From Narthecium ossifragum (Eukaryota > Streptophyta > Magnoliopsida > Dioscoreales > Nartheciaceae), in the NCBI GenBank assembly GCA_963920575.1, contig OY986971.1, positions 14,808,492-14,872,491 on the forward strand: a DNA stretch of 64,000 bases, read 5' to 3'. Under the pieces are notes generated by a model. The model was not told the origin of the DNA. It ran no database searches and was given only the letters and a program-made list of their open reading frames with translations. Positions within the stretch are counted from its first letter, which is position 1, and the number at the start of each line of letters is the position of its first letter. The translations under genes were made by a program, and so were the position numbers. Shown here in pieces: positions 1 to 64,000 of this stretch.

Positions 1-175
1 ATATTTTCAATACTTCATATTTCTTACTTCACTTTCCTTATTTTCTTTACTTTCCATTCTACTTTAGTATTTAACTCTAATAATCTTTATAAATATATGT
101 ATGTACGGTACTCGTCTTGCTGCAATACTGACCACACCAATTCGTATACTTGCGAGATATAAAATTTATTCATCA
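1..175 (+). repeat. 3' end of an Athila-type LTR (family C)
   Basis: The reverse complement of the last part of this stretch matches the left end of the solo LTR at 43075-44538, including the tract reading ATACTTGCGAGATATAAAAT and the terminal TTCATCA. It is therefore the U5 end of an LTR in plus orientation whose remainder lies outside the window. Bases 176-296 that follow are not assigned to any family. Confidence 0.75.
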
Positions 176-296
176 CGTATTGATCTATGCTATAATCACC
201 CAATTGAATTGGTCGATCAAATATTTGATGAGCAAGGAAGAATCATCAGCCAAGTGGAACTGGAGCTTTTCTTTCTTGTTTTTTTCCTACTGCATT

Positions 297-1153
297 TGTG
301 AGGACCCGAACCTCCAACCTGGTCCGATCGTGTTAGGTTGAGGGTTTGGTTTGGTTGGTTTGGCTCGGTTGGCCTTGGTTTGTGATCGGTTGATCTCATC
401 CTTGTTTTTGGACCCCAAGGGAAATTTGGTAAAATTACGCCTTGGGGTCGGTTTCACACCCGCATAGTGCACACATGGCCTTGGATTGATATATGTGATT
501 GATTAGAACTTTAAGTCCGCTTCCGATCGAAAGATCGGAGCTCAATCGGGAAAGATCGAAATGGAATGTTGTGATCGATTTCAGCTTTTTATATAAACCC
601 CCCTCTCCTTTCTCTCTCTTTCTCTTTTCCTTTCCTCTCTCCCTTGGGTAGCCGGTTTGGAGCATGGATCGTGGGTGCATGGAGCACATTGGAAAGGCGA
701 GACTTGGGGGATTTGTAGATCGTCTACCCAGCTAGTATGAGTAGATGTTTCTACCCTAATTGTGTCATAAGGCTTGCCTAGGATTACATTGTGGATGGTT
801 TAATATAGAATACATGTTGGAATGTGTTGTAGCTTCGTATTCTAGTGTAATCGCCATTTTAGGAACACCTGGATGTTCCGGTTTTGTGTTTTGTTAGTCG
901 GTTTGGAATCTATCTTCGTTTTATTGGTTTTGTCGGCTTTTCGGCGGAAACAAGCTAGATCTGATATTTTGCTGTTGAAACCTTGATTTCTTGGTACCAT
1001 TAGATTCCACACCTTCAATTATACCTCCCTGCAAAGTTTCACTATTTTCTGACAAGCTTAGATAGATCAAATCCAAGAGATTGGGTTTTTCGAAGTTTGA
1101 AGGATCGATCTTCTCATAGGTGAAAATCGATCTTTCGTAGTTGGTGGGAAAGT
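297..1153 (+). mobile_element. Tekay/Del-like gypsy LTR, first piece
   Basis: The piece starts with TGTGAGGACCCG, the same start as the solo LTR at 35151 and the reverse complement of the LTR edge at 47064. The following tract (CAAGGGAAATTTGGTAAA, then TTTCACACCCGCATAGTG) also recurs at 35190-35250 and inverted near 46890-46950. TCGATC palindromes lie near 1100-1135. The piece stops at the GTGTT target duplication of the Athila-derived insertion and resumes at 20409. No coding capacity is expected or seen. Confidence 0.75.
590..597 (+). promoter_or_regulatory. TATA box of the Tekay-like LTR
   Basis: TATATAAA lies about 290 bp inside the LTR and is followed by a pyrimidine-rich leader with CTCTCTTT runs, typical of a plant Pol II start region. 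The upstream 70 bp contain degenerate GATCGA motifs. Confidence 0.5.
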
Positions 1154-1158
1154 GTGTT

Positions 1159-2587
1159 TGATCGCTCACAAACATTATCGTTAAAACGTTACAAACTTAA
1201 TCAAATATAAATTTATAATCCTTATTCAATCACTACACTACTAGGTAGAAATAGCAGTGAAATCGGGAGTCGATCCACAGGGAAAACATTGAAAACTGAA
1301 ATCAATTCTCGAAACCCTAAAACTAAGGATAAGAATCAAAGATAGAATAGAGTTATCTAAACTAATAAATAAAAGAAATAAAAGGTTGATCAATTTGAAT
1401 CAATGGATAAGTGACTTAGGAGTTACTCAATCCACCCTAGTTTCGCCTTCAATCTTCTCTAGTTTATCCTTTTGTTCTCTTCTCTCAACATTATGGATCA
1501 TATGGCTACAAGCTCACATGAATCCCTAAAATAAGATTTATGTTTCTAACGGCATAGCCTATCTTTCTTGAAATAGATTGTCTTCGGTCCTACGATTACT
1601 TTAAGTTATACTACTCCTAATGACCTTGGCACAACCTATCCTAGCTTAGCATAGCCTATCTCACTAGCAAATCATAAATCACATGTAAACCATCCTATGA
1701 ATCTCTACAATCAATCACAGAAATCATGTAGGACTGAAAATACGTCAAGGAACTCTATTCCCTCAACTCTATTAACAATAAAAAGCAAATTCATAGGATC
1801 ATGTCTTGAGAAGAATACAAGATTCAAACCAAAGAAGATAGAAAACTATGCTAGGGTTTCATGAATAATCCTAAGTACAATAATTAGCAACTCATCTTTT
1901 GGATGAACTCCATCGGCTTAGAATAGGAAGCTGTCACCATCCACATCCTCGTTGTCTTCTCCTTAATTCCCTCTCCAAAGATTGTCAAAAAGATGCTTAT
2001 TTTCGGCCAGCCAACACCTTCTTATAGGTGTATTCCCGGAATTAGGGTTATGGCTAAGTTGAGTTGGACCTTTAGTGCAACTAGGATTTCCTAGTTTAAT
2101 TCTGACGCCTTCCGGTCACGACTGGGTTCAACCCGTCCGAAATTTGGACATGTGCTCAACATGAACGATGTAGATTAGGAAGATTTCATAATATTCGTAC
2201 TTATATGGAATATTTGGCGAATATTCTTCTGAACGTCGACGGACCAGTTTTCCAGCAACTATATATCTTTATCTTCTTCAAAACTGGTATTAATCCATCA
2301 GGCGTCTCGCAAAATGTCCTACATGAAAGTTGTAGGTCTTGAAGTCTTCTTTCATCTCCCAGAATTTCAGAATAGTTGGAATTGTGTAGAATTTCGGGTG
2401 ATTTATTTCCAAACAGTCGACGAAGCAGTCTTTTTGCTGAATTTAGTGATTTTTGGTCGAATTTCTTGTATTTCTTATCAAATCATGATTAAACCTGAAA
2501 TCAACTAACAAACTATGAAATACAACTACTCTAGGCCTAACAAAGGTAATTTAAGGGGTTTAATTATGAATATTTAGTGACCCATCA
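1159..2587 (-). repeat. 3' LTR of the Athila-derived element
   Basis: It runs from TGATCGCTC to GTGACCCATCA, 1429 bp. Its first 140 bp and last 280 bp align with the right LTR at 19994-20403, sharing the block around CACTACACTACTAGGTAG and the block around GAAAGTTGTAGGTCTTGAAG. The section from about 1300 to 2310 is missing from the right copy. The terminal plus-strand tract with GGGAGTCGATCCACAGGG is the inverted U5 signature also seen in the other Athila-type LTRs. Confidence 0.85.
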
Positions 2588-2602
2588 CACCCCCCAACTT
2601 AC
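2588..2602 (-). other. Polypurine tract
   Basis: Read on the minus strand, GTAAGTTGGGGGGTG abuts the LTR edge at 2587. A G-rich tract immediately upstream of the 3' LTR is where plus-strand DNA synthesis is primed. It resembles the tract at 50396-50410 of the intact Athila-like element. Confidence 0.7.
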
Positions 2603-5316
2603 ACTTTGCTAGTCCTCGAGTAAAGAAAAGATAAAAAAAGCAATAAATCTAACTAACCACTTTCGTAGGTCTCACGATTGCACTTAGCATGTGCAACAAG
2701 CTTTTAAACCCCTGGGTTACCCCAATGGAGGAGTTATAGTCTCCTGAGGGTTTTCAGAGATGACACCCACAAACATCTATACATTCCCTTGAATATATCA
2801 TTAGAAATCCATCATAATATTCATCAATTCTAATGCATTAAATAGAAATAATATCCATGAATAAACCTTTCAACTCATAGTCACATAAAAATATAGTAAA
2901 TAAAAACATGCCATAACATATTTCCAACACTTTAACATATTTAATCATGACTAAAAACTAATTTAACACTCCTGTGTGTGACTAGGGTTCCACATGCTTT
3001 AGAATGTCAATTATATCTAAACACTTCAACTATTCAAGATCACAATCATATTCAAGCACATATTTTCCACTTATCACATAACAATCTCTGTTTTTTTCAT
3101 TTTTCTTTTGTTTTCTTTTTTCTGCAGGAATTTCAACTGTTTTACGCGAACACCACGCTGGTTAGGCACACTGCCCCGTTACTAAGTTGAATATCATTTT
3201 TTTTTTCTCTTATTTTTTTTCACATACTCAGATAATTGCATGTGTTCATGTATTTTCTGTGTCATGACATAAAATTGTAAACCTATCCCAGTATCATGCT
3301 TAGAATCTAATATCAACCCCTTAATATGTGGAAGTGAACATGTGCATTAAGATATGTCAAGCCATCCTTAGATCATGGTAAAAGTGTTAAAGTATAGAAA
3401 TAAAATCATGCATAGCAACAATTTACTATTTCTTATATGACATACAAGTCTCAAAATAATTCATAAAATAAATTTCTAAAACATGCACCTTTGTCAAATC
3501 CTATCATAATTTCATTCTTTTGACATAATTCAATGGATGTATAATATTTGATTACCATAAAAATAATAAGCATGAATTCCTAGAATTCTACCCCCCAACT
3601 TAAATGTAATTGTCCCCAATTACACTAAGTCATAAAAAAAAAAATCAAAGGATAAAGGGTAGAGATAACCATAATGAATGCTTCAGAAATAGATTTCTCT
3701 CTCTTCCAATTTTAGTTTAGGCATCGCCATCATTGAATAAATACTTCCCTTCCCACCATACCCTGTCACAAAAATATATACCTTTCCAAAAAGATCAAAT
3801 ATAACTAATAAAAGTCCAAAAAGGTATTAGAATCATGAAAAATTTTGGCAGAGTCTCCTTTGTATTTTCATGATATATCAATCCTATACAAGCATTCATC
3901 CCGCAAAGAAAATAGAAAATGCACAGGCAGAAGTAAAGGAGATACCATCGTCATCATCTTCTCATATCAGCACAGCATCAAGTACAACTAACATCCAAAA
4001 CATCCAAAAAGGTCCCAGATCAATAGCTAATCTTCATTAGAATTCTTAAAATCAAGCGGTCTCACGGAAGTAGAGGTGTGGGCCTGCTAAGATGGCCAAT
4101 CTAGCAAAGCCATGGCGAACCTTTGCCGTCAAGTTGTCAATCGCGGAGTCAACTACTAATGTAAGTGCAAAAATCAACCCTAGAGGCAGGTCCGGACTGG
4201 TCAAGGCTGTGGAACACTACATCGCAGAGAACTCGTAGACTCCGATCATGTGTCCTTTCTAAAGACTTCTAATCCTAGGACTCAATGAAAATAGTAGACA
4301 ACAAGCTGGGATGTAGTAGATGAGATGTGGGTAGTCAAGAGTACTTGAGTGTGGTCCTGGTTGAAAATCTAAACCATCTGATGCAAAATCGGAGCGTTCT
4401 AGTACGTGGATAGTGATTTGGAGCAATCGGACGGCTGAAAGCTCACCGGCGATGGATCGACTGTGAAACCTCGTCGCTGGAGGACAGGAAAGGTATAGGA
4501 AGAATCGTGGTGGCCTAAGGAGTCCTCCGATGTAGTCTGATCGAAGAATTGGGGCTTCTAGGCGGCGAATTCGAGATGGGCGGCGCGGTGTGTTCGTCGG
4601 AGTTGGGTTCTGATGATCCGGGCTGTAATTGAAGTAGAGGATGGTGGAGGGAGGATCGTGATAGCCTAAAGAAGGTTTAAGTGGTGGTTCAGGGCTGCGG
4701 GAGGTTGTGGAATGGAGGAATGGTGTTGGGCGGTGGAGTGGAAGATAGCCGGAGTTGAAGTCCGGTGATCCAGGCTGCAAAGAAGCGTTTTGATGGTGGA
4801 GGAGGCTTCGTGGTGGCCGGAGGAAGGTTCTGGAGGTATTAATGGGTGATGGGAGGCACGGGATGAGGAGATCAGAGACGGCCGGCGGAAGCGGAGGGGC
4901 TCACCGGTGTCTGAGGAGAGGGTTCCGAGGGAAGAGGAGGGCGATATCGGAAAGGTGGAAGGATGGCGATGGTGTTGGTGCTGGTTTGGAGGGATGGGGA
5001 TGGCCAGAGTTGGTCGGACGACGAAGAGAGGGCGGCGGCTCGAGGATGAGTAGATGAGCCGAGACGATGAGCCACAATCGAGGAACATTGTGGGAGGAGA
5101 GAGAAAATCCGGTAGAAAATAAGGAAAAATAGAAAAAAGGTGGAGAAAAATTCCAGGAAAATATGGAGAAAATCCTAAAAATCAGGGGAAAAAATTAAAT
5201 AAAATTCTAAAAAGCAAAGGAAAAAAAATCATAAAACTGGGTTGCCTCCCAGGAAGCGTGAAATTTTACGTCTTTCGCTAGACGCTCCCGAAACAAGATT
5301 TAGGAGGCCGATGGTT
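2603..5316. other. Internal non-coding tract of the Athila-derived element
   Basis: No supported gene. Landmarks shared with the 3' internal region of the intact Athila-like element (50411-51882) are the phrase CCCCCAACTTAAATG followed by TGTCCCCAAT near 3590-3620, and GGGTTGCCTCCCAGGAAGCG near 5240. A T-rich tract with runs of T lies at 3090-3230. The section 4440-5060 is markedly GC-rich compared with its AT-rich surroundings and gives open frames of 140 and 173 codons on the minus strand. They have no recognisable motif and overlap other frames, so I do not call them genes. Confidence 0.55.
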
Positions 5317-5604
5317 TCATGTGAAGAAATACATGGCCCGAATCATGGTGAAGGTATGCAGACATGCTTGATCAAAGAATAAAAAGAAGTCATTAGCAAA
5401 CAAAATATGCATAGAACTGGAAATTTTGATACAATCTTTGAGGAATGGACGATAGGAATTGGCATGGTCTTCACTCACAACAAGGTTCTCCTCCTCACAA
5501 AGGTCAACTAATGGGGATGATATTAAAGGTAGAATCTCAAACTGAGGCTCTAGACAGGGAATATTGCTAACACCCTGATAAGTCACAAAATATACATAAT
5601 TCAC
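5317..5604 (-). pseudogene. Short open frame, downstream of the acidic ORF
   Basis: A 95-codon minus-strand frame opens with GTG rather than ATG and stops at 5317. It lies just beyond the solo LTR insertion at 5607-7362, so before that insertion it was the continuation of the region encoding the 285-residue ORF, although the joined frames do not match by eye. I do not recognise a family. It contains an acidic stretch and a hydrophobic tail. It may be no more than a chance frame in decayed sequence. Confidence 0.2.
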
Positions 5605-5744
5605 CCATTCAACTGGGCTTTGTTAGCTCTCAAGCAATGCATTGTTAATATCTTTTCATATGGTTTCAGGTACAAGAGCTTACAAAGAGAGTTGCATCGA
5701 TTTCGAGCCAAAAAGACATCAATTATATAGATTCAACCTTATTT

Positions 5745-6226
5745 GGATCGATCCAGAACATTTGGATCGATCCAGGAATTTTGGATCGATCCCAAAGTGG
5801 TTTGGATCGATCCAGACGCTTTTCCAGAGAGCCAGACTTTCTGTCAAATATTGGATCGATCCGGATCCTTAATGGATCGATCCAAAAATCTTTCTCCAGA
5901 GAGCTTGGTACATATTGGATCGATCCAGATCTGTAATGGATCGATCCATAATCCTTTTCCAGAGAACTATAATTCTCTGGTACATATTGGATCGATCCAT
6001 ATCTGTAATGGATCAATCCATAATCCTTTTCCAGAGAACCATGATTCTCTGGTACACATTGGATCGATCCAAATCATTATTGGATCGATCCATAAGCCCG
6101 TTCCAGAGAGCTATGATCCTATGCTACACCTTGGATCGATCCAGACCCATATTGGATCGATCCAAGTTGTTAGAAACCCATATTTTGACATCTTGGATCG
6201 ATCCAAATCTATTTCAAATCGATCCA
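5745..6226 (+). repeat. GGATCGATCC palindrome array with 72-bp tandem units
   Basis: The 10-bp palindrome starts at 5745, 5764, 5783, 5804, 5853, 5874, 5917, 5938, 5989, 6010 (one change), 6061, 6082, 6133, 6154 and 6195, with a degenerate one near 6217. From 5917 it comes in pairs 21 bp apart, and the pairs repeat exactly every 72 bp (5917, 5989, 6061, 6133). Between pairs lies an inverted repeat, CCAGAGAA then a short loop then TTCTCTGG. The array ends about 65 bp upstream of the TATA box. Confidence 0.9.
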
Positions 6227-6289
6227 AGATCGGCTGACGGGTAAAAATGGACGGTTCTGATATGATCCGCGGGTCCACGACTTGAAGCC

Positions 6290-6298
6290 TATAAATAG
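6290..6298 (+). promoter_or_regulatory. TATA box of solo LTR family D
   Basis: TATAAATAG follows the palindrome array and precedes a CT-rich leader (CCACTCTTTTTCCCTCC near 6330-6347). Spacing and context fit a Pol II promoter in U3. Confidence 0.7.
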
Positions 6299-7362
6299 AG
6301 GCTTTGGCTCTGATTTGAGAATCTTTTCTCCACTCTTTTTCCCTCCTTTCTCCATCCTTCTTCGCCCTTAGAGTGAGAGAGAGATTGAGTGCTTCAAGGG
6401 TTGGATTTTGATGGAGAAGATGGGTAAAGCCTCCTCTTCCACGGAGATCCTACCTAAGATGAGTAGCTAAATTCCTCCTCCTTGGGAATTTCATGATGTA
6501 TTAGGGCTTTCTCTTAGATTTCTCTTTTGATTCTTGATGTAATGACTCTTGAGAGATGGTTTTTATATGAATTCTCATGTAATTCTATATTTCTTTAATG
6601 AATTCCATTGTTGAATGGTTTGATTACCTTGTTTTGCATGTGATTACTTGAGAATATGATGATGCCTACTAGATGTTTGATTCAATTTCTCAAAGAAGAG
6701 GCTATGCTAGAACCATAGCCAATTCTAGGGGATGAATCCTTGATCTAGGGATAGGATCTTGAGGTGCTAGAACCACCCCAAGCCAAAGCTATCATACCCA
6801 CTATTCTCGACTTAGATGAGGGATGGGATTGAGGTATTAAACCGATCTCAATCCAAGACCTTATCCATACAAAGCCTTGATCATTTGCCAACAATATGAC
6901 CTTAGTCCGACAATCGTTGAGCTATGATCGAATTAGAGCCCCGATCATGGATTTTTACCTTGTTATGCACGCGATGAGATGATCCTAACCCGACATCTCA
7001 TTAGCGGTGAGCGATATTAATCCTACGCTCGTCGATATCCAATTTAGATGATCTCTTGAGTGTCATGCATCTTGATTCATAGAGATAATATTTAGACCCT
7101 AATTCGGATTGGAATTCCCTAGGACTTCTTCCTTGATAAATTTCCTCCTTAGTTGTTTTAGAATACTATAGTTAGAAAACTCCAATAATCAATCCAATTG
7201 TTTTTAACTATTGTAGAGACTATATTGCATTTGTAATTTGACCATCCAATTCCTTGAGGATTCGACCCGTACTCCCATTAACTACGTTGTAGTTAAGTAG
7301 TAGTCGGGTAATTTTTTTTGTCCGCCTTTGATATAATTAACGACATATTTTAAGGCACGTCA

Positions 7363-8194
7363 CACCCTCATCCTCATTATATTTATCACTAATATGCACA
7401 TCATCATCATTCAACTCATCATGTAGACGTTCAACTTGAGGTTCCTTATAGGGGGTCTCACTAATATGCTCATCCTCATTTTGATCAGTGTAAATAGACA
7501 TATTATCATCATGAACAACCGACAATTTAGCATAATAACCATCATCATCACTATCATCAAAAAAACTTGCTTCATAAGAATGACCGAAATACATATAATA
7601 AGGCCCAGAATGTACAACCGGATAACATTCATCAACATCATCAACTGTATCATCCAGAGTAGGCAAAATAGTATTTTCAGCAGCTGGCAAAACATTATCA
7701 ATAGCATCATGAACTGGCAACGTATCACAAGCATTATAGCATGCATCAACATCATTAGAAAGATAAGCATCATGATCATTGTCATCATAAACAAGAGGCA
7801 TAGAATCATATCCATCCACTATATCATCAAAAGAGTGACTTACGTTAGCTATTTGTCTGGCCGGGACTTCTAGTTTGTCTATCAATTGTGAGTTTTTAAC
7901 TTGATCAATTATAAATGGTTCTTGTTGTACTTGTGACTGATCAGTGAAGGGGTTCTCAATTTTGTCACATTCCCTAGAAAGTCTATCCTCAACCAAGGAT
8001 TTACGAAATTCTACTAAGGAATTATTAATTTCTTCCATTACCTTAAGAATATCATCTAGAGTTGGCTCTTGTTGTGCTTGTGCTGCAGGGTGAACAGGTG
8101 GCTCATACCAGTATTGTTGCGGTGGTTGTGCTTGAAAAGGATATGGCAGTGCGAAATTAGATGCAAAATCTTGGGCCATATCCTTTTCAACCAA
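7363..8194 (-). CDS. Acidic ORF of the Athila-derived element, unknown function
   Basis: The open frame reads 285 codons from 8194 to 7337. The last eight codons or so come from the solo LTR inserted at 7362, so the native C-terminus is lost. The N-terminal 60 residues are rich in Pro, Gln, Ala and Tyr (for example PYPFQAQPPQQYW). A probable helix follows (LDDILKVMEEINNSLVEF, about residues 46-63). The rest is strongly acidic with runs such as FFDDSDDDG. I see no zinc knuckle, protease or polymerase motif. By position after the primer site it could be a gag remnant or an element-specific protein of a non-autonomous family. Codons 46-61 also exist as an inverted copy just outside the ORF (8202-8235). 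Confidence 0.4.
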
Positions 8195-8235
8195 GGAACA
8201 TAGATGATATTCTTAAGGTAATGGAAGAAATTAAT
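8024..8235. repeat. Perfect 34-bp inverted duplication of part of the acidic ORF
   Basis: Bases 8024-8057 and 8202-8235 are exact reverse complements, separated by 144 bp. The similarity continues outward past a 3-base gap (AAGGAATT against AAGGAATTATT). The right arm, read on the plus strand, encodes the same peptide as the ORF (DDILKVMEEIN), so a piece of coding sequence has been copied in inverted orientation. Confidence 0.85.
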
Positions 8236-8579
8236 TCCTTGGTTGAATGTTAGGAGGCTGGTAACCTTGAAATTGCCAACTAGGGTATGTATGATCTCTA
8301 AAATTCGAATTATAAGGGTATGAATGTGAATTATATGTCGGATTAGAGAAACCATATGTGTCATTATTGTAAGCGGGTCCATATAAAAATCATCAATGGA
8401 CATGGCACCTGGTGGCATATAAAAATTAGCCATGCATGCAAGATCACATAAATAAGGACTGTTGATCCTAACCTTGTTTTGATGATGCCAATATACATTA
8501 AATGATAAAATATATGTTTAATATTTATTACCCCTTTAATTGGAAATCTAAATTTCAATGTTTAAGTTATTTTTGTACT

Positions 8580-9085
8580 GACGGTCGATGCAAGGATCGA
8601 CCGTGGGAATGTGGCGGTCGATCCATTGATCGACCGTAGTGAATGGTTCATACTTGGCTATATGCGTATTGACGCGACGGTCGATCGGTGCATCGACCGT
8701 CGGAAGCGTTTTTCTTGACAGAGGCTTACGGACGATGCGACGGTCGATGTGGCGGTCGACCGTGGCGCATCAATGAAGAAAGTAAAGACGCGACGGTCGA
8801 TCGGTGCATCGACCGTGGGAAGCGTTTTTCTTGACAGAGGCTGATGGACGATGCGACGGTCGATGCGGCGGTGGACCGTGGCGCATATATGAAGAAATAT
8901 CAAGGAGCGACGGTCGATTCGAGCATCGACCCTGGGAAGCGACTTTCTCAACAGAGGCTCACGGACGATGTGACGGTCGATGTCACGGTCGACCATGAGA
9001 GCGACGAACGATGCGTGGATCGACCGTCGAGCAAAGAGGCTGAGTTTTTTATACGTGACGAACGATGGACGGATCGACCGCTAGC
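8580..9085 (+). repeat. ACGGTCGACCGT-type palindrome array with a 117-bp period in U3
   Basis: Units starting CGACGGTCGAT occur at 8674, 8791 and 8908, exactly 117 bp apart. Each holds a perfect or near-perfect hairpin. At 8674 an 11-bp stem CGACGGTCGAT pairs with ATCGACCGTCG across a 6-base loop. A second pair of TCGA sites follows 50-70 bp later, after the constant phrase TTCTTGACAGAGGCT. The array ends about 80 bp before the TATA box. Confidence 0.88.
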
Positions 9086-9162
9086 AGCGCGCAGAGTAAA
9101 AACTAGCCGTTGGAGAGTTGCGGGGAGCCGTTGGACCTCCTTGTTGAGCTGGTTGAAGCCCA

Positions 9163-9172
9163 TCTATAAGTA
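9163..9172 (+). promoter_or_regulatory. TATA-like element of the Copia-1 LTR
   Basis: TCTATAAGTA lies downstream of the palindrome array and upstream of the conserved R-U5 sequence. The same element is kept in the 3' LTR near 19138 and in Copia-2 near 22898. The Copia-2 3' LTR has lost it to a deletion. Confidence 0.6.
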
Positions 9173-9633
9173 GTTCCTTGATGTAAACTTGCCAGAACTT
9201 TTATCATTATTATTGAGATCATTTGAGCAAGCTCTAGGAAAGATTTCTACTTATTCTCCTTGAGCTAAAACCTTTGTAAACCTTCTTCAAGTGTGAAGAA
9301 GTATCTTGAGAGTTGTTCAACAGCAAGTGGCTGTGATTGTAAGGTCACCAAGACCCAGGAAGCTTGGAGGAAAACCTTGTAAAGAATTTGCAAGTAGTGG
9401 AACCTCAAGGAGAGCCTTGAGAGAAGTGGACGTAGACCAAGGTTTGGGTCGAACCACTATAAAACGGTGTTATCTCTCTAACCCTCTCCTTCATTTAATT
9501 CTTGCATGCTGTTGTAGCTAAGGTTCAATTCGTTTACAAGCATTCAAGCTGTTAGATCTTTTTCTATCTGAATTTTCCATCAATCTAGTTTTTCGAAAAG
9601 AGTCCAATTCACCCCCCCTCTTGGACCTTCAAT

Positions 9634-9645
9634 TGGTATCAGAGC
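9634..9645 (+). other. Primer-binding site, initiator tRNA-Met type
   Basis: TGGTATCAGAGC follows the 5' LTR after two bases. It is the usual complement of the 3' end of plant initiator tRNA-Met used by copia elements to prime minus-strand DNA. Confidence 0.93.
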
Positions 9646-9695
9646 TAGGTCTCTAATTTAGTGGTGTAACAACTCTTAGAGGATCCTATCTAGAG

Positions 9696-11408
9696 ATGGA
9701 AAACATAGAGGGACAAGCTACCAATAGGCCACCCTACTTCAATGGTTCAAACTATAATTACTGGAAAACAAAAATGGAAATTTTTGTTCAATCCATGGAC
9801 TATGAGGCATGGTTGGTAATAGAGGATGGACCTTATGACCCTACCAAAATTGTTCATGGAAAAGATGTCCCAAAGACAAAGAGTGACTACACCCCAATTG
9901 ACCTCGAAAACCTTCAAACTAATGCCAAGGCCAAAAGCTTTCTATTTTGTGCCCTTAGTCCTAGTGAATTCAATAGGGTCTCTACATGCAAATCAGCAAA
10001 GGAGATATGGGACAAACTTGAGATTACATATGAGGGAACTAGCCGGGTTAAAGAGTCAAAGATAAGTATGCTAGTACATGAGTATGAACTATTTTGCATG
10101 AAGAATGATGAAACTATTAGTGAGATGTTTACACGTTTTACTAACATATTAAATATGTTTGAATCTCTTGGAAGAATTTATGCTAACAATGAGGTTGTGA
10201 GGAAGATTCTTAGGTGTGTACCTAAGTCTTGGGATCCTAAAGTGACAACGATCGAAGAAGCCAAGGATCTATCCAAACTGCCACTAGATGAGCTTATGGG
10301 TTCCCTAATAACTTATGAGATGAACTTGAAGAGGAGCAACGAAGAGGGAGACAAAAAGAAGAAGACGATTGCCTTCAAGTCATCTAGCAAAGACTCATCC
10401 GATTCAAGAGATGGAGATGACGATGAGGAGTTGGCGATGATATCAAGAAGAATACAAAAGATCTTCAAACGCCAAGGAGGAAATAAATTCTTCAAGAAGA
10501 AATTCTCCAAAGGTGAAAAATACAATTCTACTTCTTCTAACTCAAATGAAATAATATGTTATGAGTGTAGAAAACCTGGACACTGCAAGTCCGATTGCCA
10601 TCAACTCAAGAAGCCTTCAAGGAAGGAGTTCAATAGTAGGAAGGCAATGGTGGCTACTTGGGGAGAAAGCGATGTGGAGACTTCATCCGATGAAGAAGAA
10701 CAAGAGGTAGCCAACATATGCTTAATGGCACATGGAGATGAGGAAGAAGAAGAAAATGAGGTAGAGGATGAGCTTGCATTTGAAGAACTTTTTTATGCTT
10801 ATCATGCTTTAGCTAATGATTTCAAAGTCCTTAAAAAGAAAAACTATGCTACTTGTAAGGACTTGAAGAAAGTAGAAGAAGAAAAGTAGATGCCATGCAT
10901 AGAATTGGGACTTTAGAAAAAGAAAATAAATGCATGCTAGAGAACAAGTCTAGTGACACAAATGACACACTTAAGGATGAACTCAAGGACACTCAATATG
11001 AGCTCACCATATTGAAGAACACAAACTATGATATGCAAAGGGAACTTATCTTCTTGAGGAAATCCAAGAGAGATCTCACTCTAGAGGTTAATGACCTAAA
11101 AATCACTATGGCTAAATTTGTGAAGAGTAGAGATAAGCTAGATGAGATCCTTGATAGCCAAAGGAACTCCTTAAACATGGAAGGAATTGGCTAACTTTGT
11201 TAAAGCTTCTTCTCTTCCTCCTAAGGTAACACAAGCACCTACATGTCATTATTGTTGCAAAGTAGGTCACATTGCACCTAGTTGCTATCTCATGAAGAAT
11301 GCTAATGCTAAGAAAATCTGGTCACCTAGATATTCATCTTCTTCTCTTATGCATAGTACTAATGCAAATGGACCCAAAAAGATTTGGGTACCAAAAATCA
11401 AGGTTTGA
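9696..11408 (+). pseudogene. gag: Copia-1 gag (nucleocapsid polyprotein), broken by two frameshifts
   Basis: Begins MENIEGQATNRPPYFNG, followed by a gag core of about 200 residues with the conserved pattern W...L...Y.G. A first CCHC zinc knuckle (CYECRKPGHCKSDC, about residues 285-298), an acidic segment and a coiled-coil-like region follow, then a second knuckle (CHYCCKVGHIAPSC). Compared with Copia-2, one A is lost at about 10886-10889, giving a premature TAG, and 35 bp are lost near 11181, at a CTA microhomology. The native stop is a TGA at 11406-11408 after KKIWVPKIKV, shared with Copia-2. Gag packages the RNA in cytoplasmic particles. This copy cannot make a full-length protein. Confidence 0.9.
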
Positions 11409-11464
11409 TCTCCTATTTGTAGGATTGCTTGAGATCCAAGATCAAGACCAACTCAAAGGCTAAA

Positions 11465-12784
11465 AGATGGTACCTTGATAGTGGATGCTCAAGACATATG
11501 ACGGGTTAAAAGAGCATGTTCTCAACCCTTCAATCTAAAGATGGAGGAATGGTGACTTTTGGAGATAATGGAAAAAGAAAAATTATTGGCATTGGCAATA
11601 TTGGTAAAACCTCTTCCATTATTATTGAAAATGTTCTCTTAGTTGAAGGTTTGAAACATAACTTGCTTAGCATTAGTCAATTATGTGATAGAGGTAATAA
11701 AGTTATTTTTGAAGATTCAAAATGCTATGTTAAGAATGCTCTTAGTGATAAAATCTTGCTAGTAGGTCATCGTGATGGTAATGTATACACATTTTATCTA
11801 AATGATCTTGTTTGTCATGATGATCTATGTCTTAGTGCTTTAAATGATAATTCATGGTTATGGCATAGAAGACTTGGACATGCTCACATGCATTTAATTT
11901 CCAAACTCTCTCGAAAAGACCTTGTTCTTAGACTTCCCAAGATCAAATTCGAGTAAGACAAGATTTGTGATGCATGTCAAAGAGGAAAACAAGTAAAATC
12001 CTCTTTCAAGTCTAAAGATGTAGTGTCTACCACAAGAGCACTAGAACTCATTCATATGGACCTTTTTGGGCCTACTAAACCAACTAGCTTAGGTGGTAGC
12101 TCATATGGATTTGTTTTAGTAGATGACTACACTAGATACACTTGGGTGATTTTCCTTGCATACAAAGATGAAGTCTTTGAGGAATTCACCAACTTTTATA
12201 GAAGAGTCCAAAATAAGAAAGGTATTCTCATTACATGCATTAGAAGTGATAATGGAGGAGAATTCAAGAACTCCCATCTAGAAAAGTTTTGTAATGACAA
12301 TGGGATTTCCCATAACTTCTCTTCACCTAGAACCCCTCAACAAAATAGTGTTGTTGAAAGGAAAAATAGAACCCTACAAGACATGGCTAGAACTTTATTA
12401 TGTGAAAATAATCTTCCTAAGTATTTTTGGGCCGAAGCAATCAATAATTCTTTCCATGTAATAAATAGAGTAAACTTAAGACCCATTTTGAAGAAAATCC
12501 CTTATGAGCTTTGGAAAGGAAGAATTCCAAATATTGGGTACTTTAGAGCTTTCGGTTGCAAATGTTTTATCTTGAACAATGGCAAGGATAGTGTTGGAAA
12601 ATTTGATACTAGATCCGATGAAGGAGTCTTTCTTGGATATTCAGGAAGAAGTAAAAGTTATAGAATCTTCAATAAAAGGACTTTGGTGGTTGAAGAATCA
12701 ATGCATGTTACATTTGATGAAATGATTTTAATTCCTAGTAGAATTGATAATGGTAAAGATGAGCAAATCCTAAATGACAATTGA
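11465..12784 (+). pseudogene. pol: Copia-1 protease and integrase region, broken by stops
   Basis: The protease active site lies in WYLDSGCSRHMTG (DSG at 11477-11485). A TAA at 11507-11509 follows it. The GAG-pre-integrase zinc finger is recognisable (WHRRLGHAHMHL ... CDACQRGKQ) but is cut by a TAA at 11954-11956. The integrase catalytic triad is present: D in HMDLFGP, D in RSDNGGEF, E in VVERKNR. The usual PQQNG is PQQNS here. The frame ends at a TGA at 12782-12784 where Copia-2 reads a sense codon. Integrase inserts the cDNA into host DNA in the nucleus. Copia-2 shows this frame once continued into reverse transcriptase. Confidence 0.9.
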
Positions 12785-12885
12785 AAAGACTTATTGGATG
12801 AAACCCAAAATGATGTTGAAGAATTGAATGTTAGATTTGAGGAATCCCTTGATCAGCATCATTAGTTGGTGATCAGCATCATTAG
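12785..12885 (+). other. Decayed linker between integrase and reverse transcriptase of Copia-1
   Basis: About 100 bp homologous to 28147-28247 of Copia-2 but altered. The phrase GATCAGCATCATTAGTTG is tandemly duplicated (12853-12888) and replaces a stretch encoding IIPSDQHHELP. This creates in-frame TAG codons, so the long polyprotein is interrupted here. Confidence 0.7.
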
Positions 12886-14544
12886 TTGCCAAAGGATTGG
12901 AAGTATGTATCTTCGCACCCAAAGGAATTGATAATTGGTGAACCATCAAGAGGAATCCAAACAAGATTTTCATTAAATACTTGTGCAAATTTAGCCTTCC
13001 TATCTCAAATTGAGCCTAAAACGATAGAGGAAGCACTAGAGGATGATCATTGGATCCTAGTAATGCAGGAAGAGTTGAATCAATTTGAAAGAAATGAAGT
13101 TTGGAATTTGATACCTATACCTCATGATCATCCCGTTATAGGTACTAAATGGGTGTTTAGAAACAAAATGGATGAATCGAGAACAATTACAATGAATAAA
13201 GCTAGACTAGTTGCAAAAGGTTTCAATCAACAAGAAGGAATTGATTTTGATGAGACTTTTGCACCGGTAGCTAGACTTGAGGCAATAAGACTACTTCTTG
13301 CTTTTGCATCTTACAAAGATTTCAAATTATATCAAATGGATGTTAAGAGTGCCATCTTGAATGGTTTACTAAAAGAAGAAGTCTATGTTGAACAACCCCC
13401 CGATTTTGAAGACAATAAATTGAGGGATCATGTATTCAAACTCACTAAAGCCATGTATGGATTAAAACAAGCTCCTAGAGCTTGGTATGAAAGGCTTAGC
13501 AAATTCTTGAAGGATAATGATTTTTGTAGAGGAAAAATTGATACTACATTGTTTACCAAATCAAAATTCAAAGATTTGCTCTTGGTTCAAATTTATGTTG
13601 ATGATATCATTTTTGGTTCTACAAATGATAAACTTTGTGAAGAATTTTCCACAAGCATGCAAAGTGAGTTTGAGATGAGTTTAATGGGTGAACTCAATTA
13701 TTTTCTTGGTTTACAAATCATGCAAACTCGAGGAGGGATCTTTATTAATCAAGCTAAATACACTAGAGACCTACTCAAGAAATATGATTTTGTAGAATCC
13801 AAAATTTATAGAACCCCCATGTGTACAACACTAAAATTAGACAAGGATGAAGATGGGAAACCCGTTGAACAAACACTTTATAGAGGGATGATTGGTTCTT
13901 TACTCTATTTGACCGTTAGTAGACCGGACATCATGTTTAGTGTTTGCCTTTGTGCTAGATATGAATCTTGTCCTAACGAATCACATTTCGTTGCGGTCAA
14001 GAGGATTTTTAGATATCTAATAGGAACCCAAAATTATGGTTTGTGGTATCCTAGAAGATCATCTTTTGATCTAATTGGCTACTCCGATGCGAATGTTGCC
14101 GGATGTAGACTTGATAGAAAAAGCACAAGTGGTACATGTCACTTTCTTGGTCATGCACTTGTTTCTTGGTTCTCCAAGAAGCAAAATTTAGTTGCTTTAT
14201 CCACCGCCGAAGCGGAATACATTGCGGCGGGTAGTTGTTGTGGACAATTACTTTGGATGAAAATGCAATTGGAAGATTACAACATACATGTAGGCAAAAT
14301 GCCCATTAGATGTGACAACACTAGTGTCATAAACTTATCTAAAAATCCCATCTTGCATTCTAGAACAAAGCACATAGAAATTAGACATCATTTCCTTCGT
14401 GATCATGCACAAAAAGGAGATATTGCACTTGAGTTTGTTCGCACCGAACATCAAATTGCAGATATTCTAACCAAACCCTTGAGTGAAGACAGAATTCTCT
14501 ATCTACTAAGGGAGCTTGGGATGTCCAATGGATGTCCAAAATAA
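12886..14544 (+). CDS. pol: Copia-1 reverse transcriptase and RNase H, open reading frame
   Basis: An open frame of 552 residues. Reverse transcriptase spans about residues 70-315, starting with the copia signature [10 protein letters not shown] and [10 protein letters not shown]. The active site YVDD is at residues 237-240. RNase H follows from about residue 398: YSDAN at 400-404 (Copia-2 has YSDAD), [16 protein letters not shown], and a C-terminal [13 protein letters not shown]. It ends MSNGCPK. The domain is normally released from the gag-pol polyprotein by the protease and copies element RNA to DNA in the particle. Upstream stops mean it is probably not translated now, so it is an open remnant rather than a working gene. 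The D-to-N change in the RNase H motif is at the second acidic position, not the first. Confidence 0.9.
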
Positions 14545-15230
14545 AGGAGCTAAAAGGAAAAGGTATGGTCACCTCTTTAACTGCTTTTCATACCATATTC
14601 AACTTGAATGCTAAATTTTGGTAAATTAAGTTAATATCATGATTAATGAGTGCTTTTTGTCTCATAATATTTAGTTACACGTGCTTGCAAAGATTTGTGA
14701 TGTTTTGATTTAAAAATGATTTTAAATTGAATTTCAAAACTCACTTTCTGGGACTGACGGTTGATCCAGCCTTCTTGACGGTCGACCGTGCGTACCTTCG
14801 CACTGGACGGTCGACCGCCAACCTCCTCGGATCGACCGTGGGATGTCATTTTTAAACCCCTTGTGTGCCACGGTCGACCGTCAACTTCGTTGGATCGACC
14901 GTGCGATGGTTTTTACACAAAATGTGTGCGACGGTCGACCGCAAAGTTTTCGGATCGACCGTCGGCTATTCCTTTCTATACAAAACGCTCGCGACGGTCG
15001 ACCACCAAGTTCCTACGGTCAACCGCCACGGACCGTGTGACAACTTAAGTTGGGGCTTTTTCATCTTTTCCACTCCAATCTCCCCTTATAACTCCCGATC
15101 AAACCCTTCATTCCTCACTGGTTCAACCGTGCCCTAGCTCCTCTAAACGCCCGCAGCCACTACTCCTCCTCCTCTCTCTCTCAAACCGATCTCCTCCTTC
15201 CCACTCAAAACCCTAACAAGCTGGTGCACA
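14545..15230 (+). other. Inter-ORF region of Copia-1 between pol and ORF3
   Basis: This 686-bp non-coding spacer holds an AT-rich first half, the palindrome array at 14756-15033, a TATA-like CCTTATAACTCC near 15085 and a CT-rich leader (CTCCTCCTCCTCTCTCTCTC near 15160-15182) directly before the ORF3 start codon. The arrangement copies that of an LTR promoter. Confidence 0.7.
14756..15033 (+). repeat. Internal ACGGTCGACCGT array upstream of ORF3 (Copia-1)
   Basis: Units starting ACGGTCGACC lie at 14807, 14870, 14931 and 14993, spaced 61-63 bp. Each of the first three has a second site GGATCGACCGT placed so that the two TCGA cores are 20-21 bp apart. The spacer sequences differ from those of the LTR array, although the palindrome is the same. 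Confidence 0.88.
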
Positions 15231-16458
15231 ATGGCTCGCACCAAGAATGCTGGTCCTCCTTCACCTGAGGAACCAAGTCCACCTGGGAAACGGAAAAAGG
15301 CAGTCTCAAAGAAGCCATCCGGATCAAAGAAAGCCAAAGGAGCTCAAGGGTTCTTCAACCAATCCTCAACCTACCCCTTCCTACGACGAGTACTTCTTCC
15401 TAGATATGGAGTGGTATAAAACCTGGCCTGATTTTAAGGACAAATTCGTAGTCTCTGGTAGAGCTTTACAATTGCCCTTAAACAAAAAACATGTAGTTGA
15501 ACAATTCTTCACTGATATGGGATGGAACAAATTCTTAGAGATGCCTCAATACATCTATCCCGAAATGGTTAGGTATTTTTACTGCAATATGACTGAGGAT
15601 ATAGATGATGAAGGTTATGTAGCTATTACTAGCTATGTCTATGGTAATGAATTCAAAATTCCCATAGAATGGTTGAATGAGTTACTAAATGCACCTAATT
15701 CAGGAGAGTGCATTTACTTTACTTCTCTTGAGGATCTCAATAGAGTGGACAAGGATAAACTAGGGAGAAAGGCAATCCTTAAGCCTCTACTAGTTGAGAA
15801 AAACCCTATAGATCTAAATAGCCTAAACCAACAATTTCGGGAGCTTGCCCACTTCCTAGGAACAAAACTATTTCCTAAACTTGGCCATCATGATAATTTG
15901 AAACCTATCCATGCCTATGTTCTTTCTTGCATGGTTAGGAAGAAACCTCTTAACCTAGGTTATCTCATTATCAAGGAGCTGCTTAATCTAAATGCTAGGC
16001 AATCACTTCCTTTTTGGGGGCTTCTAACAAAAATTTTCCAAGCCCTCACCCTTAACCTAGCCGATGATGAATGCAAACCCCTTTCTCAACCCTTCAACAA
16101 GTCAACCTACAAGAGGATGAAGGCCGCCAAATGAGCTTTAGGCCTCAGTTGGCCTCATCTCAGTGCCGATGAAGATGATGAGCCTCAAGAAGAGCATGGA
16201 GAAGAAAATTTAGGGGGAGAGCCTTTAATTGAAGGACATCAAGGAGAAGCCTCTAGTAGCCAAGTTCGTCGCACCACGGCACATAGGCTTGATGATCTCG
16301 AAGCTAGATTGGGAAGAATGGAACTAAGTCTGGGAGACATCAAGACTTCCCAAGCATCGATCACCGGAGATCAAGCCAAGATGTCTCAGCAACTTGATGA
16401 GATTTTCACCTACATCAAGAATGAATTTCCACGTGGCACTCCTTTAGCAAGCCTCTAG
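15231..16458 (+). pseudogene. Copia-1 ORF3, broken copy of the 3' accessory gene
   Basis: Begins MARTKNAGPPSPEEPSPPGK like the intact copy at 30592-31821. A 2-bp loss near 15347 shifts the frame after about 39 codons, and a CGA-to-TGA change stops it at 16132-16134. Sequence homology continues to the TAG at 16456-16458. The N-terminus is basic and Ser/Pro/Lys-rich. The middle resembles plant transposon-associated domains (see the Copia-2 copy). Confidence 0.88.
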
Positions 16459-16976
16459 TGATTGATCCTAATTCCCCATCCTCCTTATCTCTTTTTGATA
16501 ATGCCAAAGCGGGAGAAAAACTGTGATGTGATGAATGTGAAAGCCCTACATTTCTACATTTCTACATTTCTTACTTTTGTATTTTGAAAAAGTTTGTTTT
16601 GAAATGAAAGTCTTGTAAGTTCAAAGTTTTCCAAATGATTTTGAATGGAAGTATTGTATGGAAATGTTGGAATCTTTTGAATGAAATGCAGATGTGTTTT
16701 GGATATTGCTATGATGTATTACTACAATGTTACAATGTTATAATCCAATATGAAATCACTTCATGAAAGTATAAATGTTATTATTGAAAAGAAGTGAACA
16801 TTCTAAAATCCAAACTATTATGTCAACATATCTTGAATGGAACTTTTAATATCATTTTAAAGATATATGACTTGTGTGCATCTTGAAAATTAACTTTAGA
16901 ACACATTTTTTTTAAGAAAAGGATGCATTGGTTAAGGGGGAGTCAAGATATTTTATCATCACATTTAAAAGGATTG
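16459..16976 (+). other. 3' untranslated region of Copia-1
   Basis: AT-rich, non-coding, closely matching 31822-32335 of Copia-2. It continues at 18440 after the solo LTR. The phrase GGTTAAGGGGGAGTCAAG near 16930-16947 is a second purine-rich tract upstream of the true polypurine tract. Confidence 0.75.
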
Positions 16977-18439
16977 TGATGTGCTGTCGTAGGCACTCAA
17001 AAATAAAACCAATACTCTTCAAAATAAATGTAGTAGTGCGAGTACGAGTTGATCCCACGAAGAGTGTTTAGTCTAGTTTTGTGCTAAGTGAACAAAGATT
17101 GGGGGGGTTTTTAAACGTGAGGAAAACAGTAAAGAAATAATCTAAAGCGAAGAATTGAATTAAATCAAGAGAACAAACCTTGGTCTGAGTCAACATCCAC
17201 CATCGGAATCCAACAACTGATCATCGATGCAAGTATCAACCAATTTATACCATGAATATTCACCGTTCGAATTAAATTCAAATCTCTCCTCGATTGTAGT
17301 TAATTAGAAACAAGCGATCTAATCAACCCTAACTACTAAACAACCTAAGACACGCGCTGTAGATTTAATCTAGTAGCAGCGTTAAGAATAGGGAGATCGA
17401 TGAAGTTAAACAACACAAGCACAAGCGGTTGCATTTAATCTAGTCAAATATTCTTCCTAAGACCTAACAATCTCTGAAACGCAGTAGATTATTAAACCCT
17501 AGTTGCTTCGCAGATTAGAGGGATCAAACAATTCCGGATTTGATATCAAACCTAGCAGTAGATCATCATGAATAATAAACTAGTAGGCCTCCTTGCAATT
17601 AGACAAGACAATCATGAAGATTTAATCTCAGAAGAACATTCAATACTCATGTATAAACTGAACAATAAAAATAAATTAGATCTCACAGTTTCATTGATTC
17701 CGAGGTTTCAGTCTCCTCGACCAAGGATCAAGATTTAGCCACGCAGGGCCATGAATAAAAGAGAAAAGAAAAAATGGAGGAGAAGAAGATCCACGTATCA
17801 AAGAGAGAGGGAAGAAGATCTGTCCACCAGCCCTAGAGAGGTCCCTTTTTCCGAAAGTAGCAGAGAGGAAAAGAGAGAGGATGGGTGAGAGTCCTTCTGG
17901 CCTCCTCTCCCTTCCTTCTTTATTCCTCCCAGCCATTTTTCCTAAAGTGTCCACCCTTTCTTCCATTAACCACATGCCAATCCCACTAATCAAGGAAAGA
18001 TCAAATAAACTCCTAATATAACTAGGAAATGTGGTGCTCCCAGCTGGGATCTTCATGAATCAAATCTGGACTCAAAAAATGAATCTCGTCCAACCCAAGT
18101 GCAGGCACAACAATTCCGAGTCTGATGGCTTCTTCAATTTTTCTGTCTTTATTCAGCCTGAATCAGCAAAAACTCCAAACATCAAAGTTGTAGAGCTCTT
18201 TCTTATCTTTCCATCGCATACTGGATCATCCCAATCGTAGCACGTATGAAAACGTTATGCCCAGACTTCTAACTGCTGTCAAAACTGTCCAGAATTGTTC
18301 ATTTGGCCTCGTTTTGCACTTTAGGTCTTCAATTGCATCCTAAATCAAAATATAAGAATAATGAGTATATTTAGGCATAAAATAAGTACAGAAGACTAAA
18401 CATTAAGGAATAAAAATATAACATTATGCATCATCATCA
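16977..18439 (-). mobile_element. Solo LTR, Athila family A-related but without a palindrome array
   Basis: Starts TGATGTGCTGTCGTAGGC and ends TGCATCATCATCA (1463 bp), flanked by GATTG at 16972-16976 and 18440-18444. The first 740 bp and last 150 bp match the LTRs of the intact Athila-like element (48670-50395). The middle, 17750-18280, is different and lacks the CCGATCGATCGG array. Copia-2 keeps the uninterrupted target at 32331-32335, which confirms the insertion. By homology to 48670-59103 the element was in minus orientation. Confidence 0.93.
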
Positions 18440-18452
18440 GATTGTCGTCATC

Positions 18453-18466
18453 AAAAAGGGGGAGAT
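18453..18466 (+). other. Polypurine tract of Copia-1
   Basis: AAAAAGGGGGAGAT lies directly before the 3' LTR start TGTTGATCC. It is identical in Copia-2 at 32344-32357. Confidence 0.9.
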
Positions 18467-19606
18467 TGTTGATCCTAACCTTGTTTTGATGATGCCAATA
18501 TACATTAAATGATAAAATATATGTTTAATATTTATTACCCCTTTAATTAAAAATCTAAATTTCAATGTTTAAGTTATTTTTGTACTGACGGTCGATCCAT
18601 GGATCGACCGTAGTGAATGCTTCATACTTGGCTATATGCGTATTGACGCGACGGTCGATCGGTGCATCGACCGTCGAAAGCGTTTTTCTTGACAGAGGCT
18701 TACGGACGATGCGATGGTCGATGTGGCGGTCGACCGTGGCGCATCAATGAAGAAAGTAAAGACGCGACGGTCGATCGGTGCATCGACCGTGGGAAGCGTT
18801 TTTCTTGACAGAGGCTGACGGACGATGCGACGGTCGATGCGGCGGTCGACCGTGGCGCATATATGAAGAAATATCAAGGAGCGACGGTCGAACCGAGCAT
18901 CGACCCTGGGAAGCGTCTTTCTCAACAGAGGCTCACGGACGATGTCACGGTCGATGTCACGGTCGACCGTGAGAGCGACGGACGATGCGTGGATCGACCG
19001 TCGAGCAAAGAGGCTGAGTTTTTTATACGTGACGGACGATGGACGGATCGACCACCAGCAGCGCGCAGAGTAAAAAACTAGCCGTTGGAGAGTTGTAGGG
19101 AGCCGTTGGACCTCCTTGTTGAGCTGGTTGAAGCCCATCTATAAGTAGTTCGTTGATGTAAACTTGCCAGAACTTTTATCATTATTATTGAGATCATTTG
19201 AGCAAGTTTTAGGAAAGATTTATACTTATTCTCCTTGAGCTAAAACCTTTGTAAACCTTCTTCAAGTGTGAAGAAGTATCTTGAGAGTTGTTCAACAGCA
19301 AGTGGTTGTGATTGTAAGGTCACCAAGCACCAGGAAGCTTGGAGGAAAAGCTTGTAAAGAATTTGCAAGTAGTAGAACCTCAAGGAGAGCCTTGACAGAA
19401 GTGGACGTAGACCAAGGTTTGGGTCGAACCACTATAAAACGGTGTTATCTCTCTAACCCTCTCCTTCATTTAATTCTTGCATGCTGTTGTAGCTAAGGTT
19501 CAATTCGTTTACAAGCATTTAAGCTGTTAGATCTTTTTCTCTCTGAATTTTCCATCAATCTAGTTTTTCGAAAAGAGTCCAATTCACCCCCCCTCTTGGA
19601 CCTTCA
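18467..19606 (+). repeat. 3' LTR of Copia-1
   Basis: Runs 1140 bp from TGTTGATCC to TTGGACCTTCA, followed by the AGGAC target duplication. It contains an ACGGTCGACC array at about 18586-19055 and is nearly identical to the 5' LTR outside array indels. One example is a unit (GCAAGGATCGACCGTGGGA) near the array start that is present in the 5' LTR and absent here. Confidence 0.93.
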
Positions 19607-19611
19607 AGGAC

Positions 19612-19993
19612 CACACCAAAGATAAGAGATACAAACAGTGGGCGGGTCCAAGAGACGACTGTCGCTGATACGTGCTTTTGTGCGACTAACAGAAGCGTCT
19701 AAAACGGCTAGATAAAATACCTCGGAGTTTAGAACAAGCTTACCTGATTGCGCAGTTCTGATCGATCGCTCCCGTGTCCGATCGATCGCTCTTGGCGATG
19801 GGTTGCAGGTCCAAGTCCGTGAAAATGAAATTTAGTAGCTATGAAAATCAGAAGAATTGTCAGAAATTCCTAAAAAGTGTAAAATAAAGAAAGGGGGAAA
19901 CAAGATAGATAAAAACTTAACTAAGCAAAGAAAATGAGTTAAGAGAAAATAAATTTGATAACCGTCGAATTCCCCGGCAACGTCGCCAAAAAT
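19612..19993 (-). other. Leader of the Athila-derived element with its primer-binding site
   Basis: This sequence lies between Copia-1 and the right LTR. The plus-strand TCCCCGGCAACGTCGCCA at 19971-19988 is, on the minus strand, a tRNA-Asp-type primer site differing by one base from those at 41318-41335 and 57355-57372. No ORF is supported in the remaining bases. Confidence 0.75.
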
Positions 19994-20403
19994 TGATCAC
20001 TCACAAACGTTGTCGTTAAAACGTTGCAAACTCAATCAAATATAAATTTATAATCCTTATTCAATCACTACACTACTAGGTAGAAATAGCGGTGATGTCG
20101 GGAGTCGATCCACAGGGAAAACGTTGGAAATCTCCTATATGAAAGTTGTAGGTCTTGAAGTCTTCTTTCATCTCCCAGAAGTTCGGAATATTTGGAATTG
20201 TGTAGAATTTCTGGTGATTTATTTCCAAACAGTCGACGAAGCAGTCTTTTTGCAGAATTTAGTGATTTTTGGCCGAATTTCTCGTATTTCTTCTCAAATC
20301 ATGATTAAAACTGAAATCAACTAACAAACTATTAAATACAACTACTCTAGGCTTAACAAAGGTAATTTAAGGGGTTTAATTATGAATATTTAGTGACTCA
20401 TCA
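19994..20403 (-). repeat. 5' LTR of the Athila-derived element, internally deleted
   Basis: Runs 410 bp from TGATCACTC to GACTCATCA, followed by GTGTT. Both ends align with the left LTR. About 1 kb is missing after CCACAGGGAAAACGTTGG, corresponding to about 1298-2310 of the left copy. The deleted part includes the promoter region, so this LTR could no longer drive the element. Confidence 0.85.
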
Positions 20404-20408
20404 GTGTT

Positions 20409-22517
20409 CTGTCACGCAAAGAAGATCGACCTTCTGGGGCGTAGAAGATCGATCTTGAGGGGCAAGGAGATCGATCTCATCTGTGCTAGTAAGGAAGCTT
20501 TCCATTTTTTGTTGAACATTCATCTTCATACTTGATATGCCGAGCTTTCTCATAAGCATAGGTACCGGTTCTCTTGCTTGGTCTCGGCTCTTCCTTAGCC
20601 AAATCTATGGTTAGGCCGAGAGATACCTTAAGGGTTTTAGGATAAGCACCTTAGGTATTCGACGAGGAAGGCTCAAACCGGAGGAGAGAGACGGATGAGG
20701 AAGAGGATTATCTTGCAGCTTCCTCTATGGTTGGGCGGCTACCCTTGGGGAATCCAAGCCTTGGAGAACGTGGCAGTGGTGATGAGGTGGCAGAGGGGAG
20801 CACGGCAGCCAAGGGGGACGCCGGAGACTTGGGGTTGGACGGCGGAGGCGTTGATGGCAGCGGATGGCGGAGGCCAGTAGTGGAGAAAGGATCCGGCGGT
20901 TGGGAAGGGAAGAGAAGGTGGCTGGTGGAGTTGGTGGAATTAGGGTTACAACTACTCCTAAGATTATTCTACTAATAACTCTACTTTATTCATCATAATT
21001 CGTTCATTACCTAATACGGTCCTTTTATATAGGCCTTGATTGAATTCTAATCCAACTAGAGAACTACCTTGCTTTAATTAGCAAGTAATAATAGTTCCAT
21101 ACTAAAACTCAATCATAACTCAAACTTCCTAATAACTAGGACTCATAATAGGAACTAATAAAGCAAAGCATAAACTGATCTCAAACTAGGAAACTAACTC
21201 AATCAAGATAACTACTAACTAGGAAATCAACTAAGTAAGCAAACTAGCTAGGGAATAAGAATCCCTAAGGCTAGCTTGGCTCAACCTGCTCCAAAGGGAC
21301 CTGGTTGCAGCTAGCTCCTTGGTGTGGGCCCGCCCAAGCAAGGGCATGGGTCCCTTCTTGGAATGACTCGGTTCGACCTCGTATCAATACTCGATTTCTG
21401 GGTTCTGTGTGCATGATCTCGTGAAACTTTCAAGATAGAAGTTGTAGATCATCGAGTTTTATTTGAATTTTTGTTGATTTCATAATTTTTTGATTTTTCT
21501 ACCATTTATGGAGAATTCTTTTGTAAACTACGACGAAGCAGAGTTTAGGGAACGACCGATCTTCTTGGGTAGAAGATCGATCTCTTGTCCTCAGGCATAG
21601 CACGTGCAGAGGGAAGATTGTTCTTCTTGGAAAAGAAGATCAATCTCTTATGCGTAGTTAGCTGAATTTCATTCTGATTTCAACGGTTTTGATTTCTTTT
21701 CAATCCAGATTTGTTTTATGTCTTTCCTAATGACGAATAAGGACTAAGATGATATTTTAATTAGGATTTCGGCGAATTTATCTTCGAATTATGCCGATTC
21801 GTATTTTGGGTTGATTTATCGAAATTTATCGATTTCAGCTATGTATATATAGTTTGTGATTGCTTTACAGTTTTCTTAACCACTTATACATAGCTCTTTA
21901 CCATTTTATGGTTAACCGGGGGAGTGATGACTCCCGGGAATACGTAGAATAAATGGGCGAAAGGTGTGCCCTAGCTCTTATGTAAATTGTAGCTGTTGTA
22001 TTGCTATTGTTGTTGTTTAACCGGGGTTGTATCCCCGTTGTAGAAATTACGGTTAACGGTTGCGGACGCCGTCGTAATGCCGATATTTATATTAAATGTT
22101 ATGCTTAATTGTTTGCTTAGCCTTGCGAAGGCTTGTAGGCATGTTGCACCTATATTCACTTTGTTAAACCCTTGCTATGTTTACCCTCTTCATCGAGTTG
22201 TATGCTATGCCTAGCCCTATATATTATTGTCACATATCGTTGCATGCCTAAGCTTAATTATATGTGTGTGAACATTGCATGTATTTGATTGCATTAGAAG
22301 CACAAGGGTAGGACGTGGGAGAATAGGGGTTTTCGCCAATCCGAGGGCTCGGGCAGCTCGGATTTAGTTCTAGGACCGAAGCTTGGTAGCAAGGTTTAGG
22401 GCGTGATTGTATTATTGGAATCCTTATGTAATCGAGGTTAATGTCTAATTGGCTACAATGATATTGTTATTGAGGTTTAGAGGCCATGTCATTTCACCAA
22501 GGCCGAGTGTTAAGGAT
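20409..22517 (+). mobile_element. Tekay-like gypsy LTR, second piece
   Basis: Continues the LTR that began at 297. Paired GATCGATC sites are at 20420-20480 and, degenerate, at 21560-21650. The section 22060-22510 matches 36330-36720 of the solo LTR (shared phrases with CCGATCCGAGG, TCTAGGACCG, AGGTTTAGAGG). A GC-rich piece at 20690-20950 and an inverted TATA-like tract near 21035 suggest a further small insertion within about 20500-21540 that I could not delimit. The piece ends at the GGTTG target duplication of Copia-2. Confidence 0.65.
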
Positions 22518-22522
22518 GGTTG

Positions 22523-23365
22523 TGTTGATCCTAACATTGTTTTGATGATGGCAATATACATTAAATGATAAAATATATGTTTAATATTTATTACCCCTTT
22601 AATTGGAAGTCAAAAATTCAATGTTGAAGTTATTTTTGTACTGACGGTCGATGCAAGGATCAACCGTGGGAATGTGGCGGTCGATCCATGGATCGACCGT
22701 AGTGAATGGTTCATACTTGGCTATATGCGTATTGATGCGACGGTCGATCGGTGCATCGACCATCGAAAGCGTTTTTCTTGACAGAGGCTTACGGACGATG
22801 GACGGATCGACCGCCAGCAACGCGCAGAGTAAAAAACTAGCCGTTGGAGAGTTGCAGGGAGCCGTTGGACCTCCTTGTTGAGCTGGTTGAAGCCCATCTA
22901 TAAGTAGTTCCTTGATGTAAACTTGCCAGAACTTTTATCATTATTATTGAGATCATTTGAGCAAGTTCTAGGAAAGATTTCTACTTATTCTCTTTGAGCT
23001 AAAACCTTTGTAAACCTTCTTCAAGTGTGAAGAAGTATCTTGAGAGTTGTTCAACAACAAGTGTCTGTGATTGTAAGGTCACGAAGCACCAGTAAGCTTG
23101 GAGGAAAAGCTTGTAAAGAATTTGCAAGTAGTGGAACCACAAGGAGAGCCTTGAGAGAAGTGGACGTAGACCAAGAGTTGGGTCGAACCACTATAAAATG
23201 GTGTTATCTCTCTAACCCTCTTCTTCATTTAATTCTTGCATGCTGTTGTAGCTAAGGTTTATTTCGTTTACAAGCATTCAAGCTGTTAGATCTCTTTCTA
23301 TCTGAATTTTCCATCAATCTAGTTTTTCAAAAAGAGTCTAATTCACCCCCCCTCTTGGACCTTCA
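22523..23365 (+). repeat. 5' LTR of Copia-2, with a contracted array
   Basis: Runs 843 bp from TGTTGATCC to TTGGACCTTCA. The array (22641-22815) has lost about 300 bp relative to Copia-1. The join falls at the repeated phrase ACGGACGATG, as expected for slippage or recombination between repeats. The TATA-like TCTATAAGTA is kept near 22898. Confidence 0.92.
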
Positions 23366-23367
23366 AT

Positions 23368-23379
23368 TGGTATCAGAGC
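23368..23379 (+). other. Primer-binding site of Copia-2, initiator tRNA-Met type
   Basis: TGGTATCAGAGC, same position and spacing from the LTR as in Copia-1. Confidence 0.93.
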
Positions 23380-23429
23380 TAGGTCTCTAATTTAGTGGTG
23401 TAACAACCCTTAGAGGATCCTATCTAGAG

Positions 23430-25178
23430 ATGGAAAACATAGAGGGACAAGCTACCAATAGGTCACCCTACTTCAATGGTTCAAACTACAATTACTGGAA
23501 AACAAAAATGGAAATTTTTGTTCAATCCATGGACTATGAGGCATGGTTGGTAATTGAGGATGGACCTTATGTCCCTACCAAAATTGTTGATGGGAAAGAT
23601 GTCCCAAATACAAAGAGTGACTACACCCTAATTGACCTCAAAAACCTTCAAACTAATGCCAAGGCCAAAAGTTTCCTATTTTGTGCCCTTAGCCCTAGTG
23701 AATTCTATAGGGTCTCCACATGCAAATCAGCAAAGGAGATATGGGACAAACTTGAGGTTACATATGAGGGAACTAGCCGGGTTAAAGAGTCAAAGATAAG
23801 TATGCTAGTACATGAGTATGAACTATTTTGCATGAAGAATGATCAAACTATTAGTGAGATGTTTACACGTTTTACTAACATATTAAATATGCTTGAATCT
23901 CTTGGAAGAATTTATACTAACGATGAGGTTATGAGGAAGATTCTTAGGTGTCTACCTAAGTCTTGGGATCCTAAAGTGACAGCGATCGAAGAAGCCAAGG
24001 ATCTATCCAAACTGCCACTAGATGAGCTTATGGGTTCCCTCATGACCTATGAGATGAACTTGAAGAGGAGCAACGAAGAGAGAGACAAAAAGAAGAAGAC
24101 GGTTGCCTTCAAGTCATCTAGCAAAGACTCATCCGATTCATGAGATGGAGATGACGATGAGGAGTTGGCAATGATATCAAGAAGAATACAAAAGATCTTT
24201 AAACGCCAAGGAGGAAAGAAATTCTTCAAGAAGAAATTCTCCAAAGGTGAAAAATACAATCCTACTTCTTCTAACTCAAATGAAATAATATGTTATGAGT
24301 GTAGAAAACCCGGACACTACAAGTCCGATTGCCCTCAACTCAAGAAGCCTTCAAGGAAAGAGTTCAATAGTAGGAAGGCAATGGTGGCTACTTGGGGAGA
24401 AAGCGATGTGGAGACGTCATCCGATGAAGAAGAACAAGAGGTAGCCAACATATGCTTAATGGCACATGGAGATGAGGAAGAAGAAGAAAATGAGGTAGAG
24501 GATGAGCTTGCATTTGAAGAACTTTTTGATGCTTATCATGCTTTACCTAATGATTTCAAATTACTGAAAAAGAAATACTATGCTACTTGTAAGGACTTGA
24601 AGAAAGTAGAAGAAGAAAAAGTAAATGCCATGCATAGGATTGGGACTTTAGAAAAAGAAAACAAATGTATGCTAGAGAACAAGTCTTGTGACACAAATGA
24701 CACACTTAAGGATGAACTCAAGGACACTCAATATGAGCTTACCATATTGAAGAATACAAATTATGATATGCAAAGAGAACTTATCTTCTTGAGGAAATCC
24801 AAGAGAGATCTCACTCTAGAGGTCAATGACCTAAAAATCACAATAGCTAAATTTGTGAAGAGTAGAGATAAGCTAGATGAGATCCTTGATAGCCAAAGGA
24901 ACTCCTTAAACAAGGAAGGAATTGGCTACAACCATAGGAAGGTGAACAACCAAAAGAAGACTAACTTTGTTAAAGCTTCTTCTCATCCTCCTAAGGTAAC
25001 ACAAGCACCTATATGTCATTATTGTTGCAAAGTAGGTCACATTGCACCTAGTTGCTATCTCATGAAGAATGCTAATGCTAAGAAAATCTGGTCACCTAGA
25101 TATTCATCTTCTTCTCTTATGCATAGTACGAATGCAAATGGACCCAAAAAGATTTGGGTACCAAAAATCAAGGTTTGA
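23430..25178 (+). pseudogene. gag: Copia-2 gag, one internal stop
   Basis: A frame of 582 residues interrupted only by a TGA at about 24141-24143 (AGA in Copia-1). It keeps the N-terminal MENIEGQATNRSPYFNG, the first CCHC knuckle CYECRKPGHYKSDC, an acidic EEEEENEVEDEL segment, a coiled-coil-like Lys/Glu-rich middle, and the second knuckle CHYCCKVGHIAPSC. It ends KKIWVPKIKV followed by TGA. Two knuckles and this length are unusual for short copia gags and fit SIRE-like elements. It provides the reference frame for the Copia-1 deletions. Confidence 0.9.
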
Positions 25179-25236
25179 TCTCCTATTTGTAGGATTGCAT
25201 GAGATCCAAGATCAAGACCAACACAAAGGCTAAAAG

Positions 25237-26398
25237 ATGATACCTTGATAGTGGATGCTCAAGACATATGACGGGTGAAAGGAGCATGTTCTCAACCTTT
25301 CAATCTAAAGATGGAGGAATGGTGACTTTTGGAGTTGGAGATAATGAAAAAGGAAAAATTATTGGCATTGGCAATATTGGTAAAACCTCTTTCATTATTA
25401 TTGAAAATATTCTTTTAGTTGAAGGTTTGAAACATAACTTGCTTAGCATTAGTCAATTATGTGATAGAGGTAACAAAGTTATTTTTGAAGATTCAAAATG
25501 CTATGTTAAGAATGCTCTTAGTGATAAAATCTTGCTAATAGGTCATCGTGATGGTAATGTATACACATTTTATTTAAATGATCTTGTTTGTCATGATGAT
25601 CTATGTCTTAGTGCTTTAAATGATAATTCATGGTTATGGCATAGAAGACTTGGACATGCTCACATGGATTTAATTTCCAAACTCTCTCGAAAAGACCTTA
25701 TTCTTGAACTTCCCAAGATCAAATTCGAGAAAGACAAGATTTGTGGTGCATGTCAAAGAGGAAAACAAGTAAAATCCTCTATCAAGTCTAAAGATGTAGT
25801 TTCTACCACAAGAGCACTAGAACTCATTCATATAGACCTTTTTGGGCCTACTAAACCAACTAGCTTAGGTGGTAGCTCATATGGATTTGTTTTAGTAGAT
25901 GACTACATTAGATACACTTGGGTGATTTTCCTTGCACACAAAGAGGAAGTCTTTGAGGAATTCACCAACTTTTGTAGAAGAGTCCAAAATGAGAAAGGTA
26001 TTCTCATTACATGCATTAGAAGTGATAATGGAGGAGAATTCAAGAACTCCCATCTAGAAAAGTTTTGTAATGACAATGGGATTTCCCATAACTTCTCTTC
26101 ACCTAGAACCCCTCAACAAAATGGTGTTGTTGAAAGGAAAAATAGAACCCTACGAGACATGGCTAGAACTTTATTATGTGAAAATAATCTTCCTAAGTAT
26201 TTTTGAGCCGAAGCAATTAATACTTCTTGCCATGTGATAAATAGAGTAACCTTGAGACCCATTTTGAAGAAAATCCCTTATGAGCTTTGGAAAGGAAGAA
26301 TTCCAAATATTGGGTACCTTAGATCTTTTGGTTGCAAATGTTTTATCTTGAACAATGGCAAGGATAGTCTTGGAAAATTTGATGCTAGATCCGATGAA
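25237..26398 (+). pseudogene. pol: Copia-2 protease and integrase, first part
   Basis: The protease motif is YLDSGCSRHMTG, with the preceding Trp codon mutated to TGA. The GAG-pre-integrase finger (WHRRLGHAHMDL ... CGACQRGKQ) is intact. The integrase triad is D in HIDLFGP, D in RSDNGGEF, E in VVERKNR, with PQQNG kept. A TGG-to-TGA change at 26204-26206 falls in the WAEA motif. The frame then continues to 26398, where the solo LTR begins. Confidence 0.9.
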
Positions 26399-26764
26399 GG
26401 AGTTGATGTGTGCATGAAAGTGCACTCTGAACAACCTTATAACCTTCTCAATTGCTAGATTATTATCCTTAATCAGCATTTTTATTACTATTTTTATACT
26501 TTTATATGCTTCACATAGTTGTTTGGAAAATGCAGGAAATTGAGGCTAAAAGAAGCTGAAAAGAGTATATGGATCAACTTCAAAAATTAAACTGTACCTG
26601 GTCATGAAGAACCAGATAATGTGACATATATGGTTGGAAAGCTCTTGAAGTCTAGATTCTGGAGAATTTTACGGTTCGTGATTCCGAGTTTCTTAGAGGA
26701 AGTTACGGCAATTTTAGTACCGATGGCGCAGTCTGAATGGCAGAACAGAAAATACGTTGGAAGT

Positions 26765-26962
26765 CCGATCGATCCGACAACGCAGAAACGTGACAGAACA
26801 TATATTTTTCAGCCATAAGGGGTCCGATCGATCCCTCCATCCCTCCTACGGGGTCCGATCGATCCGACACCCATAGTCCGATCGATCGGACACGGGAATA
26901 GCCAAAAATGATGGATTTTTACGCAACGGATCGATCCGACACCCAAAGTCCGATCGATCCGA
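26765..26962 (+). repeat. CCGATCGATCCGAC array of LTR family B
   Basis: GATCGATC cores start at 26767, 26826, 26857, 26880, 26929 and 26952. The last four form two pairs with 23-bp spacing, and the pairs are exactly 72 bp apart. The array ends about 60 bp upstream of the TATA box. Confidence 0.88.
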
Positions 26963-27024
26963 CTTTCCCAATGAATAAAATCAACAGTTTAGATCTAATC
27001 CATGGATGGAGAGACTTTGGGGGC

Positions 27025-27033
27025 TATAAATAG
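27025..27033 (+). promoter_or_regulatory. TATA box of LTR family B
   Basis: TATAAATAG in the phrase GGGGGCTATAAATAGG, downstream of the palindrome array. Confidence 0.7.
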
Positions 27034-27989
27034 GAAAGTTAGGGCTAATCAAGGGGATTTCTTAGACGTTTTTGGAGGCTCTTTCTGAACGTTTTCTAAG
27101 GGAAGAAGATGAAGGAATCTCTATTCGTGGCCGAGTAATCCGCGGGCATGGCGGACGGATGATCTAGCGAGGACTAGGGCTTCTTCTTCAACAATGGTTC
27201 ATAGTTTTTAATCTTCATTGTCAAACTCTTTTCTATGTATTGGATTTTCAAATATTATTTTCAGATTATAGATTTCTATGTGGATGATTAATATTATGAA
27301 TCCAGTCATGCTTCTTTCATGATCTTATAATCCCATAGTCTTCTCTTTTGATTCTCCTATCGAGTCTTGCGAGACCTTTGCTATGCATTGCCCGTAGTGA
27401 CAGCTGGTATTGTATATTCTTAGGGATCTGGTAAGACAAGGTTGGGGCTCTATCCCGTGAAATCTTTGGTATGCATTGCCTATTGTGAGAGTTGGTATTG
27501 TGTATTCTTAGAGATCCGGTTAGATAGAGTTAGGGCTTTGTCCCGATGAACTTTTGCTGCGCGTTGCCTGTAGTGACAGCCGGTATCGTGTATTCTTAGG
27601 TTTAGGTTGGATGAAGTTAGAACTATAACAAGGAAGAATCAATCGTAGGAAAAGACATTTTTATATTTTATCAGATTCATAATTCTATATCCCTCGGTTA
27701 AGGTGATTGGGATGTGAATCCCTTAACTGAGTTTTATATGAACCATTGAGAAGAGAAGAACCTAAATCCGAGTGAAGTGATTCTTGAAGCCTAGCCTTAT
27801 CAAAATCCTAATATCGCTAGTTGATCTTACATTATCATTTAATCCTTTGATCTAATTTAGTTACGTCTCAAGTTCTCGTTTGTCTTCAATTCATTGTTAT
27901 CTGTATTTATGGATCTTTCCTGCTTGTCTCTCTGTGGGATTCGACCTCTCTTATGCTGTACTGCACCGTGACCGCTGTGCGTGACATCA

Positions 27990-28607
27990 GGAGTCTTTCT
28001 TGGATATTCGGGAAGAAGTAAAAGTTATAGAATCTTCAATAAAAGGACTTTGGTGGTTGAAGAATCAATGCATGTTACATTTGATGAAATGATTATAATT
28101 CCTAGTAGAATTGATAATGGTAAAGATGAGGAAATCCCAAATGACAAATCAAAAGACTTATTGAATGAAACCCAAAATGATGTTGAAGAATTGAATGTTA
28201 GATTTGAGGAATCCCTTGAGATTATACCTAGTGATCAACATCATGAGTTGCCAAAGGATTGGAAGTATGCATCTTCGCACCCAAAGGAATTGATAATTGG
28301 TGAACCATCAAGAGGAATCCAAACAATATCTTCATTAAATACTTGTGCAAATCTAGCCTTCCTATCTCAAATTGAGCCTAAAACGATAGAGGAAGCACTA
28401 GAGGATGATCATTGGATCCTAGCAATGCAAGAAGAGTTGAATCAATTTGAAAGAAATGAAGTTTGGAATTTGGTACCTAGACCTCATGATCATCCCGTTA
28501 TAGGTACTAAATGGGTGTTTAGAAACAAAATGGATGAATCGGGAACAATTACAAGGAATAAAGCTAGACTAGTTGCAAAAAGGTTTCAATCAACAAGAAG
28601 GAATTGA
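27990..28607 (+). pseudogene. pol: Copia-2 integrase C-terminus and reverse transcriptase N-terminus
   Basis: After the solo LTR the frame resumes with GVFLGYSGRSKSYRIFNKR, the C-terminal part of the integrase, then a linker and the start of reverse transcriptase ([20 protein letters not shown]). One extra A in a run near 28576-28581 shifts the frame, which then stops at 28605-28607. This copy shows that integrase and reverse transcriptase were once a single reading frame. Confidence 0.9.
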
Positions 28608-29595
28608 TTTTGATGAGACTTTTGCATCGGTAGCTAGACTTGAGGCAATAAGACTACTTCTAGCTTTTGCATCTTACAAAGATTTCAAATTATATCAAAT
28701 GGATGTTAAGAGTGCCTTCTTGAATGGTTTACTAAAAGAAGAAGTCTATGTTGAACAACCCCCCGATTTTGAAGACAATAAATTGAGGGATCATGTATTC
28801 AAACTCACTAAAGCCATGTATGGATTAAAACAAGCTCCTAGAGCTTGGTATGAAAGGCTTAGCAAATTCTTGAAGGATAATGATTTTTGTAGAGGAAAAA
28901 TTGATACTACATTGTTTACCAAATCAAAATTCAAAGATTTGCTCTTGGTTCAAATTTATGTTGATGATATCATTTTTGGTTCTACAAATGATAAACTTTG
29001 TGAAGAATTTTCCACAAGCATGCAAAGTGAGTTTGAGATGAGTTTAATGGGTGAACTCAATTATTTTCTTGGTTTACAAATCATGCAAACTCGAGGAGGG
29101 ATCTTTATTAATCAAGCTAAATACACTAGAGACCTACTCAAGAAATATGATTTTGTAGAATCCAAAATTTATAGAACCCCCATGTGTACAACACTAAAAT
29201 TAGACAAGGATGAAGATGGAAAACCCGTTGAACAAACACTTTATAGAGGGATGATTGGTTCTTTACTCTATTTGACCGTTAGTAGACCGGACATCATGTT
29301 TAGTGTTTGCCTTTGTGCTAGATATGAATCTTGTCCTAACGAATCACATTTCGTTGCGGTCAAGAGGATTTTTAGATATCTAATAGGAACCCAAAATTAT
29401 GGTTTGTGGTATCCTAGAAGATCATCTTTTGATCTAATTGGCTACTCCGATGCGGATTTTGCCGGATGTAGACTTGATAGAAAAAGCACAAGTGGTACAT
29501 GTCACTTTCTTGGTCATGCACTTGTTTCTTGGTTCCAAGAAGCAAAATTCAGTTGCTTTATCCACCGTCAAAGCGGAATACATTGCGGCAGGTAG
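28573..29595 (+). pseudogene. pol: Copia-2 reverse transcriptase and RNase H start
   Basis: The frame resumes after the extra A. The reverse transcriptase active site YVDD is at 28957-28968. RNase H begins with YSDADFAG, the usual form. A 2-bp loss in the phrase for VSWFSKKQ (TGGTTCCAAG in place of TGGTTCTCCAAG) near 29530 shifts the frame to a stop at 29593-29595. Confidence 0.9.
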
Positions 29596-29905
29596 TTGTT
29601 GTGCACAATTACTTTGGATGAAAATGCAATTTGAAGATTACAACATACATGTAGGCAAAATGCCCATTAGATGTGACAACACTAGTGTCATAAACTTATC
29701 TAAAAATCCCATCTTGCATTCTAGAACAAAGCACATAGAAATTAGACATCATTTCCTTCGTGATCATGCACAAAAAGGAGATATTGCACTTGAGTTTGTT
29801 AGCACCGAACATCAAATTGCAGATATTCTAACCAAACCCTTGAGTGGAGACAGAATTCTCTATCTACTAAGGGAGCTTGGGATGTCCAATGGATGTCCAA
29901 AATAA
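29536..29905 (+). pseudogene. pol: Copia-2 RNase H, C-terminal part
   Basis: Continues in the third frame after the 2-bp loss, with LSTVKAEYIAA (Copia-1 has [10 protein letters not shown], so the catalytic Glu-containing motif is altered), [19 protein letters not shown] and the C-terminal MSNGCPK, ending at 29905. Together with 28573-29595 it covers all of reverse transcriptase and RNase H. Confidence 0.88.
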
Positions 29906-30591
29906 AGGAGCTAAAAGGAAAAGGTATGGTCACCTCTTTAATTGCTTTTCATACCATATTCAACTTAAATGCTAAATTTTGGTAAATTAAGTTAATATCA
30001 TGATTAATGAGTGCTTTTTGTCTCATAATATTTAGTTACACGTGCTTGCAAAGATTTGTGATGTTTTGATTTAAAAATGATTTTAAATTGAATTTCAAAA
30101 CTCACTTTCTGGGACTGACGGTCGATCCAGCCTTCTTGATGGTCGACCGTGCGTACCTTCGCACTTGACGGTCGACCGCCAACCTCCTCGGATTGACCAT
30201 GGGATGTCATTTTTAAACCCCTTGTGTGCCACGGTCGACCGCCAACTTCGTTGGATCAACCGTGCGATGGTTTTTACACAAAATGTGTACGACGGTCGTC
30301 CGCAAAGTATTCGGATCGACCGTCGGCTATTCCTTTCTACACAAAACGCTCGCGACGGTCGACCACCAAGTTCCTACGGTCGACCGCCATGGACCGTGTG
30401 ACAACTTAAGTTGGGGCTTTTTCATCTTTTCCACTCCAATCTCCCCTTATAACTCCCGATCAAACCCTTCATTCCTCACTGGTTCGACTGTGCCCTAGCT
30501 CCTCAAAACGCCCGCAGCCACTACTCCTCCTCCTCTCTCTCTCAAACCGATCTCCTCCTTCCCACTCAAAACCCTAACAAGCTGGTGCACA
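29906..30591 (+). other. Inter-ORF region of Copia-2 between pol and ORF3
   Basis: Same layout as 14545-15230: AT-rich spacer, palindrome array, TATA-like CCTTATAACTCC near 30446, CT-rich leader, then the ORF3 start codon 145 bp later. Confidence 0.7.
30116..30390 (+). repeat. Internal ACGGTCGACCGT array upstream of ORF3 (Copia-2)
   Basis: Homologous to 14756-15033 with a period of about 62 bp. Several palindromes have decayed by C-to-T or G-to-A changes at CpG positions (for example GGATTGACC and GGATCAACC), the expected mark of cytosine methylation. Confidence 0.85.
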
Positions 30592-31821
30592 ATGGCTCGC
30601 ACCAAGAATGCTGGTCCTCCTTCACCTGAGGAACCAAGTCCACCTGGGAAACGGAAAAATGTAGTCTCAAAGAAGCCATCCGGATCAAAGAAAGCCAAAG
30701 GAGCTCAAGGAGGTTCTTCATCCAATCCTCAACCTACCCCTTCCTACGACGAGTACTTCTTCCTAGATATGGAGAGGTATAAAACCTGGCCTGATTTTAA
30801 GGACAAATTCGTAGTCTCTGGTAGAGCTTTACAATTGCCCTTAAACAAAAAACATGTAGTTGAACAATTCTTCACTGATATGGGATGGAACAAATTCTTA
30901 GAGATGCCTCAATACATCTATCCCGAAATGGTTAGGTATTTTTACTGCAATATGATTGAGGATATAGATGATGAAGGTTATGTAGCTATTACTAGCTATG
31001 TCTATGGTAATGAATTCAAAATTCCCATAGAATGGTTGAATGAGTTACTAAATGCACCTAATTCAGGAGAGTGCATTTACTTTACTTCTCTTGAGGATCT
31101 CAATAGAGTGGATAAGGATAAACTAGGGAGAAAAGCAATCCTTAAGCCTCTACTAGTTGAGAAAAACCCTATAGATCTAAATAGCTTAAACCAACAATTT
31201 AGGGAGCTTACCCACTTCCTAGGAACAAACCTATTTCCTAAACTTGGCCATCATGATAATTTGAAACCTATTCATACCTATGTTCTTTTTTGCATGGTTA
31301 GGAAGAAACCTCTTAACCTAGGTTATCTCATTATCAAGGAGATGCTTAATCTAAATGCTAGGCAATCACTTCCATTTGGGGGGCTTCTAACAAACATTTT
31401 CAAAGCCCTCACCCTAAACCTAGCCGATGATGAACGCAAACCCCTTTCTCAACCCTTTAACAAGTCAACCTACAAGAGGATGAAGGCCGCCAAACGAGCT
31501 TTAGGCCTCAGTTGGCCTCATCTCAGTGCCGATGAAGATGATGAGCCTCAAGAAGAGCATGGAGAAGAAAATTTAGGGGGAGAGCCTTTACCTGAAGGGC
31601 ATCAAGGAGAATCATCTAGTAGCCGAGTTCGTCGCACCACGGCACAAAGGCTTGATGATCTCGAAACTAGAATGGGAAGAATGGAACTAAGTCTGGGAGA
31701 CATCAAGACTTCCCAAGCAACTATCACCGGAGATCAAGCCAAGAAGTCTCAGCAACTTGACGAGATTTTCACCTACATCAAGAATGAATTTCCACCTTGC
31801 ACTCCTTCAGCAAGCCTCTAG
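30592..31821 (+). CDS. ORF3: intact 3' accessory protein of Copia-2
   Basis: A complete frame of 409 residues from ATG to TAG. Residues 1-50 are basic and Pro/Ser/Lys-rich, possibly a nuclear or nucleic-acid-binding tail (PPGKRKNVVSKKPSGSKKAK). Residues 55-290 form a folded-looking domain with aromatic-rich phrases (FFTDMGWNKFL, MVRYFYCNMIED, IPIEWLNELLNAP). Its layout recalls the domain annotated in many plant retroelements as putative plant transposon protein (Transposase_32) or the Athila ORF-1 family. I make that link from memory of the pattern, without a search. Residues 300-350 are acidic. Residues 360-400 look like a coiled coil (LDDLETRMGRMELSLGDIK). No signal peptide or membrane segment is seen, so it does not look like a classical envelope protein. 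It is the only fully open gene of this element. Confidence 0.85.
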   Translation: MARTKNAGPPSPEEPSPPGKRKNVVSKKPSGSKKAKGAQGGSSSNPQPTPSYDEYFFLDMERYKTWPDFKDKFVVSGRALQLPLNKKHVVEQFFTDMGWNKFLEMPQYIYPEMVRYFYCNMIEDIDDEGYVAITSYVYGNEFKIPIEWLNELLNAPNSGECIYFTSLEDLNRVDKDKLGRKAILKPLLVEKNPIDLNSLNQQFRELTHFLGTNLFPKLGHHDNLKPIHTYVLFCMVRKKPLNLGYLIIKEMLNLNARQSLPFGGLLTNIFKALTLNLADDERKPLSQPFNKSTYKRMKAAKRALGLSWPHLSADEDDEPQEEHGEENLGGEPLPEGHQGESSSSRVRRTTAQRLDDLETRMGRMELSLGDIKTSQATITGDQAKKSQQLDEIFTYIKNEFPPCTPSASL

Positions 31822-32343
31822 TGATTGATCCTAATTCCCCATCCTCCTTACCTCTTTTTGATAATGCCAAAGGGGGAGAAAAAGTGTGATGTGATGAATG
31901 TGAACAATAGCCCTACATTTCTGCATTTCCTATCTTGTATTTTGGAAAACCTGTTTTTGAAATGAATGTTTTTTGTAAGTCCAAAGTTTTCCAAATAGTT
32001 TTGAATGGAAGTATTATATGGAAGTGTTGGAATCTTTTGAATGAAATGCAAATGTGTTTGGATATTGCTATGATGTATTAGTACAATGGTATAATCTCAA
32101 TATTCAATATGAAATCACTTCATGAAAGCATAAATGTTATTATTGAAAAGAAGCGAACATGCTAAAATCCAAACCATTATGTCAACATATCTTGAATGGA
32201 ACTTTTAATATCATTTTAAAGATATATGACTTGTGTGCATCTTGAAAATTAACTTTAGAACACATTTTTTTAAAGAAAAGGATGCATTGGTTAAGGGGGA
32301 GTCAAGATATTTTATCATCACATTTAAAAGGATTGTCATCATC
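31822..32343 (+). other. 3' untranslated region of Copia-2
   Basis: AT-rich, non-coding. It holds the uninterrupted insertion target GATTG at 32331-32335 that is split in Copia-1. Confidence 0.8.
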
Positions 32344-32357
32344 AAAAAGGGGGAGAT
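32344..32357 (+). other. Polypurine tract of Copia-2
   Basis: AAAAAGGGGGAGAT immediately before the 3' LTR. Confidence 0.9.
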
Positions 32358-33386
32358 TGTTGATCCTAACCTTGTTTTGATGATGCCAATATACATTAAA
32401 TGATAAAATATATGTTTAATATTTATTACCCCTTTAATTGGAAATCTAAAATTCAATGTTTAAGTTATTTTTGTACTGACGATCGATGCAAGGATCGACC
32501 GTGGGAATGTGGCGGTCGATCCATGGATCGACCGTAGTGAATGGTTCATACTCTTGGCTATATGCAGATTGACGCGACGGTCGATCGGTGCATCGACCGT
32601 CGGAAGCGTTTTTCTTGACAGAGGCTTACGGACGATGCGACGGTTGATGTGGCGGTCGACCGTGGCGCATCAATGAAGAAAGTAAAGACGCGACGGTCGA
32701 TCATGGGAAGCGTTTTTCTTGACAGAGGCTGACAGACTATGCGACGGTCGATGCGGCGGTCGACCGTGGCGCATATATGGAGAAAAGTCAAGGAGCGACG
32801 GTCGATCCGAGCATCGACCCTGGGAAGCGACCTTCTCAACTGAGGCTCACAGACGATGTGACGGTTGATGTCACGGTCGACCGTGAGAGTGACGGACGAT
32901 GCGTGGATCGATCGTCGAGCAAAAAGGCTGAGTTTTTTATAAACTTGTCAGAACTTTTATCATTATTATTGAGATCATTTGAGCAAGTTCTAGGAAAGAT
33001 TTCTACTTATTCTATTTGAGCTAAAACCTTTGTAAACCTTCTTCAAGTGTGAAGAAGTATCTTGAGAGTTGTTCAACAGCAAGTGGCTGTGATTGTAAGG
33101 TCACCAAGCACCAGGAAGCTTGGAGGAAAAGCTTGTAAAGAATTTGCAAGTAGTGGAACCTCAAGGAGAGCCTTGAGAGAAGTGGATGAGACCAAGAGTT
33201 GGGTCGAACCACTATAAAACGGTGTTATCTCTCTAACCCTCTTCTTCATTTAATTCTTGCATGCTGTTGTGGCTAAGGTTCATTTCGTTTACAAGCATTC
33301 AAGCTGTTAGATCTCTTTCTATCTGAATTTTCCATCAATCTAGTTTTTCAAAAAGAGTCCAATTCACCCCCCCTCTTGGACCTTCA
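32358..33386 (+). repeat. 3' LTR of Copia-2
   Basis: Runs 1029 bp from TGTTGATCC to TTGGACCTTCA, followed by GGTTG. The array at 32477-32925 is longer than in the 5' LTR, but a deletion near 32940 has removed the TATA-like sequence and the last array units, joining GAGTTTTTTATA directly to AACTTGTCAGAAC. Confidence 0.92.
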
Positions 33387-33391
33387 GGTTG

Positions 33392-33450
33392 TCGATGCGT
33401 TCCCGACGTGATCCCCAGGCATGAGAATCATGCTGGGTAAGGGGTGATCC
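33392..33450 (+). mobile_element. Short right remnant of the split Tekay-like LTR
   Basis: These 59 bp lie between the Copia-2 target duplication and a new minus-strand LTR. By position they continue the LTR interrupted at 22517. They are too short for independent proof. Confidence 0.35.
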
Positions 33451-34515
33451 TGTCACACCCCGACCCAGAAACCCCATCCGGACCGGTACATGAGCCGACT
33501 AAACCTATTTCCAAATTTGAACGGCGAGAGACTCCCCTTTATTTTCTTAATTTGAACCCTGTATAATTTATAATCTTCACAATAGTTTAAAGCGATAAAT
33601 CTAGTAGTTTCAACTATCACAAATCTCACTATCTAGTACAGGTTTTGATACATCATCTATTTCACCAACCCTCAATACATAATTTATACAGATATTCAAA
33701 ATTCCTCAAAGGGGGAAATTATACATTTAATATAACTGCAAATGTACAATTATTAATTAATAAAAGGGGAAACTCCATGATCCTCGAGCACTCCTCGAAA
33801 CTCCAAGTCTGCGATCACCTCAAGAACGTCGCTCCATCATCTCTAGAAGACTACCTGAAAAGTGAGGAACTGCATCGACATGCATCGTCAATGCAGCCCG
33901 GGGGAGTGAGCAATAAAGCTCAGTATGGTTCTGCTCTACTCTACGTCGTACGGAAAGGAAGGGAAACTACAAAGTCCCGGGTTTTGTGAGAGAAACTCAC
34001 GTTCCGTCCACCGTTTACCCCAACGCACGCGGCCTGTGACCACCATTGTGAATAGCCGTCCCTCTCAACAACCAAGCACCCAACCTTGAACAACAAAGGG
34101 CGTAGGACCCAGGGCAGTACATAACTTCCCTTAACACAGATACCGAGCATGAGACGAGAACTCTAGGCGATCTCTATACCTCAATCAATATAATATAATA
34201 TTCCAGTCCGACTACACAATAATCCTCGAACGATAAATAATTAGTCAGCATCACAATCGCACCCTAAACCACTATCTACCCAAACCCGGTTCTAAGGCTA
34301 GATCCGAGCTACCCGAGAGCCCCGGATCGGCGAAGAACCTATTCACCCATGCCCTAAGCTTATGCTCTAATGCAAGCAAATGCATGCAATGCTCAGGCAC
34401 AATTAAAGAAGTATAACTAAGCTAAATCCACATTTAATTCCCAATTAAACCATATAGAGGAGATTTAGAGGTCCTCCCAACAACAACTCCACTTCACGGA
34501 TCAAAGGAAAGAAGA
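33451..34515 (-). mobile_element. Tekay-like LTR fragment, minus orientation
   Basis: Starts TGTCACACCCCGACCCAG, the inverted end of the family. It contains blocks shared with the LTRs further right: CATCGACATGCATCG ... GGAAGGGAAACTAC (33870-33970) matches 42830-42920, and the stretch with GGCTAGATCCGAGCTACCCG (34300-34330) matches 44753-44780. It breaks off where a second LTR start occurs at 34516. No coding capacity. Confidence 0.7.
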
Positions 34516-35360
34516 TGTCACACCCCGACCCAGAAAACCCATCCAAATCGGGGGTGAGCAACCTAAACCTGTGGAATCATCAATGGGCGCAAAAATTTTG
34601 ACAGAGTCTCCTCTATGCCAACCACCGCCAGCTCCATCTCAGCCGGCCTATGCTGCCAACTGCGGACAGAAACGACATACATGTCCCGGCTGCTGGCCCT
34701 CAAAATACACCACTGGACCTTGGCCTGTCGTCTGGACTTGGCCTCCTCCATGAGAAGTCTGCACCTGGGGTCCTCCCAAAAAGAACTGCCCAGGTTGTGG
34801 GATTGCTTACCAGGCTACCCGACTCAGCCCCGCCCTCCAAGCGCAGACATCTTGTCCCACGGTAGACCCAGCGGGCCCCACAATCCACCCCCTTGGAGGC
34901 CCAACGTCCTCGCTGGCACAATTTTTGGCTGGGAACCGGCTCTGATAGAAGAAGGAAGAAGAAAAAAAAGAAAACATGGGAGGGTCACGGGTCTCTTATA
35001 GACTCGAGTCCGATTCTTGGGATCGCTCCCCAAGTGACCGATCGGTCTATGTTAGTTCAGCGTCCTTATCCGGACACGTAAGGGGCGGTGCCAATATCGA
35101 TCCTGTCGGATCGCTCGCTCCCTAGAGCCATCGATCGATCTGGGCTGACATGTGAGGACCCGTCCCTCTACTCCTGTGGCTCGTTGTAGACCGCAAGGGC
35201 AATTTGGTAAATTGCGCTTTGTCGGCTAGTTTCACACCCGCATGTGCACACACTGACCATGTTTGTGGTAATGTTTGGCTAGAATGGTTAGTGGGACCCG
35301 GGATCGAAAGATCCGGGCTTGGGCTTAAGTTTTAGCCCAAGTCTAGCTTTCTGCACCTAA

Positions 35361-35465
35361 GGGATCGATCTCCCTAGCTAAAAGATCGATCTCTTAGTGC
35401 CAGAAAGTCAAACCCGATTTGGCTAGGAAGATCGATCTCTTTCTCAAAAGAGATCGATCTCTCTT
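35361..35465 (+). repeat. AGATCGATCT array upstream of the TATA box (Tekay-like solo LTR)
   Basis: Two pairs of GATCGATC sites, spaced 21 and 22 bp within pairs and separated by a degenerate stretch. The last site is about 20 bp before the TATA box. Confidence 0.85.
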
Positions 35466-35482
35466 GAGTCGGTTCGTTCGTC

Positions 35483-35489
35483 TATAAAA
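35483..35489 (+). promoter_or_regulatory. TATA box of the Tekay-like solo LTR
   Basis: TATAAAA in the phrase GTCTATAAAATGAACG, immediately downstream of the first palindrome array. Confidence 0.65.
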
Positions 35490-35829
35490 TGAACGAAACC
35501 TTTTCTTTTGATTTTTTTGGAAAATCCGAGATTTCAGCCGTGTTCTTGCTGGATTTGACTTCGTTTGAGGAAGATCTAAGGCCTAGTAGCTTGGATTGAA
35601 GCTACTATTGCATAGGTAGAGATCCTACCTACAATCTTTTGGGTTTTTGGAGTTTTTCCGGTTTGATTGTGATCTTTTGCTTAGATCTGTAAAAATACAT
35701 GTTTGTTTTCCATGATTTCACCGGTTTTGGACTCGTGGTTTCTTGATCTACCAGATCTCAGAGTTTTGGGGGATTTGGTTGTCTTTTCCGGCGATATTTC
35801 TCGCCGTCCGGTCGTCGGAGAACCCATTC

Positions 35830-36066
35830 GGATCGATCTCCCTTGAGGGAAGATCTATCCCTTCTGGGGTGTCGTGCCCAGCCCGAGCAGGATCGATCCC
35901 TCGGTGGGAGAAGATCGATCCTTGCCTAGGCTGAGGTGGCGGGTTCCATATCACGAAGAAGATCGATCCTTCTGGTGGAGAAGATCAATCTCCTTCGGTT
36001 GACAGGGACGAGTTTCTCTTAAGTACTAAGAAGATCGATCCCCTTGGGAAGGGAGATCGATCTCTT
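35830..36066 (+). repeat. AGATCGATCC array downstream of the TATA box (Tekay-like solo LTR)
   Basis: Four pairs of GATCGATC-type sites with 21-22 bp spacing, from GGATCGATCTCCC at 35830 to GGAGATCGATCTC at 36055. Because it lies within the predicted transcript, these pairs could fold as RNA hairpins as well as act as DNA sites. Confidence 0.85.
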
Positions 36067-37629
36067 AGTGGCTGAGGGGTGTTTTCAAGTGGTTTTTGCC
36101 CGCGAGGCTTTGTATGACGGTTTTCTTTACTGTCTTATACCTGGTACAAATGTATAAGCATGTTAGCCCTATAATAGGGGCAGTGGTGAATCGGGGTAAT
36201 GATGACTCCTGGGATATTTAAAATAAACGGGCGGGTAGCCCTACAGCTTTCCTTAGCCTTGCATACCGGCGTGCGCCGAGGGCTTTATCTGTGATATCGG
36301 TGAGCTGTTGTTTGCGGGGCTGCTTCCCGATGCAGGTGTTGTGCTGGACTGCTGACAGTTGGTGGTGGTACCACTGTAGCAGCTCCTAGACCTTACTTAC
36401 CTGTTCACCACCCCGGGCCGGCAGGGTGCCGTGCCCAGACCTTGTTTGATATAGAATCACATACTGATGCATGCTTATCTGTATATCTCTGCTTGTGCTC
36501 ATAACATGCATTGTTTTGTGCATTAGTTGCATCTGTGTAGGACGTTGGCGATGGGTTGATCGCCGATCCGAGGCTTTCGGGTAGTCCGGATCAAGCTCTA
36601 GGACCGTTGCGGGTAGCTTGGTCCAGGACTTGATTTGTAGTATTCAGTCGATTTCGATGATAGGGTTAGATGACCTGAATATATGTGGTTTGATGTTTAG
36701 AGGTCGTATCGACCCCAAGTTGTATTTGAGGTGTAGCCGGAGTCCGGTGTTCTTGACTCTTGGGTCGAGGAGTGCCTACCCAGCGGTGTCTTGGCCCGCC
36801 AAACAGTGTTCAGTGTCATGTTGTGAGTCTGCAGTGTTTTGGGCCTGCGTTCACGGACTTTCGGTAGGGTTATGGGACCCTTGTATACACCTTGGGTAGA
36901 CTTGGGGGCGACACTGTTGTGTTCCCTCCCTTGTGAGTGTCGTAGTGTAGTGTCCCAGCTGAGCTTAGTGCTCACTCCTACCCGGGCTGCGTTTTGTAGG
37001 TGCTGGCGCTAGCTCTTCTTCGGTCGCCCCTACCGGGCTGGTGTTTGGTGACGTGGCAGCGTCTAGCGGTGCTTGAGGTGCGGCGATCGTCAGTTCTATC
37101 CCTTTTGTTTACTTAGCCTCCTACGGGAGAGATTTTGTTAAACTTTTACCCTGTTGAGGATTTGTATATATTCAGTTTCAGTCTTTGAGGTTTGTGATTA
37201 TTTGTATAATATAGGATGGTTATGAATTGCTAGGGAGACCACTATGATTAGAGGGAAACCTCGCCAAAATTTTCGCAGTAGGTTAGGTTCCGGTTCGCGT
37301 CGCTCGGCCCGGTTGGGCCTACGCGGGTCGGTGCGCGACATGACAGTTGTCCTAAAGACAATGTCATAAAGACAGCTTCCGCGCATCCGAACTCAGATCT
37401 TTCGATCCCAAGTTCGCCTAAGGTTCTAATAAGGACAAATAACAATCATATAGCTGTGTGGACTATACACAGGTGTGAAACCAACCGTCAAGGTGCAATT
37501 TATCAAATTGTCCTTAGGGTTCAATAGAAACAATACTATCAAAAAGATTGCGCTCGACGTGGAAACAAGCCAACAGGGCACATTCCTGACCTATGCAATC
37601 GAGCTAGGTTAGAGGAACGGGTCTTCATA

Positions 37630-38161
37630 ACCAAACATCCTTAAAAGAATTTCGTCAAAAATTCAATAAGGATAGAGAAGAAAGAACAAACTAGGCCTAC
37701 CTGGATAAACAAGCTACAAGCTAGGGTCACCAATGCCCACAAACAGATTTGTACCTGCTGAAAGGAACGGTCGGGGGTACTCCCGACGCATGCAGTCCTC
37801 TTGCTCCCAAGTTCTGCTCCTCGACTCGATTTACCCAATAGACTAGCACCAATAGAATCGTCTTGCCCCTCAGCACCTAATCTGTCCTGTCTACGATCTG
37901 CATTGGCTTCTCTGTATATGTAGCATACTTCTCAATCACGATGTCGTCAAGTTTGATCACATGAGACGGGTCTGGATCATAGTTCTTCAGCATCGATACG
38001 TGGAAAGTAGGGTGAACTGCTGCCATGTGCGGAGGTAGAGCTAGCTGGTAGGCGACCTTTGCAACACGTCTGACGATCTCAAAAGGGCCGGTGAACCCCG
38101 GTGCTAACTTGTCCTTGCTGCTGAATTTGACGGATCCTCTGCGTGGAGAAACATTTAGCAA
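37630..38161 (-). pseudogene. pol: Tekay-like integrase C-terminus with partial chromodomain
   Basis: The open part (38161-37877, 94 codons) reads [24 protein letters not shown] split over the GPF/Y module, then [20 protein letters not shown] and MQIVDRTD, the start of the chromodomain-like tail found in Tekay/Del chromoviruses. A stop follows. The rest to 37630 is degenerate and ends at the purine-rich tract before the LTR. The chromodomain normally directs integration to marked chromatin. This copy is dead. Confidence 0.8.
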
Positions 38162-39111
38162 CTCTCAATTGCCGACTGCGAACTCCATGGGTCGTCACCT
38201 CTAGTATGTGTAACTCTTCTATCTACTTTGCGTCATTAGGAGTCTCTGTCTGATCTGAGCCAATCGCTCTGTCGACTGCCTGATGATGTCTGGACCGGTA
38301 AGCGATGCCTCGCCAACCTCTGTCCAGCACACTGGTGAGAAACTCTGTCTGTCGTACAACGCTTCGAAGGGTACGAAACCCATACTGGGTGGAATGTTGT
38401 GCTGAAAGTCAGCACTGTCCCCAAAGAATCCTGGAAGCTGCTCTAGAATATGCCGGTGAGTTTGGGGTCCCTGTCTGATACTATCAATACCGGGATGTTG
38501 TGCAATCTGACCACCTCGTTGATGTACCTCTGGCTCAACCTCGATGCTACATCTGTAGTCCTCATGGGGAGAAAATGCGCCGACTTGGTCAATCGTTCAA
38601 TGATGACCCAAATCCCATCTTTTCCCCTCGGTGTCCTGGGTAGCCCGGTGATGAAGTCCATCGCTATGTGCTCCCACTTCCACTCTGATACTGGAAGTGG
38701 ATGTAGTAGACCCGACGTCCGTCAGTGCTATGCCTTCACCTTCTTACAGGTGAGGCATATGGAAACAAACTCAGCAACAGATCTCTTGATCCCGCACCAC
38801 CAAAACTGTCGACGAGGATCGTGGTATATTTGGTGCTGTTGGGATGAACTACGAAGCTGGAGTGATGGAACTCACAGAGAATGTCCTCTCTCAGCACTGG
38901 GTCTGCTGGAACTACAACACTACCGCTGTAGTGTAGACCGTCGTCTGCTCAAACTATCCAACCCTCGATCGCGTGCTCAGTGCCGACCGCCGCATGGATC
39001 TCCACAAGCTTAGGATCTCTGCTCTGCGCCTCTATCACCCCCGTCAAAATAACTAGGATGTTGCGAACAACACACAGGAAACCGCTTACTAACTGTCTCT
39101 ATCATCTGCCA
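38162..39111 (-). pseudogene. pol: Tekay-like integrase core, degenerate
   Basis: The clearest piece (38661-38443) contains MDFITGLPRTPRGKDGIWV and VIIERLTKSAHFLP and ends VSDRDPKLTGIF, with two of the three catalytic acids (D in MDF, D in SDRDP). The segment 38760-39110 upstream in the reading direction should carry the HHCC finger but is full of stops, and the piece with the third acid (38162-38442) is frameshifted. Confidence 0.82.
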
Positions 39112-39778
39112 CTATCGAGATGACAACGCTGCCAAAGTCGCTCTGCTGTCTTTGGCCTGTCTACTCAGAGCGTCCGCTACAGCATTTTCCTTGCCATGAT
39201 GGTAATGCAACTGGAAGTCATAGTCCTCTAGTAGCTCCATCCACCGGCGCTGCCTATGGTTGAGATCGCACCGGGTGAAAACGTTCTTCAAGCTCTTATG
39301 ATCAGAGTACACCAGGCACAACTCGTCGTAGAGATAGTGCCGCCATGTCTTTAGAGCAAAGACAACTGCTACCATCTCTAAATCATGGACGGGGTAAGTC
39401 CACTCATGGGTTTTCATCTGTCTGGAACCGTAGGCCAGCACATGGCCCTCCTGTGTCAGAACGCAGCCTAGACCCTCTCTACTGGCATCGCAATACACGC
39501 TGTAGCCGACACCTCGCTCTAGAACTATCAGGATCGGTGTACTCGTCAGTCTCGCCCTCAACTCCATGAAGGCATGCTCAAGCAACTCTGGAGAAGTCTC
39601 TAACGAACCTTCGGTAGTATCTCACCAAGCCGAGGAAGCTGTTGACCTCGAACACTGTCTTCGGCCTCTGCCACTATACCACTGCCTTGAACTTGGTTGG
39701 ATCAACTGAAATGTTCTATCGCTGACACCACATGCCCCAGAAACTTCACTTCTGGGAGCCAGAACTCGCACTTGGAAG
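39112..39778 (-). pseudogene. pol: Tekay-like reverse transcriptase end and RNase H
   Basis: The open part (39585-39112, 157 codons) holds [51 protein letters not shown] and [11 protein letters not shown], the standard gypsy RNase H and connection with its acidic residues. From 39585 to 39778 the preceding reverse transcriptase connection is recognisable in other frames ([16 protein letters not shown]). The sequence is truncated at 39778 by a copia LTR fragment, so the active-site part of reverse transcriptase is absent. Confidence 0.87.
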
Positions 39779-40262
39779 TGAAGGTCCAAGGGGGGGGGGG
39801 GGGAATCGGACTCTTTTGCGAAAATATAATAGATGAAAACCAAGATAGAATGCTAGAAGACTAGTATGCTTGTTTAGATATGAAAGCAATAAATAAAGCA
39901 AGTAATGAAGAAGGAGTTAGGAGACTTGCACTATATTTTATAGTGGTTCGGCCAACCTTGTCTACGTCCACTTCACTCAAGATCCTCCTTGAGCTTCCAC
40001 TACTTGTAATCCTCCCTTACAAGTTTTCCCACTAAGCTTCCGGGTGCTTGACAACCTTACAAATCCTCCAACAACTGTTGGAGCTCCCCCTCAAGCTTTC
40101 AGGTGCTTGAGAATCTTACAAATCACTCCAAGTAACTCTTGGAGATTTCTCACAAAGTCTAGTTCACAACTTGAAGTAGGTTTACAAAGATTTAAGCTCT
40201 CAAAAGAAGATTAAAACTTGTTACAATGTAAACTAATATATGCCTTAGTCTTAGACCAAGTT
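39779..40262 (-). repeat. Copia LTR fragment (R-U5 end)
   Basis: Read on the minus strand it matches 9170-9631 of the Copia-1 LTR, ending TTGGACCTTCA at 39779. The U3 half with its array is missing. The C tract near the end has expanded to 14 uninterrupted bases (G run at 39790-39803 on the plus strand). It is more divergent than the Copia-1 and Copia-2 LTRs. Confidence 0.8.
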
Positions 40263-40267
40263 TCCTA

Positions 40268-40392
40268 GATCTTCCCAGATTAAATTGTTTAAATTCATAA
40301 CAGTTATAGACTTGTGCGCCCATTGATGATGTAAACAGGTTTAGGTGGCTCACGTCTCGATCTGGATGGGTTTACTGGGTCGGGGCGTGACA
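40268..40392 (+). repeat. 3' end of a Tekay-like LTR, isolated
   Basis: About 125 bp whose reverse complement matches 61619-61735. It ends GGGTCGGGGCGTGACA, the canonical family end. It is the first segment of the LTR at 42527, but in inverted orientation and 2 kb away, so it marks a rearrangement. Confidence 0.75.
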
Positions 40393-40413
40393 CATCATCT
40401 CAACAAATTGGCG

Positions 40414-40920
40414 TTATCTAACAATCAAACCATCATAGAAATAACTAACAAGACGCCAACTTTCATATCCAAGATGAGGACATAAATTCAACATGTCATT
40501 AAATCGTTCCCACGCCTGATACAAACTTTCACTATCCTTCTGTGTGAAGGTCGAAATCTGTCTCTTAAGTGCATTGGTTTTGTATTGTGGGAAATACTTG
40601 TTGAAAAATATCTGTGTCATTTCAGCCCAAGATCTTATAGATCGTGGCCTCAAGGAATATAACCAACTCTTCGCTCTATCCTTCAGTGAGAAGGGAAAGA
40701 ACTTAAGTCGGATCATATCTAGTGCACCTAGTTGGCCATGGAAGGTCGCTACTACTTCCTCAAACTCCCTAATATGCACATATGGATTTTCATTTTCCAA
40801 CCCATGAAAGGTAGGAAGCAACTGAATCATGCCAGGTTTAAAGTCAACGTGTGCTGCATTAGGTGGAAACATGATGCATGAAGGTGTTGCAGAGCGTGTG
40901 GGATGCAAGTATTCTTGCAA
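40414..40920 (-). pseudogene. gag: Athila-like gag core, truncated
   Basis: 168 codons with the retrotransposon gag pattern: [20 protein letters not shown], then FFPFSLKDRAKSWLY, then IFFNKYFPQYKT and YFYDGL. The same pattern occurs in the intact element at 57240-51883 ([48 protein letters not shown]), but the sequences are clearly different, so this is another lineage. It ends without zinc knuckle because the element is cut at about 40393. Confidence 0.85.
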
Positions 40921-41343
40921 ACTCCTAGGAGCTTATTCTTCCTCGTGCTCAGCCATAATGAAAATATGATGTGAAGTTTGTGACTGTTCATCAAAGAGAT
41001 CAGCAATATATGTCTCACTATCAGAAGTTTCAGAATCACCCTCGGGGCGTCTAGGAAATCAGCCTAGTTCGTCTCTATACCGAGGCATACACCAACAAAC
41101 ATGCAATCCAATAGATGCAAACCAACTAAAGAAAATAGGCAAAAACAATAATTGAAACTAAGCTTACTAACTAAAACCGAATAAAAGAAAAAAATCCTAA
41201 TAGAGAAGGAAAATCAAAGCCAAAATAAAGAAATAACGACTAAATAAAATGAACGAAGTTACCGCTTTCGATATCTACAATCACTGTAATATGATTCCGG
41301 CGCTTTTCTGAACCGTCTCCCCGGCAACGGCGCCAATTTTTTA

Positions 41344-42526
41344 TGTTGCTCAAATATGTCACGCACAGCGGTCGTGGTGCAGTACAACATAAGAGAGGTC
41401 GAACCCACAGAGAGACAAGCAGGAAAGATCCAGAAACACAAATAACATTGTATCGAGAACAACCAAGAACGTTAATGTTAAGAAAGTATATCATAGATGT
41501 AATGATGAGATAAAGTTAACGAAAGAAATCAAGATTTGGATGAGGCTAGGCTTCAGGAATCACTTCATTCGGATTTAGACTCTTCTCTTCTCAACGGTTC
41601 ATATAATACTCAGTGAAAGGATTCACATCCCAATCACCTTAACCGGAAGATATGAAACTATAAACCTAACAAAATATATAAATGTATCTTCCTACGATTG
41701 ATTCTTCCTTATTATAGTTCTAACTTCATCCAACCCAAACCTAAGAATACACGATACCGGCTGTCACTACAGGCAACGCGCAGCAAAAGTTCATCGGCAC
41801 AAAGCCCTAACTCTATCTAACCAGATCTCTAAGAATACACAATACCAACTCTCACAATCGGCAATGCATAGCAAAGATTTCATGAGATAAAGTAGGTAAA
41901 CAATAGATAAAACTATGGGATTATAAGATCATGAAAGAAGCATGACTGGATTCATAATATAAATCATCCACATAGGAATCTATAATCTGAAAACAATCTT
42001 TCAAGATTCAATACATAGAAAAGAGTTCAACAATAAAGGTTAAAACTATGAATTATTGTTGGAGAAGAAACCCTAATCCTCGCTAGATCATCCGTCCGCT
42101 ATGCCCGCGGATTACTCAGCCATGGATGGAGATGTCTTCATCTTCTTCCCTTAAAAAACATCCAGGAAAGAGCCTCCAAAAATGTCCAAGAAATCCCTTT
42201 GACTAATCCTAAGTTTCCTATTTATAGGGTCCAAGAATTAGGAAACTCGGGTTAAGTTTAAGCCTGTTATACGCCCGCGGACGATGCCATGGTCGATGCC
42301 ACGGTCGACCGTGACCTGTGCATAGTATTTGGAAAAGCGACGGTCGATAATCGCATCGACCCTGAGAAGTGTTTTCCTTGACAGAGGCTGACAGTCGATG
42401 CTACGGTCGATGCTACGGTCGACCGTGAGCATTTTGAGTGTGACGGTCGATTGCACGGATAATGCGACGGTCGACCTTGAGAATTTTTGAGCGCGACGGT
42501 CGACCGTTCGATCTGACGGTCGACCA
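41344..42526 (-). repeat. LTR of the truncated Athila-like element (family B/C)
   Basis: From the primer-site side it starts TGTTGCTCAAATATGTCACG and matches the reverse complement of 27100-27980 (family B U5 and R). From about 42190 it matches the family C solo LTR near 43890-44210, including the ACGGTCGACCGT array at 42290-42526. It is a natural hybrid of B-like U5 and C-like U3, cut at 42526 by the Tekay-like LTR. Confidence 0.8.
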
Positions 42527-43074
42527 GAAATTTCGGCAGAATCCCCTTTATAATTATAGCACAAGAAACCTATACAATTTACAATTTCAACTTGAACAAA
42601 GGCACCATTGTAAATAACTAATTATTACAACATTTCTCAAATACAATTGAATTAATGATCGTACAATTATGTTCTCGAATACATTATATTATCCCTCGAT
42701 TTATACATCAATTTGTATATCATTGTTTAAGACTGCAAATTATCTGTAGACGAGCACCTCAAAGCTCCAAGTCCTCGATCAAATTGAAATGTCACGCCAT
42801 CTTCTAGAAGAACACCTGAAAGAAGGAACTGCATCGACCTGCATCGCCGATGTAGCCCAGGTAGGGTGAGCAACAATGCCCAGTAGGGTTCTACTCTACG
42901 TCGCACAGAAAGGAAGGGAAACTGCAACTGTGTCGGTCTCCGCCTAAGCCTAAGGTATGTCAAGGGCCACATGACCCCGTCGATTCCCGAGGTCTCTTGT
43001 CCAGATCCCACCCTCACCCAAGAACATACGAGAGGAAACAAAGACTGCGGGCTCCTGTCTAGGTACCACCCTGC

Positions 43075-44538
43075 TGATGAATAAATTTTATATCTCGCAA
43101 GTATACGAATCAGTGCAATCAGTATAGTAGCAAGACGAGTATCGTACCCACAGAGATTTGTAGAGATTATTAGAGTAAAATGCTAAAGAACAGAAAAGAA
43201 AGAAAATAAGGAAGGGAAAATAAGAAATATGAAGTATCGAAAATAGATGATCTAATAACGAAATAAGAAAACGATAGAAATATGATGGATGAATACTAAG
43301 GTTCCGATTTCACCATAACATCCTCATTCTATGCATTGAATCAACAAAATCTCAGTTTAATTCTAAGGGCTCGTTCTTCCGGTATGATGATCCGTTCGAT
43401 CGCGGTCTTCACGAAGTACCCTCAATTAACCCTAGTTAATGAACCCATAGCTAAGGGTCAACCAAGAATCCATTAAGCTCCGAAGAACAAATAAGAACCA
43501 AGAAGTGTCTTAGCTTGAACCTAGCCTCGACTACATCTCATTCATTCATAGATCCTGCAAGATTAGGGAATGAACCCTCGCCCAATCTCACATAACACGA
43601 TCTATAATACTTCTATTGGCCAGATAAAGGTATTTAAGATCTCAGTTATAATAATGAATGAAACAAGAAATATAAACTGATTAAATAAATATGATCCAAT
43701 AACATAGAATGATTCAGTTAGGGCTACATCGGTACCTTAGAAAAGAAACTAGCCACTCATATTCATCATGAAGACGACAAAAGTGTTCAAAGAAAAATAA
43801 AGAAAGAAAGACGAAGAAAACAAAACCCTAACACGGCTTCCTCTCCTCCAGATGCTCCAGAAAAGTCCTCCAAAAGCCCCCCTTTGATAACCCTAAGTAT
43901 CCTATTTATAGGCCTAAACTCGGGTTAGATCCGGCGCATTATACGCTCCCTGCTGATCTGGCGGTCGACCGTGAGATCTCACGGTCGACCGTCAACTGTA
44001 CAAAATAATTCGGAACAGCGACGGTCGATCTTCACATCGACTCTGAGAAGAATTTTCTTTAACAGAGGCTGACGGTCGATGCCACGGATGATGCCACGGT
44101 CGACCGTGGGATTTTTTGCATGTGACGGTCGATGCGACGGTCGTTCGGGGGAATTTCTGAGCGTGACGGTCGACCGTGAGATTTGACGGTCGACCGTCAC
44201 TATTCATTCAGCCTGTGCACTGTTACGAAAAATGTTGTAACTTTCCGTGGAAAACTCGGAATCACGAACCGTAAAATTCTCCCGAAACTAGACTTCAAGA
44301 TCTTTACAAACATATATGGTAGATCATCTGGTTCTTCATGAGAAGGTACAATTTAATCTTTCAAGTTGATCCATGTAATGTTTTCAGCTCCTTTGCTCAT
44401 TTTTCCTACATTTTCCAAACAACTATGTGAAGCAACATATAGATATAAAAATAATAGTAAAGATGTTGATTAAGGATAATAATCTAGCAATTGAGATGGT
44501 TATAAGGCTATTTAGAGTGCACTTTCATGCATTCATCA
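43075..44538 (-). mobile_element. Solo LTR, Athila-type family C
   Basis: Starts TGATGAATAAATTTT and ends GCATTCATCA, 1464 bp, flanked by CCTGC at 43070-43074 and 44539-44543. The right Tekay-like LTR shows the empty target at 62286-62292 (CACCCTGCCCAG). On the minus strand it has the ACGGTCGACC array (44205-43963), then a TATA box (inverted CTATTTATAGG near 43901), then U5. The first 330 bp on the minus strand share blocks with families A and B. Confidence 0.94.
43963..44205 (-). repeat. ACGGTCGACCGT array of LTR family C
   Basis: Two GGTCGACCGT pairs with 20-bp core spacing (43963-43990 and 44165-44200) bracket a module of about 90 bp (44019-44113) that is homologous to the copia LTR unit, including the phrase TAACAGAGGCTGACGG against TGACAGAGGCTGACGG in copia. 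Confidence 0.88.
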
Positions 44539-47064
44539 CCTGCCCAGTCATACGATCTCTCACGGGGACACACATGTCAGGGACATCGACAACCATCGTT
44601 AGCGCTTGGCCTTGGAGACCCGACACGACCTCTACAGATCAAATATAAGAATATTGCATAGCTGACTATAACAATAACCTCAAATATTAGCAATCATGAT
44701 CATTCGATGACAATCACGTCCTACTCCTCAACTACCCAAACCCGGCCCTAGGGCTAGATCCGGGCTACCCGAGAATCCCGGATCGGTGATCGAATCCATC
44801 GGCTACCACCTAGCCTTAATGCTTCTAATGCATACAACATGCAAGAGCCTATTCAAGCAACTAGGCCTAGGTGTCTCTACATGCCAAATCATGACTCAAT
44901 TGTCCAACCGGTTATGATATAGCTATAGAGTAGATTTAGAATAGAGAATTAACATAAGGCACGCATGACTTTCATGTATCCGAACCATATAATAATATCA
45001 TTCAAAACACATAGGGCATACCTTTGGCCCATTCAAATCTAAACATTCCCAAGGGCATCACTCCCTTGGTTAACCCACAATAAAATACAAACGGGCGCAC
45101 AACCGACCCTAGGCTTGAGCATGATATACAACACATAATCGGATAGCTGAAGAAGAGCGAAAGAAATTGCGAAGTTCACATTAGTTAACAGGAATCGAAC
45201 AGAGGGGGAAACACGCTATAATAAAATGCAACCAACATGCTTGGCATACATATACCATGATCACAGAAAGAGAAGAGAACCACTGTTACCTCCATTATTC
45301 TCATCTAAAGACCGCTGAGATCAACCCTACCAAGAATCCGCTCAATTAAACAATTAAAAACCGCTTAAATACTCGAATTAAGGTGGCTGCCCTGTTCCTG
45401 CACAGCCAGCCGAAGTAATTCACTTGAAATTCCACAGAGCTCGAAAATTCATGAAACCACTTGCAATCAGCAGCTAACTCATCCATATATAACTTTTGTG
45501 TATAACATAAACTCTGATCATACACGTACGGCTCTATATCAAAGCTAGAACACCACTGTTTTGATTAGAACAGTAAAATCCGTGGAAACCCCCATGAAAA
45601 CATGCTCAAATCCATGTTAAATCAAATCTAATTACTACCAACTTTAAATAGTTGTTAAGCAGTCCCATAAACATCATCCAGTGCAATTGCATGAAGAACA
45701 AAGCAAATAAACGACAACAAACACTATGTCTGCATACCCGAGGTTAACCAGTCTCAAAGGAAAACAGAGCTGGTAAGCACCAACTGACCAGAGACCATAC
45801 CAATGTACTCCTCTAGATCCAAACCAGAGGAACCCAACTGGTAATCCACAACTCAGACAGTAATCCAGCAACCATCCGAAAACAAAGCCCACGAAACAGG
45901 GGATGAAAATGGGAAGCCACAGGGGAGGAGGAAATCCAGCAATCCGGTAGAGAAGAGGATATCATGGTATAGGGACTCACGGCATGTCACAGCAAGGCAT
46001 GGCATCGCATTGGCATCGTCTAGAAAGACAAGGGAGACCACCGGAGAACAGGGCATAGCACCAGGGGGAAAAGGAGAATACTAGAGCATAGCAAAGCAAG
46101 AAAATGAATCACAACAGGGGGAAACTAAGCACCTCAGAGGCATGAAAACAACAACATACTCAAGATCAACCGCAACGGGGGAAAAATAGAGGAATTGGAA
46201 CCCAAGCAACTCAAACAATCCATCGGAAGCCAAGAAATCAAAGGAAAATCCATAGAGCAACCTACAATCCACACCAAAGGCATCAAACAATATTCTACTC
46301 TAGTAGAATCCTAAACCAGGTTTAGGGAAGTAACCCTACCTCTAACCGTCAACGCCGATGGTGTCCTCTGGTCGCGGCCTTCCTCTCTTCCTCTTCCGGT
46401 CACGAGCGCCGCCGCCACCAAGTTGGTTGAGGTCCTCTCCTCCCTTCTCGTTACTAGCCGTCGTCGCCAAGCTCTGCCTTCACAGTCGACGGGAGGGACC
46501 CAACCGCCGCTCTCTCCTCCAGCCGCGGTTGCCGTAGCCATGATCTCCGCTTATCATTGCTTCGCCCAGTCACTAGGCTCGTCGTCGTTGAAGGAGAAGG
46601 CCCAGCCACCGTCACCAAGCTCCCCTTCGGCCGCGGGACTCCCTCTTCTCTCCCCGATCGCGTCGCCGCCTCTCTCACTCAGAGTGGATTGCGGCAGATG
46701 CACCCATAAGAGAGAAGGGTTTAAGGGATGGTTTTATATGATTAGCTTAAGTTAAATCATTGCCATCCGATCAGCCTAAACTAATCTCAGCTACCCAAGT
46801 CCAGATCTTTACGATCTGACCCAGATCCTCTGATCTAGGATGCTCCTAATAGTCTAGTCAACCACATACACCATTACAAGACCGTGTGTGCACTACGCGT
46901 GTGTGAAACTGACCGCCATGGCGTAAATTACCAAATTGCCCTTGGGGTCCAAAAACAGCGATGCGATCAACCGATCGCAATCCAAGGCCAACCAGGCCAA
47001 AACCAACCGAGCCAAGCCCTCGACCCAACGCGGTCGGACCGGGTTGGGGGAACAGGTCCTCACA

Positions 47065-48664
47065 ACCTATCACCCTTAAAGGAATTTCGTCCCGAAATTC
47101 GATTAGAGTAGGGCTGGAAACAACAAAAAACAAAACACACCTGCACAAGACAAGAAGGGTTAGCAAGCTCGCAAACCAAGCAACCACACAAGGCACCGGG
47201 CATCAACGCCCGCAACACAAACCACCGGGGACCAACGCCCGCAATGGCCACACAAGACAAAGAAACACCTCGGAGTGAGAACCACTTGGGAGAAACTGCA
47301 TATGCGCCTCCAGCACTCCCAAGTTACCCCTACAACACCTCTTCACCTCCAGAGGACTAAAGCTGACTGAACCGTTCTGTCTCTCGAAACTGGTCTCTCC
47401 AACTAATCTTCTGAACTAACTGTCCTCTTGTGTAATGTGGTCGGCCCAAGCTCGAATCATCATATCTTATGACGCACGACGTAACTGAACGACGCCTCCT
47501 CAGCACCTCTGCTGCCAACACTGAATGGATCTATGTGCCGTATCGTCGGAAATGACACTCTGTTGCCAACTGTGTCTCCAACCGTCGTCGCTTCTGATTT
47601 GCACAAAGTCTTCTATCAACTCTGACCTGATCTGCGCTGATTTTCAGAAAATTTTGGTGACGATATCTAGATCAAAGGATGAAGTCTTTCGTCCACACTG
47701 GTACTAGAAAAGGACTGCAACACCTCTGTTGCATGTCGGTATTCCATCTCCGCCTCCTGACTGGTGAGGTAACAAGGAAAGAACTCTCTTTTTCTGACCT
47801 CTGTACCGATGCCAACTAAGCTGATGGCAAAGTCCATGATGTATCTTCGTAGACTCTGTGTCGTCGTCACTCCACGTCGTCATGACTCTGGTGCAAACTA
47901 TCGGAGTAGGGCTGCCTCGGCCTCCACCTCGTCCGGTCTCTGCTCTCTGCAAACCCTGACTAACCCTCTGTGCAGATGATCCTTCAGAAACACTATCACC
48001 AACTGAAAAAATTTCGAGGGTCATCGCCTCTGATCTGCGTAGCTCTCGTCTGCTTTGTGCTATCAGGAGTCTCTGTCTGATCTGTGCTAAGCTCTCTGAA
48101 GACTGTCTGATGACGTCTGGAATGGTGGGTGATGCCTCAACAACCTCTGTTGAGCAATCTGAAGAACGCCCCGAACTGTCGTACTATGCCTCGAATGGTA
48201 CGCAAGTCTGGACTGACTACTGCTGAAGGAGACGGACTCCGGCAAAGCGATGTACTCCTCCCAGCTGCCTACTGCATCAAGGACACATGCCCAGAGCATG
48301 TCCTCCGAGATATGGATCGTCCTCTCTAAGTCTTCTGCAATCTGGTGATGACATCCGCGATGCTATGCTTCCACTTTCGTTGACACTGGAAAAGCTGCAA
48401 TGGGTCTGCTACCTGCTGACGCTCCGCCTTCACCTCCTGACAGGTGAAGTAGTGGGGACGAACTCTGCATCTCGTGCTACCAACGCTGATGACGGTCACA
48501 ACATACCACCATGCCTCCGAAGTGGCCTATAAGGGAAATGAGCAGGACGCTTGCACGCCATCATTGCACAACTCTGGAACTGAGGCTCGACCTCTGAAAC
48601 ACAACATGCTGCTTGCTGATGCTGTCTGACTCTCATCTACACGCTAGGAACCAATATAGGCACG
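47065..48664 (-). pseudogene. pol: Degraded integrase region of the large Tekay-like element
   Basis: Next to the LTR the inverted sequence reads CGAATTTCGGGACGAAATTC then a purine-rich tract, the usual end of a Tekay-type interior. Further in, 48050-48230 matches 38213-38400 of the other Tekay-like remnant, and the minus strand encodes DAVGSWEEYIAL, the integrase stretch before the AYNNS motif, in broken frames. Stops and frameshifts throughout. It is cut at 48664 by the Athila-like insertion and resumes at 59109. Confidence 0.75.
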
Positions 48665-48669
48665 GACCT

Positions 48670-50395
48670 TGATGTGCTGTCGCAGGCACTCAAAAATAAA
48701 ACCAATACCCGTTAAAATGAATGTAGTAGTGCGAGTACGAGTCGATCCCACGAAGAGTGTTTAGCCTAGTTTTGTGCTAAGTGAACAAAGATGGGGGGTT
48801 TTAAACGTGAGGAAAAACAGTAAAGAAATAATCTAAAGCGAAGAAACGAGTTAAATCAAGAGAACAAACCTTGGTCTGAGTCAACATCCACCATCGGAAT
48901 CCAATAACTGATCATAGATGCAAGTATCAATCAATTTATACCATGAATATTCACCGTCCGAATTCAATTCGAAGCTCTCCTCGATCATAGTTAATTAGAA
49001 ACAAGCGATCTAATCAACCCTAACTACTAGACAACCTAAGACAAGCGCTGTAGATTTAATCTAGTAGCAGCGTTAAGAATAGGGAGATCGATGAAGCTAA
49101 ACAACACAAGCACAAGCGGTTGCATTTAATCTAGTTGAATATTCTTCCTAAGATATAACAAGATCTGATCAGCAGTAAATTATTAGATCCTAGTTGCTTC
49201 GCAGATTAGAGGGATCAAACAATTCCGGATTTGATATCAAACCTAGCGGTAGATCACCATGAATAATAAACTACTAGGCCTCATAGCAATTAGACAAGGT
49301 AATCATGAAGATTTAATCTCAGAAGAACATCCAATACTCATGTATAAACTGAACAATAAAAATAAATTAGATCTCACAGTTTCATTGATTCCGAGGTTTC
49401 AGTCTCCTCGACCAAGGCTCAAGATTTAGCCACGCAGGGCCATCAAGAACAATCCTCCAAAAGATTTCATAAAACAAAAGAAAACCTAGAAAAAATAGAA
49501 AAGAGGAGAAAGAGTAGCCAAAAGTGTCCAAGAATCCCCCCTCAAACCCTAGAAAGAGTCCTATTTATAGCCTCAATGTATCCACCCTCGGATTAGATCA
49601 CAATCGTCGATTTTTGTTACTGGGAAAGTCCGATCGATCGGACCTTGGATGCTGGATCGATCGGTCTTATTAAAATCTTCAACTTCAATTCACGCCCGAG
49701 CCCGATCGATCGGACTAAGGGAGTCGGATCGATCGATTTCATAAAAATCCTTCGTCTCTGGCTCTTCCCGAGTTCGATCGATGGTCCGATCGATCGAACT
49801 GTGTTACTCTAAAAAGCATACGTTCTGTCACCCTTTTATTCCCAAGTCCGATCGATCGAACTTTAAGTGCTGGATCGATTGGTTGAGTAAAAATCTGATG
49901 TTTTTGACTTTTTCCGAGTCCGATCGATCGAACCATTGGTGTCGGATCGATCGGACCCATAGGAGCGATGGAGGGATCGATCGGATGTGTTGTGGCTGAA
50001 AAACACATGTTCTGTCACGTTTTTGCGTGGTCCGATCGATCGGCGGAAAGCTCGGACTTCCAGCTTATTTTCCTTTCTGCCATTCAGACTGCGCATCGGT
50101 ACTGAAATTGCCGTAACTTCCTCTAGGAAACTCGGAATCACGAACCGTAAAATCCTCCAGAATCTAGACTTCAAGAGCTTTCCAACCATGTATGGCACAT
50201 CCTCTGGTTCCTCATGATCAGGTACAGATAAATCTTTAAAGTTGATCCAAGCACTCTTTTTAGCTTCTTTTCGACTTAAGGACTTCAATTGCATCCTAAA
50301 TCAAAATATAAGAATAATGAGTGTATTTAGAAACTAAATAAGCACAGGAGACTAAGTATTAAGGGATAAAAACATAACATTATGCATTCTCATCA
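48670..50395 (-). repeat. 3' LTR of the Athila-like element (family A)
   Basis: 1726 bp from TGATGTGCTGTCGC to ATTCTCATCA on the plus strand. On the minus strand: a 5' block shared with families B and C, the CCGATCGATCGG array (50045-49628), a TATA box (inverted CTATTTATAG at 49561-49570) and a U5 with the inverted GAGTCGATCCCACG signature. Confidence 0.96.
49628..50045 (-). repeat. CCGATCGATCGG array in the 3' LTR of the Athila-like element
   Basis: Same organisation as 58336-58752, described there. Several sites differ by single bases between the two LTRs, and such differences are more frequent here than in the rest of the LTR. Confidence 0.88.
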
Positions 50396-50410
50396 AATTC
50401 CCCCACACTT
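50396..50410 (-). other. Polypurine tract of the Athila-like element
   Basis: AAGTGTGGGGGAATT on the minus strand directly precedes the 3' LTR. This is the usual form in Athila/Tat elements. Confidence 0.9.
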
Positions 50411-51882
50411 AGCTTTTGCTCGTCCTCGGGCAAAACTAAAATTCACTCTACTCAAGAAATCAAGGTTGCAACACCATCAACAAAGAACAATCAAGCTCTT
50501 CACAACTCATAACACATCATGAACAAACATTTTTAGACAACTTAAAAATCAATCAATAAGCATTTTCACTTGAATATGGAGCAAAATAAATAAGTAGATC
50601 TCACGGAAATAAACCCTCAACTCTCATGTGTTTGAAGGGTATGTATTTCACTCAAATTCATTCCAATGAAAATGATCTACCATAAGCTTGCATATCTTCT
50701 CATTCTCCGCCACTAGAATCACATGCATAACACAAATCATAAGGACTTCAAAAGGTTGTAATGGGGTCCAGGATTAAGGTGGGAAATATTTGGGAATGTA
50801 GCTCAAAAGCCAATGGAACTAATGGAGCAAAAATGCATCAATAAGACATGTACAACCAATCACTCCATTCAACAACTTCCTCAACTTTGCTTTAACATAC
50901 TCGAACCATATAACATTACCACATTGGCAAAGAGATTGTTCAAAGGAATACTTTTTAACTGAAATGGTGAACAATCTTTTGCAAAAACTTCCACCTTTGT
51001 AGATATCATACAGAACTATTGGGAGGATTCATACACACATTTTGTAACATGAGAAACAATTTCCTCCTTCACTTTCTTTTCTTTTTTTTTTTTTTCAGAT
51101 ATAGCCAAACCACAAATCCAAACACCCCCACACTTGAACTTTTGCACCCATACATGTCATAATAATGATCAATGCTCCACTAGTTTCATGGCTTGGGTAA
51201 CGGAAATATATATTTTTTTTTTTTCAGGTTTAAAGCTTGTAATGTGGGTTAACAATAAAGTCAATAAAGCTCAAAGGTGTTTAGCAAAAGGAAAAATTAA
51301 TCACAAGGTAGGCTATTTGGCTTAAGTAACTTATAACAAAAATGGCCTTAATCATGTTCATGTCTGCATGTGTCAATGTGACCTCGAATAGAATCAAAGC
51401 AAGTTCTAGAAAAACAAATCCATGGAAGAATATCTCTCATGAAAGAAATTAGTGAGACTGATATGAATGTGTCAATCTAAAGGCTCAAAATCTCACCAGC
51501 TTTTGTCTACTCATTTAGTCACTACCATCTCAAGGAAAATAACTCAACTAATTAATTCTAAGTCGCAAAATTACTCATTCAATCATGTTATGAAAATGTC
51601 AAGCTTAACTAATTCTTGCTCATGGCATATGCAACCTAGATCTCCTCCCCCACACTTGAAACTGACATTGTCCCCAATGGAAGGTGGAATGCAAAGAAAA
51701 GCAAAAATAACTAAATTGGAAATGCGAAAATAAACAGAGAAAGGAACGAACTCCCCTTGGGTTGCCTCCCAAGCAACGCCTTTGTTTATTGTCATTGGCT
51801 CGACTTCATACTTGCTTCTTTAATCAGTATAAGTTGGCTCCTCAAGGTCTAATTTTTCCAACTTTTCTGTTAGTACGCCTTC
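50411..51882 (-). other. 3' internal non-coding tract of the Athila-like element
   Basis: About 1.5 kb without a supported ORF, where Athila relatives may carry an envelope-like gene. It contains T-rich tracts (51070-51100, 51210-51230), a CCCACACTTGAA phrase at two places (51128, 51650) and GGGTTGCCTCCCAAGC near 51757, landmarks also seen in the non-autonomous element at 2603-5316. Confidence 0.75.
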
Positions 51883-54800
51883 TTAGAAAGGTTTAAGTCG
51901 ATGGCCATTCACCGTAAACATTTTGGAAGTGGCTAAACTTTGAATTTCAACTGCACCATGAGAAAAAACATTAGTAACAATAAAAGGTCCAATCCAACGA
52001 GAACGCAACTTACCTGGAAACAAACGTAAGCGTGATTGGTAAAGGAGAACTTTTTGACCAACTTTAAACTCCTTTCTAGAGATGATCTTATCATGAAAAG
52101 CTTTTGTCTTTTCCTTGTAAATCCTAGCGCTCTCATAGGCATCATTGCGAATTTCCTCTAATTCTTGCAGTTGCAACTTCTGGTGTTCTCCACTCTCATC
52201 CACGTTCATATTAAAGCTCTTGATAGCCCAATAAGCTTTATGTTCTAACTCAACTGGAAGGTGACATGGTTTCCCAAATATCAAGCGATAAGGTGACATA
52301 CCGATGGGTGTCTTATATGCAGTCCTATATGCCCACAACGCATCATCCAAACGCAAACTCTAATCTTTTCTATTTGGATTTACCGTCTTTTCAATGATGG
52401 ACTTGATCTTTCGATTTGACACTTCCGCTTGTCCACTCGTTTGCGGATGATAGGCGGTTGACACCTTATGGGTCACAGGGTACTTCCTTAGCAACGTTTC
52501 CACAGTTCGATTGCAAAAGTGCGTGCCTCGATCACTTATGAAAGCTCTCGGAATTCCAAACCTGGATAATATGTTAGACTTGATAAAATCTGCAACAACT
52601 TTAGAATCATCAGTCCTGGTAGCTTTAGCTTCTACCCATTTTGAAACATAATCCACAGCAAGTAGAATATAAACATAACCAAAAGATATAGGGAACGGAC
52701 CCATGAAATCAATGCCCCAAACATCAAAAATTTCGCAAAATAATATGGGGGTTTGTGGCATCTCATTCCTTTGGGATATATTACCTTTCTTTTGACAATT
52801 TTCGCATGATTTACAAAGAAAGTATGAATCTCGAAATAAAGAAGGCCAATAGAAACCACATTCTAACACTTTTCTGGCCGTTCTCTTAACTCCAAAGTGA
52901 CCTCCACTAGCATAAGAATGACAAAAAGTGAGTATAGAAATAATTTCACTTTCAGGAACGCACCTTCTTATTACTTGATCTGCACAATGCTTCCATAAAT
53001 ATGGGTCATCCCACACATAATATTTAGCATCACTTTTAATCTTATCTCTTTGAGCCTTAGACAATTCAGAAGGTAACATATTAGTAACCAAATAATTCAC
53101 AATATTTGCATACCAAGGTAATGTCACAGTTGCAGAAAACAATTGTTCATCAGGGAATGTTTCCTGTAGACGAAGTTTATCCTCCACATGAACTAACCGA
53201 CTCAGATGATCTGCAACTCGATTTTCTGTTCCTCTTTTGTCTTTTATCTCCAAATCAAATTCACTGAAGAGAAGTATCCATCGGATTAATCTCGGCTTTG
53301 CCTCCTTCTTCGTCATTAAATAACGAAGGGCTGCATGATCAGAATAAACAATGACTTTAGTACCAAGTAAATAAGAACGAAATTTTTCTAAAGCAAACAC
53401 TACAGCTAAAAGCTCTTTTTCAGTTGTAGAATAATTTCTCTGGGCATCATCCAAAGTCTTGGAAGCATAGTAAATTGCATGAGAAGCTCTTCCAATTTTT
53501 TGACCCAAAACTGCGCCCACTGCATAATCACTTGCATCACACATTATCTCGAAAGGAATGCTCCAGTCTGGGGGTTGAATAATTGGAGTAGAAGTCAACA
53601 ATTCCTTCAGCTTATCAAATGCCTTTTTGCATGCTTCATCGAACTCAAAAGCCTTGTCCTTTTGTAACAACGTGCACAACGGTAATGCTATTTTGGAGAA
53701 GTCCTTGATGAATCTTCGGTAAAAACCTGCATGTCCAAGAAAAGAACGAACTTCCCGCACACTAGTGGGATAAGGTAAAGATTGAATGACATCAACTTTA
53801 GCTTTATCAACCTCAATTCCTTTAGATGAAACAACATGACCCAAAACTATACCTTGTTCAACCATGAAATGACATTTCTCAGAATTTAACACAAGGCTAG
53901 TTTCTATGCATCTTTGAAGAACAAGTGTAAGGTTATGTAAACAATTATCAAAGGAGTTTCCATAAACTGTGAAATCATCCATAAAAACCTCTATGATCTG
54001 TTCAATATAATCTGAGAATATACTAACCATACACCTTTGGAAAGTAGCTGGGGCGTTGCAAAGACCAAAAGGCATGCGACGATATGCAAAAGTTCCAAAT
54101 GGGCATGTGAACGTCGTCTTTTCCTGATCTTCAGGGGCAATTGCAATCTGAAAGTAGCCTGAATAACCATCAAGAAAACAATAATAAGAATGACCAGCTA
54201 ACCTTTCAAGCATCTGATCAATAAAAGGTAAAGGAAAGTGGTCCTTGCGGGTTATAGCATTTAATTTTCTGTAATCAATACAAACCCTCCACCCATTTTG
54301 CACACGGGTGGGAACTAACTCATCTTTGTGATTTCTCACCACGGTTATTCCTGTCTTTTTAGGAACAACTTGAACTGGACTAACCCAAGTGCTATCCGAA
54401 ATAGGATAGATCACTCCAACTTCAAGAAGTTTGAGGATCTCCTTCTTTACAACATCCATCATGGGCGGATTTAACCTTCTTTGTGGTTGGCGGGAAGGTT
54501 TCGCTCCCTCTTCAAGCAAGATACGATGCATACATGTACTTGGACTGATTCCCTTGATGTCTGCAATTGTCCAACCAATAACTGTCTTATGCTCCTTAAG
54601 AACCTGCACAAGTTTTTCTTCCTGTGGTGCACTAAGGTTATTGGAGATAATCACTGGTAATACTCCTTCATCTCCAAGAAAAGCATATTTAAGATGATTA
54701 GGAAGAGGTTTCAGATCTGGAATAGGTGCTTGCAATTCAGAAGGTAATGATTTCTCATTAGATACAGGTAATGAACTAGAAGAATCGTTACCTGATTGCT

Positions 54801-57240
54801 GAATTATCGAAAAATCATTCAGCGTTGCAACAGTTTCCTGCAAATTAGTACTCAAAGATAGCTCCTCATTTTCTTCCTCAAGAGATTTGCTAATAGCCAC
54901 TTCCAATTCATCTTTATCACTAAGTTCAAAAACTTCCTGTGATAAATAATCAATCACATCAATTGAATACACTGAACAATCATCAGCAGGATATTTCATG
55001 GCATCATAAATATTAAACTTAACAGTTTCACCATCAAATTCCATGGTAAGTGTGCCACTATGGACATCTATCTTAGTCTTGGATGTCTTCAAGAAAGGTC
55101 TTCCTAACAAAATAGGAGTACTATGATCACCATTCTCCATATCAAGCACATAAAAATCAGCAAGGAAAACTAAATCATTGACCTGCACAAGAATATCTTC
55201 AACTACACCTTTAGGATAGGCGTTAGATCTGTCAGCCAGTTGAATCACAACACCAGTTTCATTCAAAGGCCCAAGTTTTAAAGAAGAATATATAGAATAT
55301 GGCATGACATTGATAGAAGCTCCCAAATCTAACATAGCTTTCTCAAATTTGGTGTTACCAATTGTACATGGGATAGTAAACATACCTGGATCCCTACACT
55401 TCGTAGGAATTTTTCTTGGAAGAATTGCAGAAACATTTTCCCCTACTTTCACCTTCTCACATCCTTTAAGTTCCTGCTTCCTCTTAATTGTGCACAATTC
55501 TTTCAAGAATTTAGCATAACGAGGTACTTGTTTAAGAGCATCTAAGAGTGGAATATTTACCTCGCATCGGCGAAAAGTCTCATATAGATCTGAATTCTTC
55601 TCATATTTTCTTGATTCTGTCAAAGCCTGAGGAAAAGGAGGTACAGGTTTATAATCAAAAAGAGGTGGAAACTTACGTTTAGGTACATCGTCGTCATCAG
55701 GAAAGATTTTGTCCGCGACGATGTCTTGCTCTTTTCCTTGCACAGACGATGTAGGAACTTCCTTTATTGGAGTCTCAAGTTCTTTACCACTTCTCAAAAT
55801 GATTGCACTTGCATTCTCTCTTGGATTTATTACCATTTGAGAAGGTAATTTCCCCGAATTTTGTGCCTCTAGCTTGCTAATTGCTGACGCCATCTGGCCC
55901 ATTTGATGTTCCAAACCTTGGATACTGGCCTTTGCGTCTTGTTGAAATTGTTTTGTATATTGTTTAAATTGTTTTGTATCCTGTTGAAGTTGCATAGCAC
56001 TAGTAGCAAGGGAATTAACAATATCTTCTAAAGACATACCATAATTCGGAGTTGGATTTTGTTGTGGTCTCGGGGGGTATGGCGGTCTATATTGTTGATA
56101 TTGCTGTCCAGTTGGGCGAAATTGAGTTGTAGGCTGATTCACTTGTGGATTCCCATAGTTGAGATTGGGGTGAACCCTCCATCCCGGATTATACGTGTTT
56201 GAAAAGGGATCATACTTCCTTTGCGGTGGTCCTGGAAAACTCCCAGCTGCATTTACTTGTTCAATGGGCTCCTCTTGAAGAGTTGGGCACATATCTGTTG
56301 GATGTCCCGCCACCGAACAAATTCCACAAACCTTCGCTGTCTGCATATTACCTACAGCCATTTGACGAACAAGAGAAGTTAGACTCGCAATCTGTTGTTC
56401 AAGAGATGAAACATTTACCTCATTAACATGTTTTGAATAAGAATCAAGTCTAGTATTAAATTGTTGAGAATTAGCTGCCATATTTGCAATCAAGTTCCTC
56501 GCGGCTTCAGGAGTTTTATCCACCAAAGCTCCTCCACTAGCGGCATCAATCATACTCCTGTCATTGGTTAGTAAGCCGTCATAAAAATATTGAATAAGTA
56601 ATTGCTCATTAATTTGATGATGGGAACAGCTTGCACATAATTTCTTAAAACGTTCCCAATATTCATGTAGAGATTCTCCATTATGTTGCCTTACACCACA
56701 GATCTCTTTCCTAATGTTGGCCGCTCTTGAGGCTGGAAAATACTTCTCTAAAAACAACCTCTTCATCTCATTCCATGTAGTAATACTCCCAGATGGTAAA
56801 TAATAAAGCCAATCCTTCAAAGAAAACGGGAAGGCTCTCAATTTGATTTGATCTTCAGTCACCCCCATGGGTTTCATACTTGTGCACACCACATGAAGCT
56901 CCTTTAAATGCTTGTGAGGATCCTCGCCTGAAAGTCCATGAAAAGTAGGTAAGAGGTGTATTAGTCCAGATTTTAATTCAAAAGTAGTAGCAACATCCAA
57001 AGTAGGAAATGTAATGCATAAGGGTTGTTGATTCAAATCTGGGGCTGCAAGCTCTTTCAAAGTCCGATTTCCGGCCATGACTTCCTCCTCTAATTCAGAA
57101 TCACTGATAAATACGTGGTCAAGAGCCAAAACGTCCTCCTCAGGATTTATCCGAGCTTCCCTCCTTAACCTGCACAAAGTTCTTTCTATCTCTGGGTCGT
57201 ACTGTAAATCACCTTGATTAAAAGATCGAGCTATACTCAT
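51883..57240 (-). CDS. gag-pol: Athila-like gag-pol polyprotein, one internal TAG
   Basis: One frame of 1786 codons from the ATG at 57240 (the open frame extends two codons upstream) to 51883, with a single TAG at 52360-52362 where relatives have Trp ([17 protein letters not shown]). Residue numbers count from the frame start at 57246. Gag core at about 80-230, zinc knuckle [14 protein letters not shown] at 307-320, Gln/Pro-rich linker, protease with DLGA in place of DTG/DSG at about 640, reverse transcriptase at 930-1110 with active site FMDD at 1088-1091, RNase H from CDASDYAVG (about 1236) to ADHLSR, integrase with [10 protein letters not shown] and catalytic D in GIDFMGP, D in ISDRGTHF, E in GQAEVSN, then a C-terminal domain after the stop ([11 protein letters not shown]). 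Apart from the TAG everything looks functional. Confidence 0.95.
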
Positions 57241-57377
57241 AAACAATCAAGAGGATTCCGGCAAAACGAGAAAAAGAAATCAAGAAAATTCGAATAACTC
57301 TTTTTTTTTATGAAAATAAAGATCACAATAAACACAAAAATCAACTAGAATCACTCCCCGGCAACGGCGCCAAAATT
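57241..57377 (-). other. Leader and tRNA-Asp-type primer-binding site of the Athila-like element
   Basis: The primer site is the inverted TCCCCGGCAACGGCGCCA at 57355-57372, five bases from the LTR edge at 57378. The leader to the start codon is only about 110 bases. Confidence 0.9.
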
Positions 57378-59103
57378 TGATGTGCTGTCGCAGGCACTCA
57401 AAAATAAAACCAATACCCGTTAAAATGAATGTAGTAGTGCGAGTACGAGTCGATCCCACGAAGAGTGTTTAGCCTAGTTTTGTGCTAAGTGAACAAAGAT
57501 GGGGGGTTTTAAACGTGAGGAAAAACAGTAAAGAAATAATCTAAAGCGAAGAAACGAGTTAAATCAAGAGAACAAACCTTGGTCTGAGTCAACATCCACC
57601 ATCGGAATCCAATAACTGATCATAGATGCAAGTATCAATCAATTTATACCATGAATATTCACCGTCCGAATTCAATTCGAAGCTCTCCTCGATCATAGTT
57701 AATTAGAAACAAACGATCTAATCAACCCTAACTACTAGACAACCTAAGACAAGCGCTGTAGATTTAATCTAGTAGCAGCGTTAAGAATAGGGAGATCGAT
57801 GAAGCTAAACAACACAAGCACAAGCGGTTGCATTTAATCTAGTTGAATATTCTTCCTAAGATCTAACAAGATCTGATCAGTAGTAAATTATTAGATCCTA
57901 GTTGCTTCGCAGATTAGAGGGATCAAACAATTCCGGATTTGATATCAAACCTAGCGGTAGATCACCATGAATAATAAACTAGTAGGCCTCCTAGCAATTA
58001 GACAAGGTAATCATGAAGATTTAATCTCAGAAGAACATCCAATACTCATGTATAAACTGAACAATAAAAATAAATTAGATCTCACAGTTTCATTGATTCC
58101 GAGGTTTCAGTCTCCTCGACCAAGGATCAAGATTTAGCCACGCAGGGCCATCAAGAACAATCCTCCAAAAGATTTCATAAAGCAAAAGAAAACCTAGAAA
58201 AAATATAAAAGAGGAGAAAGAGTAGCCAAAAGTGTCCAAGAATCCCCCCTCAAACCCTAGAAAGAGTCCTATTTATAGCCTCAATGTATCCACCCTCGGA
58301 TTAGATCACAATCGTCGATTTTTGTTACTGGGAAAGTCCGATCGATCGGACCTTGGATGCTGGATCGATCGGTCTCATTAAAATCTTCAACTTCAATTCA
58401 CGCCCGAGCCCAATCGATCGGACTAAGGGAGTCGGATCGATCGATTTCGTAAAAATCCTTCGTCTCTGGCTCTTCCCGAGTTCGATCGATGGTCCGATCG
58501 ATCGAACTGTGTTCCTCTAAAAAGCATACGTTCTGTCACCCTTTTATTTCCAAGTCCGATCGATCGAACTTTAGGTGCTGGATCGATTGGTTGAGTAAAA
58601 ATCTGCTGTTTTTGACTTTTTCCGAGTCCGATCGATCGAACCATTGGTGTCTGATCGATCGGACCCATAGGAGCGATGGAGGAATCGATCGGATGTGTTG
58701 TGGCTGAAAAACACATGTTCTGTCACGTTTTTGCGTGGTCCGATCGATCGGCGGATCGCTCGGACTTCCAGCTTATTTTCCTTTCTGCCATTCAGACTGC
58801 GCATCGGTACTGAAATTGCCGTAACTTCCTCTAGGAAACTCGGAATCACGAACCGTAAAATCCTCCAGAATCTAGACTTCAAGAGCTTTCCAACTATGTA
58901 TGGCACATCCTCTGGTTCTTCATGAGCAGGTACAGATAAATCTTTAAAGTTGATCCAAGCACTCTTTTCAGCTTCTTTTCGACTTAAGAACTTCAATTGC
59001 ATCCTAAATCAAAATATAAGAATAATGAGTGTATTTAGGAACTAAATAAGCACAGGAGACTAAGTATTAAGGGTTAAAAACATAACATTATGCATTCTCA
59101 TCA
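57378..59103 (-). repeat. 5' LTR of the Athila-like element (family A)
   Basis: 1726 bp, TGATGTGCTGTCGC to ATTCTCATCA on the plus strand, followed by the GACCT duplication. Same organisation as the 3' LTR. TATA box inverted at 58269-58278 (CTATTTATAG). Confidence 0.96.
58336..58752 (-). repeat. CCGATCGATCGG array in the 5' LTR of the Athila-like element
   Basis: Cores GATCGATC start at 58340, 58412, 58484, 58558 and 58630, i.e. steps of 72, 72, 74 and 72 bp. All but the third have a partner 23 bp further on. Pairs have extended complementarity (CGATCGATCGGAC with GTCGGATCGATCG), so each could form a hairpin with a 7-base loop. The array ends about 60 bp from the TATA box. Confidence 0.9.
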
Positions 59104-59108
59104 GACCT

Positions 59109-61600
59109 CCGTAAGATTCATGTCGTCGCTTCACATCACCATCACTCTGGACTGACATACTGACATCTTCTGAGTGGTAATGAGTGCTGTCTAAACTGGA
59201 TAACTGACTCCATCTCCGCTACTAACGGGTTTTCACTGCCACTAAACTTGCTCTAATCACTCTGGCCCATCTGCTCGAGGTAACATCTGCGGCATTAGCC
59301 TAAGCTGAAAGGTGATATACCCAAAAGGTCGAGACCTTTCTAGCAACTACCAGTTGCTAGCACCCTTAAAGGCACTGACGTAGTGACTTTAAGACAAGAG
59401 CTCCGGTGTCCTGGTCAATCTGGTCAACCATCCCGTGGTTCTGGAGATGCCTCTGCTTAATCTCGAAACCGTCTTCGACCTCTGGCGTCACATATCTATC
59501 TCTAGCTCAGCTAGATCAACAAATCTGCCTACCGATGACACAACCCATACCTCGTACTGAAAGCTATCATCGGAATGTCGCAATCCTGAATCTTTATCTG
59601 ATTGTAGCTGGTGTGAAGTCCGACCTACGAGAAGGTCGACAAAACTCTGAGCTGACGAGTATCTCGGCGATGCACTGCAACGGGCACGTATTCCTCGGAG
59701 AAGGGAAAGTTCGGGGACAGCCTACTGATGTAGCTACTGAGACAGCGGAAGCTGCTGCACGCGGTCCAGCTGCTCACTGTCCGGAAGAGCGAACACCCGT
59801 CCTCGACGGTTGCATCTACGTCAATTACGGCCAGGCCTACTCGCCCCTAAGGTCTCTGCGACGCGTTCACTGAAGACACTGGCTGAATTACCTCGAACGA
59901 ACCTCGAGTCCAAACTCGGCAATCCCGCGAAGACGGAATATCCTGGAAGCTCCTCAAAAGCACAGCTGCAAAAACAATGACACGAGGGAAAGCTTGCTCT
60001 CCCACGCACCCTCAAAAACAAAGGGAGAGGAGATCACCACAGACTGGTGAACAGCCCCAGCTCTCGGCAACCAGAAGGCGCGCCAACCCGCGACCTTCAA
60101 CGAGAGCAAAACAACGCCGTCAGGTGTACCCACAACACCTTCCCACGGCAAACAAACGCAACTCGATGTGCGACCAACCAGCGCAAATTGAGGAAGCCAT
60201 CGAACCCCAATGTGTCCCACACGTGGGCGATGGACACCAAGAGGTCTCCAACCTCTAGCAAACGCCCCAACAAGAGCAACCAACCCAAGCTCTTGTCCCG
60301 AATCGGTGGCTGCTCCCAAAGCCACACCCGACTCCAGTCTCAAGCCAACACAGCTGCACGGGGATGAGTCACAATGGGGAAACACCCAGCGCCATACGAA
60401 AACCACGAGCCACAAGACACTCCGAACGCTGAAACTGAAAGCTGGAGGAAGGTGGCTCCAAAACGGGCTGCTGCTGAAGGTGCTCTCTACCAAGAAGTGT
60501 GTGAAACTCTAGTAAGACTGGTCGCTGCCTCGTCTCCGGCAAGGCTCTATCTGGAATCTGAATTCCCGCGTCTGCCATAGGTACCTGCCCTAGCTGAGGC
60601 ATCAACCCACTGCTCTACTCCACGTCGTGCGTCACGCCCGACTGCTCTGCGGTAAGCGTCTCGCGCCCCTCACAACTAGCACCGTCGACGGAAAGGCACC
60701 CGACAGCTAGCACTCGAGCACCCTGTGGATTACCTCTCAGTCTGGCGGTCCAGGCTACCTCTCAAAGGACTGAAACGACGCTGCTGCTGTCACGGCTGTC
60801 GCTGATGCTGAAACCACTGCCTCTACCAAACGACTACCCTGCAGTTCCTCAGAAGCAGGAACGACAACCCCGAAACTCACCACGACCACCGACCAATAAT
60901 TCGGTGTCAACCCTCAAGTCATCTGTCTTAGTATCTGGAGTATAGTCCAGGGCGTCCCCCGCTGTCGCTCCAGCATACCGAGCCAGGTGATCCAACCAAC
61001 CCGCGTGCTGTCACGCAGTGCGAGTACCACGAACAGAGGAAGGTACTCCCAACTACACCACCCTCCAGGGGTAGGTGTCAGAGGACAGTACGCGAACTGT
61101 TCTCAACACACAGCCAACAGTGTCCCTAGTTGCCCCGACAAGCACCACTACGCATCGCTTCCTGGGAAGGCAAGAAAACAACGGCTTCCCAAACAAGCGA
61201 TACTCCAGGATGTCTAAAACATTTGGGATTCGGGACACCTCCTTCAATCAGTACTCTACTGTCGAAGGATCTCCAACATCGCCTCTGGGCCACAACGGGT
61301 CCACCTCTCGGGATTCCAAGAGTATACAGGCAACACACGTCCAATTCCCTACTCACCCATCTCCAGCATGGAGAGAGATACACTGTCAGGCGAGGGAACA
61401 GACAGCACCGGTGTGCGTGCACACCTCCCCCTGAGGCGTCACGACACAACCAAAAACCAAAACACAACAACAATCAACCTAATTAATTCACATCACACGC
61501 ATTCTCAAACAGCCATGCAAGGATGTTCTAGACCTAGAGTTATCCCATTCCACACTCAAAATCTCAACTGCAAGCCTAATCCTATCCCTGGGATCAACAG
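59109..61600 (-). pseudogene. Degraded gag and reverse transcriptase region of the large Tekay-like element
   Basis: The sequence 59400-59580 has phrases matching 39640-39740 (reverse transcriptase connection). The region 59900-61600 would be gag by position between pol and the primer site, but no frame with a zinc knuckle survives. Several open frames of 100-180 codons exist on both strands because this part is GC-rich, and none shows a recognisable motif. Confidence 0.6.
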
Positions 61601-61615
61601 CCTGCTCTGACACCA
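61601..61615 (-). other. Primer-binding site of the large Tekay-like element
   Basis: TGGTGTCAGAGCAGG on the minus strand, one base different from the usual initiator tRNA-Met complement TGGTATCAGAGC, three bases from the LTR. Confidence 0.8.
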
Positions 61616-61618
61616 AAC

Positions 61619-64000
61619 TATCACGTCCCGACTCAGAAAACCCATCCAGATCGAGACGTGAGCCACCTAAACCTGTTTACATCATTAATGGACGCACAAG
61701 TGTATAACTGCTATGAATTTAAACAATTTAATCCTAAAATTCATAGAAATTTCGGCAGAATACTCTTTAAAATTATAGCACAAGAAACCTGTACAATTTA
61801 TAATTTCAACTTGAACAAAGGCACCATTGTAAATAACTAATTATTACAACATTTCTCAAATACAACTGAATTAATGATCATACAATTATGTCCTCGAATA
61901 CATTATGTTATCTCTCGATTTATACATCAATTTGTATATCATTGTTTAAGACTGCAAATTATCTCTAGACGAGCACCTCAAAGCTCCAAGTCCTCGATCA
62001 CCTCGAAATGTCGCGCCATCTTCTAGAAGAACACCTGAAAGAAGCAACTGCATCGACCTGCATCGCCGATGCAGCCCAGGTAGGGTGAGTAACAATGCCC
62101 AGTAGGGCTCTACTCTATGTCGCACAGAAAGGAAGGGAAACTGCAACTGTGTCGGTCTTCGCCTAAGCCTAAGGTATGTCAAGGGCCACATGACCCCGTC
62201 GATTCCCGAGGGCTCCTGTCTAGGTCCCACCCTCACCCAAGAACAAACGAGAGGAAACAAAGACTGCAGGCTCCTGTCCAGGTACCACCCTGCCCAGTCA
62301 TACCATCTCTCACGGGGACTCACATGTCAGGGACATCGACAACCATCCTTAGCGCTTGGCCTTGGAGACCCGACACGACCTCTACACCTCAAATATAAGA
62401 ATATTGCATAGCCGACTATAACAATAACCTCAAATGTTAGCAATCATGATCATTCGATAACAATCACGTCCTACTCCTCAACTACCCAACCCTGGCCCTA
62501 CGGCTAGATCCTGGCTACCCGAGAACCCCGGACCGGCGATCGAATCCATCGTCTACCACCTAGCCTTAATGCTTCTAATGCATACAACATGCATGAGCCT
62601 ATTCAAGCAACTAGGCCTAGGTGTCTCTACATGCCAAATCATCACTCAATTGTCCAACCGGTTATAATATAGCTATAGAGTAGATTTAGCATAGAGAAGT
62701 AACATAAGGCACACATGACCTTCATGTATCCGAACCATATAATAATATCATTCAAAACACACAGGGCACACCTTCGGTCCATTCAAATCTAAACATTCCC
62801 AAGGGCATCACTCCCTTGGTTAACACACAATAAAATACAAACGGGCGCACAGCCGGCCCTAGGCTTGAGCATGATATACAACACACAATCGGATAGCTGA
62901 AGAAGAGCGTAAGAAATTGCGAAGTTCACATTAGTTAACAGGAATCGAATAGAAGGGGAAACACGCTATAATAAAATGCAACCAACATACTTGGCATACA
63001 TATACCATGATCGCAGAAAGAGAAGAGAACTACTGTTACCTCCATTATTGTCATCTCAATCAAGCATTCCAAAATGTTATTGAAAATAAGTTGGATTAAA
63101 ACCAAACTTTGCAGATCTCATCTAAAGACCGCTGAGATCAACCCTACCAAAAATCCGCTCAATTAAACAATTAAAAACCACTTAAATACTCGGATTAAGG
63201 TGGCTGCTCTGTTCCTGCACAACCAGCCCAAGTAATTCAGCTGAAATTCCACAGAGCTCCAAAATTCATGAAACCACTTGCAATCAGCAGCTAACTCAAC
63301 CATATATAACTTTTGTGTATAACATAAACTCTGATCATACACGTACGGCTCTATATCAAAGCTAGAACACCACTGTTTTGATTAGAACAGTAAAATCCGA
63401 GAAAACCCCCATGAAAACATGCTCAAATCCATGTTAAATCAAATCCAATTACTACCAACTTTAAATAGTTGTTAAGCAGTCCCATAAACATCATCCAGTG
63501 CAATTGCATGAAGAACAAAGCAAATAAACGACAACAAACACTATGTCTGCATACCCGAGGTTAACCAGTCTCAAAGGAAAACAGAGCTGGTAAGCACCAA
63601 CTGACCAGAGACCATACCAATCTACTCCTCTAGATCCAAACCAGAGGAACCCAACTGGTAATCCACAACTCAAACACTAATCCAGCAACCATCCGAAAAC
63701 AAAGGCCACGAAACAAGGGATGAAAATGGGAAGCCACAGGGGAGGAGGAAATCCAGCAATCCGGTAGAGAAGAGGATATCATGGTATAGGGACTCACAGC
63801 ATGTCACTACAGGGCATGGCATAGCATTGGCATCGTCTGGAAAGATGAGGGAGACCATCGGAGAACAGGGCATAGCACCAGGGGGAAAAGGAGAATACCA
63901 TAGCATAGCAAAGCATGAAAATGAATCACAACAGGGGGAAACTAAGCACCTCAGAGGCATGAAAACAACAACATACTCAAGATCAACCGCAACGGGGGGA
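61619..64000 (-). repeat. 5' LTR of the large Tekay-like element, incomplete at the window end
   Basis: Begins TATCACGTCCCGAC (canonical TGTCACG with one change) and matches 42527-43074 and 44539-46180 of the left LTR across the solo LTR insertion. About 0.9 kb more is expected beyond the window. It keeps the 67 bp (about 63050-63116) that the left copy has lost. Confidence 0.88.

Follow-up and report, generated by a model that had tools for sequence, protein, structure and literature searches.

Arrays of a GRTCGAYC palindrome near promoters of Copia and Gypsy retrotransposons in Narthecium ossifragum, and a candidate element-encoded reader

Arrays of short palindromes with TCGA at the centre occur in the long terminal repeats (LTRs) of several retrotransposon families in the DNA analysed here, a stretch of 64,000 nucleotides from Narthecium ossifragum, called the window. 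This raises the question of what these arrays are, and of what could read them in elements of both the Copia and the Gypsy superfamily.

The window contains 63 TCGA-centred palindromes of at least 10 bp. In 200 first-order simulations there are 4.4 on average and never more than 10, and each of the other 15 palindromic cores has 0-13 palindromes. The arrays described in the original prediction are confirmed by these numbers, and so is their TCGA centre, but the unit that they have in common is more than TCGA alone, namely the 8-mer GRTCGAYC. GATCGATC occurs 56 times in the window when 1.13 occurrences are expected, an excess of about 49-fold, and GGTCGACC occurs 28 times when 0.37 are expected, while the reversed control of each occurs once. 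Equal density elsewhere in the genome had been named as a reason to discard the pattern; in 200 kb sampled elsewhere the excess of GATCGATC is indeed also about 49-fold (130 observed, 2.63 expected), yet many of the sampled stretches match LTRs of the window's own families. Genome-wide, there are 83,717 pairs of sites spaced by 8-30 bp, versus 94 for the reversed control. Chance or base composition is rejected by the simulations, the other cores and the reversed controls, and confinement to the window by the equal excess and the site pairs outside it. The observation is real and genome-wide. In the window, 77 of the 84 perfect GATCGATC/GGTCGACC sites fall inside LTRs or inside intervals preceding accessory genes, which together span 16.8 kb with limits set by the analyst. 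The dominant flanking bases vary from family to family, as predicted. The arrays are partly tandem repeats.

The carriers of arrays (Table 1) are Sireviruses, which belong to Copia, several gypsy families and, apparently, one copia that is not a Sirevirus. Both Sirevirus copies (8460-19606 and 22523-33386) have the junction CA-ATTGG-TATCAGAGC between 5' LTR and primer binding site (PBS; window 9620 and 23355), the same as that given for Sireviruses in the consulted part of PMC2829016, and both have RM palindromes in the LTR as well as before an ENV-like gene. Copy 1 has gag and reverse transcriptase (RT) of copia type (PF14223 and PF07727), and copy 2 is 96% alike to it. In element A, labelled Athila-type in the original prediction, gag, protease, RT, RNase H and integrase of gypsy type were found when its pieces were searched apart. 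Two elements fetched from elsewhere in the genome, L028 and L029, match element A in tblastn with E values of 3e-56 and 2e-49 for gag and of 1e-65 and 2e-58 for protease-RT, and by these matches are Ty3/gypsy; their Pfam protease matches are weak. In stretch L018, an LTR like that at 35151-37340 is followed by PBS-like TGGTATCAGAGC, and gag and protease of gypsy type (PF03732 and PF08284) adjoin; an SH3_Tf2-1 match falls on a neighbouring, perhaps separate, element. Athila-type A, B, C and C' have LTR sequence in common and are not independent cases. The list of arrays also needed extension by the second arrays of the two Sirevirus copies, both located before accessory genes, and the array predicted at 22641-22815 exists as hybrid GGTCGATC/GATCGACC sites, without a perfect site.

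Table 1. Retrotransposon parts and palindrome arrays in the window
Feature	Position	Strand	Remarks
Family D array	5745..6226	+	14 TTGGATCGATCCAA-type sites; TATA 85 bp on
5' LTR, Sirevirus copy 1	8460..9631	+	TSD AGGAC; U3 array ~8595-9079
U3 array of copy 1 5' LTR	~8595-9079	+	CGGTCGACCG and hybrid GGTCGATC/GATCGACC sites
Promoter box of copy 1 5' LTR		+	CTATAAAA; 377 bp beyond last site
Second array, Sirevirus copy 1	14778..15003	+	between pol and accessory ORF
Accessory ORF, Sirevirus copy 1	15231..16452	+	PF20167; matched in two frames, broken copy
Solo LTR, Athila-type	16977..18439	-	TSD GATTG; inside Sirevirus copy 1; no array, no CTATAAATAG
3' LTR, Sirevirus copy 1	18467..19606	+	array present
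5' LTR, Sirevirus copy 2	22523..23365	+	TSD GGTTG; hybrid sites only
Solo LTR, Athila-type family B	26404..27989	+	TSD GGAGT; sites 26767-26959; TATA 64 bp on
Second array, Sirevirus copy 2	30141..30386	+	206 bp upstream of accessory gene start
Accessory ORF, Sirevirus copy 2	30592..31818	+	409 aa; basic N-terminus and PF20167 domain
3' LTR, Sirevirus copy 2	32358..33386	+	array; CTATAAAA 298 bp beyond last site
Solo LTR, 'Tekay-like' in the original prediction	35151..37340	+	TSD TGACA; arrays a, b
Array a of 35151..37340 LTR	35363-35462	+	TATA 22 bp on
Array b of 35151..37340 LTR	35831-36064	+	downstream of TATA
LTR piece, Athila-type C'	41356..42525	-	limits by BLAST; array 42300-42525 with inverted Sirevirus spacer
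Solo LTR, Athila-type C	43075..44538	-	TSD CCTGC; ACGGTCGACCGT array 43962-44199
3' LTR, Athila-type element A	48670..50395	-	TSD GACCT; array 49628-50045
5' LTR, element A	57378..59103	-	array 58336-58752; TATA 61 bp after last core

The position of the arrays suggests a role at promoters. In the genome, GATCGATC is found 40-70 bp upstream of CTATAAATAG in 6,109 cases and downstream in seven, with none for the reversed control, the fixed gap partly reflecting common descent. These thousands of cases, together with the genome-wide arrays, uphold the proposal that Copia and Gypsy have one type of site in common. The stronger proposal, that in every family an array lies 20-80 bp upstream of the TATA box, does not hold: each of the four Sirevirus LTRs has its CTATAAAA box 298-378 bp beyond the last site, in family D the distance is 85 bp, and the second array of the LTR at 35.1-37.3 kb is downstream of TATA. 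Moreover, CTATAWA is present 10-110 bp off one edge in 18 of 40 clusters, versus 3.5% of random positions, and missing at this distance from both edges in the other 22. In the second array of Sirevirus copy 2, TTATAA follows 61 bp after the last core. Distances between site and TATA give signs of helical phasing (p=0.0007, n=13; p=0.02, n=8), which are suggestive only, the families having been picked after the data were seen. The solo LTR at 16977-18439 had been taken to mean that arrays are dispensable; it does lack an array, but it lacks the CTATAAATAG box as well, and dispensability is therefore not demonstrated.

To see what is conserved in an array, consider eight copies of one LTR family, where four cores are 99.1% identical, the flanks 44%, the spacers 54% and the upstream LTR 82%. 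A functionless minisatellite, spread neutrally by slippage and gene conversion, would fit the tandem repetition in parts of the arrays and the recurrent spacings of one family, but is very improbable when cores are conserved amid hypervariable spacers and arrays precede TATA with such regularity. The arrays could also be, in the main, targets of host silencing, with palindrome-rich LTR regions nucleating small RNAs and methylation, as for the LTR palindromes of maize Sireviruses, which are small-RNA hot spots according to the consulted part of PMC5311732. Neither the 99% retention of cores amid drifting spacers nor the consistent placement before TATA is expected from this, and we regard it as improbable. 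Silencing of arrays may be a side effect.

The U3 region belongs to the 3' end of retrotransposon RNA. Since the members of an array are mutually complementary, the palindromes could work as nucleic-acid structure, in hairpins or dimer sites at this end of the genomic RNA. Flanks are symmetric in 185 of 332 sites (48 clusters), when 213 are expected from independent half-site preferences, so that half-site preference, not pairing, accounts for the symmetry. Pairing in hairpins or RNA is disfavoured because the symmetry does not exceed this expectation; with a core that is nearly invariant in the tested family, and with arrays before the accessory gene too, a structural role is the least probable of the explanations considered. 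Integration targeting by the palindromes is not favoured either, because the seven target-site duplications (TSDs; Table 1) contain no TCGA.

A second array stands ahead of an accessory gene in the Sirevirus and in two of four further elements fetched, the gypsy elements L028 and L029, where the start codon follows at a distance of 177 and 294 bp; no such accessory ORF was found in the other two, L027 and L030. The Sirevirus ORFs match PF20167 with 73.6 (copy 2) and 69.0 bits (copy 1; 15217-16131, E=6e-19), above the Pfam cut-off of 45, and the gypsy ORFs, both broken, score 39.6 (L028) and 23.5 bits (L029), below it. Sirevirus and gypsy proteins align by hhalign with E=1.5e-7 over 179 columns, and all three begin with a basic stretch. 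Restriction of the protein to Sireviruses is rejected by these distant homologues in two gypsy elements. The relatives found are one Rhododendron protein, and two by profile among 7,995 candidates scored, with no copy of the Sirevirus protein by tblastn in 20 sample stretches, no gypsy relatives in viral contigs and no solved structure. The AlphaFold model is unusable (mean pLDDT 33.6, four sequences). In each of the three gene-bearing elements, the dominant flanks of the LTR array and of the pre-gene array agree (AC, TTTG and A-rich), and they differ between the elements; this agreement concerns three elements only and is the best of just six permutations. Array copying within one element would also yield it. 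Among the elements examined, none with the gene has flanks of the groups of Athila A/B, L018/L014 or L025; Athila C is known here from LTRs alone, and the 35-37 kb family from stretches that leave out its far part.

From these observations we infer that the 409-aa PF20167 protein is a candidate array-binding protein. The reading we prefer, with a probability of about 0.4, is that the arrays are read by the element-encoded PF20167-like protein, acting on the LTR and on its own promoter. Each array would be a cluster of sites at which a sequence-specific protein docks as a symmetric dimer, with half-site NNGRTC, to control the promoter that follows. The accessory protein of each lineage would recognise the common core together with its own flank, and would activate or un-silence, rather than repress, the LTR and its own promoter, and elements that lack the gene would depend on a protein encoded by other elements, whose sites they carry.

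Although the accessory protein comes first among the candidate readers, a host factor is nearly as likely. A host transcription factor, or a family of paralogous ones, would bind GRTCGAYC, many LTR families would have gained sites by convergence and exchange, and the accessory gene would merely have the same type of promoter. This accounts for one core across the Sirevirus, several gypsy families and apparently another copia, for arrays placed close to promoters, and for arrays in element A, where the accessory ORF was looked for and not found, and in the L018 copia, which has no room for it between RNase H and LTR. It is also in line with Sireviruses elsewhere: in the consulted part of PMC2829016, four of 13 with RMs are without an ENV gene. 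This, and the six listed there with ENV but without RMs, weighs against the accessory protein as the reader. Host factors are known at LTRs, with sites upstream of the start site in ONSEN/ATCOPIA78, which uses heat-shock factors, and others, but the examples in the consulted part of that source are single factors on single families, with no site common to superfamilies (PMC12786077). A single host factor leaves unexplained that flanks vary by family yet match within an element, unless there are paralogues or arrays are copied within elements.

How elements could gain sites is exemplified by a non-palindromic 29-bp spacer that the Sirevirus array has in common with those of Athila C/C', where it is inverted relative to transcription. 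The Sirevirus and C' versions are identical in 26 of 29 positions (score 43, shuffled maximum 24), and a degenerate pattern of the spacer has 167 copies in the genome, with none for the control. Convergence or exchange of promoter cassettes had been proposed; exchange has direct support from sequence in this one case, where an element may have acquired sites through a cassette common to the Sirevirus, and convergence is possible for the other families. A wider proposition is that Copia and gypsy elements stand under one trans-acting control system, in which the elements encode nuclear PF20167 proteins whose targets, both in the LTR and at the gene for the protein itself, are GRTCGAYC palindromes with flanks specific to the element, and gene-less elements join by gaining sites, also by swaps of array cassettes across superfamilies. 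Taken as a whole, we consider it rather unlikely.

VANDALs are DNA transposons. Their VANC system in Arabidopsis also has dense arrays of short motifs in non-coding parts, which differ by family, change by tandem repeats and are read by an element-encoded accessory protein, and VANC6 motifs are present in the unrelated AT9TSD1, which VANC6 affects (PMC5735166, consulted in part). The VANC21 motif YAGTATTAY is non-palindromic with copies in one orientation, unlike the arrays here, and VANC binding and demethylation were shown by experiment (same source), whereas the present evidence is from sequence. A VANC-like layout, with a family-specific motif array and an accessory gene in one element, was found in the Sirevirus, L028 and L029 only; in element A, L027 and L030 it was looked for and not found. 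Closest are the Sirevirus RM boxes of Bousios et al. 2010 (PMC2829016, consulted in part), palindromes that in high copy number precede TATA in the LTR and, in nine elements with ENV, that gene as well. The Sireviruses here have the same motif as the RM of a Vitis element, CGGTCGACCG, and a TCGA centre is also found in ACAATCGATTGT, the RM of tobacco Tnd-1. RMs are described there as Sirevirus-specific and missing from classic copia, whereas here such arrays, mostly with core GATCGATC, are carried by gypsy LTRs and by an apparently non-Sirevirus copia, and one also precedes the accessory gene in each of two gypsy elements. The novelty claimed is accordingly reduced: Sirevirus arrays before the LTR promoter and the ENV-like gene were published in 2010, but gypsy LTR arrays of such palindromes were not described in the titles and abstracts listed in a search of mostly open literature. 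Retand, a gypsy element, encodes the accessory protein TRP28, predicted to be DNA-binding, in an ORF that lies after pol and ahead of the 3' LTR, and about half of these elements have tandem repeats in this region; this ORF is antisense and has PF04195, not PF20167, and no common palindrome appears in the text consulted (PMC11963269).

Pairs of the site thus number in the tens of thousands, and the site is found in lineages of both LTR superfamilies. If the accessory protein is its reader, the role of the 'envelope-like' gene in plant retrotransposons becomes testable: the 'envelope-like' genes of such Sireviruses would be regulators, not envelopes, and retrotransposons of different superfamilies would share or steal one activator, as with VANC6 and AT9TSD1 but across superfamilies. 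If the reader instead is a host factor, then that factor stands before many LTR promoters of this genome.

LTR retrotransposons are abundant in the window, with profile matches to copia-type gag and RT and to gypsy-type gag, protease, RT, RNase H and integrase. The window contains 63 TCGA-centred palindromes of at least 10 bp, while 200 simulated runs gave a mean of 4.4 and a maximum of 10; the remaining 15 palindromic cores account for 0 to 13 palindromes each. GATCGATC (56 observed, 1.13 expected), followed by GGTCGACC (28 observed, 0.37 expected), heads the 256 palindromic 8-mers, and each reversed control is present a single time. When the interval limits are drawn by us, 77 of the 84 sites fall inside LTRs or inside the intervals that precede an accessory gene; the other seven are at 1103, 19760, 19780, 20447, 20469, 21575 and 35133. 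The five from 19760 to 21575 form small GATCGATC groups between the two Sireviruses, with no family attached.

That such arrays occur beyond the window is borne out in the source genome (379.4 Mb in 150 contigs). In a sample of 20 stretches of 10 kb, picked by us at round coordinates, GATCGATC reaches 130 occurrences where 2.63 are expected, the sole further 8-mers TATATATA and ATATATAT are in more than 15-fold excess among the matches listed, and 12 of the 20 stretches have at least three sites inside 400 bp. Pairs of GATCGATC spaced by 8–30 bp occur at 83,717 places in the genome, and pairs of the reversed pattern at 94. In the same 200 kb, CGAGCTCG is 12-fold above expectation (10 against 0.8).

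The original prediction placed similar TCGA-core arrays in Copia and Gypsy LTRs alike, and this is confirmed for the Sireviruses, the Athila-type families, the 35–37 kb family, family D and the family of the fetched element L029 (see table). In the sampled stretch L018, copia remnants directly adjoin a purine tract, which is followed by an LTR-like stretch with a AAGGATCGATCCTT-type array and, 61 bp beyond the array, TATAAATAG. Since the long Sirevirus linker is absent, this looks like a non-Sirevirus copia, of which one LTR-like stretch is observed. The LTR-like repeat pair in the sampled stretch L023 has zero array sites, and the arrays are therefore common but not universal. This pair is a relative of a repeat that the window holds in two copies, 95–97% identical. 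The open gag-pol frame of element A, an Athila-type gypsy element, together with the 98.5% identity of its LTRs, points to a fairly recent insertion. The fetched locus L025 has no match to the retroelement proteins of the window and may represent a non-autonomous family that has a flank type to itself. Two long ORFs are weakly alike (25.5%, E = 5e-7), and their product, perhaps gag-like or accessory, would belong to non-autonomous gypsy elements.

Array carriers, second arrays and associated features (window coordinates unless a locus is named)
Feature	Position	Strand	Observation
Sirevirus copies (two)			Copia, from PBS junction and target-site duplications AGGAC and GGTTG
Athila-type LTRs A, B, C, C'			array carriers
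35–37 kb LTR family	35151-37340		L018 copy followed by PBS-like TGGTATCAGAGC, gypsy gag and retroviral-type protease
Family D (element L028) and L029 family			gypsy, by similarity to element A gag and protease-RT
Copia RT/RNase H remnants	L018	-	36–42% like Sirevirus RT in two better stretches
Second array, Sirevirus copy 1	14778-15003		between pol and accessory ORF
Second array, Sirevirus copy 2	30141-30386		between pol and accessory ORF
Accessory ORF start, Sirevirus copy 2	30592		206 bp beyond last core
Second array, L028	3733-4123		177 bp upstream of ORF start codon
Second array, L029	3922-4680		294 bp upstream of ORF start codon
Element A gag-pol	52360-57246	-	open frame of 1628 codons
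Repeat, first copy	42526-43074 and 44539-46181		interrupted by Athila C solo LTR
Repeat, second copy	61745-63998
LTR-like pair, L023	244-1276 and 5112-6160
Arrays, L025	C1:741500-750499		two large arrays, ATGATCGATCAT flanks, 6 kb apart
Long ORF	7337-8212	-	no Pfam match
Long ORF, L027	3607-5412	-	no Pfam match

In the genome, GATCGATC lies 40–70 bp upstream of CTATAAATAG at 3133 + 2976 places (control 0), and the two follow each other in the opposite order at 4 + 3. As read off the coordinates of about 100 matches listed, the gap is 61–64 bp, with three exceptions at 52. At many of these places, and in many families, the stretch from site to CTATAAATAG includes a shared box near AGATCTAATCCGAG, weaker in the L018 copia, which could be another conserved element of the promoter; the regularity of the gap is thus partly due to common descent. 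Of 40 clusters, among them some that are related, 18 have CTATAWA 10–110 bp off one edge, compared with 3.5% of random positions. Of 172 spacings between neighbouring sites, 77 measure 19–24 bp, with the next peaks at about 49–51, 59–63 and 70–72. The distances from last site to TATA tend to cluster at one helical phase (period 10.5 bp, R = 0.71, p = 0.0007 with n = 13; under a stricter choice p = 0.02 with n = 8), in a set put together once the distances were known.

In eight copies of the 35–37 kb LTR, the four GATCGATC cores are 99.1% identical, compared with 43.7% for the four bases on each side, 54.1% for the other spacers and 82.4% for the LTR upstream, a contrast that is flattered by the anchoring of the MAFFT alignment on the cores. 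Among 332 sites, in 48 clusters of at least three drawn from the window, from the sampled stretches and from loci chosen for having arrays, the bases adjoining the core are symmetric at 185, while independent half-site preference in each cluster predicts 213. This argues that the outer palindrome arises from half-site preference, like that of a protein dimer. Pairing of the two arms is disfavoured as its source by the same counts, 213 being the expectation without pairing.

Exchange of promoter cassettes between families, which the original prediction had offered as one origin of the arrays, gains ground in one case, that of the Sirevirus and the Athila C/C' arrays. Pairwise comparison of 15 array regions, with their TCGA sites masked and both orientations tried, brings out a 29-bp spacer common to the U3 array of Sirevirus and that of Athila C' (26/29, score 43, maximum of 100 shuffles 24). 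Athila C agrees with the Sirevirus spacer at 23/29 (score 28, shuffled maximum 22), and a few weaker pairs of regions narrowly beat their shuffles. A degenerate spacer pattern has 91 + 76 genome copies (control 0), with variants that bridge the Sirevirus and Athila forms. The spacer is inverted between the two with respect to transcription, which would suit an enhancer-like piece.

The second Sirevirus array precedes the accessory gene, and this layout is described for ENV-bearing Sireviruses in Bousios et al. 2010 (PMC2829016). Vitis and Nicotiana are known to have Sireviruses whose repeated motif is TCGA-centred. In copy 2, TTATAA lies 61 bp beyond the last core of this array. The Sirevirus ORF matches PF20167, "putative plant transposon protein" (E = 2.4e-20). 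Four more elements or element-like pairs were fetched (L027–L030), and two of them, L028 and L029, have the same order of array and accessory ORF. Their ORFs match PF20167 under the Pfam cut-off (6.4e-10 and 39.6 bits; 5.9e-05 and 23.5 bits), and stops break both copies; a clear TATA upstream of these two gypsy genes was not established. A PF20167-like ORF was not found in L027, which has two sites per LTR, or in L030. The Sirevirus and gypsy accessory profiles align over 179 columns (E = 1.5e-7, probability 94%), and all three proteins have a basic N-terminus (net charge of residues 1–60, +5 to +8).

In all three elements compared, the dominant flanks of the LTR array agree with those of the pre-gene array (AC in Sirevirus, TTTG in L028, A-rich in L029), and they differ from element to element. 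Of the six ways to pair the arrays, the real one scores best, with a summed Jensen-Shannon distance of 0.48 and the next at 2.99, in three elements only, and copying of the array within an element would give equal agreement. By motif, Athila C is nearest to Sirevirus and the 35–37 kb family to L029; no gene-bearing element was found for the Athila A/B, L018–L014 and L025 motif groups among the elements examined.

Established at the level of sequence are a conserved 8-bp core, its arrays in two superfamilies, for the most part in front of promoters, reading by half-sites, a doubling of the array before the accessory gene and element-specific flanks. The core arrays would be read by a dimeric DNA-binding protein, and the sole candidate observed is the accessory protein encoded by the elements themselves, a reading to which we assign a probability of roughly 40%. 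An element-encoded reader is favoured by the element-specific flanks common to both arrays. A host factor that binds the arrays is nearly as likely: the L018 copia and element A have arrays, and no accessory gene was found in the former or between pol and the 3' LTR of the latter. Furthermore, in PMC2829016, 4 of 13 Sireviruses with the published repeated motif are without ENV, and six ENV-bearing Sireviruses are without the motif. The VANC system is a precedent, and there, according to PMC5735166, an unrelated element also has the motif.

As to novelty, which the original prediction had suggested for the arrays as a whole, the Sirevirus share is already known, and what stands is the gypsy share: arrays in gypsy LTRs, arrays before gypsy PF20167-like genes and the agreement of flanks do not appear among the papers listed in literature searches of partial coverage. 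Since the sites are kept within otherwise fast-changing DNA, their reading by the accessory protein or by a host factor is more likely to serve activation or anti-silencing of the elements than repression.
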